Source: Microbotryomycetes sp. JL201 (taxonomy: Eukaryota; Basidiomycota; Microbotryomycetes). Taken from it: DNA of 64,000 bases. The stretch spans positions 153,656 through 217,655 of the forward strand of contig JAQYUZ010000029.1 in assembly GCA_033819885.1 (NCBI GenBank). The letters are read 5' to 3'. Numbering within the stretch: position 1 is the stretch's first letter; every line of letters begins with the position of its first letter. The notes beneath the pieces were generated by a model, which saw only the letters and a list, made by a program, of their open reading frames with translations, was not told where the DNA came from and did no database searches. The position numbers and the translations under genes were made by a program. Below, piece by piece: positions 1 through 64,000 of the stretch.

Positions 1-257
1 TCACCTCAATTTGCTCGTGTTGGGCGCAGCGTCGAGCGGACGCAGCCGAATTGACAGTTCGCAGCGTCTCGAAGTATGCGCGATCAACGGCGGCGTTTAC
101 ACATATGCCTAGCTCGATCGTGGTCTACTGCATTGCTCGTGTACAGTCTGCTTTGATGCTGGATATGAAACTGCTTTGCATTGCGATATTTTGAAACAAG
201 CACAACGAGACACCATCACCCTTCAGAGACAAGAAAAGCCCATGCACGAAATCACAA

Positions 258-2463
258 TCAGACCTTGATGCCGAGATCCTCGCCGAGCAAAACGGCAGCT
301 TTTTCACCGACAGTGAGCGCGACACTGTACGTGTTGCTGCCCATGTTGGAAGGACAGATGGACAAATCCTGAAAACACGAGAGCGAAAATCAGCAAAGAT
401 TGTCCAAAAGCAGAAACAGCCCGACGTACAGCCAACTTGAGACCTTGCGTGCCGTACACGTTCAAGCGCTTGTCCACGACGCCACCCTTCTCTTTCGGCT
501 TCATCGGGCAAGTTGCCATCGAATGCCATGTCGTTCCAATGTTTTGCCTCACCCATTTTTCGATCGCAGCGTCGTCCTCCTTCGTGTACTCAATGTCCTT
601 GATGTTGCCACTCTTGGTCAGAGCGATAGCTTCTTCCTCATTCAAGCATTTCGCAGCCGAGCCCTCGGGGAACTCGGGTCCTGCCAATTCGCCACGGTAG
701 CTCGGCATACGACGAGCAATCTCGCGCAAGACCTTCCAAGCCCAGATGTGGGGCGCAACGTCGTGTTGCTCTTTGCAGAAACCGGCATCGAAATCGGGAG
801 CGGCGAACGGATCGCTTGACGTGATGTGTACCGAACCGCGAGACAGCGGGTATTCGGAGAACGCGCCGAGCATGCCAAAGCGCTTGCCAGGAGGCAGCAA
901 CGAGTGGTCGCCAAGGAAGGTCGATACGAGGCCACCAAACATGAGGGGCTTGTCAGGCTTGTCGCGATAGTCTCGATTATACATTTCCTTAAAGCCGGGC
1001 GAGTACGCTTCCATCTGGTCAAGTTCATCTTCGGTTGGCCTCATCTTCATGCCAGCATCAATGTGATTGGTTGCGACCAATCCCTTGCCCGTCTCTGCCC
1101 ATTGAGGTCCGACCTTTGCATGCACTTCAGGATTGCCGCGCAAATACTCGTCAGCCGTATCGGCGTTGTCGTCAAGCATGACGATGCCGAGTGCGAGCTG
1201 GTGATCTTGGTACTCTGCTCCGACGCCATCGAGCTCAACTTTGCACTCGACGCCTGCTTTCTTCAGGATCTCCTTGTTGCCGACTCCTGAACGCTCGAGC
1301 ACACCCGGAGTGCCCAAAGCACCGGCCGAAACAACTACATACTTTCTGGCCTTCATTGTCTCGATCTTGTCGGCCTTGGGTGGCTGCTCCGGATTCAAAG
1401 GCGCAGTGGCGAGCGGGTTGGCACAATACTCGACACCGATGGCGCGAGGCGGAGTTGAGTCGTCAAACAAAACACGGACGGTGCGGCTCTCGCAAATGAC
1501 GTGCAAGTTGTCTTGCTTCTCGACGACCGGATGAACGTAGCCGTTTGCGGCATCGGAGCGGCGGCCGGTCTTGGGATTGATCCACTTTTGCCACTTGGTG
1601 ACGCCATGACCGGTCTTGAAGTCTTGCAAGTCATCGGTATAGGGTACGTCGTAGCATTTTTTCGTCGCCTCGAGGAATTCGTCGGCGAGCGCGGAGCGGT
1701 AGCCTCCCTCAGACACGTGAAGAGGACCGCTGTTGCCATGCAATTTTGGATTGGCACCACTAGGGTGGTATGTCTCCATTTTTCGAGCCAAGGGAAGAAT
1801 GTCGTCGTAGGTCCAACCTAAAATGGCCGGTCAGCCACTGTGCGGCCCGGTCAGACTCTCAAGTCGCTCACCCTCAGTGTCCCAATCATCATAGTCACTT
1901 TTAGAACCTCTTGTATACATCAAAAAGTTCAGGGAAGAACCGCCACCAAGTAAACCACCCGATGGTACGATGCAGGCCCTTCCGTTGACGTCTTTCGACT
2001 CTTTGGCCGCCCAGAAGTGGGCCGTGGTTGAGTCAGGCGCAAGATGACTGATGTACAGAGCGGGCTGCTCTGATGTCGCGACGCCCTTGTTATTGATTCC
2101 GCCTGCAGCGAAAAGGTCAGCGCGGACTCTTCTCGCACGAAAGTGGGGCGCCACAATTTGCGGCGCCACCACGTGCCCGTGCTTACTCTCGATGACGGCG
2201 ATCTGCAGGTTCGGGTCGGCTTGAGCGAGGCGTCCAGCGACGACGCAACCGGCGGCGCCACCTGCACGTGATCACAAGCGGGGATCGGTAACACGGACGA
2301 CGAGAGCCGGACGAGAGCGGTGGCAGAAACAGTGACGAGAATTATGAAAGCAGCGTCAGTACCGTCAGCATGTATCAACACCGTCATCAAGGCACTACTG
2401 ACCCCCGCAAATGATCACGTCCACCTCTGAGGGCGGTGGGCGATTCTTGATTGTCTGAACCAT
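258..2463 (-). CDS. AOX: Alcohol (methanol) oxidase-like GMC oxidoreductase
   Basis: Four exons (2403-2463, 1872-2261, 430-1817, 258-368) join in frame to about 649 residues; yeast methanol oxidase has 663. The family oxidises short primary alcohols to aldehydes with release of H2O2, using FAD, normally in peroxisomes. Visible marks: an N-terminal dinucleotide-binding motif (VIICGGGAAGCVVAGRL, around residue 15, split by intron 1), the LGGGSSLNFLMYTRGS block, DDLQDFKTGHG, an RSGVG block, the active-site histidine context TTWHSMATC and a C-terminal SNMGSNTYS block. The start at 2463 is the ATG just before the Rossmann motif. The protein stops about 25 residues after the last conserved helix and ends GIKV, so the C-terminal extension with a peroxisomal signal found in yeast methanol oxidases is absent. 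An aryl-alcohol or other GMC oxidase is less likely, because identity to the methanol oxidase subfamily runs along the whole chain. Confidence 0.9.
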
Positions 2464-2838
2464 GTTGCAGCGAGTGCTCGTGTGTATTGTTTGGGTGTGT
2501 GCGCTCGACTCGGAAGAAATGCAAGTGATGCGGTGAGCCGGCGCAGTGATGTAGAAAAGAGAGAGCAGCGAGTGTGGAGACCCGCGCTCGAGTTGGGTTT
2601 CGCCCTGCGAAGACGGCGCGGCTGCGACGGTCCCGCGCTTGCGCGTGCGGGGCACCTCATTTTTTTAGTGTCCTTTTTTGGACACAAGTTTCCGCGGCAG
2701 CCTCCGCACCAACTAGCACAGTACTGGTCGCTGCTGACAAATTAATATAGTGGACAACAGTTCAGACCATGAGGGCGTTACCTGAAAAGCTACACCCTCG
2801 AGCGAGGTGCATTCCGCTCGCTTGTCTGTCAACTAAGT
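2464..2838. other. Upstream region of the alcohol oxidase gene
   Basis: I see no gene here. It should hold the promoter of the leftward alcohol oxidase gene. A TTTTTTAGTGTCC stretch lies near 2660. The right side borders the inverted duplication that begins at about 2839. Confidence 0.5.
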
Positions 2839-3305
2839 TTAGTGCGGCTAGCGTTGCAACAAGGTTGATCAGCTATCTAACTCGTGTAGCAGCAGCGTTA
2901 TACGATTATTCATTTGGTAGCGTCGGCCTGTCCAGCGAAGAAAACGGTAGACGAGGCCTCGACCCACCTCGTCGAAGAAACAAGCCGTTCGCTAGACTAC
3001 CCGACAAATCACAATGTCGCGTGCACACGACAGCCTCCAGCAGGCCGCCGCGGACATGTTGCGCAACTACCCACTGGGGCCAGTGGGCGACAACTACCAC
3101 GCCTTCCGGGAGGACCTCCGCGTCGTGCTCGACGAGGCGGGATTCGCATCCATCGTCAACGGCAAACTTACTTGCACGTCGGAGGCGACCCTCGACGAGT
3201 TGCGCCGTGACGCGGAGCAAACCGACCTCCCCAAAGAAAAACGAGAGCTGTTGAAGGAGATCTATGACCTCCAAAAAGATAACGACGCCTGGCGAAAACA
3301 CAGAT
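2839..3305 (+). repeat. Left arm of inverted repeat I
   Basis: This arm pairs with 3975-4430 in reverse complement. It carries the 5' leader and the first ~95 codons of the ORF that starts at 3014. The arms differ at scattered bases and by small indels in the leader, for example around 2890 against 4375. Confidence 0.85.
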
Positions 3306-3433
3306 GCGACACTTTGAAACTGGTCCGCATCTGCCTGGGTCCCCGTAACGACGGCGTCACTCTACCTGAGGACATCACCCAGCTGTTCGCCTCGCTCGAC
3401 ACCCAATTTGCTGCTGGCGAAGATGGAGACTGA
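3014..3433 (+). CDS. Retroelement gag-like ORF, N-terminal part
   Basis: An open frame of 139 codons opens with MSRAHDSLQQAAADMLRNY and is rich in charged helical sequence (EATLDELRRDAEQTDLPKEK). Its first ~95 codons recur in opposite orientation at 3878-4258. The frame ends at 3431-3433 and a second gag-like frame opens at 3443, so the original polyprotein is probably broken, or the two are separate frames. I do not recognise a named domain. It is supported as coding-derived mainly because both diverging copies stay open over the shared part. Confidence 0.45.
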   Translation: MSRAHDSLQQAAADMLRNYPLGPVGDNYHAFREDLRVVLDEAGFASIVNGKLTCTSEATLDELRRDAEQTDLPKEKRELLKEIYDLQKDNDAWRKHRCDTLKLVRICLGPRNDGVTLPEDITQLFASLDTQFAAGEDGD

Positions 3434-3442
3434 CGACTGGCC

Positions 3443-3910
3443 ATGATGAACGCACAGAACGTATTTCACAACATGCCCACCTTCACAGGCTCGGGCATGA
3501 CCATGCGAGCATGGACACGCGAGTTCAAGAAACGCGCAGACCAGTGCGAGGCAGCCTATCGCTCTCGAGAGTGGCGGCGACACCTGAGCAAAGAGCCACA
3601 AGCCGTGTATCATGAATGGATCGTCAAGGAGAAAGCTGAGGCAATCAGAGACATTGTCCTGGATTTGCTACTAGGCGCGACGGAAACGAAGGCGGGCAAA
3701 TTCTTTCAACCCGTTTTCGATCAACATCTGGCCACGACAGGCGACGTCTCATGGACCCGGCTAGCGGGCGCCCTCGTCTTATATGCCGGCGACGAAGACG
3801 TTTGCGTCAAAGACGAAATTGCGCCCCGCAAACGTCGCTCCAGCCGCAGCCTTCTCCGCGCCGCCGGCAGATGCACCTCACAAGACCAAGAAGCAAGGTC
3901 CATTGACTAA
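3443..3910 (+). CDS. Retroelement gag-like ORF, second part
   Basis: A frame of 155 codons just downstream of the first ORF. The segment NMPTFTGSGMTMRAWTREF followed by charged helices resembles the start of gag capsid regions of LTR retroelements. There is no zinc knuckle before the frame ends among basic residues near 3900, where the inverted arm begins. It is probably a truncated fragment. Function cannot be assigned beyond this weak similarity. Confidence 0.4.
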   Translation: MMNAQNVFHNMPTFTGSGMTMRAWTREFKKRADQCEAAYRSREWRRHLSKEPQAVYHEWIVKEKAEAIRDIVLDLLLGATETKAGKFFQPVFDQHLATTGDVSWTRLAGALVLYAGDEDVCVKDEIAPRKRRSSRSLLRAAGRCTSQDQEARSID

Positions 3911-3974
3911 ACATGGCATCGTCATGGAAGCCACCGGCGTCCGGCTACGCGGCAGCTGACTGGTCCGCATCTGT

Positions 3975-4430
3975 TTTCGCCGGGCGTCGTTATCTTTTTG
4001 GAGGTCATAGATCTCCTTCATCAGCTCTCGTTTTTCTTTGGGGAGGTCGGTTTGCTCCGCGTCACGGCGCAACTCGTCGAGGGTCGCCTCCGACGTGCAA
4101 GTAAGTTTGCCGTTGACGATGGATGCGAATCCCGCCTCGTCGAGCACGACGCGGAGGTCCTCCCGGAAGGCGTGGTAGTTGTCGCCCACTGGCCCCAGTG
4201 GGTAGTTGCGCAACATGTCCGCGGCGGCCTGCTGGAGGCTGTCGTGTGCACGCGACATTGTGATTTGTCGGGTAGCCTAGCGAACGGTTTGTTTCTTCGA
4301 CGAGGTGGGTCGAGGCCTCGTCTACCGTTTTCTTCGCTGGACAGGCCGACGCTACCAAATGAATGGCCTTGTAACGTGATTACACGAGTTAGATAAATGA
4401 TTAACCTTGTTGCAACGCTAGCCGCACTAA
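3975..4430 (-). repeat. Right arm of inverted repeat I
   Basis: Reverse-complement copy of 2839-3305. It contains, on the minus strand, the same MSRAHDSLQQ ORF start (ATG at 4258). Short partial repeats of the arm's outer sequence (tacacgagtt.gataaatgat) follow at about 4381 and 4437. Confidence 0.85.
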
Positions 4431-5524
4431 CCTGCTACACGAGTTGGATAGATGATCAACGGAGAAAAAGCCTCCGTCGGAACTCGCGTAGCCGAAGGGC
4501 CAATGCCTCCTGTCCTGTTGACGCCTGCTCATGCCGTGCCTTCTAACCAACCAAAGAGGTCGGAGTCGCATAGCTTGAGGACCTTGCAATGTCTTTTGTG
4601 GACGGATCTGTCGGAGTACAGTCCAGAGACGCCACCCAAACGGCCGCCGCGAACGAATTAGAGCGTTCCCCACATTGACACACTGCACAACGATCTCCAT
4701 CCCCGATGTGCCCTCAATCAAGCAAAGATGCCACCATCAGGGCCAGGCAGATTTTTGGAGTGCTTTGTTGTTCGTGATCATGCCAGTGGCTGTCTTGACT
4801 CTGCGCATTTAGCCGACCGTGCGATTCGAAGCAAAGACGTGCAAGTCGCGCTTGCCCTCTTGAATACTGAACATCACGGATACACTAGCTTCCAGCCGCA
4901 CGAGACTGGCGCACTCGATGCACAACGGCGCTTGCAGGACGGCTTTTTGTCTCCCGTTCGCTAAATTTTTGTCCACCGGTTGCCCTCAAACCAGAAAGCT
5001 GAACGAAGAGGGAGCCACAGAACACTAAAGGTTGCGCTACAAGGTAGAATGCCAACGACCTCGGGTCCTTGCGAATTCGGGGCGGGAGGCGTCAGACGGT
5101 ATCAGACCAGACTGGCGCGCTTTTTCATATCGCTCGGCCCTTTCACTAGCGTTCGGTGCAGTATCAATCTACCGACGTGCTCCCACCTTGCTATTCTTGC
5201 ACGACACTACTCCTCTTTCCCGAGTTCCTCGCAGCTGAGCACTACCAGCGCATGGATCCAACGTCGGTCCTGAAATTGCGAACCAGATACAAGGCTACTT
5301 GGTCAAAATGCTAGTGTGTCAAAAGTAGGCGCATCCATCTTCGCACAAGCAAGCCAGTCTTCATCGAGACCTTCGGGGCTTCGACGCGGGAAAATATGTC
5401 TTTCGGCTACTCGCCAGGCACAGTCATATCCCGACTGAACGTGAATCTTCGAGCTGCCGCCCGATGGAACGAGCCGTGTTCCTTCGAGGCATAGGCCAAG
5501 GCTGAAGCCGCATGTAAATCTGAT
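4431..5524. other. Intergenic stretch without a recognisable gene
   Basis: Only short frames occur on either strand and none shows a domain or a matching exon partner. It lies between two inverted duplications and may be degraded mobile DNA. Confidence 0.5.
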
Positions 5525-6112
5525 CGAGCGCACTGCAGCAGCTTGGCCAATGCGGGATATCGATCAGCGGCAATGCCGTACCTCCTCGAAGTATCGACTT
5601 CCGAGCGATGGGCGAAGCCGGTATCCGATAGAACGACCGTCGTTCGTGTCTTCCAGGCGCAACGACACCGCGACTCGGTACCTTGCCAGATGATGCTATG
5701 GCAGGAGAACCTCGTGACAGGTGAACACGAGCTGGCTAATTTTTATAGCCAGAGCGGCTAACGCTCCGCTTCGGCTGACAGGGTTCTTGGAATGTTTGCG
5801 CGAAGCGACTAGCATTTCTAAGCAAATGCTAGTCGAGACAACAGACTTTGCGCCGACCTGGGACCTTTGGTTCTGGTCGCAGCCGCTCGACGCTCTGGCC
5901 TACCAATTTGCCGTGCCTTTCGTCGCAGCTCCTTCCACCCAGAAAGCCCTTGTACGCTTCGGCGACTCGGGCGACTGCGCCAGGCTGTGCAAGAGCCTTG
6001 AGGTGCTTGGCCAAGACGAGAAGCGTGGCGTCATTTATCTGAAGTATGGCCCGCCGAGCGAGGAGTACGGGGGTAATATCATTGCCTCAATGCTTGGAGA
6101 GTCGATTGAAAT
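5525..6112 (+). repeat. Left arm of inverted repeat II (coding-derived)
   Basis: This arm is the reverse complement of about 6205-6775 with clear divergence, mostly at third codon positions. It encodes pieces such as LLEVSTSERWAKPVSDR (near 5580) and DLWFWSQPLDALAYQFAVPF (near 5870) that are conserved at protein level in the other arm. This suggests two old copies of one gene in opposite orientation. The pieces sit in different frames separated by stops, so introns or decay must lie between them. I do not recognise the protein. Confidence 0.7.
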
Positions 6113-6204
6113 TCAGTTTGGCGCGTACAATGGACAGGCCATCCGCGCTATTAAGAGAATGAATGGTCACAACAGCTCAAGAAACGTGAGCTCAATCGCT
6201 CGAC

Positions 6205-6775
6205 CGACTCTCCAAGCATTGAGGCAATGATATTTCCCCCGTACTCCTCGCTCGGCGAGCCATACTTCAGATAAATGACGCCACGCTTCTCGTCTTGGCC
6301 GAGCACCTCAAGGCTCTTACATAGCCTCTCCCAGTCGCCCGAGTCGCCGAAGCGTACACTGGCCTTCTGGTTGGACGGAAGACCGACGAACGGCACGGCA
6401 AATTGGACGGCCAGAGCGTCGAGCGGCTGGGACCAGAACCATACGTCCCAGCTCGGTGAATTGTCGAATGCCTCGACTGGCATCTGTTAGTCGATGCTGG
6501 TCGACTCGCGCATGTATCCGAAGAATCCTGTCAGCAGAAGCGGAGTGCCAGCTGAAATTGAGCAAGCTCGTGCTCATCTGTCACCGAAAACTTGCTGCCA
6601 TAGCATTGTTCTGCAGGGCACCAAGTCCTCATGTCGCTGCGCCTGAAAGGCACGGACGACGGTCGCTCTGTCGCATATGGGTTTCGCCCAGTCTTCAAAG
6701 GTTGACACCTCGAGCAGGCAAGCCGTTGCAGGTGATTTGTATCACGCAAAAGTTTGGAGCTGCTGACCAAGAAGA
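6205..6775 (-). repeat. Right arm of inverted repeat II (coding-derived)
   Basis: Inverted, diverged copy of 5525-6112. On the minus strand it holds a 110-codon frame (6151-6483) with SQPLDALAVQFAVPFVGLPS and IYLKYGSPSEEYGGNI, matching the other arm with conservative changes. Near 6565 a one-base length difference from the left arm puts the shared VT(G/D)EHELA segment out of frame, so this copy may be a pseudogene. The 92-bp spacer (6113-6204) is not shared. Confidence 0.7.
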
Positions 6776-7886
6776 TTTGAGACGGGGTTCTTGGCCTGCA
6801 AGAGACTAGTCAGCAGCAATCGTAGCAGTGAACGGGCTGAGGAGGGCTGCCTGCCTACAGGTCTGGCTTGAGCAAGTCACAGAAGAAGCTGAAGACGTAG
6901 CTTGGCCAGAAAACTGCCGTTGCGCTCTTTTTGTGCTTGCTAATTTGCAATTCGTTCAAGCTTGCTTGTCCTTCTTGAACACAACTTTACGACGAGTGCC
7001 CAGATGATGTCTGCTAGCAGCCATTCAGCACTTTCATGTTCCTCGACGCCACCGAAAACTTGCCACAAGCCGACTTATAGATTGTCATCGCTGGCTCGAA
7101 CTGCTGCGGAGTCAGGAGCCAAGAGCTGGGACGTGACTCGGCGGTCAGACCCGATGATACGTCATGCAGTCAGATACTCATGTTGGGCCGAGCGGCATGT
7201 GGCAATGACTGTACCGCAAAAGGTCGACCGAGTCAGGCGGTCGCGCGGTGACGCACAATGCGCCGATGGCTCGGCAATGCGCCTGTGTGCAGATGACTAA
7301 CACGCCAGAGTCGCATACGGGCTATGTGAGTGAGGGTTGGGGATGACAACGAGCGAGCAGGGCCGGCATGAACGAAGAGGCAGGAGACAAAGCCGAAGCG
7401 ACCCGCGCGTCGACGTTGTTCATCGCATTAGTTCCTTTTTTTAGACAAGCAGCAGGACACGAGGTCCAAATATCCACCCGCAGATTCTCTTGGCAGCGAG
7501 AAATGTCAGGAAATAGCCGCGTCGCGTTTGAGGCTCCTGAGCCAGGCGGCTCGAGCGTCAACGGCCGGGCGGCGGCCCGAGCGTGCACGTGACCTCAACA
7601 CGGTGTGATATGATAGTCGACTTTCGGACGCCTAAGTAAGCGCAAAGACATTGGATCGTTGGGTCCGTGCAGAGCGACGTGAGCTTGTGGCGGCTGAGAG
7701 TGAAGGTCCGGTCGAGCTGTGTGTCCAAAGTCGAGGGTCGAATAAACGCTCGCTTGTCGACCTTTAGGTGACATCCATAGGAGCATCATGTTCAACATAT
7801 TATACAACAACAAACAATTATTAGGAGCGGACGCATCATGTCAAAGCCAAATATCGCTGCTGGATGTCCGCCTGCTCTCGGGCCGC
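6776..7886. other. Intergenic stretch without a recognisable gene
   Basis: I found no coding region with supporting homology or splice structure. The right end holds the 3' untranslated region of the leftward START-domain gene, which stops at 7887. Confidence 0.5.
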
Positions 7887-10800
7887 CTACTCCTTCTTGA
7901 CAGCAGCCACGATAAAGTTCCACTTTGACACAAGTGGCAAACGTATTTCCAGTAGCCTGCGAGCGGCTCTCCACCTTCGCTGTGGATCAAAAGCCTGCAA
8001 CAACATGCGCTCGACTTGGCTGTGATCAGACACTTGCTGTGAGTTATAGATAATGTAGTCGGCAGCTGCACGCGGGACATTATGAGCACGTTGCGGATTG
8101 GAGCTGGTGACTACTCACGCGTGAGCAACGACCGAAGAAACGAGCCCAAAAGGAACGAAATGATTGCGACGAGCAAGACGAAAGATAGCGTGTAGCTCTG
8201 CTTTGTGAATGTTGACGTGTCGCCGATCGTTGGTAAAGCCTCCGCCATCGATGTTCCCAGCCGTGAAAGAGGGTAGGCGCCTAGGATGCCAGCGAACGAG
8301 TTGCCCTGGCCCGATTCGGATGCGGTCGTGTCTCTGCGGGCCACCTAAAGCGATAATCACACAGTCAGTCAAGCACACGGGCAGCTGTAAACGCAAACTG
8401 ACCTGTGCGCTGCCCGCCTTAATACCAGCGGCCAAAGACTTTTGCCCTCCGCCGTCCTCGTCCGAGGGCGTCAGCCGACCAGGCGACTTTGGATCCGGAA
8501 ACTCGAGCTCGTCTGGCATGGCAATCTCCAGTTTCGGCGCGAGCAGTCTGGCAGCGACGCCAACGGGCTTTTGCAACTCTTCAGGCAAAGTCGACGTGGG
8601 CACGTCCTTTTCCTTCTTCAACTTGCGCGGCACGCTGCATGAAAACAGTCAGTACGAGTGTGCGCGATACTGAACGGATCGTCAACTTGCCGACTGATCT
8701 TGCGGGCGCGCGATGGCGCTTCCTCGTCTTCCAGTCGAGCGACCACCGCTTTGCTATCTTTCTGGCTCGATACCGGTAGTCTTTCACCGTTAAACATGAC
8801 TCGGGTGACGCGTTCTGCTGGCAAAGGCTTCTTGTCCGCAGCTGTCGTACCGTTCGCGACAGGTGCCGCATCCTCGGCCGGCAGAGGTACAATTTTGACT
8901 TCGACGAGCGCGCCATGTTCCATCAAGTTCTTGTACCAATCAGGCTTCGTGTCTCGGACGACTTTTCCGTCTCTCAACGGGTCTTGCAACGGATGAGTGA
9001 TCGGTGAAGTCGGCACGAGAATACGTACGAGATGGTTGTGTCGTTTCCAAGAGTCAAGCGAAGCCGTCAAGATTGAAGGTAAAGGGGCGTCGTGAGCTGT
9101 CGCGCGCAATGGAATCGGTTTAGAGGCGAGCGATCGCAACGAGTCGAGCGAGACGGGCGCCGTCACAGACTTGTCGCTTGATGGCACTTGGCAGGACGTG
9201 CAGGCGATCGAATAGCCGTGGGGATACTGTTTCAAGTCGATGACAAACTCGGCAACGACAAGATCGTGAGCGTGAGGATCGTTGGCCGCAGACAGTGGCG
9301 GCGACCGAGAGCGCGACGCGCTCGAGCTTCCGCCAGTCGTTATGGCTGGGGCCGGGCTCGACCTCAAGGACGTCCGGCTCGACTTGCGGTGCAACTCGCT
9401 CAACGACGTCTTTTTCGACAGCGTTGGGGCCGCAGGCGTAGCGCCAAGTATCAACGAGGCGCTGCGAGGCAGCTCGCCCTTGATCAATTGACCGACTGGC
9501 GACTTTCCAGCCTCGTTCGCACCATTACTCGGCCCAGCTTTGGATGTCGTCTTGCCGCCAACCTTGAACAAGGCCCGAAATGTCTTGTCATCGACCGACA
9601 CGTCCGAACAAAGGACGACCGTTTTTTGCTCTTCAGTTGAGCCACCGGGCCTGCCCAGCTTCCATACACACTCTTGATCGCCATCGTCGCTCAAAGGCCC
9701 TTCGATCTGTAAGCTGCCGTCTGGCGAGTACACTCTCGGGACAGGTCCTTTCGTCTTGCCGACCGTCTCGACGTTGCTGATCGTCTTGACCAAGTTGGAA
9801 TTCATCACAGAGTTCAGAGCAAACGGGATTGAACCACCATGGTCGACGCATGCGACGTACGTGCACCGCGTCGAAGGAATTGCAAGCAACGATGACGTGT
9901 ACGGATCTAGCGTTTCGAGAATCCAACCTTCGAGTAGCACGCGTCCGCTCAGCAAGTTGGCCGGGTTGATCTTGCTCTGATCAAAGATAGAGTCGACGTC
10001 GCAAGATCGCGAAGCGAAAAACAAAACGGTTGACGTGCTCGACGTGCTCGACGCCGAAGGTACTTTAACCTGAGCATTGACGGATGCCACCGTAAACAGA
10101 CGACCTTTAAACGGAAACTGCGCTTTGGTCGTCATGGCGCAAGTCGAGCATCCAGGACCATAACTGGCCAGCAGATTTGCGCTATCGACGCGTTCGTCCC
10201 ACGCCTTGCGACACCCGACGGATCCGACAATGCCCGCAATCTCTTCAGCCGTCATCCCTTGGACAATCTTGTCGCCTCTGTAAACCGGAAACGTATCCGA
10301 GATGCGTGGGATCGTTTTTTTGCGTACTACGGTGCCAGCTCGCTCAGACACGTTTGTCCAGCCAGGCGCCGGATCCGTCAACTCAGGTCCTTGCTCGGCG
10401 TGGAACGTCTGCAACCACGCGAGAGCTTCCAAAGCGTGTGCAGGTGGTTCCAGCACTCGATCGATTTGCGTTAGCTCGTTAAGGGTAGAGTCGCCAACCC
10501 GAGTCGAGGCGTCGTTTGCGCTTGTCAAAGACTGCGACAATGGCGACGAGACAGAAACTGTCGGTACTGACGAGTTCACCTTGTCCTGAGCCGGTTTTGT
10601 CCCCCCTGACGGAGTCTCGGATACGCCGGAGTTGACAACGCCGCCACCTCCTTCAGGTGGCAATGGAGAACTGCGGCCGCTCGCTGACGGCGTGCGTTGC
10701 CACGGTCCAGGACCGCGCGTCGAGTACTGATCTAACGGAATTGGACTCGCCTTGACGCGCTTCTTCTGAGCCAACTGCTTGACTTCGTCCTCGCCCAAAG

Positions 10801-13657
10801 CCTCGACGTCTACCCGCGTCCGCGAGCCATTGATCATCACCGCGCCTTTCTCTTTCGAAGCGCCCTTGCGAACAGTGACCATGATGCGCTCGTCGGAATC
10901 GACGACATTGGCGTCGTTTTCGATCGTGATCCACAAGCCGCCGCCGGATGACAGGCGATGTCGCAGCAGACATGACACTTTGGTCGGCGGCGGATCTATG
11001 ACGACGTCGACGCTTGGTGACCACGTGTTGCAATCACAACGGATCTCACATTCGATCGTCTGGGCTTCGCTCGTGGCAGACGTCGCCGCGGGAACGACTT
11101 GACCCTCGGCAGACTCGCCTGGCAAGGACAGGGCGCTCAGCGCGACGGAAGCTTTGACGTACTCAATCTTGAGTTGACCTCTGTTGTGCTCGTACTGACT
11201 CAATGTCGACTTGGCACCAAGCATTCGCGTCACGACAGGTGGACCGCCTTGCTTGAGTGAAAAGTCTCCAACTCCAGCAACGGCTTGGACCATCTGCGTG
11301 GGCGTCCAAGACTTGTTGGACCAACCTTTCGGATCAGATTGATCGAGCAAGGTGATCTGAGTCGTCGTTGGCGACAAGGCTTCAATGGCCCAGCCGTACA
11401 GATCCGTCTGCGTTCTAATGACGGGTGGAACGACGTCTGGGATCATTGGAAACAGTTGCGAGTCGTCCGTTGAGAATGAGAAAATGTGAACGGACGAAGG
11501 CGACTTGTATGAAGTCCTGATCGTGACCGAGTCGCGAGGTCTAGTCCAGAAACGACAAAAAGTCAGCGTCTCTCAGAGCATGGACGCACGCGGTGACGCA
11601 CGCCACTGGCCAAGCTGCCTTGGTCTTTGTCTGCCAAAGAGAACTGAGCTCGTTGACGTCATCAAGTAGCACAGCACCGTCGAAAGACTTGTCCCAGTGC
11701 ATCCTCGCGCCGGGTGTGCAGATTGTGCTGAACACGTCCCACACACCGACGCCGACGAACCGGGCCTCGGCGCGATAAATAGTCAACGTCGGGTCGATAG
11801 AATTGAGCTGCGTCACAGTCACACCTCTCGAGTCTGTGACGTGTCGCCACTTTGCCTCGGGCTCTTGCAACAATGACGTGAAATAGATATAATTGCGACG
11901 CAAAAGCGATGCAATCTCCTGAGAAGGTGACGGAGCCTGGTTGCGCTGTTTCGGTGCCGAAGCGGTCGAATCAAGACTAATGCCCGACGCGTTCGGGTTT
12001 GGTGACGAGCCGTTCTCGCTCGCCGCTGACATTGATCTAATGCTCGGTGTCGGGTCGCGAGCACCGCTTGCTGCGTCATCAACATCAACAATTGCGCGAG
12101 CCATCAGAGATGCGTCGCGTGGCTCAATTGGAGACAGCTTGATGGGCTCGCCATTGACCTTTATCGTCTTGCCGCCGGCGAGTCTTTGGATTGCTACCGT
12201 TACACGGACGATCTGTGTCGACTTTGCCAGTTTCGCATGAACGAGTCGCAAAGTGATGCGACCGTGCTCGTTGATGGCCGACTCTGCAACGGAATGCCAG
12301 GTCGTGTCGACCCCTTCGCCGACTGCCTTGACACTGACTTGAACGTCCCATCCCTCACTACTCGCGAGCGCAAACTCGATGGAACATTCGAGCCTTAGAC
12401 GCTCCTTTCGTTGAGCCAGCTCGTCCAATGCAATTTCTTTGCCGTCTTGCACGTCATCGTCCGTCTCGTCGAGCACGATCGCATACTCGACGGTGCGCGT
12501 TTCTTGACCTGGGTCGAACGTCGACGAGCTGACTTCAAGTCCACGACCGTACGAAGATACAAGAGCGACATGTGCGCCATGCTCGCGTACGTACGAGACA
12601 AAGCCAGACACGACTTGGGCGATCTGTTGATGGTGAGTGGCAAAGACTGCGCCTTTCAGCGACCATTGCCAGAAGAGCGATATTTTTAGTTTGCGCAGGC
12701 CAGCCGTAGCTGTTGAGGACGTTGTTGGTACGAGTTGGATGCACCACGCAAGCAGATGAACATGCGAGCGGACATAAGGTGGGGCTGGTCTTAAAAAAGC
12801 TGGCTCATCAGACGAGCGCGGCAATGACGTGCTAATGTCAATTAGCGTAGTAGCGTCCGAGAACGTCTTTGATATTGTGATAGTGTCGCGCGGGCTGCAC
12901 AAACCCGTCCGCGTCAGCGCGTTTGCGTGAATCAAGGGAAACGACTTGCCTCGCTGGCCAACCCAGCCTGTAGTCTGTTTTAGCTATGCGTGTGTGTGGG
13001 TCAACCAGCTCGATCGTGTTGGCTGATTCTACCGTCTTGTCCCCTGTGAGACCGAAACAAAAGTAATGAATGAGCGGCGCCCCACCCGAGTGATCGCCCG
13101 GGGAACTGACATGCGCCGCGCAGCTCTGGCGTCTGCAGTACTGCCTTGAAACTGTCAAAGTCGAAGGTGTCCGAGACTGTTATTTCTACATGAGCCCTGA
13201 CGATGTCCGCTGCGCCCTTGTCTGCTCGCTTGTGCACAATGACCTGGCTCGGATCGACCGAGCCAATGCCATGTTTCGTCGCTGCTGCTGACGCACTCGG
13301 TGCTTGTCCCGGTTGAGCAGCAGGAGCTGGTTGGAGTAGAGCTGGTGCGCCCGGCGCAGTATCCTTTGTGGCTGACGACAGTTGATGTTGCGATGAGATT
13401 GCGGCGGCGGCGGGCAAACTACGCCACTGCCTCGAGGCGTGCGTCGCCAGCAGCGACCGAAAGTGTGCGAGAGCCGTGTTGAGGCATGCCTGGTACTGCG
13501 CGCTCGTGCTGCGATGCAGTACCGCGCCACAGCATGGCCGCAGGAGGTTTGTTTGGTGCAGTTCGAGGCGCAAACACGTCAGCTTCGGCCTGACCGTGCG
13601 ACTGCAGGCCCGGCACCGAGTCCAAGACTTGCCTTTCAAACGTTGCGGGTGCCGCAT
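7887..13657 (-). CDS. Large START-domain protein with C-terminal membrane segment
   Basis: Seven exons (13111-13657, 12950-13043, 11602-12894, 8691-11540, 8403-8634, 8119-8344, 7887-8065) give about 1806 residues. The N-terminal third matches START lipid-binding domains: an RIAKTDYRLGWPA segment, a stretch with VGVGVWDVFSTICTPGARMHWDK, and RDSVTIRTSYKSPSSVHIF after the next intron. START domains bind and move sterols or phospholipids. The middle is long, polar and rich in Ser/Pro. Near residue 1730 lies one hydrophobic helix (LSFVLLVAIISFLLGSFL), followed by a basic tail, so the protein is probably anchored in a membrane, perhaps at contact sites (inference). Two introns (12895-12949 and 8635-8690) need GC donors (GCAAGT) to keep the frame. 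The start is uncertain: 13657 is the first in-frame ATG upstream of the conserved helix, and another frame with an ATG at 13688 overlaps it. Confidence 0.8.
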
Positions 13658-13925
13658 GCGCTGACGACTGCTTTGCTGTCGAGGTCATCGACGCTGCGGC
13701 GCCGGCAGCGCGTGAGCTCGACGACGGCGACGACGGCCGCGTCTACTGGCCGTGCAGGCGGGTGATCTACGGAGTTTGACGTGCCGTTGTCCCCGACAGA
13801 CTGTCTCGTACGCCCGGTGCCTCGCTGACGGACAACGATGATGTCAGAACTCGACAAACCCGCTGTCGCTGTCGCTGGGACTCGGCGGCACCCTCCCTCT
13901 CCTTCCATCGGCACTCCATCGCACC
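13658..13925. promoter_or_regulatory. Divergent promoter region
   Basis: A gap of 268 bp separates the leftward START-domain gene from the rightward putative mitochondrial gene and must drive both. No specific site was identified. Confidence 0.4.
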
Positions 13926-14696
13926 ATGGCAGCACCCTCGATGCTACGAAGTGTCGCCCGGCAAGCTCTGCCTCGTCCTACGTGCACGCCTCGGCGGAAT
14001 TTGACAGCGTCCGCGGCACGGCGATCGGCGCAGCGCACATCCCTCGAACACCCACGCTACCACGGCCTGTATTACCATCCGATCGATCCTCAAGCGTCTT
14101 CTTCCTCTGGCAATCCGGCGTACGCGCTCTCGTTCCTAAGCGATCCGCCACCAGCCCAAGCGAGTCTCAATTCGCTGCCGTCTGTCATTGGCATTCTGCA
14201 ACAACGCGCTCCGTCGACTCGCACTTCTGGGGAAACTAGTGGTAGCAATGCCGTGCCAGACCTCGTGCCGCGCAACTTTACAGAGAACAGAGACTTTCGG
14301 ACAGTCTTGCACGACATACTCAGGCAGGCCGTCACATTTGATGCCAAGCTACATACCGAGGCTCAGAACAGACAGGACGGCTGGATGTGAGCTCCTTCGT
14401 TCGGCTTTAGGCGCATGGAGAGGCGAGCTGATGTTATTTTCAGCCATATTGCGGACGCTCGGGCCCCAGCAGATCTGAATCGCGTGCCCGACCCGAGTGA
14501 TATTATCGCTTCAGTTTTGGTACAAGAAGGTAGAATCGTACCCGAGTCGTACGAGCCCGGAGGGATGCACAGAATGGTGACGAACGACGGGCTGATGAAG
14601 TTGGACGAAGGGTTGATGCCGATAGTGAGGCAAGCATTGGAGCAAGTGAGGCAGATCGAGCTGCAAGAGTTGAACAACCATGAGCTGCAGGGGTAA
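13926..14696 (+). CDS. Conserved hypothetical protein, probably mitochondrial
   Basis: Two exons (13926-14386 and 14444-14696) join across a 57-bp GT-AG intron to 237 residues. The first ~37 residues are rich in Arg, Ser and Ala and lack acidic residues (MAAPSMLRSVARQALPRPTC), which is typical of a mitochondrial import sequence. The rest includes a conserved-looking FRTVLHDILRQAV segment, a PSDIIASVLVQEGRIVPESY block just after the splice and a GGMHRMVTNDGLMKLDEGL segment near the C-terminus. I cannot name the family. The coding call rests on the clean splice, the long open frames and the presequence. It is transcribed away from the START-domain gene. Confidence 0.7.
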
Positions 14697-15541
14697 TAGT
14701 AGCTGTAGTAGCTAGAGCGGAGCCGACCGTGCTTGAATGACAATGCAGGCTTGCGCCACCGGTCACGTGTTGCCCATTTCCCCGCTCACCCACTCGGTGT
14801 TCACCTATGACTTGAAGTCGCGTTGCTATATTGTAACTGAACGATGGGCGCTCCAGTTCTTCTGGCCGCCTCCTGTCAAACTCGCAAGAAAGTGGAACTG
14901 TGTCCGTCGCAGACGTGTCGGCGCGCGGCATCTTCTACCGTCGAGCTCGGTCCGTCGTCGTATCTTTTTCGATTCGATGTAAGTCCAACGGGCGATCTAC
15001 GGGTGCAAGTGCACCTTTGTGTGGCGCGCTATGGCATTTTCAACTCGCTGACCAAACCGTCCTCGTGTGCAGGCCCAACGCAAAACGGTCAGGAGCAGCT
15101 CAACGAAAAGCGAAAAAGTAAGCTTGCGCAGGACGTCGACCCGTGCGCATGCCATGGAACGAGTCACGCGACGCGGCGCAAGTAATCGAGCGCGCCAAGT
15201 TTCACGGCGGACGTGCTGCACGAGCACAGCGAATCTACTTGGGGGGCGGAGAGTCGTCACCTGACTCTAATCCGCGCAATCCGGGCTGCTCTAGCTTGCT
15301 CGTGCAGCACAAGCGGGGCAATCGGCCTTTGAACGGCTGCGCTTTCAGCTCGGATATCTCGGCTCGCTTGCAATGCCCCTTTGAACGACAACCTGGCATG
15401 CCACAGTTCATACAATCATACATTAGTGCAACAGCTCGCTAACTTCTTCCCCCATGTCACGTCAAATAAAGAGCTAGAGACGCGGCGGCTTCTGGTTCAT
15501 CTCCTGCCCAGGGCAACTTTGTACCCTCGGGATCTTTCAAC
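14697..15541. other. Gap with only weak coding signs
   Basis: An ATG at 14844 opens a short frame that meets a GTAAGT site at about 14978, and a CAG acceptor follows near 15072. A small spliced gene is possible, but no reading gives a recognisable protein, so none is called. The right end is the promoter of the co-chaperone gene. Confidence 0.35.
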
Positions 15542-17648
15542 ATGCCGAGCGGAGACTTTTCATTTTCATCACCGTCAAAGGCTCGATCTGGCGACGCCGT
15601 GAACGGATCGGCTTCCAGATCGCCAAACGGCACAAAACGAGCTGGTTTCACAGTGCCTTCCGACGACGAAGAGGCAGACGAAAATGGGCAACGTTCGTCA
15701 GACGAGAGCGATTCGTCTGTCGAAATACTAGATCCGGTATTGACACCTCAACAAAAAATCGAACGCGCCGCCAAAAAGAAAGCCCAAGGCAACGAGTTTT
15801 ACAAGCGAAAGGAATATGTTTCAGCCACCAAGCTTTACACAGAGGCAATCGAGCTAGATCCCCAAGAACCTTCCTATTATATGAACAGAGCCGCGTCTAG
15901 AATGGAGTCGAAGCAATTTAGGCTGGCGTTGGAGGATCTTTTGGTGGCGAGCTCGCTTCAAAGATCTCGGCCCCAAGCCAAAACACTGTTGCGGCTCGGA
16001 AAGTGCCAGATGGCGCTCGGTATGATCGTGCCGGCGCAACAATCACTCGGTGAGCCTCAAATTTGGGAGCAAGGTTCAGTCCAGCTAATCGCTCGTAATC
16101 CAGACGATGCCTTCAAACTCGAACCTGCAAACCCTCAGGTTCAGCAAGAGCGCGCTCGAGCAGGACGACTGGGCAGCCATGTCCAAAGTATTCAGAAATA
16201 TCTCGCTGCCAAAGACTGGAGCATGGTCTTGCTGGGCGTCGACGCCGCTGCGAGAGAAGTTGACGAGACGCCGAGGGAATGGAGAAGCTGGAAAGTGCAG
16301 GCACTCGTTGGCAAAAAACGATACGAAGAGGCGTCGAGCATGGCAGCGTGAGTTGAATTTGTGAAGCCATCGGTCGTTTTGGCCTGCGGCACTGACGACC
16401 GTACATGGGCTCCGAACAGAGATCTGCTTCGACAGGATCAAAACCAACCTGACGCGCTGTACTATAGAGGTTTGGCATTGTACTACATGGGCAACCAGGC
16501 TCAAGCTATTGCGCACATGCAAAACGCGCTCCGTAACGATCCTGATTTTACTCTCGCAAGGTGATTTAATGATCGTGTCTCTTTGTTGTCTCAAGGTTTC
16601 GCTCACCTTTGTATGATATGAGCCAGGACTATGCTTAAGCGGATTCGACAACTCGAGGCTCTCAAGGACGCCGGCAATGAAGAGTTCAAAGCCGGACGAT
16701 TGCAAGAGGCCATCGCAAAGTACACGGAAGCTCTAGGCGTCGACGAAGACAATGACGCTTTCAGAGCGACATTGATGAGCAACAGAGCGACGGCTTACCT
16801 CAAGGTGCGCGATAGCGAGCGAGATATACAGACAAGACGCCGAGCTGATTGTCTTTCGGCCAGATGAAAAACTATGATCAAGCGTTGTCAGACTGCAACG
16901 CGTGCTTGGAACTTGACGAGTCGTACTTTAAAGCGTACCGCACTCGCGCACGAACATACATCGCGCTCGAGCAATTCGAAGAGGCCGTCAGAGACATGGA
17001 AAAGGCTTATGAACTCGCGCCAAGTGGGTCAAATGATGAAGCGGCGCTCAAGAGAGAAGTGGAAGACGCTCAAGCAAAACTCAAGAGGAGCAAGATGAAG
17101 GTTTGTTGCCCGTGCAAGACGGGGTCCGCTTTGTTGCACTCTGGCGCTCACACGAAATGTTGGTGCTTGGCCAGGATCACTACAAGATTTTGGGCGTGTC
17201 AAGCGAGGCGACAGAAATTGAAATCAAAAAGGCGTACCGGAAACAATCCTTGCTGCACCATCCAGACAAAGGTGGCAGTGAAGAAAAGTTTAAAGAGGTA
17301 AGCACAACATTTGCCCGCTCCAGGTTCAAGGCAGACTCTCAGGTTGACCGACGTTCGGATATTGCGTGGTTTTGACAGATCGGACTTGCATATGCCATCT
17401 TGTCGGATCCTCAAAGGAGGAGAAAGTTTGACATGGGAATTGACGAGTCTGATCCGTCATCTGGTATGCAATCTGGTGGCTTTGGTGGCGGCGATGTCAA
17501 CCTAGAAGACTTGTTTGCCGGAGGTTTCGGCGGGTTTGGAGGTGGTGGTGGGTTTGGTGGCGGCGGGTTCGGAGGAGGGGGAGGATTTGGCGGAGGAGGA
17601 TACGGTCACCGACATGGCGGCGGCGGGTTCAGTTCGTACGGGTTCTGA
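15542..17648 (+). CDS. TPR and J-domain co-chaperone (DNAJC7/TPR2 type)
   Basis: Seven exons (15542-16049, 16104-16347, 16420-16560, 16627-16804, 16864-17100, 17175-17297, 17379-17648) give 566 residues. Tetratricopeptide repeats run from about residue 75 to 450, for example [38 protein letters not shown] and [21 protein letters not shown] domain follows, with HYKILGV and the HPD motif (HHPDKGG) needed to stimulate Hsp70 ATPase. The C-terminus is a Gly/Phe-rich run. This order is that of DNAJC7/TPR2, which moves clients between Hsp90 and Hsp70 in the cytosol. An acidic, serine-rich head of about 70 residues precedes the repeats. The first intron (54 bp) is a multiple of three without a stop, so retention would add 18 residues. 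Confidence 0.93.
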
Positions 17649-17711
17649 TAACGCAATCACTATGCAATTCAGAATACTTTGAATCAGAGCATGACTATAT
17701 TGTCTCGACTT

Positions 17712-18611
17712 CTATGACTTGCTTGCTTGCTCTTCCAGCTGTATCCGCTCTGCCTCCTTTGCCAATCGCTGCATCGTCTCTGCATTGTCCTTGTCAATTT
17801 CTGTCGACGACTCTCCGTCCTTGTCACCGTCTTCTTTTAGCTCTGTGCTTCTCTCCTTGACGCCCAAGCCCATGCACTGCAGCAAGTAACCGACAACCTT
17901 TTCTCGCCTGACTCGCTCCTTTGCCCTCGGACTCGTCACGTCGCTCTCGCCTGTTGGCCCTTGTGATGTTGTTGCAGGTACGATAAAAGACTCTGTCGCC
18001 TCTTCAGCTTCTTGCAAAGCCGTCTTGCCTTTCAGGTTTTTGATTTCAAACGCTGATGGTGGCAATTTCGGACAAACCAGTTGCAGCACGTTCAAGTGAA
18101 AGTTGAGTGCGATCCAGTGCAGAGGTGTTGACTGAGCGTTGTTGGTAGTCGTCAATGCGTCTTCGGTCAAGTGTTGCAGCAGGAACGAGACAATGTCTAA
18201 TGATTCAAGATAGTCGAGGGGTCAGTTGTCGTGATTTGCGGAAGGGCCAGCAGCAATCCCGGTGTGAGCACGCTCCGCGACATGTGACCAATTTGTATGA
18301 TCATACGCAACTGCTTCGGCGTCGCAATGATGGTATTCGTACCCAGTGTGCGGCCTTTTGCAATTGCGAAACCAAGGAAGCGGCTCACCTGCATGCCCAT
18401 TGGCCCCTGCGAGATGCAGACACGTGTTGCCGTTGTCGTCTCGTGCGTCTGCAAGCCATCGTGTGCCGTATTGGGCTGTGAAATGGCGCATGTCGCTCAA
18501 GTCTTGCTCATCGCCGTACCGCGCACACAACAGCAGCTCGTCCAGCTCATCACGCGTCGGCTCAGGGGCAGCCTTGGCATTGTTTGTTGGAGCTTGAGAA
18601 GCGGCAGACAT
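17712..18611 (-). CDS. Ankyrin-repeat protein, YAR1-like
   Basis: Two exons (18389-18611 and 17712-18196) give 235 residues. The ankyrin repeats are NGNTCLHLAGANGHADIVSF, split by the intron, and STPLHWIALNFHLNVLQL. An acidic, lysine-containing C-terminal tail follows. Length and layout fit YAR1, a small cytosolic/nuclear chaperone for ribosomal protein Rps3 in yeast; that role is inferred from architecture only. The intron is about 192 bp, roughly three times the usual length here. Its donor (GTGAGC) and acceptor (TTAG) are the only pair I found that joins the two halves of an ankyrin repeat. It converges with the co-chaperone gene, with stops 63 bp apart. Confidence 0.8.
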
Positions 18612-19168
18612 GGCGAGGCAGACGTAGACGGGGCCGGCCTTTCGCAGCAGAGACGCAACTTTTTTGGACGGGCACCTCCTGTCTTTGGGAGACGAACGAG
18701 CTTGTCTCTTTGCATTTTACAAAATTCAACGGTGTTATCTTGACTCTAGCGCTTTACCAGGAAAAGAAGCGATGGGCGGTCAGCACGTGACTTTGATCGG
18801 CGCCGCGCGGTTGCGACGCTCTCGACCTGTTGGCCCTCCCTCGCGATTCTGAGAAACAAGCGCGAGCATTCGTTCACCAGGTGAGAGCGTCTCATAGCCG
18901 AGATGCGGCTATCACGTGCACCGCGCAGCAGCAACCAGTGTTCTTCCCCGCCAAAGTCTCGACGAGCGTCAAGGCTGATTCTGTACACTAACCGACTAGA
19001 CGCTGGCCCGCACGAGTCCCCAATAGGCAAGACTAGCGGTCTGTGCGTGGGCATAGACCTCGCGCGACTCCACGTTTACGGTTCGGTGGCACAAAGAGCA
19101 GAGGCGGTGCACCACACAGCGAAAACCTAATATTCCTGTAGCGGACACTCGCAACAGACGCGTTGGAA
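18612..19168. promoter_or_regulatory. Divergent intergenic region
   Basis: A gap of 557 bp lies between the leftward ankyrin gene and the rightward one-TM protein gene. It contains no supported frame and should hold both promoters. Confidence 0.4.
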
Positions 19169-21113
19169 ATGACTAACATGGACAAACTATCAAGACCGAC
19201 TTCTGCGCAAGATTCGGCTGCTTCGGAACACGAGCGAGACGATTCGCTGCCAACGTACTCTGAAACGACATACGCGCCTTCGACCTCGGCGGAACATGCG
19301 CCAACGGAAGACTTGTTCTCTGAAGCAGGCGACCAAGCGCCGACCGAAGAAAGGCCAGCTTACATGAGCGACCTGAACCCAGAGGCGAGAAAGAAGCTCG
19401 AGGACGAGTTGCGGCGCTCAGGCACGAGCTCGCAAGATTATGGCTTTTTGGACGAAGGTCCCCCGACTGAATGCTTACCCTCGTTCGCTGAAACCGAAAT
19501 GGGCGAAAGACCGCAGTATTCTATCAATCGCAATGGCGACGTTGTGTCGTAAGTCGGGCCAGACTTGCGGTTTCATTTATGCCCCACTCTGATACACATT
19601 CTTCACGCAGGCACGACCCTCGATTAAACTCGAATCCTGCTTTCCTCTTGCGCTTTTTGCGACAGCACGCGTCGTCTCCGCCAATGTTCACCGTCTCGAT
19701 GCGCGGCTCGCACATCGAGTGGAAAGAGCAGTCGAACTGGCACAAGAATAGCGACGGATCCTACCGCGAACACAGGCATCGAGTCAGAGAAGAAGGCGAG
19801 ACAGACTTTGAGTGCCATGCCTTTAGCGGCGACGTGCTGAAATTCTCTTGAATTCGCAGTGGAGGACTTTTCGTTCTCGATTGACTGCTCCAAAGAGGTG
19901 GAACAGGGGCTCGGCTCGGCGAGAGGTGCAGGTGGCGGCGGAATGCGCGGTTACTTGTACGCAGTTGGCGATTGGGAAGCAGTTCATCGTGGAGGAGCGT
20001 TCAAATCTTGTGCCAAGACTGAAGCAGAGCTTGAAAAGACGACTGGAACAATTAGGATCCCAGACGAAGAGCAACAAGTTGGTGAAGAGCTGGATCCTGC
20101 TATGCAATCGCCAGCAGCTAGCTGGAAAACGGCAGGCGTCAGATCTCGTCGCCATCTCGTACGTGGAAAGGAAGACAGAGAGAAGCGAGGCTTGCCTAGC
20201 TTTGTCGGTGAGCTTTGTTCTTGGACCGTACTGTGAACTCGGCTGAAGCTTCTCTACAGATCCTGACTTGTTGGACGAGTCAGAAGATGCGGAAGTGACG
20301 CGTTGGCTGCTCTCACACTTTGTCGACCTCCTCGAAGTTCATGCCTCGAATCCGCCAAAGCCGGTAGACCTTGACAGCTGGCCAACGGCATGGAGGCGAG
20401 CACAGGCCGAGCGCCATGAGAACGATCAGCGTGTTGAGCAGATCGTCGCCGAGTATTGCGCGTCGCAGGCTCTCGCAAAAGAATTGTGCGTGTCGCGATC
20501 CGAACTCTATGGCTGGGACCTGTCCCAGCTTGAAATGGCTCTGCGCTCGTACATCGGTCGTTCGTACGGAGGTACCATTTCGATCAGCTTCACCGTCACA
20601 CCGTCAACCATCATCATCAGGCCAGATAATTGGGTATCAAACGTGTTTGAACTACCCGTCCTGGCGAAAATTTTGTTGTGGATGTGTTTCGCATATCCCG
20701 TCTTGCTCATCTACGACGCAATGTTTGGACAGAAATGGCGAAACATTCGATGCGCTTTCCCGTTGACGAGGTGGCGTAGAGTTCCTGTCCCGACGAGCCA
20801 GCCTTCCTCGAGCTGTGGCGCTCCCAATATGACAGGGGAGCAAGCGCAATCTATCGTATCGGAGCTTCAACGTGGGTCCTCGACACCTTGCGTTCACCCA
20901 CCTCGCATGACAGAGCTATCGTGGCCAAATGGAGGACCGTGGCTGTACTTGTGCGGAACTCTCGAGGGCGAATGGCTCAAACAATGGGAAGGAGCGATCA
21001 CCAACGCCGTCAGATCAGGCTCACGCCAACGAACGCTCACAGCAGAGGATCGAGATCAGGTTGAAGTGCAGCACAGGGATCAACTTAGTCTTCTGAGGGG
21101 TTACGATGCATAA
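19169..21113 (+). CDS. Conserved fungal protein with one membrane segment, unknown function
   Basis: Exons 19169-19548, 19611-about 19782, about 19865-20207 and 20260-21113 give about 582 residues. Recognisable features of an uncharacterised fungal family are the DPRLNSNPAFLLRFL segment, a MRGSHIEW segment, DFSFSIDC, a WDLSQLEMALRSYI helix, the strand pair GTISISFTVTPSTIIIRPDN and then one hydrophobic helix (LAKILLWMCFAYPVLLIYD). The N-terminal 115 residues are polar and probably disordered. The second intron is the weak point: donor 19783 with acceptor ending 19864 keeps the frame, but donor 19834 does as well. The TTG six bases before the chosen ATG is not needed. Function is unknown; a membrane-associated role is inferred from the single helix. 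Confidence 0.75.
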
Positions 21114-21143
21114 GATGGGTCCTGCCAGATTCGAACACGTCTG

Positions 21144-21954
21144 TCATTTCTCTTTTGGAATGCCGTTTTGTAAGAGCATGAGGATCATGCTTTGTATATG
21201 CTCAAAAGTTTCTGACTTGAATCGTCCGTCGTAAAACTCATACGTTGGGTCGCATTGCTTTTGGAATTTGTCAAATGAACCACTCTTCAAGGGAATGTAT
21301 GAGCCAAGTTCCGAAGTCCTCGTCGGCTTGTGACGAACCTCAGAGAGTAGTGTGGTCGGACAAGGTGGCGACCGAGAGAAAGTGGTCAAGGCATAAGCCG
21401 ATGCAGAGTCGATGGTCAGTGGTGCAAGGCCCAGCATCAAGTGACACAGGATCGTTGGCCTCGTGGCATAAATGGCGTCTCAGAACAAGGCACAGAAGAA
21501 GGCACAAAGTCTCTCAGATTGTCTCGGCGCTGGATTTTCGAATATATTTTTTGATCGTAGCTCGCCGAGGTCTTTTTACTTGACTCCACCACACTGCTAT
21601 CGAAAGTATCTGTACCGTGCTGAAGACCTGGAGCCTGAATGGAGCGGGCAGCAAACCATCTTGATCACATCTCGTCAACGACACCTTCTCACCACCACAC
21701 TGGCGCAGAGACTGGTTCAATCTCGCCAAGCTCAGATCGATTCGCTTCGTCGTCAGCGCCTGTTTATCATCTCTTTCGAGAGAATAGCCGCTGATTTCGA
21801 GAAGGAAATCGTTAAAGTCGGTTCCTGGTCGTCGCGCCTGTTGCATGAGCGCGATTAATCCTGTCTGACGATCCTCGGGCACGGAATGATATCCTACGCG
21901 CCAATGAAAGGCAATTTCTTGCGGCGCGGCTTCAATAAGCGCATTGTCCGACAT
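21144..21954 (-). pseudogene. Decayed member of the WPS/RTG paralogue family (copy A2)
   Basis: The ATG at 21954 (MSDNALIEAAPQEIAFHW) aligns with the start of the neighbouring copy A1, and both share an LM..A..PGTD.ND.L block about 40 residues in. After about 110 residues similarity stops. It resumes near 21290 with only the C-terminal block (FDKFQKQCDPTYEFYDGRF, matching FQKHCGPNQLSYDWRYE in A1). The large middle part is missing and the joining sequence has stops in the expected frame. This is best read as a copy with an internal deletion. It lies 30 bp beyond the stop of the converging one-TM protein gene. Confidence 0.6.
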
Positions 21955-22273
21955 GTCGGGTGCCGAGGGAACCAAGTCTTCCCGAGTCAGAACAGAAGCC
22001 CGCAAGTCCACGGGCGGTATGCACATCGACTCCTCAGTGCTAACGCCGAGAGCGTCTATCATCTTGGAGCTTGAGAAACTTTCAAACACTGAAACAGACT
22101 TTATTGTTCCGCAAGATTCAGGATAGTCGCTTCATGGAGCGCCAAGCTGAGGCAGATCAGTACGAGGTGCTTCTGAGTGCTGTTGCCCAGCAAGTCTATC
22201 AGCTTGAAGCTTGAGGGACACGCAAAACTGTCAAACTCGCCGAAACGAATCATAAGGGATCACTTCAAACTCA

Positions 22274-24105
22274 TCACCAAGCTGCCTTCCAGACCTGAAC
22301 CCTCGCTCGGCCTCTGTCCTGCAGCTTGTACGGCCTCGACAAAGAAGCAGAGCTCAAACTGTGGTCTGTATATGGCAAAAATTTGCGAGACTCGTAACGC
22401 CAGTCGTATGAGAGCTGGTTCGGACCACAGTGCTTCTGAAACTCTTCGACCAATTCCGCCTGCATACTCGTGTAAGCAAACCTCTTACTGTATCCTGATT
22501 ATTTTGGTCAACCTTACCTCGATCAGTAGTAACCTTGCAGCAATGACAAGCTGCACCTGCTGCATACGAGTTCGGGCTCCTTGAAAGGCAAGAGCAGCTG
22601 TCGCTGGTTGGACGGCATGTGCCAGAGCTTGGGGATTTGCCTCAGCAAGCCGATTACACAGTGAATGAAAGAGGCGGAATGGAGCCTTTGCATGCTCGGC
22701 AACAGGCAAACTGTCCAGAAAGCTCGTGATATGCTCCGAAAAGAGTCCTGTACTCCTGCAGCCCGTCAGCATTCGCAGCTTGTTCACGAAGCTGACTGAC
22801 CCATTCTCTCAATTGCGAGGTTCCTGTGGAGCCCGGAAAAGAGCTTAGTTTATGAGCACTAGGTTAGCTTTGGAACCTTGCGCGATCGATCTTTCAACTT
22901 GCAAAGGCAAAGTTCGAGTTGTGTATCGACTTGTAGTCCCTGGCCGGCGCCCAGAGTGCCTTCACAAGCTGGCTCAAGGCTTCTTGCTCTGCAACACTTT
23001 GTGGCGTTGCAGCGTGGGCATGATCACCACTCCACGCTTTGTCAACTTGAATGCGTCCAGTTCGAATCAAGTGTGCACATTGTGGCGCCGTCTCGGTCGT
23101 AAACTTGTGCCCTTTGTCCTCAATGAATTCCAAGTCGGCCTCTACATGCGGGCCAAGTCGATGATTATTTTGCCTGATAACTCGACCGCGAAGGAAAGCC
23201 GTCGTGCGAGGTGATTTGTGGTTTTGAACAAGAGTTGCATGTCGACCAAACAGCATATCGACAAATTCTTGTTGCATCACCCCCATGATGTAAATCAAGG
23301 ACGGGGAAGGGGAAACGGACGACCGAAATGTTGCACAACTGCAAGTCCATCATCTGGCAACACGGTAGATGCGATAGTCTCAAAGTCTATCGCAGCAAAA
23401 GACTCGTCAACGCGCGGGTCGTACGTGAGCGCTGATGGCGTGTGGTGCACTAGATAGGTCTGACGAGCTGAGGTCAGCGTTCAGCTTTTCGACGCGCCTC
23501 GAATGCTGGCTCACATCGTCGACCGCGACCCCACTGAGCATTGCCTGAAACAACAACTCTTGTCCAGATTCTCGTGCCACAATACGCGCAACAGTGTACA
23601 GAACAGGGAATGCAAGCGCAAGAGTGAAGTTGTGCTCGAGGATTGCTCTGAGACTTTTGCTGCTTTTGTGCTGCAGCCGTATGATTTTTTAATGACGCCA
23701 GTCGGACAGCTTGAATCTTGCCCACGCTGCTGGCCCTTGTGCGGCAGTAATAGCCAGACACGCGTAGATGGAGTCTATGATGGTCATTCTGATTGCGGGG
23801 GACCGCTTGTCAAGAAACTGGCCCAGCCCACTCTCTGGTTTCAGTTGCCGCAGCCTCAAGTCGAACTCGGCCCGTTGCTTTCTGATGCTCCGACGGCGCA
23901 ACTCGTCATCAGTAATACCCGAATCTTCCCATACAAAGCTGCCACAGACTCCGCATAACCAATCGTTGATGTCAGTGCCAGGCTTGCAGGCTTCGCGCAT
24001 GAGCACGAGAAACCACTGTTTGGCAGGGTCATTGAGCGATTTTAACTGTCCGTTCAGGTCGTCGGCGAGCTCCGTCAGAGCCTTCGTGATCCACACCTCA
24101 TCCAT
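22274..24105 (-). pseudogene. Decayed member of the WPS/RTG paralogue family (copy A1)
   Basis: Segments at 23489-24105, 22894-23480, 22485-22787 and 22274-22465 follow the order of intact members at 34.6 and 62.3 kb. They include EFVDMLFGRH, HLIRTGRIQ, a helix ending QLVIAARLLLIE and the FQKHCGP block. Two lesions are visible: an in-frame TAA at 23689-23691, after which the same frame continues with family-like sequence (SLRAILEHNFTLALAF), and a one-base frameshift near 23295 just before LIYIMGVMQQEFVDML. The C-terminal basic motif of intact members is not found. An ATG 111 bases upstream (24216) is in frame, but the A1/A2 alignment favours 24105. Confidence 0.6.
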
Positions 24106-24276
24106 GCCAAGGAACAAATAAAAGACGGGTAAAAAGGGGGTTGCCGAGCCTGGGAGCAAATTGTAACTGCCGCGGAGGAGTCCGGCAAAACCTCCTAGTT
24201 GAGCAGGCGAGCTCATCGTGAATAGACAACATTCGACTTCCGATTACAGGAGAAAAGGGATTCACTGAATGTCCCT

Positions 24277-26017
24277 TCAAAGCTTTGAAGGCTCATAAGG
24301 CGGGTACCTGAAACTGAGCAAGAACTCTGCCCACATGGGCACCGACACTGACGAGCGATGGTGCGTAAACTCGTCGAATCCGCGCTTGCCGTGGTATGCT
24401 CCGTAGCCGCTGGCTCCGCTGCCTCCGAATGGCAATTGGAAGGGAGCGACGTGCATGATCACGTCGTTTTGAGCAATCTGTCCGAGCGCGTCAGTACACT
24501 ATGCTAGAGTCGAATTATAGCCCTCCCAGACTCACTCCACCACTGCGTGTCGAATTGAGCACAAGCTTGAAATTATCCGCAGAGGACGTGAACACGTAAA
24601 GCGCCAAAGGATTGTCTCGCTCGTTGACGAAGTTGATCATCTCTTGCACAGATTCGCACGACACGACCGGCAGGATAGGACCAAAGATTTCGCCGGCCAT
24701 TAATGAATCATCGGCGTCCACGTTCGTGACGACAGTTGGTTCGATGCGACGAGTCGACGCGTTTGTGTTGCCACCTACGACAACGTCCCCATGCGTCTCT
24801 TCGAGTAATTTAGAAATGCGCTGGAAGTGACGTTCGTTGATGATCTGTGTGAATCGATTGCTCTCGAGCAGCGATGACTGATCACCGGGAGCCTTCTTGT
24901 GGGATTTGGTAAATTCAGCCAAAGCCTTCTTCATTGCTTCGGCCAGCTTTGGTGCCGTCTTCTTTGAGCATAGAACGTAATCGGGACTGAACGAACGGTG
25001 TCAGCGCTCACTGGCGCATCCTTCGAGCTTGGACTCACGCGATACAAATCTGTCCCGAATTCAGGTACTTGCCCCAGATGATGCGCTTGCCAGCGACATC
25101 AATGTTGGCGTCATCAAACACAATCACGGGCGATTTGCCACCGAGTTCGAGCGTGCAAGGCGTCAAATGCTTGGCGGCGGCCTCGGCGACGATTCTGCCT
25201 ACCGTTCCATTACCGGTGTACAAAATGTGATCAAATTTGAGCTTGAGTAAGGCAGTGGTTTGGTCGACTGCGCCGTTGACGACTTTGACACAATCGTCGA
25301 GGTACTTTGGGACCAGCTCGGCCAGAAGCGCAGCTGTGTTTGGGGCAAGCTCGGACGGCTTGATGATAGCCGGACAGCCCGCTGACAAAGCAGCCATCAG
25401 GGGTTGGAGCACGAGCAAGACTGGGAAGTTCCATGCGCCAATGATGAGCACGACTCCCTTTGGTTCTTTATTGATCGTTGGTTTCAAAAGAGAGAACTGC
25501 AATCCGGCCGAGACCTTGGTTGGCTTGGCCCACTTGCCGACTTTTTTGATGGCGTCTTGTATTTCGACAGCGAACGGATCAAGCTCTGTCGATGCCGTCT
25601 CGAACGCAGGCTTGCCAAAATCGGCTTTGACGGCATCGCACAGTGTCGTCTTGTTTTCGGTCTACAATCCGATCAGAATATCGGAGAGTTTATAAAAGAC
25701 AGCTTCGTCAGCGTGGCGCACCTACATTCCCTTGCAGAAGCGAAAAAGTCACTTGCAATCAATTGCTTCAAAAGCCGAAGCTTGTTCTGGCGCCACTCGA
25801 CCTTGCGTGTCTTGTGCAACTTGAAGAGTGCCTGCAACTCGTCGTACACCTGTGTTGCAATGCGTGTCAGCGTAGCTTTCGATTGTGGGGCCGAGACGAT
25901 TTCGGTGGTCGCCGAAGGCCGAGCGGCGAGCTCAGGTCCCCTTGACATGCATGCACATGCACTCGGTCTGCTTACAGGCTGGATCGCATCAATCTGCGTT
26001 TCCTTGAATGGAGCCAT
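24277..26017 (-). CDS. Fatty aldehyde dehydrogenase (HFD1/ALDH3A2 type) ending in SKL
   Basis: Five exons (25976-26017, 25757-25930, 25039-25661, 24536-24986, 24277-24477) give 496 residues. The enzyme oxidises long-chain aldehydes to acids with NAD(P)+. Seen in order: GAWNFPVLLVLQPLMAAL, GCPAIIKPSELAPNT, the LELGGKSP block, the catalytic cysteine context GQICIAPDY (split by an intron) and the EIFGPILP block. The chain ends PYEPSKL, a textbook type-1 peroxisomal signal, at the point where membrane-bound relatives begin their hydrophobic tail. This suggests a soluble peroxisomal enzyme. The second intron (25662-25756) uses a GC donor (GCAAGT), the only choice that restores the WRQNKLRLLKQLI-TENK helix. 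It is the tandem paralogue of the gene at 26259-28639, with similar protein but far fewer introns. Confidence 0.92.
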
Positions 26018-26258
26018 GATGGTGAAGGGCAGAAAGAACACAAGGAAGCGGTCGTATGACGAAGTTCCCCGATCGGAACAGCGCTTCGCACGAGCTGCGG
26101 CCTAATTTAGCGCGCAACATCAAAGTACAAGTTTTGACCGCCTCTGAATGCACAAACAAAAGAAAGGGGGGGCCATATCTACAGCATATGAGAATTCTTT
26201 AAGACTAGACTGCGAGTATTCGGCAAGCTTGAACAGCCGGTGGCAATTCGCCTCCGCC

Positions 26259-28639
26259 TCAGACGAACCGCTTGATCAAAGCAACGAGAGCTGCAATGGT
26301 CGCGAGCGTCTTGAACAGCTTGTACAAAGAAGACGGCTCTTTGCGAATCGTCTCGCCCGTCATCAACAGGAGCATGCGCAGCTTGCCGGGAGTGTAGGGC
26401 GGGTAGCGAGAGGCCAACAAAGCATCGGCCCACGTCGGAACAGAGGCACTGGCGCGTTGGTGCGAAAACACCTGCAGATCTCATCATGTCAGTCGGCGTA
26501 ATCACTTGAACAACGTGAGGCCAACGCACATCGAACGAGCTGTAGAAGGAGCACTCGTCAGAATCGCTGCGAGCAAGACAGGCTCTTGAGAAACGAGCGC
26601 TCACTATTTTCCGTGATAATTTCCTACGCCCGACTTGCCCGTACCACCAAAGGGCAGACCTGGGGATTCACGTCGTTGTCAGCTTTTGACGCCCTGGCTT
26701 CGGCATCGGCAGATGCAACTGACCAGGAATGAGGAAGTGAACCAAGACATCATTTTGTACAAACTGAAACGGCAGACCAGTTAGTGTGTTGCTTGCCTTT
26801 CGGCAGAATCTACTTACGCCACCGCTCCTCGTGTGGTCAAAAATGTATTGCGCGTTCTTCTTGCTTTGCGAAAACACGTAGATGGCCAAAGGCTCATCAC
26901 CGCGGTTGATGAAATCTGCCATCTCTTCCTTTGTCTCCATCGTGATCATCGGAAGCAAGCTGCCGAAAATCTCGTCTAGTGGTTCGATCGTCAGGCCTGA
27001 AACCGTTGGATCTCTGCGGCGGAATACACATACTCTCCATGAGCGAGTCGTCGAATCCAACGTTGCTAACTACGGTGGGTTCCAACTTGTTTGTCGCGTC
27101 GTCGCGTTGACCGCCGATGACAATTTCGCCTTTTGTGGCATCGAGGATCTTTGTCAACCTGTTGTAGTGGTTCTTTGACACAATTTTGGGGAACTGAGGG
27201 TTCTGCACCAAAGGCAAACCTTGGCCAGACTCCTTTGAAGGCGCGTTGAATTCTTTGAGTGCATCTCGAATTGACGCGATCAGCTTCGGTTGCATCTTTT
27301 TGCTGCACAAGATGTAGTCGGGTCTGCAAACAGAGGTATGTCAACGAGCTGCGTCCGAATAGAAACGAGGCAGCGTACGCGATGCAGATCTGCAAGAGTG
27401 TGTCAATACAATACGTCCGATCAAAATCACGGTCGAGCGTACCTGTCCAGAGTTTGTAAACTTGCCCCAGGCGATGCGACGACCAGCAATCTTTACGTCC
27501 GCGTCATCGAGAACAATGCTCGGCGATTTGCCACCGAGCTCGAGAGTCACGGGTGTCAGGTACTCGGCGGCAGCGCGCGCGATAATGCGACCGATCGATC
27601 CTGCGGTGGCCCGGCCGTCAGCAGCCTTGAAAGTCAAAGCACTTCCTATTCGTTGCTCACCAGATCCGGTGTAAAAGATGTGGTCCCAGTTGAGCTTGAG
27701 CAGCGCCGTTGAAGTGTCGACACCACCGGTGACGCATTTGTACGCAGTCGGGTCGAGGTACTTGGGCACGAGCTGAGCCATCACGGCAGCCGTGTTGGCG
27801 GCGACTTCGGAAGGCTATCGATTCCCGGTCCCAAGGTCAGATGATGCTGCACCAAAGCAGGTGCAAAAGGTGCAACAAACTTGCCTTGAGAACGGCAGGG
27901 CAACCAGCGGAAATGGCTCCGAGCAATGGGCCGAGAGTCAGAGTGACAGGAACTATCACACGAGATTAGGACTGTTCATCAATGACAGGGGTATACAAGA
28001 GCACTCACAGTTCCACGTGCCAATGACGAGTGCTACGCCTTTTGGCTGTGGCGTAACCTTGGGGGCGGCGATCATCCAGGTCGCGGCTGTTTTGACTTTT
28101 GTTGGCTTTGCCCACTTTTCAACGTGAGCGTAAGCTTCGTTGATCTGCGGAAAGTAAGGGTTGTCAGCCCGGAGCTGAGACAATCAACAGGCGAAAGTTG
28201 GCCTTGCCTCTGCCTTCATCGGGTTGAGCTCTGCGATGACCGTCTCTGTGCCGTGTCGACCCAAGTCTGCCATGATGGCGTCCTTGAACAGTTGTTCGTT
28301 GTCTTGCTGCAAAAGCCAACAGTCAAAACCATACAGAGAGTGGGGTGCGGTCAGTCTCGGCGATCGGGCCCCTTGTCCAGCTCGACTGACCACCATGAAG
28401 CCAAGTTGCTTGATCTGGTGTTTGCGCCATTGCAAGTCGCGAGTCTTGTGCGTGAAGAATGTTTTGCGCAGCTCGTCAAGGTACTGCAATGCAATGCATC
28501 AGCTTGGAATACGATTGTTCGAGAAGCGCACGCAGGCGCGCGAGCACTCGCACAGCTGCTGCATCAAAGGACAAAACGGACGCACCTTTGGAATCTCGTC
28601 CAGCGGCGTGTCCTTGTGTGATGCAGCTGCCTGGGCCAT
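26259..28639 (-). CDS. HFD1: Fatty aldehyde dehydrogenase (HFD1/ALDH3A2 type) with tail anchor
   Basis: Fourteen exons (28586-28639, 28394-28483, 28208-28306, 28009-28144, 27885-27952, 27661-27814, 27443-27600, 27379-27389, 27034-27323, 26818-26975, 26724-26763, 26605-26659, 26530-26539, 26259-26471) join to 511 residues. Family marks are WNFPVTLTLGPL, the LELGGKSP block, GQICIAPDY, ENEIFGSLLP and GKYSFDVFSHQR. The C-terminus ends in a hydrophobic stretch closed by lysine and arginine (LATIAALVALIKRFV), as in membrane-bound HFD1/ALDH3A2, which act on sphingolipid- and quinone-precursor aldehydes at ER or mitochondrial membranes. Exon 8 is 11 nt and encodes the catalytic cysteine; exon 13 is 10 nt. 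Introns 28145-28207 and 27815-27884 need GC donors. The splice after 27034 was placed at acceptor 26976 because that restores the conserved DSLM.NEIFG join. Confidence 0.9.
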
Positions 28640-29152
28640 TGTCAGATGCTGTACGGCTGCGAGAGAAAAGTGGTGTGGGGCAGCAGCGACTGTCTGGGTC
28701 AACTGCTTTCGCTGCGGACTTTGCCCGTCGCCGCTGGCGAGCTCTCGCGCTCGCACTCGCAATCGGACACTCGCACTCGCACGGGCCCCGGCGACTCGAC
28801 GTTACCGAGTTTGGCAATTTCCTGCATCTCACACACGACCAACACGCATGACAGTTTTTCTTCCGTGTGTATGATACTCAGCCGAAGGAGACGTACAAAC
28901 AATTTTGACAGCACAGCATTGCCACTGCCGGCGGGCGCCAGAGAGCCAGATCAGCCGGGGAAAGGTCACGTGCCTTGTGTGCGTACAGTGTGCAAGATGG
29001 TCGATTTCAACAAAGAGCCGTTCACTCGATGACATCGACATCGCATTGCGCAATCGCCAACCGGATCAAAGGAGTCAGTGCCGGGGCACCGCGGACCTGG
29101 CTCCAAGCGCGCCGCCTGCCTGTCAACCGTCGATTGGCCTGCGCGAGACATC
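28640..29152. promoter_or_regulatory. Divergent intergenic region
   Basis: A gap of 513 bp separates the leftward aldehyde dehydrogenase from the rightward family gene B1. It is rich in CG and CA words around 28740-28800. No frame is supported. Confidence 0.4.
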
Positions 29153-30827
29153 ATGGACTTGGAGTTTGCTTTCGACACTCTCCGGCGCATGGCTGGCGGT
29201 CGTCAATCTCATGTCAACGAAAATCTGCAGACACTTCTCCGCAAATGTCAGGCGATGACCTCGATCGAGCGCACTTTGCTCCTGTGTGCGGCGTCGAATC
29301 GCTTGCAAATGTCACAGCAGGTGGCAGATCTCGGAGATCCGCCAAATCTTGCTCGGGTCGAACGTATGCCGGCTGTTCTTGAAAGTATATTCCGACTCAG
29401 TCAACTCGCCGTCCTAGTCATTTTGAGCCAAGAAACATGGCCTTCAAGGCTGGCATATGTACTACCGGACCCCCGATACGGCTCACGTGTCAGCACAAGC
29501 CTTCAACATTATATGACGGCGAGCAACAGCGATTTCCGCACCGTCAAGCCCGCTTTCGTCGCCACAATGGACCTTGTCTCAAAGCTTGACAGTGTGCAGC
29601 AATTGGAAATGTTGTCAAGAATCACGGTGAGCTGATGAGAATCTTTGACATAGGATACTTCGACGAGATTTCTTACACTGACGATTGTCATTAAGCCCCG
29701 GCCAAATCTCTCCAATTTCGAAAACGTTCTGCTGCACGTCCTTTGTGATTACAAATGTAAGCCACGCGGTTGGAAGCCGATCTTCGTCAACAACACTGTA
29801 ACTTCGGATACGCGTGCCTTTGTCAACACCGCTCTGCAACTTGTATTTGGTTTCTTCGATTGCGTTGGGATCGCAGGCAAGAACGATGGCCACCCCGATT
29901 TCATGTCGTGCTCGGCGTATGTCGAAAAGGAGAACTTGAAAGCAGACGTCGTTCCTTGGATAAAAGAGCGAATGGATGCATTTGTGGATGCGTTCGAGAT
30001 CCGACTTCGCAAACTCGTCAAATATGGCACGCCGAGTCCGCAAGAATGGGTCACCCACGACAGGCTCAGAAGGTCTGTCGAGTCGGACATCACATGTTTT
30101 TGCGCCGACCCAACGAAAAAATATCCGCTGACGGGCCGACAGCCGTTGAACGAGGTAAGAGGACTCTGACAAGGTTACAGAATACTAAGCACTGACATGA
30201 ATTGGCAGTTGTTTTCTCATGCGCACTTTCTGGCCTTGATGATGTGTCAGTGCTTCAGGGCTTCCAAACTGCTTTCTCGAGATCTGACTTGCAATCCCAC
30301 ACAGCCCACTTCGTTCATGCTGCGTCCCGAGCTATGAATGATAATGATGTACACTTGCCCAGCATATTTCGGCGCTTTATCCTCCGCATGACACAAAAGG
30401 ACGGTACTCGATCGAGCCCGAGCGGCGCTTGGAGCGCGGCAAGAACTTGGGTTGAATATATCCAGGTTTTTGAAGTCACACGCCTTGTGGTCAAGAATGA
30501 TGTGAGCTCGCACTCCATTTATCGGGATGTTGACTCATGTCAATCTTGGCACAGCCGGCCCTTATGCGCACGATCAATCATATTTGTCCTATTCCACTGA
30601 ATTGGCGATACTCAGCGCATTGTCACATTGATCTGGAGCGATTAATGCACGATATCGCTCTCACCGCTCGGTCATACCAAGCTCAAGCAACGCCACCGAC
30701 AACTTCAGCAGCCTCTGACAGCTTTGTTGCGGAGCTCACGCGTCGACAACGAAAGCGTTCTAGCGTTACGCCTGAAATGCTCAGAATGAGGCTACGCAAT
30801 CCCACTTTCCGTCGATACTATGCCTGA
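29153..30827 (+). CDS. WPS/RTG paralogue family protein B1, unknown function
   Basis: Five exons (29153-29626, 29696-30154, 30209-30245, 30305-30501, 30555-30827) give 479 residues. I do not recognise the family. Visible blocks: an N-terminal helical region with ETWPSRLAYVLPD near residue 90; LLHVLCDYKCKP and FGFFDCVGIAGKNDG in exon 2; PLTGRQPLNE at the exon 2 end; LFSHAHFL on the 37-nt exon 3; YIQVFEVTRLVVKND at the end of exon 4; NWRYSAHCH and a basic tail ELTRRQRKRSSVTPE in exon 5. No signal peptide or membrane helix is evident, so it is probably intracellular. The ATG at 29153 is preferred over an upstream GTG. Its tandem neighbour B2 has the same five-exon plan. Confidence 0.75.
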
Positions 30828-30948
30828 AATGAGAACCTGCACCGCTTTTTAGGGCTCATCAGGAGCCACAACTTGTGTGCCGCGGAAATTGGAGATCGCT
30901 TGCTGTTCGCAGAGCGCCCTGCGCTCGACTGCCTTCTTACATCGCGGA

Positions 30949-32671
30949 ATGGAGCCGGCCCTTCCAATCTCTTTGAAGGCGGCAGATAGTCTTCGGATAC
31001 TGCGGCAGATGCTTCAAGCACAACCTCCAAATCTGCTAACGGCCCTGCCAGCAACCTTGGCGCGGTTGCAGGCTACCAATTCAGAACCATATCATCTGCT
31101 TATGACAATCGCTGCCGATTCTCAAGCAGTATCCCAGCAACTGGCTGATCTTGGGAATCCGATACAACTTCATGTTTTCGCCAACAGCCGTGCACTCATC
31201 AAGAGTTTGATCCGTCAGAGTCAACTCGCTTTACTTCTAATGAATGGGCACAGAGAATGGCCGTCCTGGCTCGCTCGCAAGCTGCCTGAAGCCGAAAAAG
31301 GGGCTGTGTTCAATGCCAGCTTGCGTCAATTTCTATCCGCCAGCGGGTTAGATTTCGACATCGCCCCGCTTGCGGTGGTTGCATCTATGAATGTCATAGA
31401 CTTTTTCAAATTGTCTCAGCCCTTGAATACGCTGGCCGGATTTGCGGTGAGTCTCCTTCACAGCTAAGGAAGGTGGAAGTTTTTGCCTCTGCTAACAATA
31501 GTGTTCGCGGCTTCAGCCACCGCCTCACCCAGAATCTGAGCTCTCGTCTTTCGAGAGCGTCCTGCTGCAAGTACTCTGTCATCTCGAGTGCAAGCCGCCC
31601 GGTTACCATCCAGCATACATGGACGGCCGGGTCGCCTCTGAAGCGCTCGCTTTCGTCAACCTAGCTCTCCAACTTGTCTGCGGCTTCTTTGATTGTATGG
31701 GCGTGTCTGGTACACATAAAGGGGAGCATGCCTTCTTTAGATTTTCCGAGGACGAGACTCGCGACGCCCAACTCCAGAATATGTCTCCGTGGATTGAATC
31801 GTGCGCGACGAGTTTCACCGTCAATTTCGAGACCAAAATCAGAACATTGATCACCTTTGGAGCACCGTCACTCGGCTCTCGTTCCACTCACAATCAACTT
31901 CGCGGAAATGTGGCTTCCATCTTGAACGGCTTTTGCTCGAGCTGCTCTCCAGCGGCTTGCAGGAAAAAGTATCCTCGCACGGGTCAGCAACCTCTGAACG
32001 AGGTGAGTGTTTATTTGAAGTTTTCAGTTAGATCCTGATCTAATTGGTCCTGTTACAGCTCTTTTCCCATGCCACCTTTTTGTTTGACAAGATGGGTCAG
32101 TGCAATTTTCCAACTCAGTGGCAGCCAGATCGGAGCAAAGGATTAACATCTGGACCAATGCAGATCACTTCATTACGGTTGCAACTTGGGCAATGAATCC
32201 AATTCGCTACCGTGGACATGTGCCTTACAGTTACGGGGCGTTCCTGCACCGCCTCGCACGCCGGGAGGGTGGCAACTCGAACCCGACTGGGGCCTGGAAA
32301 ACATCTTTGACCTATTTAGAGCGCATTCAAGTGTTCGAAGTGACCCGCATGGTGATCAAGAGTGATGTCAGTCCTGGACGAGGCTCGTGTGATTCAGTCG
32401 ACTGATCATACGCCCTTCTAAGCCTACCCTCGTGCGCTTGGTAAGCGAGCAATGCTCCGTGAACTGGCAATATTCAGCACAATGCCACGCAGACATTCAA
32501 CGATTGGTGAAAGATATTATTGATCTCGTCAAAAGCGGAAGTCATCATCGTCAGGCTCACAACTCGTCGGGATCGTCTAACAGCAGCTTTGTAGCCGAAC
32601 TCACACGCCGACAGCGAAAGCGCTTTCGCGTCACGGCTGACATGCACGACTTCAAGCTATGTCTATACTAG
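30949..32671 (+). CDS. WPS/RTG paralogue family protein B2, unknown function
   Basis: Five exons (30949-31446, 31517-32002, 32059-32095, 32164-32366, 32423-32671) give 490 residues. All four introns fall at the same positions and phases as in B1, and exon 3 is again exactly 37 nt. Shared blocks: REWPSWLARKLPEAEKG, LLQVLCHLECKPPGY, CGFFDCMGVSGTHKG, RTGQQPLNE, LFSHATFLFDKMG, YLERIQVFEVTRMVIKSD, NWQYSAQCHADI and ELTRRQRKRFRVTAD. It starts 121 bp after the B1 stop, so a tandem duplication is likely. The two proteins differ widely outside these blocks, which suggests age or fast divergence. Function is unknown. Confidence 0.75.
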
Positions 32672-32835
32672 AGTACTCTAGCGGTTATTTCTGAAATGCA
32701 CCTTCCTCACGCGCCCGCGTTGATGCAGATGAAAGATCGTCGGCGTTTGAGTACGGAATGGGAATTGGAACTAGGGACTCGTATTGGACTTGACATTTTT
32801 CTATTTGGTTTCGGTTTAACCTAGGGTTTTCCTCA

Positions 32836-32975
32836 CTCGCTATTCGTAACTCATTCGGTCGCATCAGGTTGGTCTCTGTTGCATGCTATACTCGCTATTC
32901 GTAACTCATTCGGTCGTATCAGGTTGGTCTCTGTTGCATGCTATACTCGCTATTCGTAACTCATTCGGTCGAATC
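32836..32975 (+). repeat. Direct repeats of a 55-bp unit (left end)
   Basis: The word ctcgctattcgtaactcatt starts at 32836, 32891 and 32946, giving two full units and one partial unit of 55 bp with few changes. Confidence 0.9.
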
Positions 32976-33320
32976 AGATCACTGCAACAGGTTATGAGCC
33001 CTTCGCGTGATGCTGCGCAACTGTCGGATGAGGACCGACTATGGGTGGTACCGCTCCGGAACGCCGGAGACTGGTCCCACTGGTCGTGGGCAGTGCGACA
33101 TGTCTTGAAAGGAAAAAGACGTCGCACATGTCCTCGTGCCCGCTGGTGGCGTGTCCCAGCGGTCACAAGCGTCCTCGGACCCGGCGGAAGAAAGAAGCCG
33201 ACAAAGAGGACTTCAGGATAACCCTTCACCACGCTCAAGTGGCAGGAAGGCGAGGATCTAGACACGCATTTGGATCTGATGGAGCAATACGTCAGCAACT
33301 AGGGGCAGCTCGACTGTGCC

Positions 33321-33821
33321 TTGCCCGACAAGTTGGCCGAAAGCGCATTGCAGAACTCGATGCCTGCGTCGTGGCAAGAGTTCTTGTCAACATATTGCCG
33401 CACGGGACCGAAGACGAAGACTTTCGACGAGACCAAACAGGCATTCTCGCAAGAATGGTCGCTTCGTCAGTCGCGAGGTGCCGTTTCGGAGGTCAAGCAC
33501 GAAATGGGCATGCAGTCGACCACCAAGCACAAGGACGCTCCCTACAAGGAGAAACCGCCAGCTAGGCCGGGCAACTGTCGGAACTGCCAGCAGCCTGGTC
33601 ATTGGGCGCGGGAGTGCCCGAAGGCGCTTGTGACGGCAAATCTCGTAAAGCAAGCCGACGAGCAGTACAGCGACGATGAAACGGCCAGTCGGATCATCTC
33701 GATGGGTGGACTCGCCGCGCTAGACGTCGACATTGTACCCGAGTCACCATCGTGTGTCGAACGTGCAAAAGAAGAATGTGTGGATACTGGACTCCGGCAG
33801 CGGCAGACACTACCTCGGTGA
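33321..33821 (+). pseudogene. Copia-type gag fragment with zinc knuckle
   Basis: Translation shows a gag-like end (ALQNSMPASWQEFLSTYC) and a CCHC zinc knuckle, CRNCQQPGHWAREC, which binds RNA in retroelement capsids. Upstream, the same gag continues in another frame (LRNAGDWSHWSWAVRHVLKG near 33054) with an in-frame stop at 33301-33303, so the gene is broken. Confidence 0.7.
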
Positions 33822-34065
33822 TCGTGGATCCTTGTCACACTACGTCGAACAGAAGCTCGTCGTCTTGGTGGCGGATGGCCATCATGTCGAAGCCGTCGGT
33901 TATGGACGACTCCGTCTTCGTTTCGAGTCCGGCTGGGAGAAGGAGCTGGTCGTGTGGCACATTCCCGGTGCTGAGCACGGCATACTCTCAGTGGATGCAT
34001 TGCTCGATGAGAACATCGGTTCAAAGCTCCACAAGGACGAACAGTCTCGCAAGCACGCTGCTTGA
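33733..34065 (+). pseudogene. Copia-type protease fragment
   Basis: The frame contains VWILDSGSGRHYLGDR, the D-S-G active-site motif and flanking pattern of copia aspartic proteases, then a short hydrophobic region (VVWHIPGAEHGILSVDALL) typical of the protease end. It overlaps the gag frame by about 90 bp in a different register and stops at 34063-34065, before any integrase motif. It is a truncated relic. Confidence 0.7.
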
Positions 34066-34103
34066 CCTCGACAGTGGCAAAGAGTGGAGCAGGCTATGCC
34101 GTC

Positions 34104-34424
34104 CTCCTTGTCGGCTTTTCTTTTGTCCACCGGGTCCGGGGGCGCTTGTGACCGCCGGGACTCGCCACGAGCGGGCGCGAGGACATGTGCGACGTCTTTT
34201 CCTTTCAAGACCTATCGCACTGCCCACGACCAGTGGGACCAGTCTCCGGCGTTCCGGAGCGGTACCACCCATAGTCGGTCCCCATCCGACAGTTGCGCAG
34301 CATCACGCGAAGGGCTCATAACCTGTAGCAATGATCTGATACGACCGAATGAGTTACGAATAGCGAGTATAGCATGCAACAGAGACCAACCTGATACGAC
34401 CGAATGAGTTACGAATAGCGAGTA
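34104..34424 (-). repeat. Inverted copy of the copia relic's left end
   Basis: The reverse complement matches 32890-33222, including two 55-bp units (at 34336 and 34391) and the gag start. It differs by scattered substitutions. Confidence 0.85.
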
Positions 34425-34564
34425 TCAGATCACTGCAACACGCATTTCACCGCCTTTTCTAATTGATCGTGCTCGCCTCAAGCTCCTCATTGGGCAAAGT
34501 CCGAGGACCCGTGTCGAATTGCGAACGGCTCCCAGTTGCACCTTTTCTTTTTCATCGATGAAAA

Positions 34565-36463
34565 ATGCCACAAGAAGCTCACGCCACGGCCTTGCTCGAG
34601 ATTGGTCTCACGAAACTGTGGCAGCAAGCGCGAGAGGGTCTGACGCTTGTGTCTGCGTCTTCATCTTGTGCCTCGCACGAGATCATCGCACAGCATTTCG
34701 TCGAGCTTCTACCCCAATTCTGCGAGATCAACACCAATCTCCACGTGCTGGTGAACGCCACGATCGCATTCGACCTGAACTCTGCTGGAATGCAGACGCG
34801 TGCAACGCAGCATGAATCCTTTCGGTCTTCACTCGACCAGGCAATTCGCGAGACAACACACCTCACGAATGACAAAGCTCGCCTCGAGCATATCCTCAAT
34901 ATTCCCCTGCTTTGCCTTGTGTTTTTCAAATTTGTCAAGGTTGGCGTTCACGCACTATCTCATGCTGATCCGACTCGCATTCCCGACACCATCTGGCACC
35001 AAGTTTCGGACCTGATAAGCTACAATCACCCTGGCCAACTACGCTTGTCAACTTTGGGTCTGGCTGTGGTAACACTACATGCTGCGGTTGAGCATTTCCA
35101 TTTGCAAGAGGTTTTCGTAGCTGAAGCCGCCGTAAGAGTAGCTTGAGCAATATCTCGAAATTAGAGTTGGTCTGAGGCTCGCTTGTTGCAGGTTCGCTAC
35201 ACTCCAAATGCTCGACGAGCTCGGGCGGATTTCTCTTTCGATGCTCAGTCGGACACCGGCATGCACTCTCGCAGTCCTCATCGCCCTCGAAACCACGCTC
35301 AAGGCAACCGATTAACACTTAAGGAAATATGTGCGCTCCAGGTGCCAAGCGGACAACCTACTCCTATTCTGAGCGCACACGGCCCGCCTTTCATTTTGAC
35401 ATCCCCTGACCTTTCTCAGATTCGCCGACTTGTCCTGCTCCAACAGGAGATATTTGACATGTTGACAGGCCGAGCGTCAATCACAGATGGAGATGGGCAT
35501 TACTTTGAGCTTTCTCCAAAATTCTTTAAACGCTTGACTTCACATGACGGACATGCTGTTGCTCCCTGGGCACGATTAGCTGCCCTCAATCAAATCATGC
35601 AACTCGCCAAGGTCTTTCGATTGGATCATGTGCCTCTCATGGCTTTGCTAGTCAGAACGGGAATTGTTCACGGGGAAGAAACTGCCGAACAAACTCGCCA
35701 ACTAGTCTCGACGACGATACTCGGAGGAACTTGGCATCCGCCATATGATCCAGACATGATGGCGCCACCAGAGCCTGTCGAGCACTTGGGTCAGCCGTTC
35801 TTGTCGGTGCGCGCAAAAACGCGCAATCTCGACCAGTTTCAATCAAGCTGACAGCATTTCATGACATTGACCCCAGTTGACCGCACCTTTGGCACGCTCC
35901 TCTGTTTACTATGTCTTCCGTAGGTTATTGCAGGTCGTGTAAAGGAGCTCGGGCCTCGTTCTGGTCACTGAAATTTCAGTGGACCGCTTCTGCAGGCTCT
36001 TTTCTGCAACATGTCGACGAGTTTTTCAAGCACAGCTACAAAGATCTTGACCACGTCAAATTATTCTCGGACTTTTGCAATCGCGTCATTCTTGCACGTA
36101 CAGGCATTCGCAAGAATGCCGGCGATGTCCACGCGTTGGAAGCGTACGAAGCCGCGTATGCGTGGCTTGAGAAATGTCAGGTAGTCGAAGCTGCTCGATT
36201 GGTCCTTTTTGAAGTATGTCCAGCACGCACACAGTCTCATTGTCAGTCACGCTCACCATTTTGAACAGCTCACAGATCAGGGACGGTTGATGGAGTTGTT
36301 CTCGCAGCGGTTCGATTCGAGACACGAAAGGTACGATCCGATGTTCACGGCAGGATACTTTTTACCAGACCCTACCCACCACGCTGCTGCGTCCCTGTCC
36401 TTGAGGCAGATCCGGCGCACCGGCATTTCACAGACCGAATTTCGTACGCAGTGGATGCGATGA
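34565..36463 (+). CDS. WPS/RTG paralogue family protein C, unknown function
   Basis: Five exons (34565-35131, 35192-35806, 35877-35936, 35980-36213, 36269-36463) give 556 residues. It is closest in plan to copy D at 60.5 kb: exon 1 is 567 nt in both. Shared blocks are LEHILNIPLLCLVFF (as in A1), LLQQEIFDMLTGR followed by LLVRTGIVHG, FRRLLQVW-FLQHVDEFFKH, CQVVEAARLVLFE just before the last intron, and the tail RQIRRTGISQTEFRTQWM, which matches RMTRRTGVTTEDLRSRW in D. The 60-nt exon 3 was placed because it restores the alignment with A1 and D. There is no signal peptide, membrane helix or known domain. It lies directly downstream of the copia relic. Confidence 0.72.
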
Positions 36464-36536
36464 GACGTTCGTCTACTTCGTTTCTTGATCTTACAACAGT
36501 GACGCAATGTAAACTTCTTATCTCTCTCTTGCTGGG

Positions 36537-37837
36537 TCACCGCCACAAATGACACTCTTGGTCCCAGCTGGCTGACGCCACGACGCCCTCGTCGTAATAA
36601 CTCCAAGCGATACCGACGACGAATTCCGTATGACCGTCGTAGATCCGCTCTAATCTGGCGCCACCCATACCCGTGGGACCAAATGTGCCGACAGACTGTT
36701 GAGCACTGTTGCCCAAGGTGGCGCTGTCCACGGACCAGATTCTTGAAGTCATGTCGTAAGATCCTGACGCGAGAACGTTTGGCGAGTGAGGGGACCAGCA
36801 CACCTTTCGGACGGCATACTCGTGTCCAAGTAGGGTCGCCACCGTGACGTTGGGTTGCATCGTCGGAACGGTTGGATTTGGTCCCGCGTTCTGAGATGCC
36901 ATGCGCAAGTCGTGGATGCGAATTGTACGATCAACAGAGCCGGTCGCGATCAAATGAGGGTGATATTTGTTCCAATCGAGCGACAAGACTTCTGTCGGGT
37001 GCGCTTGTACTGTCAATGCCGCCTCGGCAGGTTGTCCTGGTCCGCCACCCGCGACTGGGGCACGTGTATCCCACACCTTGAGGAGTCCGTCTGTTGAGCA
37101 TGACGCAATTGTCGCCGGTTGTGACGGTGCAAACATGGCCGAGTACACGCAGGCCGTGTGCGCCGGAATTGTCGTAAGTGAGCTTGGCCGCTCTGGCGTC
37201 CACTGCGAGAAGCGGACTGTCAGCAATGGGAGCAGGTTTAGTCTGCGGAAGCATGCGAACAAGCTTGATCGAGCAGTCCCAGCTGCCTGTCGCAAACAAG
37301 TCTTTCTGCACGTTGCTCCAGTCGACCGAAAACACTTCGCGCTGGTGCTCGTGCCACTTGCGAATGGGAAAGTCCTGGCGAGGAGAGGAGAACGAGCAGA
37401 GTCAGCCTCAGACCAAGAATGGAATTAGTACAGGCGTACGTTGAGCATGATATCCCACAGCTTGACGCTGCCGTCGCCGCTGGCCGTCACGAGCTGGTTC
37501 TCGTGCATTTCTGACCAGGCCAAGTCGTACAAACCATCCTGGGTGTTAAAGCTGGTGTGCATGAATGTCAATTCAGCTCATGAAAGAGTCTGTTGAGCAC
37601 GTTGACGCACAACTTGTCGACTTGGACTGGCGGCGGAGCTGGTGCTGCAATTTGAGGCCCCGGTGCGCCATCTATCGACGCGATGCTCAATCTTCCATTG
37701 CCGACGAGTCCAAAGTTGGCGCTGCCTGCGATCGCAAGCTTGTTGGGAAAGAATGGCGAGAACGCAACGCCGTAACACGCAAACCTGAGACCCGGTAAAG
37801 CATTGAGCACGCCTGAATGACGAACATCCACGCTCAT
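36537..37837 (-). CDS. PEX7: Peroxin 7, PTS2 receptor (WD40)
   Basis: Four exons (37611-37837, 37440-37551, 37261-37374, 36537-37202) give 372 residues. PEX7 is a WD40 propeller that binds the N-terminal PTS2 signal of matrix proteins in the cytosol and delivers them to peroxisomes. Diagnostic segments are [20 protein letters not shown] near the start, [14 protein letters not shown] after intron 1, [14 protein letters not shown], the [15 protein letters not shown] block and [10 protein letters not shown] at the end. Several GH-WD-type repeats are visible. A proline- and alanine-rich insert (about residues 58-73) precedes intron 1. Its 3' end faces family gene C, with stops 73 bp apart. Confidence 0.93.
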
Positions 37838-37996
37838 GACAGCCTACCCATCTGTTCGGCAGCGCCTGAGCGGTGTCGGCCGAGCTGGCTGCATCCGGTC
37901 GGTGATCGAGCCGGGCACTGAGACAGCCGGAAGTCTATCGATGTCGCAATCACATTATCATTGCAAGACCTCTAGACCACAGAGCATACAACAACT

Positions 37997-40662
37997 CTAT
38001 CGCTGGTGCACCGTCTGCTTCGGAGCACTCAACTCGTCGAGATACTCCTTGACCCACCGGTCACGTGAGTCGGCATCATAGTCAAACTGCGTGTATCGTT
38101 TGTCATGCTGCGACAGCAAGACACGTCAGTCGGAACGACCAGTGCGAGATGCGAACCGAGAACGACTCACCTTGAGCGTCTTGTGAATCGCAGGAAGGTC
38201 TACTTGCTTGGCCATGTCAACCAGGCTAGGCATGTCGTCGTCCGCGTCATCGTCATCGTCACCCTCGTGAGCCATGCCAGTGTTTCCATCACCCTCCTGT
38301 TTCTTCTTCTGCAACCGACCCCAATGCTCGATAATTGGACTCTCCTGCAACAACTGGTCAAACTCTTGTCGCGCTTGCGAGTAGCGAGCTCGATTCCACC
38401 GCTCAAACAAAGTCTCAAGCTCGTCAAGATTTCCGTGCACGAGAGCCTTGACATGTGGCGAGTCTTTGACGGACGGCAACATGTCATGGAATGGCGTCAC
38501 GAGCGAAGGCGAGTGGGCCGCAAACAAATCTTGGACGAGCTTCAAGCGCTTGTCGTATAGAAATTTGACATGTCTGTCAAACAGGACATGCTTCTCGCCG
38601 TTGGACAATGGCGAATCCGTGAAGCGTGTATCGTTTGCGAGAGCTTGCACCGCATCCTCCCAACGGGCCTGCGTGAAGCTCGTCAGAAAACAGAACCGCA
38701 GTTTAGCATCTCTCCACGCACCTCGTGGTCTCGCACAACGTCAACGAGCAGCGTGCCAAATTCGCGCTCGCCTTCTTCACGTCCGAGCACGCGTTTGGCC
38801 AATCCTGCCGACCGGGCTGCCCTCTCTTTCTCCGCCCGGACTTGAGCCTCGCGATCTCTCAAGCTGGCCTGCGCACGTGCAGCTCTCTCTTCCTTGCTAA
38901 GAGCGCTTTTTGAAGCAGAAACCGACGACTGATCCTCGTCGCCGGCGGATTCGTCGCTCACTGTGGAAACATACTTGTTGAACAGGCTCTCGCGCGACGA
39001 GCTCGAGTTGACCGCTTGATACCGCGGATCGCTCGTATGCCTTCCTTTGACGTCCGTCCATTTGTCACCTTTTCTAATTGCTTTGTCTTGCCGCAGCATT
39101 TCTGTGAATTTCTCCTCGGCGACGATGGCCTGCGCACGCTTATGTTCTCCTAGTTCGCGCAGCCACTGTCGAAAGACTTTTTCCTTCTCACCCTCGGTCT
39201 TACCAAAGTCTCTGAAACGGGGATCTTTGGCGTGCGCGCGCTTGAAGTCGGAAAAATGCGTACGCGTCGAGGTGACGTGCTGCTTCAGCAAGTCGCGATA
39301 GGCGGTTGTTGGCTGTCACACGAGCAGATGAATCAGGAAACCAAGGGACGCGTGCGCGTCGCGTTTTAGACTCACGTCGACTTTTGGCGCACCACCTTCG
39401 GATGCTTTTCGTTTCGCAGCCCTCTTTTCGCGAATTTTGTCTTTGCAAAACTCGTCAAACAAATCTCTCCTGGTGCGCAACTGTTTAACAGCGAGGTAGC
39501 GCGGGTCATTGATGAACTTGGGCAGCTCCATGTCCCACGGAGCCATCGGGTCAATGTCCTTTTCGGCGAGCATGGCCTGTAGGCGCGACAGTGATTGTCA
39601 GTGGAAGATTGGTTCCCGAATCGACTGATGCTTACCTTGAAAAATGCAGCAGCCTCTTCTTGCGATACGTCCAATTCAGTTGATGCAGGAGGTGCAGGCT
39701 GTCCGTTTGTTTCGTCTTGCTGCTCGTCCTTCTTCTTTTGTCGTTCTGCCTCGTCTGCCTCTTCCTGCTCACGCGCCATGTCTGCTGCCACTTGACGTTG
39801 CCATTCTTCGTCCTGCTCAAGCTCCTCGATTTCACGAACAACTTTTGGTTTTTTGATCTTTTTCTTTTTTGGTTCAACAACGAGTGCATTGGCGTCTGTC
39901 TCGCCTGCGCCGTCTGCTTCTAGAGGTTTTGTCTCGCCGTTCGACGCCTCGACTTCAATGTCTAGATGTGAAGCACCGTCTTCCTTTGCGTCGACGTCTT
40001 TCGTCTCATCGTGCACGTGCTCAACCTTTCGCTTCTTGCCGGCAGGTCCGTCTGAATTCTTTTTGGCCTCTTGCTCTTGCCTTTCCAACAACGCCACCTC
40101 GTCTTTTATTTCGTCAGGAACTGTCCACACGCTCGTCTTTGTTTCTTTGTTGGTGTAAAACACGTTATCTTTGGTCGTCGTGACCCTGATCCAACTCGTG
40201 CCTGGCACGGCAACCTTGTCTCGAGGTTTCTCTTTTTTTTCCTTCTTTTCCTTTGTTGGAGCAATCGATGGCGTTGGTCCACCGAGAGGCAGATACATGC
40301 CTGGCGCAGAAGATGATGATGATGACGGAGGAAAGCCCGGAGGCGGCGGCGGCGGCGGCGGCATGGGTCTGACATATGTCGAAACGTTCGTTTGAGGATT
40401 GAACCAATAAGGCTGACCTCCTGGAGCTGTTCGAGGTGATTGGGTTTGCCGTGTCAGTCACGTGCACGCTTCGAATCCGTGCAACGCTCGGCCTCTCACC
40501 TCGGTGCTCCGTCCACGGCGGCGGCACAGGCGGAAAGAAGGCTTGCTGCATCATAGGCGGCGGCGGAGGTGGGATGGCCGCTGGTACAGGCGTGTTGCCG
40601 GCATTGGCGCCGGGAAATCCAGGCGGCGGCGGTGGGATCGCGCGAGACGGTGCAGGCGCCAT
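37997..40662 (-). CDS. TCERG1/CA150-type WW and FF domain protein
   Basis: Six exons (40500-40662, 39636-40426, 39376-39576, 38722-39312, 38171-38668, 37997-38107) give 784 residues. The N-terminus is proline-rich. A WW domain spans intron 1 (WTEHRAPGGQPYWFNPQT) and a second WW-like unit reads WIRVTTTKDNVFYTNKETK. A charged linker leads to several FF domains, for example MLAEKDIDPMAPWDMELPKF, YRDLLKQHVTSTRTHFSDFK and ALANDTRFTDSP. This is the order of TCERG1/CA150, which couples RNA polymerase II elongation to splicing in the nucleus. PRP40 is the alternative, but its WW pair lies closer together and lacks the proline-rich head. Confidence 0.85.
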
Positions 40663-40806
40663 CCTGGGTTCTCGGATGTAAGAATGAGCTGCTGTGTGCC
40701 TGCAAGAGCTGCGGGGTCTGGACGCTGGCTTTGTTGGAAAGTGCGAAAGCTGCTCGAGCTTTGCGTCCTTTCATTCTCCCGTAACAGCACACAGCTTTTC
40801 CTCACC
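40663..40806. promoter_or_regulatory. Short divergent promoter
   Basis: Only 144 bp separate the start codons of the leftward FF-domain gene and the rightward acireductone dioxygenase gene, so the core promoters must overlap or abut. Confidence 0.45.
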
Positions 40807-41639
40807 ATGCGAACTTACTACTTGTACGTCAACAGCGTCGGACGAGTGGTCCTCAGCTGCTTTTTGACACCTTGTCGCGCCAAGCACGTGCTCGCTTGGC
40901 CTCTGACAAATGACGTTGTGTCTCGTTCTTGTACGCCAACTGACGTTTGACCATACACTTACGCAGCGATGATCAACCGGGAGACCAAAGATTGCCGCAC
41001 GACTCTGGCGAAGCCGTGCCGCTCGAAGCTCTGCAGCAGCTCGGTGTTCTGCCTTTCCCCGACATTGGACTCGACAAGGTCGAAGAAATGTATGCCATTA
41101 ACGACCTCACTATGTCACACTCCACTCACTCGCCGTCGTGCAGAGCCAAGGAACGCGTGTACAAGAACAGAGACGAGATCAACGTCTCAAAGGCCGCCAT
41201 GGGCGACATCTACGAGCAAAAGCTCAAGGGCTTCTTTTCGTGAGCGAGGGCGGCCTCTGGAAAGGTGAAGTGCAGTGTGCTGACATTGCGCTTATAGGGA
41301 GCACCTGCACGAAGACGAAGAGATTCGTTATATCAAGGAGGGATCTGGGTACTTTGACGTGCGAGGTACGTGACGGTCATCTGTCCAGAGGATACCTGTT
41401 CATCATCAGCCTCGTATGCAGATAAAACAGACGCGCGATGGATCAGGATCGCCGTTGAACCGCGCGACTTGATCATCTTGCCCGCCGGCATCTACCACAG
41501 GTTCACACTTGACACGGGCGACTACATCAAAGCGCTCCGATTGTTCAAAGACGAACCAAAGTGGGTTCCACATGACAGGTCGAGCGATACCGACAAGAAC
41601 GAGTTTAGGCAACAGTATTTGCAAGAGATTCAGGTGTAG
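40807..41639 (+). CDS. ADI1: Acireductone dioxygenase (methionine salvage)
   Basis: Five exons (40807-40823, 40967-41089, 41144-41239, 41298-41365, 41422-41639) give 168 residues, near the usual ~180. The enzyme cleaves acireductone to formate and the keto-acid precursor of methionine. Metal ligands of the cupin are visible in [10 protein letters not shown] (two His and a Glu) and in the later YHRFTLD His. Other marks are [17 protein letters not shown] at the start of exon 2, [15 protein letters not shown] and [17 protein letters not shown]. The first coding exon is only 17 nt (MRTYY plus two bases) and is followed by a 143-bp intron, the longest in the gene. Confidence 0.95.
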
Positions 41640-42094
41640 ACTTCCGTGCTAGGCAGGTTTGTGAATAATGCATGATTTGTTCAGTGCTCACTCTCCGCTC
41701 GGTGGACTGTCTTGTGCGCTCTGCGCGCAGTACTCACAGTCAAGTGTCGTCAGTCCAAACGGGGCAGTCGAGGAAGATTGGCAACACGCCCGAAACACGG
41801 AGCAGTGTCAGAAACTCCCAATTTATTGGTCTTTTCATCACTATCGCAAGGTGCATCACACGGAGGTTTTCATGTGGATCTAGCGGCCCGCTCGCCCCGG
41901 CCAGTCTTTGAACGAGCCCCATCGGACAGACGCTCTTGAGGCTGAAGAAACGAATTGTCATTCAACTGATTGCATGGAATCGAGACTACGATCGAAACGA
42001 ATCAACAGAGCTGATTGAAAAGGGGAACGGGGATGCGCGCGCGCAAGTGTCTGAAACGAAGTGTTCGAATAATTTAGTCTGCAGGAGGGAAAAC
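41640..42094. other. Convergent 3' intergenic region
   Basis: A gap of 455 bp lies between two converging genes. No supported frame or repeat is seen. Confidence 0.45.
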
Positions 42095-43228
42095 TCAGCT
42101 CGCTTCGGCACATTGTGCGCCTGGCGCGGAGAACTCACAGTTGACGCCGAGAGAGGTGACACTGCGGCAGTTTGAAACTGAAGGAGCCGGACCAGCAGGC
42201 GGCGTCGGGTTCTGTCCTTGGTACCACGTCGAGAGGCCGCCGTTTTTCGAGTAAACGCCGGGGGGCAGAGTCGAGGGCTTCGAGTTGCACGAATCGAAGC
42301 CGCTTGAATACTTGCCCGGATGATTCCACTGGCTTCCCATTACATCTAGACGCATACACAACGGTCAGTCTTAGCCGGCGTCCCTGCTCATCCCGCCTTA
42401 CCATACACGTGTGGGCAGTAGCGCTTCGCGTCACTGCCCGGGAAGCAAGCTCGCAGAGAAAGCTCGTTGTACGCCAAAAACTCGGCCCACTCGTAAATTT
42501 GGACGCGTTGGCCGGCATTGTTCTTTGCAATGACAATGCCGCCTGAGAAGGGGACGGATCAGCGAGACTCGCATAGTCTCGACGCCTGAACGAACTGACC
42601 GATGGGGTTGCCGAGACCATCTGCTCCGTGCGCGTCCAGCTCGCCACCTTCGTCACCGGCGGGGACGTTGATCTTGGTGAAATCACCGACGGCCGTAATT
42701 TGGATGTATTTCGAGGTGCGAACCCACCTCATTCCCTTGAAGGTTCCCTTGGGAATGAGCCTGGCACCGTGGCCCTTCTTGGTGCAGTATGCGACAGCCT
42801 CACGCTCGCCCGTGCCGACTGGTACGCGAGTGCGCGGCGCAAACACACAGAAGTCTTCGGCTTGTCCAAGCCACAAAGTCTGCCCGATTCCACATGACAT
42901 GAGCTCCCGCGTGTTTCTCAGAAACGAACGTGATTCCTCACTTGGCACATACGGTCTGGGCCGTCCTTGCCCTTATAGCGCTTGTAGCAATCGTTGTAAC
43001 TATTCTCCACAGGAAATGTCAATTATGTCCAGCAAGTTCTTCGGTGCCGCGTGGACGCGCGGTTCTGTGCTGCCTCCCGCGCGACGCGACCTCCACGGAG
43101 GGAACGCACCCAACTTGGCCATCCTCGGTACGCGCAGGCAGGTTGTTGGGGTCGACAGTGACATAACCTCCCAAGACAGTGGCGGGTACGACGGCAGCAA
43201 GCGCCGACAACAATGCAAAAGCCTTCAT
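42095..43228 (-). CDS. Secreted protein, macrofage-activating-glycoprotein-like
   Basis: Five exons (43110-43228, 42942-42999, 42600-42879, 42402-42542, 42095-42345) give 282 residues. A signal peptide is clear (MKAFALLSALAAVVPATVLG). The mature part carries the family pattern AEDFCVFAP, AYCTKKGHGARLIPKGTF, ELDAHGADGLGNPIGG, YCPHVYDVMGS and STWYQGQNPTPPAGPAPS. Basidiomycetes have many copies of such proteins, often annotated as macrofage activating glycoprotein; the biochemical role is not established. The start of exon 2 was set at 42999, the acceptor that gives an open frame into the first cysteine segment (YNDCYKRY). Many paired cysteines suggest a folded extracellular domain. Confidence 0.85.
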
Positions 43229-43871
43229 AGCTCGGTCAATTCGAGGGCGACGGGTTCGGGAGCGGGGCGGCGGTGGCGGACAGGACGTGCACTCGAGTCG
43301 GAGAGGAGAGTGGAGGCGTTCGAAAGAAGCGAAGGTGCAACGGGAGACTTGGAGCAGGAAGAAGCCAAGATCTCCTGACAGGAAATGGGAAATGCCTCGA
43401 GGCGGGTCCGCGTGCCGGCTCTGGGCTGGCCCCTTCGACAAGATCGCCCGCTCCTCTCAAGCCAAAATTGGGAACAGCGCGAGCGCGTCGCGTGAACAAA
43501 AAAGACTAGTTAATGCTGTGCTGGGCTCATGCGATGCCGGCTCGTCAGCGGCATGTTTGTTGTTAGTTTATATGTACAGAGATTACCCAGTCAGTGACCT
43601 TGCTCAGGTACTGCCGTTCATCTAGAACTCGCGCATGGGCCCGTGGTTGGCGCGATCGGGGGGTTCGCGGACATTAAGGAGGTGAATCGTGAAGCGGTCC
43701 TGCCACGCGAGATGTTCACCACTACATTCTCGTAATGCCACTACGCAAGCACTGGAAAATTGCGGGATTCCCTCATTACGACAAGTGGGGCCCACCTCGG
43801 CGCGGGCGACTCGGCGTCGCGTTGACGTCGTCGTCGCGAGCTGCCGTTTCAATTGTTTCGTTCGCGCCGTC
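43229..43871. promoter_or_regulatory. Divergent intergenic region
   Basis: A gap of 643 bp lies between the leftward secreted-protein gene and the rightward dehydratase gene. Purine-rich on the plus strand around 43250-43380. Frames present here overlap no splice structure and show no domain. Confidence 0.4.
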
Positions 43872-45290
43872 ATGAGCTCTCACAAGCAGGTAACTACCAG
43901 CAGAGATGAAATGATTGACGTTCAAGGCTGATAGCTCTGCAGATCCTGGCGCAATGTCGCAAGCTCATCCCGCCGCTCACGAACGAGCTGCACAAGGGAC
44001 AAGCAGGTCGGATCGGTGTCATTGGAGGATCAGCCGAGTGAGAAATTTGTCTCTGTACATCTGCACATCGCTGATTATGGCAATCAGCTATTCGGGCGCA
44101 CCGTTCTTTGCGAGCATGAGCGCACTCCGCATTGTGAGTGCATCGCGCAGGCATGTGATAAAGCGTCCCAGCGCTCATTGTTTGCTCGCAGGGTGCAGAT
44201 CTTGCTCACGTTATTTGCGAACCGGCCGCAGGCAGTGAGTGTCGAAGGATCCGAAGGAAGCTCACGTGACCTGACATCCGTCAAGACATCATCAAGACGT
44301 ATTCTCCAGGTGGGTTCCACGCATCATCGGAAAGATCTGGCTCACAGCGGGCTCTCGCAGACTTGATTGTCCACACCGACCTCGGACCGGACTCGTGGGT
44401 CATGGCAGACTGGCAAGCTGGCGATGCCTGACCATGTGGTCTCACAGAACGGAAAAATCCCTGACGGAACTGTACAATGCCCTGTTGCCACGTCTGCACG
44501 TACTGGTCGTTGGTCCAGGCCTTGGCCGGTCAAAGCACATGCAATTGGCCGCTCGCGTCGCCATCAAACTGGCTCGCGAAAAAGATATATACATCGTCAT
44601 TGACGCTGATGGGCTGTGGCTGGCCCAGAATGAACCCGATGTGGTCAAAGGCTACGCAAAGGCAGTTCTCACACCAAACGTGGTCGAGTTTGGCCGTTTG
44701 TGCGATGCAGTGGTCAGTCGAACACATACTGATTCCAAGCACACGATCTAACTCTGTCAAGTGCACTGCAGGACCTGAAACAAGATTCGGACCGAGACAC
44801 GTTAGCCGCCCGCCTGGCGGACGCGCTCGGCGGCGTCACTGTTCTTCAGAAAGGGTCGGTAGACCGCATCACGAACGGTCAGAATACAAAAGCTTTAGTC
44901 AATCAAGTCCAGGGCTCTGTCAGACGGTGTGGTGGCCAGGGTGATGTATTGAGTGGGTCTGTAGGAACGTTTTTAGCATGGGCGATGAGTTGGCAAGACG
45001 GTCAAGGTCAAACACGCGAGGATGCCGGACAGTCGTGAGTCATGATTCCAACGGTTGGGCAGGGACGGAAGCTGAAGGCGATCAATCTCAGTCATTTCGC
45101 GGATGTACCTCTGACTATGCTGGCGGCGTACGCCGGATCAACGCTGACGCGCACGGCGAGCCGCATCACATATGCTCGGATGAAGAGGGCGATGCAGACG
45201 AGCGACATGCTCGATGATGTCGGACACGCGTTCGAAGAGGTGTTTGGCGAACAAGATCAGGAGGCCGGCGGTCAAAAAAGCAAGGTGTAA
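43872..45290 (+). CDS. NAXD: ATP-dependent NAD(P)H-hydrate dehydratase
   Basis: Nine exons (43872-43889, 43943-44037, 44088-44133, 44192-44234, 44286-44309, 44361-44394, 44448-44712, 44772-45034, 45092-45290) give 328 residues. The enzyme repairs damaged, hydrated NAD(P)H using ATP. Family marks: [22 protein letters not shown] across intron 2, [53 protein letters not shown] and [12 protein letters not shown], the nucleotide-binding end of the ribokinase-like fold. Coding exons 3 to 6 are all under 50 nt, two of them only 24 and 34. The first exon encodes just MSSHKQ; another start upstream of it cannot be excluded. Confidence 0.92.
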
Positions 45291-45338
45291 AGCAGAGTAA
45301 CAGATAAACTGCATTCATTGTACATACAACCCATTTGA

Positions 45339-46485
45339 CTACATAATCGTGCACTCCTGCGGCGGGTCGTCGTTGTTCGGACTCGCCGGAGTCGAAGCAC
45401 TTCTCCTCTTGTCGACAATAACCTGGTGGCCGTCCGAGCTTCCCACCTCGATGGACATTGCGCCTGTTCTTGGCTCGGTGATGAACGTGACTAGGGCAAA
45501 GACAAGTCAGCCCGAGTGCCCGATGAGGTGTCGAGCTGGAGATTTGCTCACCTGGGGTCTCGTACAATCGCTTTGCCTGTGCTCTCAGAGAGTCGTCACT
45601 TTCCCGTGACTGTTCAACGCTTGATCTCGGGCTTTGTGAAAGCGGCTCGCGAGGGAAATATCGACTCGATGACAGCCGAGACACTAGGATGGGCCGCGAG
45701 TTGGCTGACAGGCAATCTGGGTCGTTACACCTTGATGGAGCCGGAGTTAGAGGCGCAGACAGCGCAACACGCTAGATATCAAACCGAAAAATCAGAACTC
45801 GGCCCCATCTTTCTCCACCTGTGTAAAAGAGTCAACTCACTGACGTGCTGGTCCGGCTGCTGAGTGTTTTTAAAGATCCAGATTCGCTCGATTTGGTCGT
45901 TTTCAGCTTGGGTAGCGTCGCGTTCGGCGCCAGGTGCTTAGTCGTCCATGACCAAGCGACCGTCAAAGCTGCCGTGCAGGGCAGAGTATGCGCGCGTTGT
46001 CGTTTAGCGACCATTGAGATGTCTTGAGTAGCTGAGAAAGGCGTGCAAGTGCACACAGTCGCTGATAAGATGCCGGCATGGGCTTCGGGACCTCCGACGC
46101 CGAGCCTCCGACCGATTACGAAAAATCTCCGAGCAACGCCGAGCTTGCTGAACAAGAGTTCCGAGGGCAGAAGATGGCGAATGGTGAGAAGGCATGTTCG
46201 GGAGTGAGTGACATGAGAGAAATCGCCGAGAGTCACGTGACGAGAAGGAGGGTCCTGAAAGAGAGACTCGAAATGCCAATGACAGCAAATCATCTGAGTG
46301 AAGATGGATGGGTGAGAGTGTATCAAATCATTCTGACTTGGAGTCCGTCTGTGCCATGCGCCTCCTGAGTCGAGTACGACGTACTCGCGCCTTTGTTGTC
46401 CAGCAGCACAACCCACGGCGACGTGAGCAACTGCTGACCGCTTCCACGGAAGGCTTGGAACCTGATCAATTTGCGTGTACACCAT
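45339..46485 (-). CDS. Uncharacterised protein with a C-terminal CaaX box
   Basis: Three exons (45841-46485, 45552-45771, 45339-45490) fit in frame to 338 residues. The last four residues are CTIM, a CaaX box of the kind that is prenylated and ties proteins to membranes. The preceding ~130 residues are rich in Ser, Arg and Pro and probably disordered. The first exon shows no domain I recognise and its coding status is less sure, because other frames are also open there. The last two splices use GTGAGT and GTGAGC donors with TAG acceptors and are convincing. The prenylation site is seen in sequence; the membrane role is inference. Confidence 0.45.
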
Positions 46486-46618
46486 TTGTCAGCCTCCGCT
46501 CGTCCTCGAACGCGATCGAGTGACGTCGGTCGTCGACCTTCCCTGCACTGAAAGCGAGTGCTCTGCGGGAGTAGCATAGGCTGCTATACAGTGATATCGC
46601 TATACAGAGCCCATCATC
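46486..46618. promoter_or_regulatory. Short divergent promoter
   Basis: A gap of 133 bp separates the two start codons. A weak CTATACA repeat pair (about 46582 and 46600) sits just before the rightward start. Confidence 0.35.
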
Positions 46619-47892
46619 ATGAGGTACGTACCATCATTCGCTGAAACAGCGTGGAACTTGCTGACGCTCTCATCTCTACATGATACAATCCGTCACGCAT
46701 TACCATCAAGTGATGTCAGCCCCACTCATGTATGCATCGTTGGTACTGGCATGACGGCTTTGACCCTCGCAAGAACGCTACTGCGCAATGAGCCTACATT
46801 GCCACTCAAATTGACCTTGATCGACAAGGCACGCAACCCCGGCGGCCGAATGACTTCGAGGACATACGATGGATTCGACAACGTGACACTCGAGACGGGA
46901 CTGCGAGTGTTTCAGGCCAGCGAGACGCCTTTCAAGGACGAGGTCCGGCGATGGACTGGAAAGCAATGGGTAGAAAGAGTGCCCGACAATGTGCTGAAGG
47001 GGGTAGCGGGGGAGAACCAAGGCCTTGAATGGCATCAGGCAAAAGGCGGTGTCACCAGCCTGGTGAATCACCTCGTCGACGAGATCAAATTAGCCGGAAA
47101 AGACCAAGTTGCTTTTCACTTCAACACGACTGTATGTTTTGAGCTTGCCCTTGAGAAAATTGTCGTATGAATTCTTCCTCTGATCAGGTCACACACCCTT
47201 CACCGTCGTCAACTGGCTCCGATAGCCTCAATCTCGCCTTGGATCCGGCCGCGAACCTAGAACCAATCGACCTCATCGTTTTTACGGCGCCTGTGCCTCA
47301 GGTTGACGCTTTCGTTTCGGACGATATCAGTATAGAAACCAACACAGAGTATGCACAGACGTTCGTCTGGCTGTTGCCGACGACCGACTTGCCTCCGGCG
47401 GCCCCCATCTACCACCGCAACCCTGACGAGCGCTTGACGAGTATTGCGACGGGCATGAAAGGTGACCAAAGAACGGGTATTGTGCTTCAGGCGACTCCCC
47501 AGCAGCTTGGATTGGTCTATGACAATGAAAAGACGAAAGACGACGATATTAAAAGAGCGTTCCTTGACGTGCTCAAACGTGCAAATGGCTCGCTGCTCAG
47601 CCCCGAGTTGATTGAACAGATTGAAGGCAAAAAAGGAAGAGAAAGCCAGATCAAGAGGTGGAAATTTGCTCAGGTGAAACGGGCGCTTGAAGTGTCGAAA
47701 GACGGCTCTGGCCCGACGGCAACGAGCGGGGACGGACAGTCGCGAGTGTGGACTTTCAAGGACGGAAAAGTTTTGATCGCCGGCGATGGAACTGATACAG
47801 GATTGGGTGGCGTCCAGGGCGCTTGGCTGGCAGGTACAGAGGCTGCGCAAAAGATCTCGCACTGGATCATTTCAAACAATGCACGGTTATAG
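46619..47892 (+). CDS. Renalase-like FAD-dependent oxidoreductase
   Basis: Exons 46619-47131 and 47188-47892 give 405 residues. The N-terminal FAD-binding motif reads VCIVGTGMTALTLARTLL, with NPGGRMTSRTYDG just after, as in renalase and related amine/NAD(P)H oxidases. The C-terminus holds GKVLIAGDGTDTGLGGVQGAWLAGTEAA, the second FAD-contact motif. The substrate is unknown; relatives oxidise isomeric NAD(P)H forms or amines. A strong donor (GTACGT) directly follows ATGAG and an acceptor ends at 46710, so the true protein may start as MSDVSPTH on a 5-nt first exon and be 376 residues. Both readings stay in frame. Confidence 0.82.
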
Positions 47893-47920
47893 ACGCCATA
47901 GTGCAATACAACAGTTGACT

Positions 47921-49269
47921 TTAGAAATCAAGCGTGCAGATCGGTAACCGATATGGTCCGACGACGCTTTGCTCCCAATACTTTGAGCTTGTCGCGTCCC
48001 ACTCAATTTGTCCCACTTCGACGTCGGTCCACTCGGTCTTGAGGCCCGTCTCACGCAAGTGCATCTCACTGACGAGCGTGTACGTGTCGTACAAATGTCT
48101 CGACGTCGCTCCGAGTCCGTGAAAGAACGAAAATGTGCTCATCTCGTCGCGCAACATGTTGGGTAGACAGTCGAAGAAGCGATGCAAGTCGACATAGTGC
48201 TCGCTGTACGTGTCAAAGTAGATGGCGTCAAACGCCAGGTACTCTTCTTCGCCCCGTTCGAGCGCTTTCAGATATTGTTGCCAGGTCCCCTCGAAGAACC
48301 GCACACCAGGCTTGTCCATAAAGCCTTTCGACTTGGCATGCTCGAGAACGTCAGGATGCGGTTCGATAATCAAGTGAGTTGTAGGATTGTAATCTTGCAG
48401 ATACGTATCGATGATGCCGAGTCCAAAGCCGACATTGACAACATTGAATTCGGTTTCGGTCTCATCAAGCTCTGCTCTCGCTTTGCCCTTGCGATCGGCA
48501 TGCGAATGGCACAGCAAATCTGCCGTCTTGCGCATGATTGGCCTTTCCCAGCCCATCATGACGCCGATACCTTGCTCATCAACGGCAATCTCTTGGCCCG
48601 TTCCGTCCGTGATGAATCGAAGCTTTGACGCGAGGTAGGTAGCATTGTCTGACGCCGTCGTCCTTTCCGGTGCGGTCGCATGTTGCAAGTCTGTCATGTC
48701 CGTGTCCTGGCCAGTTTCGTCTGCAGCCTGGTCCTGATCAATCTCGATGGCACTTCGGATCATCTCGGCCCTTGCACCTTCTTGAAGTAGAAAATCGTAT
48801 GCCACCGCCTTGTTCATCGAGTATGCAATGTCGCCCGCGGTCTTTCAGCCGAGTGAGGCCCGAGCGTCAGTTTCCAGAATCAAAATACGGATCTCAAGTG
48901 CGCTGACCAGGCCGAGGTTGTCGGTCATTTGCCAGACTGCATTGCCTGATCTGAGCAAGTATTCTATCATGTCGACGTTGCCCGTGTCTGGCGCAACATC
49001 AGAATCGTCAGCCACCCAAAAGTGCATTCGACTTGAATCCGCGCAGACTTACATGCAGCTGCGTGTAGAGCTGTCCACCCTTGCTGGTCTTGGATCCAAC
49101 AATCTGCGCCGACATCACTCACGAGCACTCTGACCTGGTCGAAATCGTTTGCGAGGCACGCATCAATCAGGCGCAAAGCGTACTCGACGCGCGCTTCCAC
49201 GGCTGGATCTACGCCATCAGTCTCAATCCGAGGACTCGAAGGTCCCGACTGGGCATTGACGTCGGACAT
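47921..49269 (-). CDS. RMT2: Protein arginine N5-methyltransferase RMT2
   Basis: Three exons (49053-49269, 48908-48987, 47921-48841) give 405 residues. RMT2 methylates the delta nitrogen of an arginine in ribosomal protein L12. Ankyrin-type sequence at the N-terminus (QGWTALHAAA then NVDMIEYLLRSG) leads to TAGDIAYSMN and then the methyltransferase: ERPIMRKTADLLC, the SAM-binding NVGFGLGIIDTYL, HLIIEPHPDVL, VRFFEGTWQQYL and YFDTYSEHYVDLHRFF. The ankyrin-plus-SAM-domain order is unique to RMT2/GAMT-like fungal enzymes. The 70-bp second intron begins GTCAGC. Confidence 0.95.
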
Positions 49270-49523
49270 GGCGTGGGCTCAAACGCGTGAAGGCTCGAGC
49301 AGATAGAATTACTCGACAGGGGGGCTACAAGGACGTCTTTGGAGGCAGAGGGCCTGCGCAAGTGGATTTTGAGAAGATCTTCGGCAAGCTGATACGGCCG
49401 AGGACTGCTGTCATACCTTCGATCTTGCCAGATCTAGGGTCACCTGTCTGCGCTCGGGCCCCTCGACTTGACTCTTCTCCAAACACCTCGCACTGTGCAC
49501 ACTCGCCATACATAGTCCCCAGA

Positions 49524-50907
49524 ATGCACATAGATACAGAGGACTGTCGATCTGTGCCGTCCCTGAGCAGCTCAAGCAACGATTCTGCTCCAATGACGCC
49601 AGACTCGGCCCCACTTGGGTCCCGATCAGGCCCACGCAGTCTGCTGGACTTACCGGTAGAGCTGCTGAGGTACACCCTGCTCGACTTGGGCCTGCCCCGC
49701 ATGTCCTTTGCCGAAAGCGCAGCCAGGGTGGCGTGGCTGAGGACCCTCGCCGCAACTTGCCACACGTTCAACGACATGGTCACTAAAGAGCTGTACACGC
49801 ACATGTCAATTGACTGCGGAACACGATCTCGGTCACAAATGAATTTCGTCAGAAACGTGATATCCGTCTCGACCGAGAGCGAAGACGGCTCGGGAAACGG
49901 CAGTGGCAACGAATCGGACAGTTCGTGCAGCGCGGCGACCACCGATTCGACTCGGTCGATCCCGCACGACACACTCAAAACACTCAGGTTACGGTACGAC
50001 CAGGCGCCATCGGAGCTCGTTGCGAATCGTTTCAAGTCCACCTGGGACACTTGGCCCAGCTTGGAGCAGCTGTGGATCGTGGGCGCGCCACTCGGCGTCA
50101 CGTGGCTCACAATGACAAGCCTAAGAGATCTGGCACCTAGTAAGCGGGGACGGGATGAACGAACTGGAGCTCGCTAGCTCATGATCTACCTTAGCTATCG
50201 TGCAGCTGTGCCTCGATAATGTCGGTCTGCTCGAGTCAGAATCGCTTTCACTCCCCGCTTTGTCGTTCCCACATCTCAAGCATTTTGCTCTATCCAATCC
50301 CATCATATTCCCCTCTGGCCGTGCCGCCGAACCATGGCAACCTTTTTTGAATACGACCGCCTGTCCGCAACTCGAATCGATCGTGCTCAGCGGATGGGTC
50401 TCAAGCGTCAGGCCAGAGCAATTGGAGTCGCTCAACAGATGTTTGTGCTCTGTCGCCTCGCAAATCAAGCGGTTCACGTTCAAGCCGACCGCCGGCCTGT
50501 CTATGGAAGACCTCTCTCTTGTTTACGACAGGTTGTGCAACTTGCGCTTTCTTGGTGTTCCTGTCTCTCTCGACACGGCCATGGTACTCGCTAGATTGCC
50601 ACGACGACCAGATACGATCAGATTTTTTGCCCATTTCAATCCGGACGACGAAATGGCCGAGGGCGAGTTGTTCTTGTCAGAGGACCTCGTCAGAGTGTGC
50701 GAAGAGGCACGAGACTCTTCGGGCGATGAGAACGTCGTCAGTCGTTACATCTTGCCGGACGTCAGACACATGGTGGACGGCCCTGCTCTCGTCAAGCGCC
50801 ACAGCGCGAGCAACCGGCGGATCACGGTCGAGTTCAGGCGTTTGCCTTTTGACGAATACGCTATTCAGTGGGAAGATCTCATTGCAACAGGGTTCGGACT
50901 AGAATAG
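49524..50907 (+). CDS. F-box-like protein with leucine-rich region
   Basis: Two exons (49524-50139 and 50195-50907) give 442 residues. After a short serine-rich head, LLDLPVELLRYTLLDL and the following AWLRTLAATCHTFNDMV form an F-box-like helix pair, the part that binds Skp1 in SCF ubiquitin ligases. The rest has irregular leucine-rich strands (SLEQLWIVGAPLGVTWLTM, PHLKHFALSNP, CPQLESIVLSG) as in fungal F-box proteins. No named orthologue can be given. The frame is open for 79 codons upstream of the chosen ATG, but without another ATG. Confidence 0.68.
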
Positions 50908-50922
50908 GAGACAGATACAATG

Positions 50923-53900
50923 CTAGTTGACATAATCCATGTTGGTGGGCTGATGCGGGTTCTTGTTCATGACACGAGCGTACTGTCGCGAAAGATTAAT
51001 CAGTCTCTGCGCTACCACGAGGCCCGCTTGCCCTCTTACCTCGAGGATCAACCTTAAAAAGTCTGAAAGCAGGCTGCTATTAGCGCAAGTCAACTGTGAG
51101 CTAGGATCCTTCTTAATACTCACACGCTTGCATGTCTTCCCATCGCCAATACTGCTCTGCCCAGCGCTTGCCCTCGAGCGCAATTTCCTTTGCGAGTCGG
51201 TCATGTCCGACTTGGCCAGTCACGTCACCTTTGAAAAACGCCATGATGTCCCACAACTCAGAGTAGTTCACAGATACCGGAACATAGCTGTACAACTCAT
51301 GGATGTGAGCAATTACAGTCGACTGATTCTTCAAGGATCGACTGACTGAACCCAGGGTTGAATTCGATCAATGTACCATTCTGGGAACATGGTTGATTTC
51401 ATAACCAAAGAGTTTGAGCTCATGAGTCTGTACGGATTCTCTCACTGTCAGCAATGCGCCGTCAAACACGGCCGCGGAAAAGTCGACTGGACTGACCGAT
51501 GAAACCGTCCGCTCCAGCCATTGCCATCCACGTCAAGAACGTATTTGTACTGTGAAGTAGCGGAGCACGTCAGTTCTGTTTCACAATCTGCTGTCTCACA
51601 TGAGCTCACTTCGTTCTGCTGTGCCGGTGTCCTAAGTGCCCACGGAATCAGTCAGCTTTGTCAGAACACTTCTCATCTCCCTGACTTGCATGAAATGATC
51701 CCACTGGAACTGTGCTTCAAATTCGGAACAGGTCTTTGTGTCACCGCACTGCGTTGGATACCCAGTGAATTGGAAATCGAAATAGGCATCACTGAGCTCG
51801 TTGGCGTGCTCAGTGTAGCTTAATGTCGGGTCGATGTGGCCACGAGGATCATCTGGCGCAAGATCAACCGTAACAAGACCTGTCGTTTTCGGCACTGCAA
51901 CGAGAATGGTCAGTGGCGTGCCTCGAGCGTCTAACCAGCGTCGTGACATACACTTGCACAATCTCGGCCTCTGTGAATTCTTGCGCACTGAAGACGGAGG
52001 TAATGAGATGAGTCATCGCGTCGAGAATGCGAGTTCAATTGCTCACTATGAGCCAGCGTTAAATCGGACCCTGTTGTCGAGCCTCGCCACAGCAGCTTGT
52101 CAATCGTCTTGTCTTCCCACTCGGGATCAGGTCCAACGGGCATCTCCCATTGCTCCAATGCCGGCATCAACAGGTCGCTGTGCATCGAGCTCGACGTGAA
52201 AGAAAACATTGGAAACAGCAAACCAGGTCGAGGACCAGCCCAGGCTGTGAACCCGTGCAGAGGTTGATTGTCTGGATGGCGACAGACATCCATTGCGAGT
52301 TCGTGGTCCTTGATGAAGGATTTTCGATGACCCTGACGGGGTTCCATGCGCTTTTCAAACGGTCCAGCCTTTCTCAAAGGTGCATTCGGAGGACAAGCCA
52401 AGGCCCAGCCGTCAAGAGAAGGGTTGTCCACTGTGCAACGGATCGTCAGCCCACGTGTACCATGATTTCATGGTCTAGAATCACTAAAGTTGAACACGTC
52501 GACTTCGTCGATATCTGAGAGGCAGACTCGTTAATGTTCTGCGACAATGCGAGGTCCACGCTTGCTCACATCGTCCTTCCCTAGCGGCAGCAACGTGATT
52601 CTCCTTTGCTTCGCCCGCAATAACAACCCACGGTACGTCGTGTGCCGTGATGGACAAATCCACGTCAGTAGGTATCAAGTCTGAAATGCCTTTGAGCAGC
52701 AAAGCAACCTGCTCCGATCGAAAGTTGACATTCTTCATCGGACCGTCTACCGAGATCGTCTTGCCGTGATCGCGAACGTGAACTGTGAACGCCATTTCTT
52801 TCAACCACAGTCCATCATCCTCTTGGATCATTTTTGAGCGATGTCGCAAAACATCTCGCGGCAAGCTTTGAAACGGCAAGATCCTTTCATAAATCGAATC
52901 GTACTCGTCCAGGAGTTGCACATTATGCTCTTGAGCGAATTGAAACCACTTGTCGAATCCGAGGGGCGGATTCTGGTGGTATCTCCTCCTGTATTCTGTC
53001 GCCGCTTCGTCGAGCGTGTTGCTCTGGCTCGCTAGCTTGTCTTGCCACTTTTGTCGTGCATCTTGGATCAGAAAGTGAATCGCATGAGGCTGAGGCGGTA
53101 CCGGCGGAGAAGAGGGGCCACCTTGATATCTCGGACCGTGCTGTGCGACATCTTCGTCGGATTGTCGAGCCGGTGTAAACAAATGTCCGTCCTTGACGTC
53201 GTAGACGAGCCCTCTAAACGGGTCTCTCTTTCTCGAGCAGCCAGGCAAGAACGGCATGAAATTGCACTTGCTGGCTGATTTTGATGTTGTCGAAGCTGAA
53301 GTTGAAGCCGAGACGAACCCTTTGACGTGCTCGGCCAACAGATTGGCTTTACGCAAAGTCTCACCTCCTCTCAGCCAGACGAGATACATTGTGATGCAAA
53401 ACAGGACGACGATCGTGCTCTGCCGTCTCGGCTTGTACGTTCGATGCTGATACAGGTGCGACGAGCTGCCGCCGCCAATGGCTGTCGAGCTTGCGCCACA
53501 TGTTAGCGCGTTCGCCAAGGCTGACAAGCTCGAAGTTGGATCAGGTTGCTCGTCAGGATACAAGCTAAACAGTCGAGTGTTGAGAGGCTGGAGTTGATCT
53601 GTAGGTCCGACGACTGATGGCCGTCTGCCTTGGTTCATTCCGTTGGCGCCTGTCGAACCGGAGACGCCACCGCTCCTAGCTGGCACTGACATTGTGAACG
53701 TGCCGAGGGAGGGCGTTTGATTCACCCAACCTTGCCTTTTCGTAGGCTGACTAAGATTAGGAGAGTTTGGGGCGCTGTTAAAGTCGCCCATCGTCGAAGT
53801 TGAGCTGTCGCGCTCGTGAATTGTCGAAAGCTGAGGCGCCGTCAAGGTTGACTGTCGACGCATGCCCGGAGCTTGCATTCCATGGCTTGTGCCGTGCTGG

Positions 53901-53977
53901 GGGTATCCAAGCGGTCCATAACTTGGTGCAGGAGACGCTGACGTAGAGCTCGAACGACCAAAAATGAACCAGCCCAT
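50923..53977 (-). CDS. Family 90 glycosyltransferase (CAP10-like)
   Basis: Ten exons (52570-53977, 52485-52514, 52047-52430, 51686-51987, 51610-51618, 51497-51549, 51347-51427, 51124-51287, 51040-51062, 50923-50982) give 837 residues. A type II membrane layout is visible: a polar ~215-residue cytosolic part, one helix (IVVLFCITMYLVWL), then the luminal enzyme. GT90 marks are LIPTDVDLSITAHDVPW, DKLLWRGSTTG, YVLDVDGNGWSGRF and TMFPEWYIDRIQPW. CAP10-type enzymes add xylose in capsule or wall glycans of basidiomycetes; the sugar used here is inference. Exon 5 is only 9 nt (QNE) and exon 9 only 23 nt; both are required to link the conserved blocks. The ATG at 53977 is chosen over an upstream GTG. 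Confidence 0.9.
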
Positions 53978-54494
53978 TGCGGGAAACGAGCGTTGAAACA
54001 AGACTAGCTGCTTCGTCACGACAATTAGGTCTGCTTCTCATTCCTTGCAGCCAGTTGACGCTGCTCACTCGGTGGCAGGACTTGGCTGGGAAAAGCGTTG
54101 GTGGGGCAGCTCACAGCTCAGGCCCAGCCTGGTCGCGTCGGGGAATGTCGCCACAAGGTATCGTGCGACTTCGAGACGCAAACCAGCTCAGAGTTCTGTG
54201 TGTGTGGTACGCACACGACGGGAATGGTGCTTCGGATCAATTTACGAGCCTGGGCGGAGCCGGCGCAAGCCCCCGTGGCCGACTTGCCCGCTTCGGAAGG
54301 TGCTGTCACGTGACCTCTGTTCGGAGCTCGGTTTCACTTTCCACGTGCCGTGAGAGATCAATTGCATGTCCGGTACATTGTCGACTCGAATGCAACAAAT
54401 GCTAGAGTGTAAAAAACAACACGAAACAAACAGAATTCCGGAGAGAAACAAACACAGAAAAAACTTGTCGAGCGAGAGTCTATTGGAAAGGCAC
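53978..54494. other. Intergenic region between two leftward genes
   Basis: A gap of 517 bp holds the upstream region of the GT90 gene and the 3' end of the peptidase gene. No supported frame is present. Confidence 0.4.
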
Positions 54495-57400
54495 TCATTC
54501 GCGCTCCCTCTTGTCGTCGAGCGCGCCTTCAGGATCCCAATCGTAATCACGCAGTTTCCATCGCTGCTTCGTCCGACCACCTTCCCCCCAACGCTCGAGA
54601 AGAAAGTCCGTCAGCCAGTGCATAAGTTCCCAATATGCGCCACGACGTTGAATGCTGAAGTATCTCTCAATCAGTCTCCTATAGCACACGCAGTGATCAG
54701 ACCAGGCGCTCACGAGTGGTCAGAGTCAGTGAACATTCGGAATCGGAAGTTTCTGCACAAACGAGAGTCAGCATCGCCTGGCCAAGGTACGAGGTGGTTT
54801 CCAGGACTGACCGGACGTGCTCGACCGTAAAACGGTCCAGCAGTGCTGCCGTGTTCAGGAAATGGACTTTGTAGCGACGCGATCTCAGTCATCGCTCAAT
54901 CGATTAGCTCTCTTCGTCTCACCGTTGTCATCTCCAGAGCCATGAGCTAGGGCAAAGTTGACGTTCTTGAAGCCGTCCATGTCGCGGATCGAGCTGTTTC
55001 TGTAGCCGACAGGGTTGAGCTGCGGCGTCGACATATATCTCTCGGTGTCTAACACTATCCATCAGCACCAAGAATTCAGCGGAAAGAAACAACGTACAAA
55101 TTGAGTCATAGTAACGCCAGTCGACCACGGGAGCCACAGACATGGCAAGCGTAAACACGCTCGAGTTGGTTTCGACGACCTTGTTCGTGAGGAAGCCGCC
55201 GTACGACCAGCCCCAAATTCCAACGCGTTTCTCGTCAATGTAAGGTAATTTGGCCCACTGCCGCGCGGTTTCGACAACATCCTGAGCTTCGAGAATGCCG
55301 AGCTGTTTCCTCACTGGCATGCGAAATGCTCGGCCTTTAAAGCCTGTGCCACGTGGATCGACTTTGACGATGATGTACTCGAGAGACGTGGCGAGGTAGT
55401 GGTGCCAATCTCGCTGCCACTGATCCGTAACCATTTGCGAAGCCGGACCACCGTATCTAAAACGGATAAAGAGTGAGCCGAAATGCGTCAGCCAATCAGG
55501 ATAGGACGACCCACACTTGGAACAAGACTGGATATTTGGTCCGTCCGGAAACGTCCATCAGTGGCGGGCGTAATTCCAGCGTATTGAGTTCTACGGCGAT
55601 CGTCAGCATAGAGAAGCAGACGACCGTGAATCGACACTCACCAACTCCATTGATTTCGATTGTTCCACGCACAACCTCGGCTTGCTTGAAGCCGGCGTCA
55701 ACCTTGGCGAGAGCGGTGTTGTTGGCCAGTACACGGACATTATTCGGCTCCTCGACGCTAACGAGTTTCTGCCAGGGCACGCCCGGACCCTGCTGGTCTA
55801 GGACATAGTATCCACCGAACGGCGAGAACGATGTGCGATAGTATGACCCTTCTGCTTCGTCTGTGAGTTGGCGCGGTTCGGACACATTAAGCTCGCCGGA
55901 CGCGAGCGACGACAGTTCGTCACGCGTTGGCAAAGGTATGGAGTACACGTGACGCGAAGTTGATGTATTCGCCGCGACGAAATAGCTGCCCACGTCTCAA
56001 AGGTTAGAATCTTCAGAGCTTTGCTCAAGTCAAGACTTACATCAGACCGCGTGCCATATCCACCGCCTGCACGCCGCCATCAATCTCCCAAGTGCCGCTC
56101 GTCAGGAACAATGGTTCGGAATTCTCGGGTGGAGAAAACAAGGCGACATGATTGAAACCCTTCTTGTCCGGGAGGATATCTAAATACCCTGGAGCAAACT
56201 TGTCTGCAGCATTGGAGATAGTCGGGTCGCTGTGAAGCAAACGAGTCGACTCGATCCCGATAATTGTTTGCCCCTGCAGATTGATATTGTCAAGACATGC
56301 CTCGCACGCAAAGGCGAATGGACTCACCGGCTCAACCCAGCCGCTATCTATCGACGAAAAATCGGTCTCTCTCACGATTGCGCCGGTGATTGACTTGGCA
56401 GACATTGACGAGTTCATGGCAAAGTGCGCCACCCGAAGATGATCAGCAACGCGGTTCGTGAGTTTAACCATGAGGTCATTGCTGCCGACCCAAGACACTT
56501 CGCTGATGATGGTATCATTGACGCCAAAAGGTTTTTCTAATTCGAGAGTGTAGAGTGCCGACTCGACGCGTGGATCTAGCGTAGGTGCAGCTGGATCTTC
56601 GTCGGTCAGGGTCGGTCGATCGCTAGGAGAGTCGAGATATGCTCTGAGGTCGAAGACAGAGATTTTCACTTTCGGGTTTGGGTAGCCGGGCTGAAAGACC
56701 AGACCAATCAGCGGTAATCTGCCTACGTAGAGCCAGGTCCACTCGCCTTGGGATAGCGCATGATTGTCGAAGATGGATATGGTTGTGCACCGGCCGAAAC
56801 AAATGATGGATTGTAGATCGGAAACTCATATTCTGGCACCTGCTCCTCGTCGAATGAAAGGAAAGCGAGCTTACTTCCGTCCGGAGACCACCACATGGCT
56901 GAATCGGCTGAGAACACCTGTTCGCTCTCCGTCAGCTTGAACATAGCGTGCTTACTAAACACGCACCTCTTCTTCATAGACCCAGTCTGGTACGCCATTG
57001 AATGTCGTCGGATTTCCGTCAACGGTGATGCGAATTGCCTTCGAACCGCGAGACCGAGCAGATGGAGGCTCCTCGAACACGTATAGATCATTTGCATGCA
57101 CAAATGCTATGTGATGGTTCGTCGGAGAGAAAGTGGCGATGGCGGTGTGCGGCGGTCGCGACTCTGATCGCAACGGCCACGTCTCGCCAGTCTCGACGTT
57201 GTGGACGTGGAAGTTTGCATGCGATGAGTGCCGCCATTGCTGCGAGCATAGGATCAATGCGCCCTCAACGAAAGGTCACTAGCGCACTTAGATACTTACT
57301 TTGGTGTAGTCTGTGTCAAACAAGATATATTTGAGGTCGGCGGATACCTTGAACCTGGTCCACGTGAGCTTGCGGCCCGACGGCTGAAGAGGCCGTTTCA

Positions 57401-58188
57401 GAGAGTGGCCTGTGATTCACATGTGTCAAGGCGCAAACGAAGCTCACGTCTTTGACTTTGTCGCCGTCTACGAGCAGGCGAGTCGAGTTGGTTCTGACAT
57501 CTTCCAGCACGATCGAGCCATCGTCTGTTCTGTAACTAAACACGCCATCTCCGGCTGACAAATGACGTCCAGGATTGAATGTGAGCGTGCACAAACCGAT
57601 GTGTAGCGGCGTTTCGGCTCACCTTCAGCCAGCCAGTCGACAGACTCGCGCTCTGCCCAAAATGTCCCATTGGCCAAGTGCTCGATTGTCATCGTTTTGA
57701 GATGCTCTCCGGTGAACGAGTGATGCCCCGAGAATAGAAAAGACATGAAAAACGCCACAAACAGTCCTGCCAAGACCAGAACGAGGACGACGGAGCACAG
57801 CATCCGGCGGCGCTGTTTGTACGACCGGTTTAGAATGGCTCAATCGTAATCGCATTCAATGACGAACTCTGTGCCTCGTGAGGTTCGTTCCGGCTAACGT
57901 GAGACTGCCGTGTAGCTCTTTGTGCCACCGATCGTCTTCCGAGTTCAGCAAGCCTGCATGCTTTTCGTCGAGGTACACCAATTCTCGGGCGCCGTCATGA
58001 CTGAGCGTGCTATCACTATCGTCGTCATCGTCATTATCATCGTCAGTGTAGCGTGGCCATGGCGCGAGCGGATTCGGGATTGGCAGTGCGCTCAGGGCGC
58101 GAGGGTACAGCATGTGCAAAGGGGTTTGGTCCCTTCTGTGCTGTGCTTCCAGCTCGAGCTCGACGGCGTCCGGGTCGCCAGGCGGCAT
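54495..58188 (-). CDS. Dipeptidyl aminopeptidase (DPP4/STE13 family)
   Basis: Fifteen exons (57906-58188, 57623-57838, 57448-57554, 57300-57383, 56967-57239, 56747-56917, 56328-56690, 56041-56273, 55642-55985, 55515-55590, 55098-55456, 54923-55048, 54812-54866, 54714-54752, 54495-54678) give 970 residues. It is a type II membrane protease of the Golgi or vacuole type. An acidic cytosolic head precedes the helix MLCSVVLVLVLAGLFVAFF. The beta-propeller follows (WSPDGSKLAFLSFDE), then the hydrolase with GWSYGG (Ser), HGSGDDN (Asp) and the DSDHS His. STE13 trims mating pheromone; DAP2 is vacuolar; which applies is unclear. Intron 56691-56746 uses a GC donor (GCGAGT). The first splice (57905/57839) is weak, and an in-frame ATG at 58356 could extend the head. 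Confidence 0.9.
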
Positions 58189-58452
58189 GCTTGCTCTGGG
58201 GTGGGCGAGGGTCACGAGACTGGGCGTGGCCTGAGCGCGACGCCGATCGACACAGGGGGCCGGAAAATCATGGTCAGATGGGAGATTCCAGATCTTGGTT
58301 TCAGACTTGTGACTATGACCAACTGAGCTTGCAATGTTACAACTTGTCGCCGACATACCAGTCGCGACGCGTCAAAGTGGCGGCAGCGCCGCGCGCGCGC
58401 TCGTCTGCTCTTCTTCCCGTCTCTTCACGCCCCGTCCTACCCCTGCGCCACC
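58189..58452. promoter_or_regulatory. Divergent promoter of peptidase and PCNA genes
   Basis: A gap of 264 bp separates the leftward peptidase start from the rightward PCNA start, which has a good context (gcgccaccATG). No clear cell-cycle box was seen within it; two lie in PCNA intron 1 instead. Confidence 0.4.
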
Positions 58453-60407
<1,955 letters not shown>

Positions 60408-60496
60408 TCGCATCTCGCCTTCTTTCCAAAGCCGCTTTCACCGTCTTGAATCCGTATCTGTGTTTACTCTTTTGTTGCACAATGTAACATCCATTT

Positions 60497-62347
60497 CTAG
60501 CCAGAATGACTCCAGCGAGACCGCAAATCTTCAGTTGTCACGCCCGTCCGCCGGGTCATGCGTGCTGTCATACGTGGCAGGCTGTGTTCTGAACCACTTT
60601 CGTGGGCCTCATTTGCTCTACGTTTCCGTCTTGCTGCTGCCTTCTTCATGCTGTGCGAACGTTGCACCATCTTTTCAAGCTCTTCTGCTGAGGGAAATTC
60701 GTGCAGGTGGACCGGCAGGAATGAGCGAGGACGAAAAGCCAGGTTGTAGCTCGCGCGGTGCGGGTCGCATTGCGCAACAAACTCGGCGAGCCAATGAGTC
60801 TTGAAGACTGTATCAGCACACTGCGGATCTCTGCGGCTCGATTCGCCGACTGACCTCTGTTAGCAGCAAATACCCGGCGATCAGGAGTTGCGCTTTTTGA
60901 AGCAAGGTTTCGGCTGTATGCCAGGCTGAGACGGCGTTGATATGTGCACTAGCCTCTGGCAATGTCGCTACGCGAAGCCCCTCCTCAGATGTATCCGGCA
61001 GAGAAAGTCGTCGGCAGAGCGTCCAGAAAAGGTGCAAAAGGCTTCGCTTCGTTTGATCCGCAGATAGATGCCCGTGCTTGACAAATTGAGCCGTCAGAAA
61101 CCTGTCGAGCGAGTGCAGGAATGTGAAGCAGACCGATTTGACGGATTCGCAGCTCATCAGCTTGGTGACATTTCCAAAGTATCAGCGTCCGTCCCGTTCG
61201 GTACGGTATACCCTCTAGTGACATACAGCAATGAAAGGTTGCAAGACTTTGATCTTGAGTGCCGGCTTGCCCGTGTGCCACGTTGAGATCAGCAGTTTGT
61301 TGAGGACTGCGTTTGGCCTGCTCGCGTGTGGTCCTCTTTCCCCGACTTTGTACCAGGAAATATGCCAGGGCACTGTGCCAGTCCTGATCATGTAGGCCAA
61401 ATCAGGCGCTACTTGATTGGTGAACGCTAGCAACAGGTCGCGAGCGGGTTCCGAGCGTAAGAAGAAGGCTGGGTGAAGCGAGTGATCATGTCCGCCAAGC
61501 AGGTCAAAGGCCGTTTGCTGGATGCAGGCGGCGTAATAAACAAATTCATGACTTGGACTTCCCAAGCGGCTTTGGGAAATTAACAGCAATGGTGGATTGG
61601 AGGCCCCAGGACACTTGAACTGGCAAACCTCGGCAAGCGTCAGGTGATGGGGAGCCGCACTGGCGACTTGGTCCAATGTGCTATCGTACTCGAGACCACT
61701 CCTCTTCGGTACGGGAAGCTGCGCATACAAGACAGTCAAGAACGAGAACGGCGACGCAGTCTTTGCGCTCCCGGACTCACATGCGCCTCGGTGATTGCTT
61801 CTGATGCCATTCGCAAAACCTCGTTCCCGTCACGCTGTGCGCCGGCTTCCTCTACTTGTATCAAGCGAATCAAGCTTGTCAGAAGCATGGCAAGCTCTTT
61901 GTGTTCCAATTGTGACAGTTCGGCAAACTCTGCGTGCTGCAATTTTCCAGACTGCGCTTCAGGAAGCTGCAGCCACCCGCTTGGCCAGAGCTCGTGTGAC
62001 CGGACAGTAATAAGACAGATCCAGCATGCTTCTTCGAAAGCTGAACAAAGCTGAGTGTCCGCTAGTATCCGGCTCATCGGATCAAGAGACGAGAAGGACT
62101 TGATAGAGGCTACAACCGTCTTTTTTACAGCGCGCATATCGCTGCCAGAAGCCTGTCTTAGTCCTAGGGTGGCACCGGCGCAATGCGTGATCAATCGGCG
62201 TTCCGTACTCTGTCCGTCTTGCAACTGCTGCATAAAGTCTGCAAATGTCGACTCGACGGTGACTTGTGATGAACTCTTTGGGTTAATCACTTGCTTCCAA
62301 AGTGCTCGAATGGCTTCAGAAAGGGCTTCAGAAAGTGCTTCAGACAT
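60497..62347 (-). CDS. WPS/RTG paralogue family protein D, unknown function
   Basis: Four exons (61781-62347, 61227-61718, 60855-61160, 60497-60799) give 555 residues, one fewer than copy C. Blocks shared with other copies: HELWPSGWLQLPEAQSG in exon 1 (with B1/B2), QTAFDLLGGHDHS and MIRTGTVPWH in exon 2 (with A1, C, E), KAQLLIAGYLLLTE at the exon 3 end, and in exon 4 EFVAQCDPHRASYNLAF plus the tail RMTRRTGVTTEDLRSRW. The N-terminus repeats SEALSEALSEAI. No signal peptide or known domain. The last intron was set at 60800-60854 because that length (55 bp) is usual here; an earlier acceptor would also keep the frame. Confidence 0.75.
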
Positions 62348-62644
62348 CGTGTTACGCAGTCGAAGAATGAAATAAAGGAACCAGTTGGACCCGAAGCGCA
62401 TCTCCGCTGCTTTGCTGTGCTGTGCGCCGGAGATTACATGGCTCCTGGCTAGAAGCGGCGAATCCAAGCGGTGACAATTCGGCTGTGGAGACACGGCTCG
62501 TGGCCATTCAAACAAAGGCGCACGGATGGTGCCGAAATTTGGATTGCAGTGGTTCCATGGCCTACGCATAGGGCAGCACAACATCCGACCGAAGCTCCAA
62601 AACCCTATCACCAATTAGTTATCTCTCAAGCGCCATCACTTTCT

Positions 62645-63854
62645 TCAGCATGCCCATCGCGCCTCGAGCATTTTTGTCGAAATTCCCGAGCGCCTCGCTT
62701 GCCTCGTTGTCAGCAAATTTGCCGTTGAAGACGGCTGTGGTGCTAACGTGCGTAAGCGTAAAGGTGGAGTTGGCAGCTCTTGTGTATCCAAGGGAGCTTC
62801 AGGACTCGGCGGCTCGGGTGGGGCAAGTTGACTGCATGGCAAATAGTCTCGCGAGACGAAATTCCAATTGAACAAATGGTGAGGCTGCAGGCCCCGAGGC
62901 GATGGCTGGGACTGAACAAAATTTTGAAACTGCGACACCCAGTCACACTATGAGTCGTACAGAACATGTAAGCTTTATTTCTACTTCTTCATCTTACCGA
63001 TCAGGAAACACACTCACACGAATCAGAAGCAGCCTCGTCAGCACAAGCCAGCGCGCTCGGCCGAGCCAAGTAGGCACTGCGTGGAATGCTGGTTGGAGTG
63101 AATTCAGCGGCAGATGTTCAAAAGTTTCCCGTCGTCGAGTGTGGAAGTTTTCAACGACAACAAACTTGCTGCGGAACATTGTCAGGTCAGGCAGTCTCGA
63201 GTTGCCCTGGGCTAAATGGATCGATTGGATGAATGCGGAGGCATAATGAATGAAGAGGACTTTCAAACAATGTGCAAGTCAACATGAAGGTCTTTTCTAG
63301 GCATGCGGGGACTGACAACAAGCTTCTTCGACCAATGGATGGGAAAAAATCTGATAAAGCACGGAGAGTCAGTCAAACTGTTCTTTGACCTGCTATAGGA
63401 AGGCTTTGCCCGTACTTGCCTTTCCCAGAGCGCTCCTTTGCCTGTGGTCAACAGATGTCCAAAGCGGCGACACGACTTCACCGATTGCCTTCTCCAAATT
63501 CGCGGTCGGGATGGCGGTTGCGTTCGCCGTGTGCGTGGCCAAATATCCGGTTCTGATAAGGCTTGCCAAACCCGATATGACTTGATGCTCGAAAGCTGTC
63601 CGAAGCAGGAAAAGCTCTGCGAGAGTGCCGTCACGAGCCGCGTCAAGCTCAATTGTCTCGACGAGGTCGGTAAAAAATGATGGGCAAGTGCGCCCACGAC
63701 CGAGCACAAGGTCGACAAACTCCTGCAGTAGAACAGCGCCACCGTACACCAACTTGTCCTCTGGGCTCGAAATTCTGCCGAATCGATGCGAAATAGGTGG
63801 CGAGTACTTTGACGAGGGGCAATGAAAATTCAGGTAGAATTTCCACCTGGACAC
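62645..63854 (-). pseudogene. WPS/RTG paralogue family copy E, lacking its 5' part
   Basis: Family blocks appear from the middle onward: ISSPEDKLVYGGAVLLQEFV-DLVLGRGR and SLIRTGYLATH (63393-63854), ARWLVLTRLLLIRV (before the donor near 63010), and FVQSQPSPRGLQP through the tail RSGISTKMLEARW (62645-62919). The N-terminal exon of ~189 codons seen in C and D should lie to the right but is not found; only about 70 bp separate the first block from a long run of A. The copy is either truncated or interrupted by that run. The retained part shows no obvious internal stop. It is in tandem with copy D, with 297 bp between. Confidence 0.6.
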
Positions 63855-63923
63855 GATATGGCTGGGGGATGGATCGCCTAAACCTGCCTCATATGTCAGG
63901 CTTGATGAGCTATAGCAACTCTG

Positions 63924-64000
<77 letters not shown>
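63924..64000 (+). repeat. Homopolymer run of at least 77 A
   Basis: Every base from 63924 to the end of the window is A. A run this long is unlikely in coding DNA and could be a retroelement tail, a cloning or assembly artefact, or the end of a contig. Confidence 0.95.

Follow-up and report, generated by a model that had tools for sequence, protein, structure and literature searches.

The TLO (Med2-like) genes of Candida albicans form a multi-copy fungal family whose products are non-enzymatic and presumably nuclear (PMC4214616, accessible part). Orphan and paralogous basidiomycete families with no known domain are described in smut comparative genomics, a study on the subject of host specialisation (PMC5897528, accessible part). 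The family reported here resembles the former in being multi-copy and in proposed character, and the latter, compared by description, in carrying no known domain. Within the window, the whole 64,000-nt stretch of DNA analyzed, seven loci spread over 43 kb encode one protein family, an assignment we hold as near certain. Its members are old and strongly diverged: four have intact reading frames, E is cut by the window edge and two have decayed (Table 1).

Gene models and family membership

Table 1. Loci of the family and their spliced models (window positions; exons in transcript order)
Feature	Position	Strand	Description
B1	29153..30827	+	complete gene, 479 aa
B1 exons	29153-29626, 29696-30154, 30209-30245, 30305-30501, 30555-30827	+	open spliced model
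B2	30949..32671	+	complete gene, 490 aa
B2 exons	30949-31446, 31517-32002, 32059-32095, 32164-32366, 32423-32671	+	splice model
C	34565..36463	+	complete gene, 555 aa
C exons	34565-35131, 35192-35806, 35877-35933, 35980-36213, 36269-36463	+	splice model
D	60497..62347	-	complete gene, 562 aa
D exons	62347-61781, 61718-61227, 61160-60855, 60820-60497	-	splice model
E	62645..63920	-	3' part of gene, exon 2 onward; exon pieces and phases
A2	22274..24105	-	decayed member; remaining exons recognisable
A1	21144..21954	-	relic: N-terminal exon and last-exon motif

A first-pass annotation had proposed seven paralogues with conserved intron positions, tandem copies and decayed members. All seven loci were confirmed where it had placed them, and the splice models of B1, B2, C and D gave the same ends. 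For E the position was right and the end was not, the gene reaching 63920 rather than 63854. The B1 introns measure 69, 54, 59 and 53 nt, the D model includes one of 34 nt, and B2 follows B1 in tandem after 121 bp. Exon 1 of E lies outside the window, exon 2 beginning directly after a T77-CAG stretch at its edge, and the E model requires a GC-AG intron starting at 63419. In A2 a TAA stands in frame at 23689-23691, and the frame breaks by 1 nt somewhere from about 23350 to 23280; A1 is missing exons 2-4 and has one stop and one frame break. The adjacency of B1 and B2 and the broken state of A1 and A2 bear out the picture of tandem copies and decay.

Homology was assessed by BLASTP in a database of the seven members and 2,000 shuffled decoys (best decoy E 0.13). 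Five of the six pairs among A2, C, D and E were joined, with a best E per pair of 2.2e-12 to 1.4e-7: D-A2 (about 2.5e-12), C-D (5.8e-11), D-E (about 1.5e-9 to 2.6e-9), C-A2 (1.4e-7) and E-A2. The C-E pair was not detected in this database. B1 and B2 are 41% identical (E 1.2e-112), and neither matched any other member at E<=1. Leave-one-out profiles recovered C (1.7e-19), D (2.5e-32), E (8.7e-20) and the A2 pieces, joined by X (4.4e-27). A profile built without both B genes found B1 at E 1.9e-5 and B2 at E 0.013 (best of 2,000 shuffles 0.14), and hhalign aligned B1+B2 with C+D+E+A2 over 282 columns (95.6%, E 1.3e-8). Profile evidence is clear for six of the seven members and marginal for A1 (E 2.1e-3 against a best decoy of 0.25), whose BLASTP signal was weak (E 0.06 to A2). 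We therefore count A1 as a putative, marginal member on the strength of its N-terminal block and its last-exon block FQKQCDP..YDGRF, which reads FQKHCGP..YDWRY in A2. A six-frame profile search of the window (1,609 segments of at least 25 aa) found no further members, all matches beyond the seven loci having E 0.15 or worse. Self profile comparison found no internal repeats (second hit probability 0.1%).

Intron slots are largely shared, as first claimed. Of the 14 introns in B1, C, E and A2, nine lie no more than 8 columns from a D intron, which none of 20,000 random placements equalled, a test that is partly circular because sister genes guided the choice of splice sites. The last intron is in phase 0 in all six members assessed, and the second in B1, B2, C, D and E, that of A2 being known from its acceptor only. 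A phase-1 slot occurs in B1, B2, A2 and E; the C intron at this slot is in phase 0, and D lacks one. The first intron is not exactly alignable between members (columns 228-256), and B1 and B2 are identical in all four slots and phases. A single paralogous family is thus borne out by BLASTP, leave-one-out profiles, hhalign and shared intron slots together.

Divergence and neighborhood

B1 and B2 differ with pN 0.40 and pS 0.74, giving an NG86 dS of about 3.6 (near saturation). With synonymous sites near saturation and pN lower, the two copies appear old and constrained by purifying selection. This is the one pair for which dN/dS was measured, the others being too diverged. Identity at the three codon positions was 0.55/0.65/0.37 for B1/B2 and 0.41/0.48/0.31 for C/D. 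The second position was highest in 10 of 10 pairs among B1, B2, C, D and E, which would count for protein-level constraint; this comparison has no control, and in deep pairs composition alone may contribute. A tree of the six members other than A1 resolved only B1+B2, with C, D, E and A2 as an unresolved fan on long branches. B1 and B2 are the only tandem neighbors supported as sister copies, and there are no recent copies in the window. The first-pass picture of a lineage-specific family in fast birth and death is thus supported in part only, by the tandem copies and the decayed members.

Codon bias is weak in the four intact genes (ENC 56.6-58.4, GC3s 0.52-0.54), their ENC exceeding that of 9 or 10 of 11 neighboring, partly incomplete reading frames (47.7-59.8). 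Our best guess is that this marks low-abundance proteins; weak bias is common to some ordinary neighbors, such as an S9 peptidase frame (ENC 59.8). The neighboring genes are ordinary metabolic and housekeeping genes. An alcohol oxidase in the window scored 427 bits against PDB 6h3g, a basidiomycete enzyme, and 388 bits against 5hsa, from Pichia. These scores and the short GT-AG introns hint at a basidiomycete source. A tRNA search found none. A Copia-like fragment lies between B2 and C, adjoining C; it carries a zinc knuckle and has inverted arms of 229 nt. The only repeats of at least 25 nt between 20000 and 37000 are an ALDH pair and this element itself.

Protein features and structure models

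The absence of a recognised domain, claimed from the outset, holds for Pfam, NCBIfam and solved structures. No Pfam family matched B1, B2, C, D or four exon pieces of A1, A2 and E at E<=5, and family consensus sequences gave only sub-cut-off Pfam matches (E 0.041 to 2.2). NCBIfam and solved structures returned nothing usable for single proteins, exon pieces, profiles or consensus sequences. GTDB genomes and IMG/VR contigs were scanned for B2 and D with six exact 8-residue patterns each and then by tblastn; three of the four scans gave pattern matches, in which tblastn confirmed no relative, and the fourth gave no pattern match. These scans reach close relatives only, because exact 8-residue patterns were used. 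A literature search without the organism name, in partly accessible sources, did not find the family; such a search cannot exclude a description.

The 33 conserved columns comprise 17 of A, C, F, L or V, five P, four R, three Q and one each of D, G, S and T, with no catalytic-looking cluster among them. Together with the Pfam result at E<=5, this agrees with the claimed lack of an enzyme motif. One aspartate and one arginine column (319 and 515) are invariant in all seven rows and may be part of a functional site. Two of the motifs first proposed needed revision. (I/V)RTG is present in C, D and E as described, and it is absent from A1 and carried instead by A2. The E.WPS..L...LPE pattern of B1, B2 and D is approximate, reading ETWPSRLAYVLPD in B1, EWPSWLARKLPE in B2 and ELWPSGWLQLPE in D. 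The N-terminal exon is poorly conserved between members. The last 60 residues of B1, B2, C, D and E are basic (pI 9.5-11.8, net charge +2 to +9, the +2 being that of E), with TRRQRKR in B1/B2 and, in C, D and E, RR(T/S)G(I/V)(S/T), after which a short stretch closes with W. Short NLS-like strings occur in D (RRKRR) and B2 (KRFR), and none in B1, C or E.

Kyte-Doolittle analysis of B1, B2, C and D found no strongly hydrophobic N-terminal stretch, the highest 10-residue mean close to the N-terminus being 1.42, in C. This agrees with the claim that no signal peptide is present, and by hydropathy the N-terminal signal peptide of a secreted effector family is lacking. The further claim of no membrane helix is likely right but not clean, because residues 110-128 of C form a hydrophobic 19-residue stretch (mean hydropathy 2.03) that could be one.

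Structure models were obtained for D exon 2 with five relatives (pLDDT 42.6) and for D exon 2 + intron 2 + exon 3 (pLDDT 44.4). Both cover D exons 2-3 only, at a confidence too low to call a fold. Their regular secondary structure is helix, with much coil, except for two two-residue strands in intron-derived residues. This weakly suggests that the family proteins are mostly helical. A Foldseek search with the longer model gave 127 matches at E<=10 and none at E<=0.001; the best among the top 50 listed of the 127 (GPCRs and others, E from 1.2) were put down to chance.

Candidate roles and comparison with known systems

We propose, at a probability of roughly 0.4, that these are helical, non-enzymatic, soluble adaptor or regulatory proteins, perhaps nuclear, derived from constrained tandem copies. 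A mostly helical and non-enzymatic character is itself quite probable, and the nuclear adaptor or regulatory role is tentative. The intact members would be soluble intracellular proteins, mostly helical and with no catalytic center, that take part in a larger and probably nuclear assembly as its binding or adaptor subunits. Their C-terminal tail, rich in arginine, could make contacts or direct nuclear import, and partner specificity could differ between paralogues through the variable N-terminal exon. Copies would have been born by tandem duplication and diverged under protein constraint, some of them dying. Counting against this reading are the missing NLS-like strings of B1, C and E, the low charge of the E tail, the hydrophobic stretch of C, the low model confidence, the weak codon bias of ordinary neighbors and the two invariant columns. 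The family may also be an ordinary orphan family, one among many. The first-pass idea of an undescribed system is without support: no partner gene or mechanism came to light in an unsystematic look.

Subunits of nuclear complexes are typically helical, diverge fast and have basic tails. This counts for a somewhat unlikely alternative, that the loci are surplus, highly diverged copies of a conserved nuclear complex subunit already known (for example a Mediator tail or helical-repeat one), locally expanded like TLO/Med2 in Candida. A Mediator subunit encoded in many copies has a precedent in the TLO genes (PMC4214616, accessible part). Against this stand the empty Pfam search at E<=5, the sub-cut-off consensus matches and the lack of a usable match among solved structures. 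Many fungal proteins fall outside Pfam, and an uncharacterised but ordinary family with a housekeeping or metabolic accessory role, unnamed for that reason, is a rather doubtful reading to which purifying selection on B1/B2 and the ordinary neighbors lend weight; against it, a conserved family does not typically pack seven members, some of them decayed, into 43 kb.

The tandem arrangement, the decay of two members out of seven, a poorly conserved N-terminal exon and the Copia-like element between B2 and C would all suit a young, fast-turnover family engaged in conflict (self/non-self recognition, a selfish element or host interaction). This is nevertheless improbable: B1/B2 appear old and under purifying selection, the window holds no recent copies, no N-terminus among B1, B2, C and D resembles a signal peptide, and no Pfam domain of any sort was found, NLR, HET and toxin domains included. 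A more specific version, in which a dedicated array encodes polymorphic helical proteins for recognition or conflict (such as self/non-self discrimination or genome conflict), with the N-terminal exon as specificity region and a constant nuclear-targeted tail, would be unlike described fungal recognition families and is very improbable. The Copia-like fragment adjoining C could also point to domesticated or decayed transposon genes, a reading made extremely improbable by the 3-4 introns that members keep in largely shared slots, by the lack of a transposon domain match in Pfam and, between 20000 and 37000, by the lack of repeats of at least 25 nt beyond the ALDH pair and the element.

It is in unnamed multi-copy families that the lineage-specific biology of fungal genomes lies hidden. 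The splice models make this family searchable as whole proteins, where plain reading-frame searches see separate exons. A profile made from these models ought to pick up an orthologue of known role if there is one; failing that, the family offers itself for knock-out and localisation work.

The family is likened to Med5/Nut1 and other helical-repeat nuclear subunits by helical composition alone, and its members are about half the length of Med5. No Pfam Mediator profile matched, since nothing in Pfam matched at E<=5, and this separates the family from Med5/Nut1 and helical-repeat nuclear subunits; for Med5 and Med2/TLO, a very remote relation would escape such a search. Unlike the smut host-specialisation families, as far as the accessible part of their description goes, the proteins here have no signal-peptide-like N-terminus. 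With TLO there is no sequence relation by Pfam. TLO genes are described as telomere-associated; the genes here encode proteins of 480-560 aa and carry 3-4 introns.

Gene models and decayed copies

Spliced models were built from the DNA read on the listed strand of each of the seven loci (table). For B1, B2, C and D these gave open reading frames and reproduced the end coordinates of the first-pass annotation. Their 15 introns are all GT-AG and span 34 to 70 nt, intron 3 of D being modelled at only 34 nt. The donor GTCAGT recurs: four of these 15 introns use it, as does the phase-1 intron in both A2 and E.

Coordinates of the seven family members and of neighbouring features
Feature	Position	Strand	Remarks
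Duplicated frame	2906-3361	-	
Duplicated frame	3911-4396	+	
A1	21144-21954	-	
A2	22274-24105	-	
Aldehyde dehydrogenases	24500-28500	-	two, in tandem, between A2 and B1
B1	29153-30827	+	479 aa
B2	30949-32671	+	490 aa
Mobile-element fragment	32835-34425		between B2 and C
Element, inverted arms	32888-33116 / 34197-34425		229 nt
Element, CCHC zinc-knuckle frame	33303-33818		
C	34565-36463	+	555 aa
PCNA reading frame	59244-59798	+	convergent with D
D	60497-62347	-	562 aa
E	62645-63920	-	

E is readable from exon 2 as far as the stop at 62645, and to remain in frame its model requires one intron of the GC-AG type, at 63419. At the window edge, 77 A (63924-64000; poly-T on the E strand) immediately precede, on that strand, the CAG acceptor of exon 2, and exon 1 therefore falls outside the window. 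The run represents an extreme pyrimidine tract of the intron or else an artefact of the contig end. A2 carries an in-frame TAA (23689-23691), and its frame breaks by one base at a point between about 23350 and 23280; these two lesions may be sequencing error. In A1, exons 2-4 are missing and there are further breaks. Both loci are best read as decayed family members.

Seven loci form one gene family

In BLASTP searches of a database made up of the seven members and 2,000 shuffled decoys, where the best decoy reached 0.13, B1 joined B2 at 1.2e-112, and of the six pairs that A2, C, D and E can form, five were joined at E 1.4e-7 or lower (better direction). The C-E pair was not detected in this search, A1-A2 reached just 0.06, and B1 and B2 matched no other member at E<=1. 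This gap between the B genes and the others is closed by profiles, since one made from the five members other than B1 and B2 detected B1 (1.9e-5) and B2 (0.013), with 0.14 for the best decoy. Profiles with one member held out recovered C, D, E and A2 at E 1.7e-19 to 2.5e-32 and A1 at 2.1e-3 (best decoy 0.25). Alignment of the B half with the other half of the family by hhalign scored 95.6% over 282 columns. No further member was found elsewhere in the window by six-frame scan.

Intron positions and phases common among members also support a single family. The last intron is in phase 0 at the same position in all six members where it is readable; the second is in phase 0 in B1, B2, C, D and E, with A2 clear at the acceptor only. 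B1, B2, A2 and E also share an intron in phase 1 with the donor GTCAGT; near this place the intron of C is in phase 0, and D lacks one. Of 14 introns from B1, C, E and A2, nine lie within eight columns of a D intron (expected 1.06), a result matched by 0 of 20,000 random placements, in a test made partly circular by the use of sister genes to choose splice sites. The analysis supports the single paralogous family claimed in the first pass, with intron positions that are largely conserved. These data establish only the family itself; we infer its role.

Protein features and divergence

The motifs proposed at first reading held in part. (I/V)RTG was assigned to A1, C, D and E; IRTG-like motifs occur in A2, C, D and E and not in A1. 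E.WPS..L...LPE is approximate only, its equivalents being ETWPSRLAYVLPD (B1), EWPSWLARKLPE (B2) and ELWPSGWLQLPE (D). The quoted tails are correct in B1, C, D and E. The 33 best-conserved columns comprise 17 A/C/F/L/V, five P, four R, three Q and one each of D, G, S and T, with no catalytic-looking cluster among them. Absence of a membrane helix, also claimed, is likely but falls short of shown because residues 110-128 of C (19 residues) reach a mean hydropathy of 2.03. In the five readable members (B1, B2, C, D, E) the C-terminal 60 residues are basic (net +2 to +9); short NLS-like strings occur in D and B2 and are absent from B1, C and E. Two predicted models (D exon 2 with five relatives; D exon 2, intron 2 and exon 3) have helix as their regular structure and much coil, at pLDDT 42.6 and 44.4, too uncertain to use. 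Foldseek with the second of these models gave no match at E<=0.001. The four intact genes have weak codon bias (ENC 56.6-58.4); among 11 neighbouring reading frames (ENC 47.7-59.8), 9 or 10 are more strongly biased. The proteins would be low-abundance, soluble, helical subunits with an adaptor or regulatory role, perhaps nuclear, in which the N-terminal exon is variable and the middle and tail are more constant.

Between B1 and B2, 74% of synonymous sites are changed, against 40% of non-synonymous ones, and their introns are only 38-51% identical, which argues for an old pair with a constrained protein. In an uncontrolled comparison, conservation was highest at the second codon position in 10/10 pairs of the five readable members, by a small margin in deep pairs. 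Gaps of 121 bp (B1-B2), 297 bp (E-D) and 319 bp (A2-A1) agree with the suggested tandem layout. Recent duplication is not shown: a six-member tree (without A1) groups only B1+B2 with support and leaves C, D, E and A2 as an open fan with long branches.

Neighbourhood and comparison with known families

The genes around the family are ordinary. Besides those tabulated, they encode an alcohol oxidase-type GMC enzyme, an S9 peptidase, an NAD(P)H-hydrate dehydratase, one START-domain and one TPR protein, and proteins with FF/WW domains. A gene for a WD40 protein lies convergent with C. The aldehyde dehydrogenase pair contains 65-nt blocks (at 25296 and 27752) that are 75% identical, and the PCNA frame has an acidic stretch (14 residues) after the matched region. 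The element between B2 and C reads as Copia-like from its gag-like frames; its arms are 97% complementary, and one end carries tandem repeats of 55 bp. The two opposite-strand duplicated frames have a nearly identical protein stretch, SPGVVIFLEVIDLL.QLSFFFGEVGLLRVTAQL; they form an inverted duplication that may be a further copy of an element.

Pfam returned no family at E<=5 for the proteins of B1, B2, C and D or for four exon pieces, and NCBIfam no match for any of these four proteins. Consensus-sequence matches to Dynein_AAA_lid (0.44), TPR_Trm732 (2.2) and M20_dimer (0.041) were all below the cut-off. Solved structures gave one chance-level match each with profiles and consensus (E 0.58 to 1.9). 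Scans with B2 and D, reaching close relatives only, found no relative in GTDB genomes or in IMG/VR contigs. The first-pass observation was careful and correct; nothing found so far points to a new kind of system. Compared by sequence with Pfam, NCBIfam and solved structures, the seven genes appear as an orphan paralogous family.
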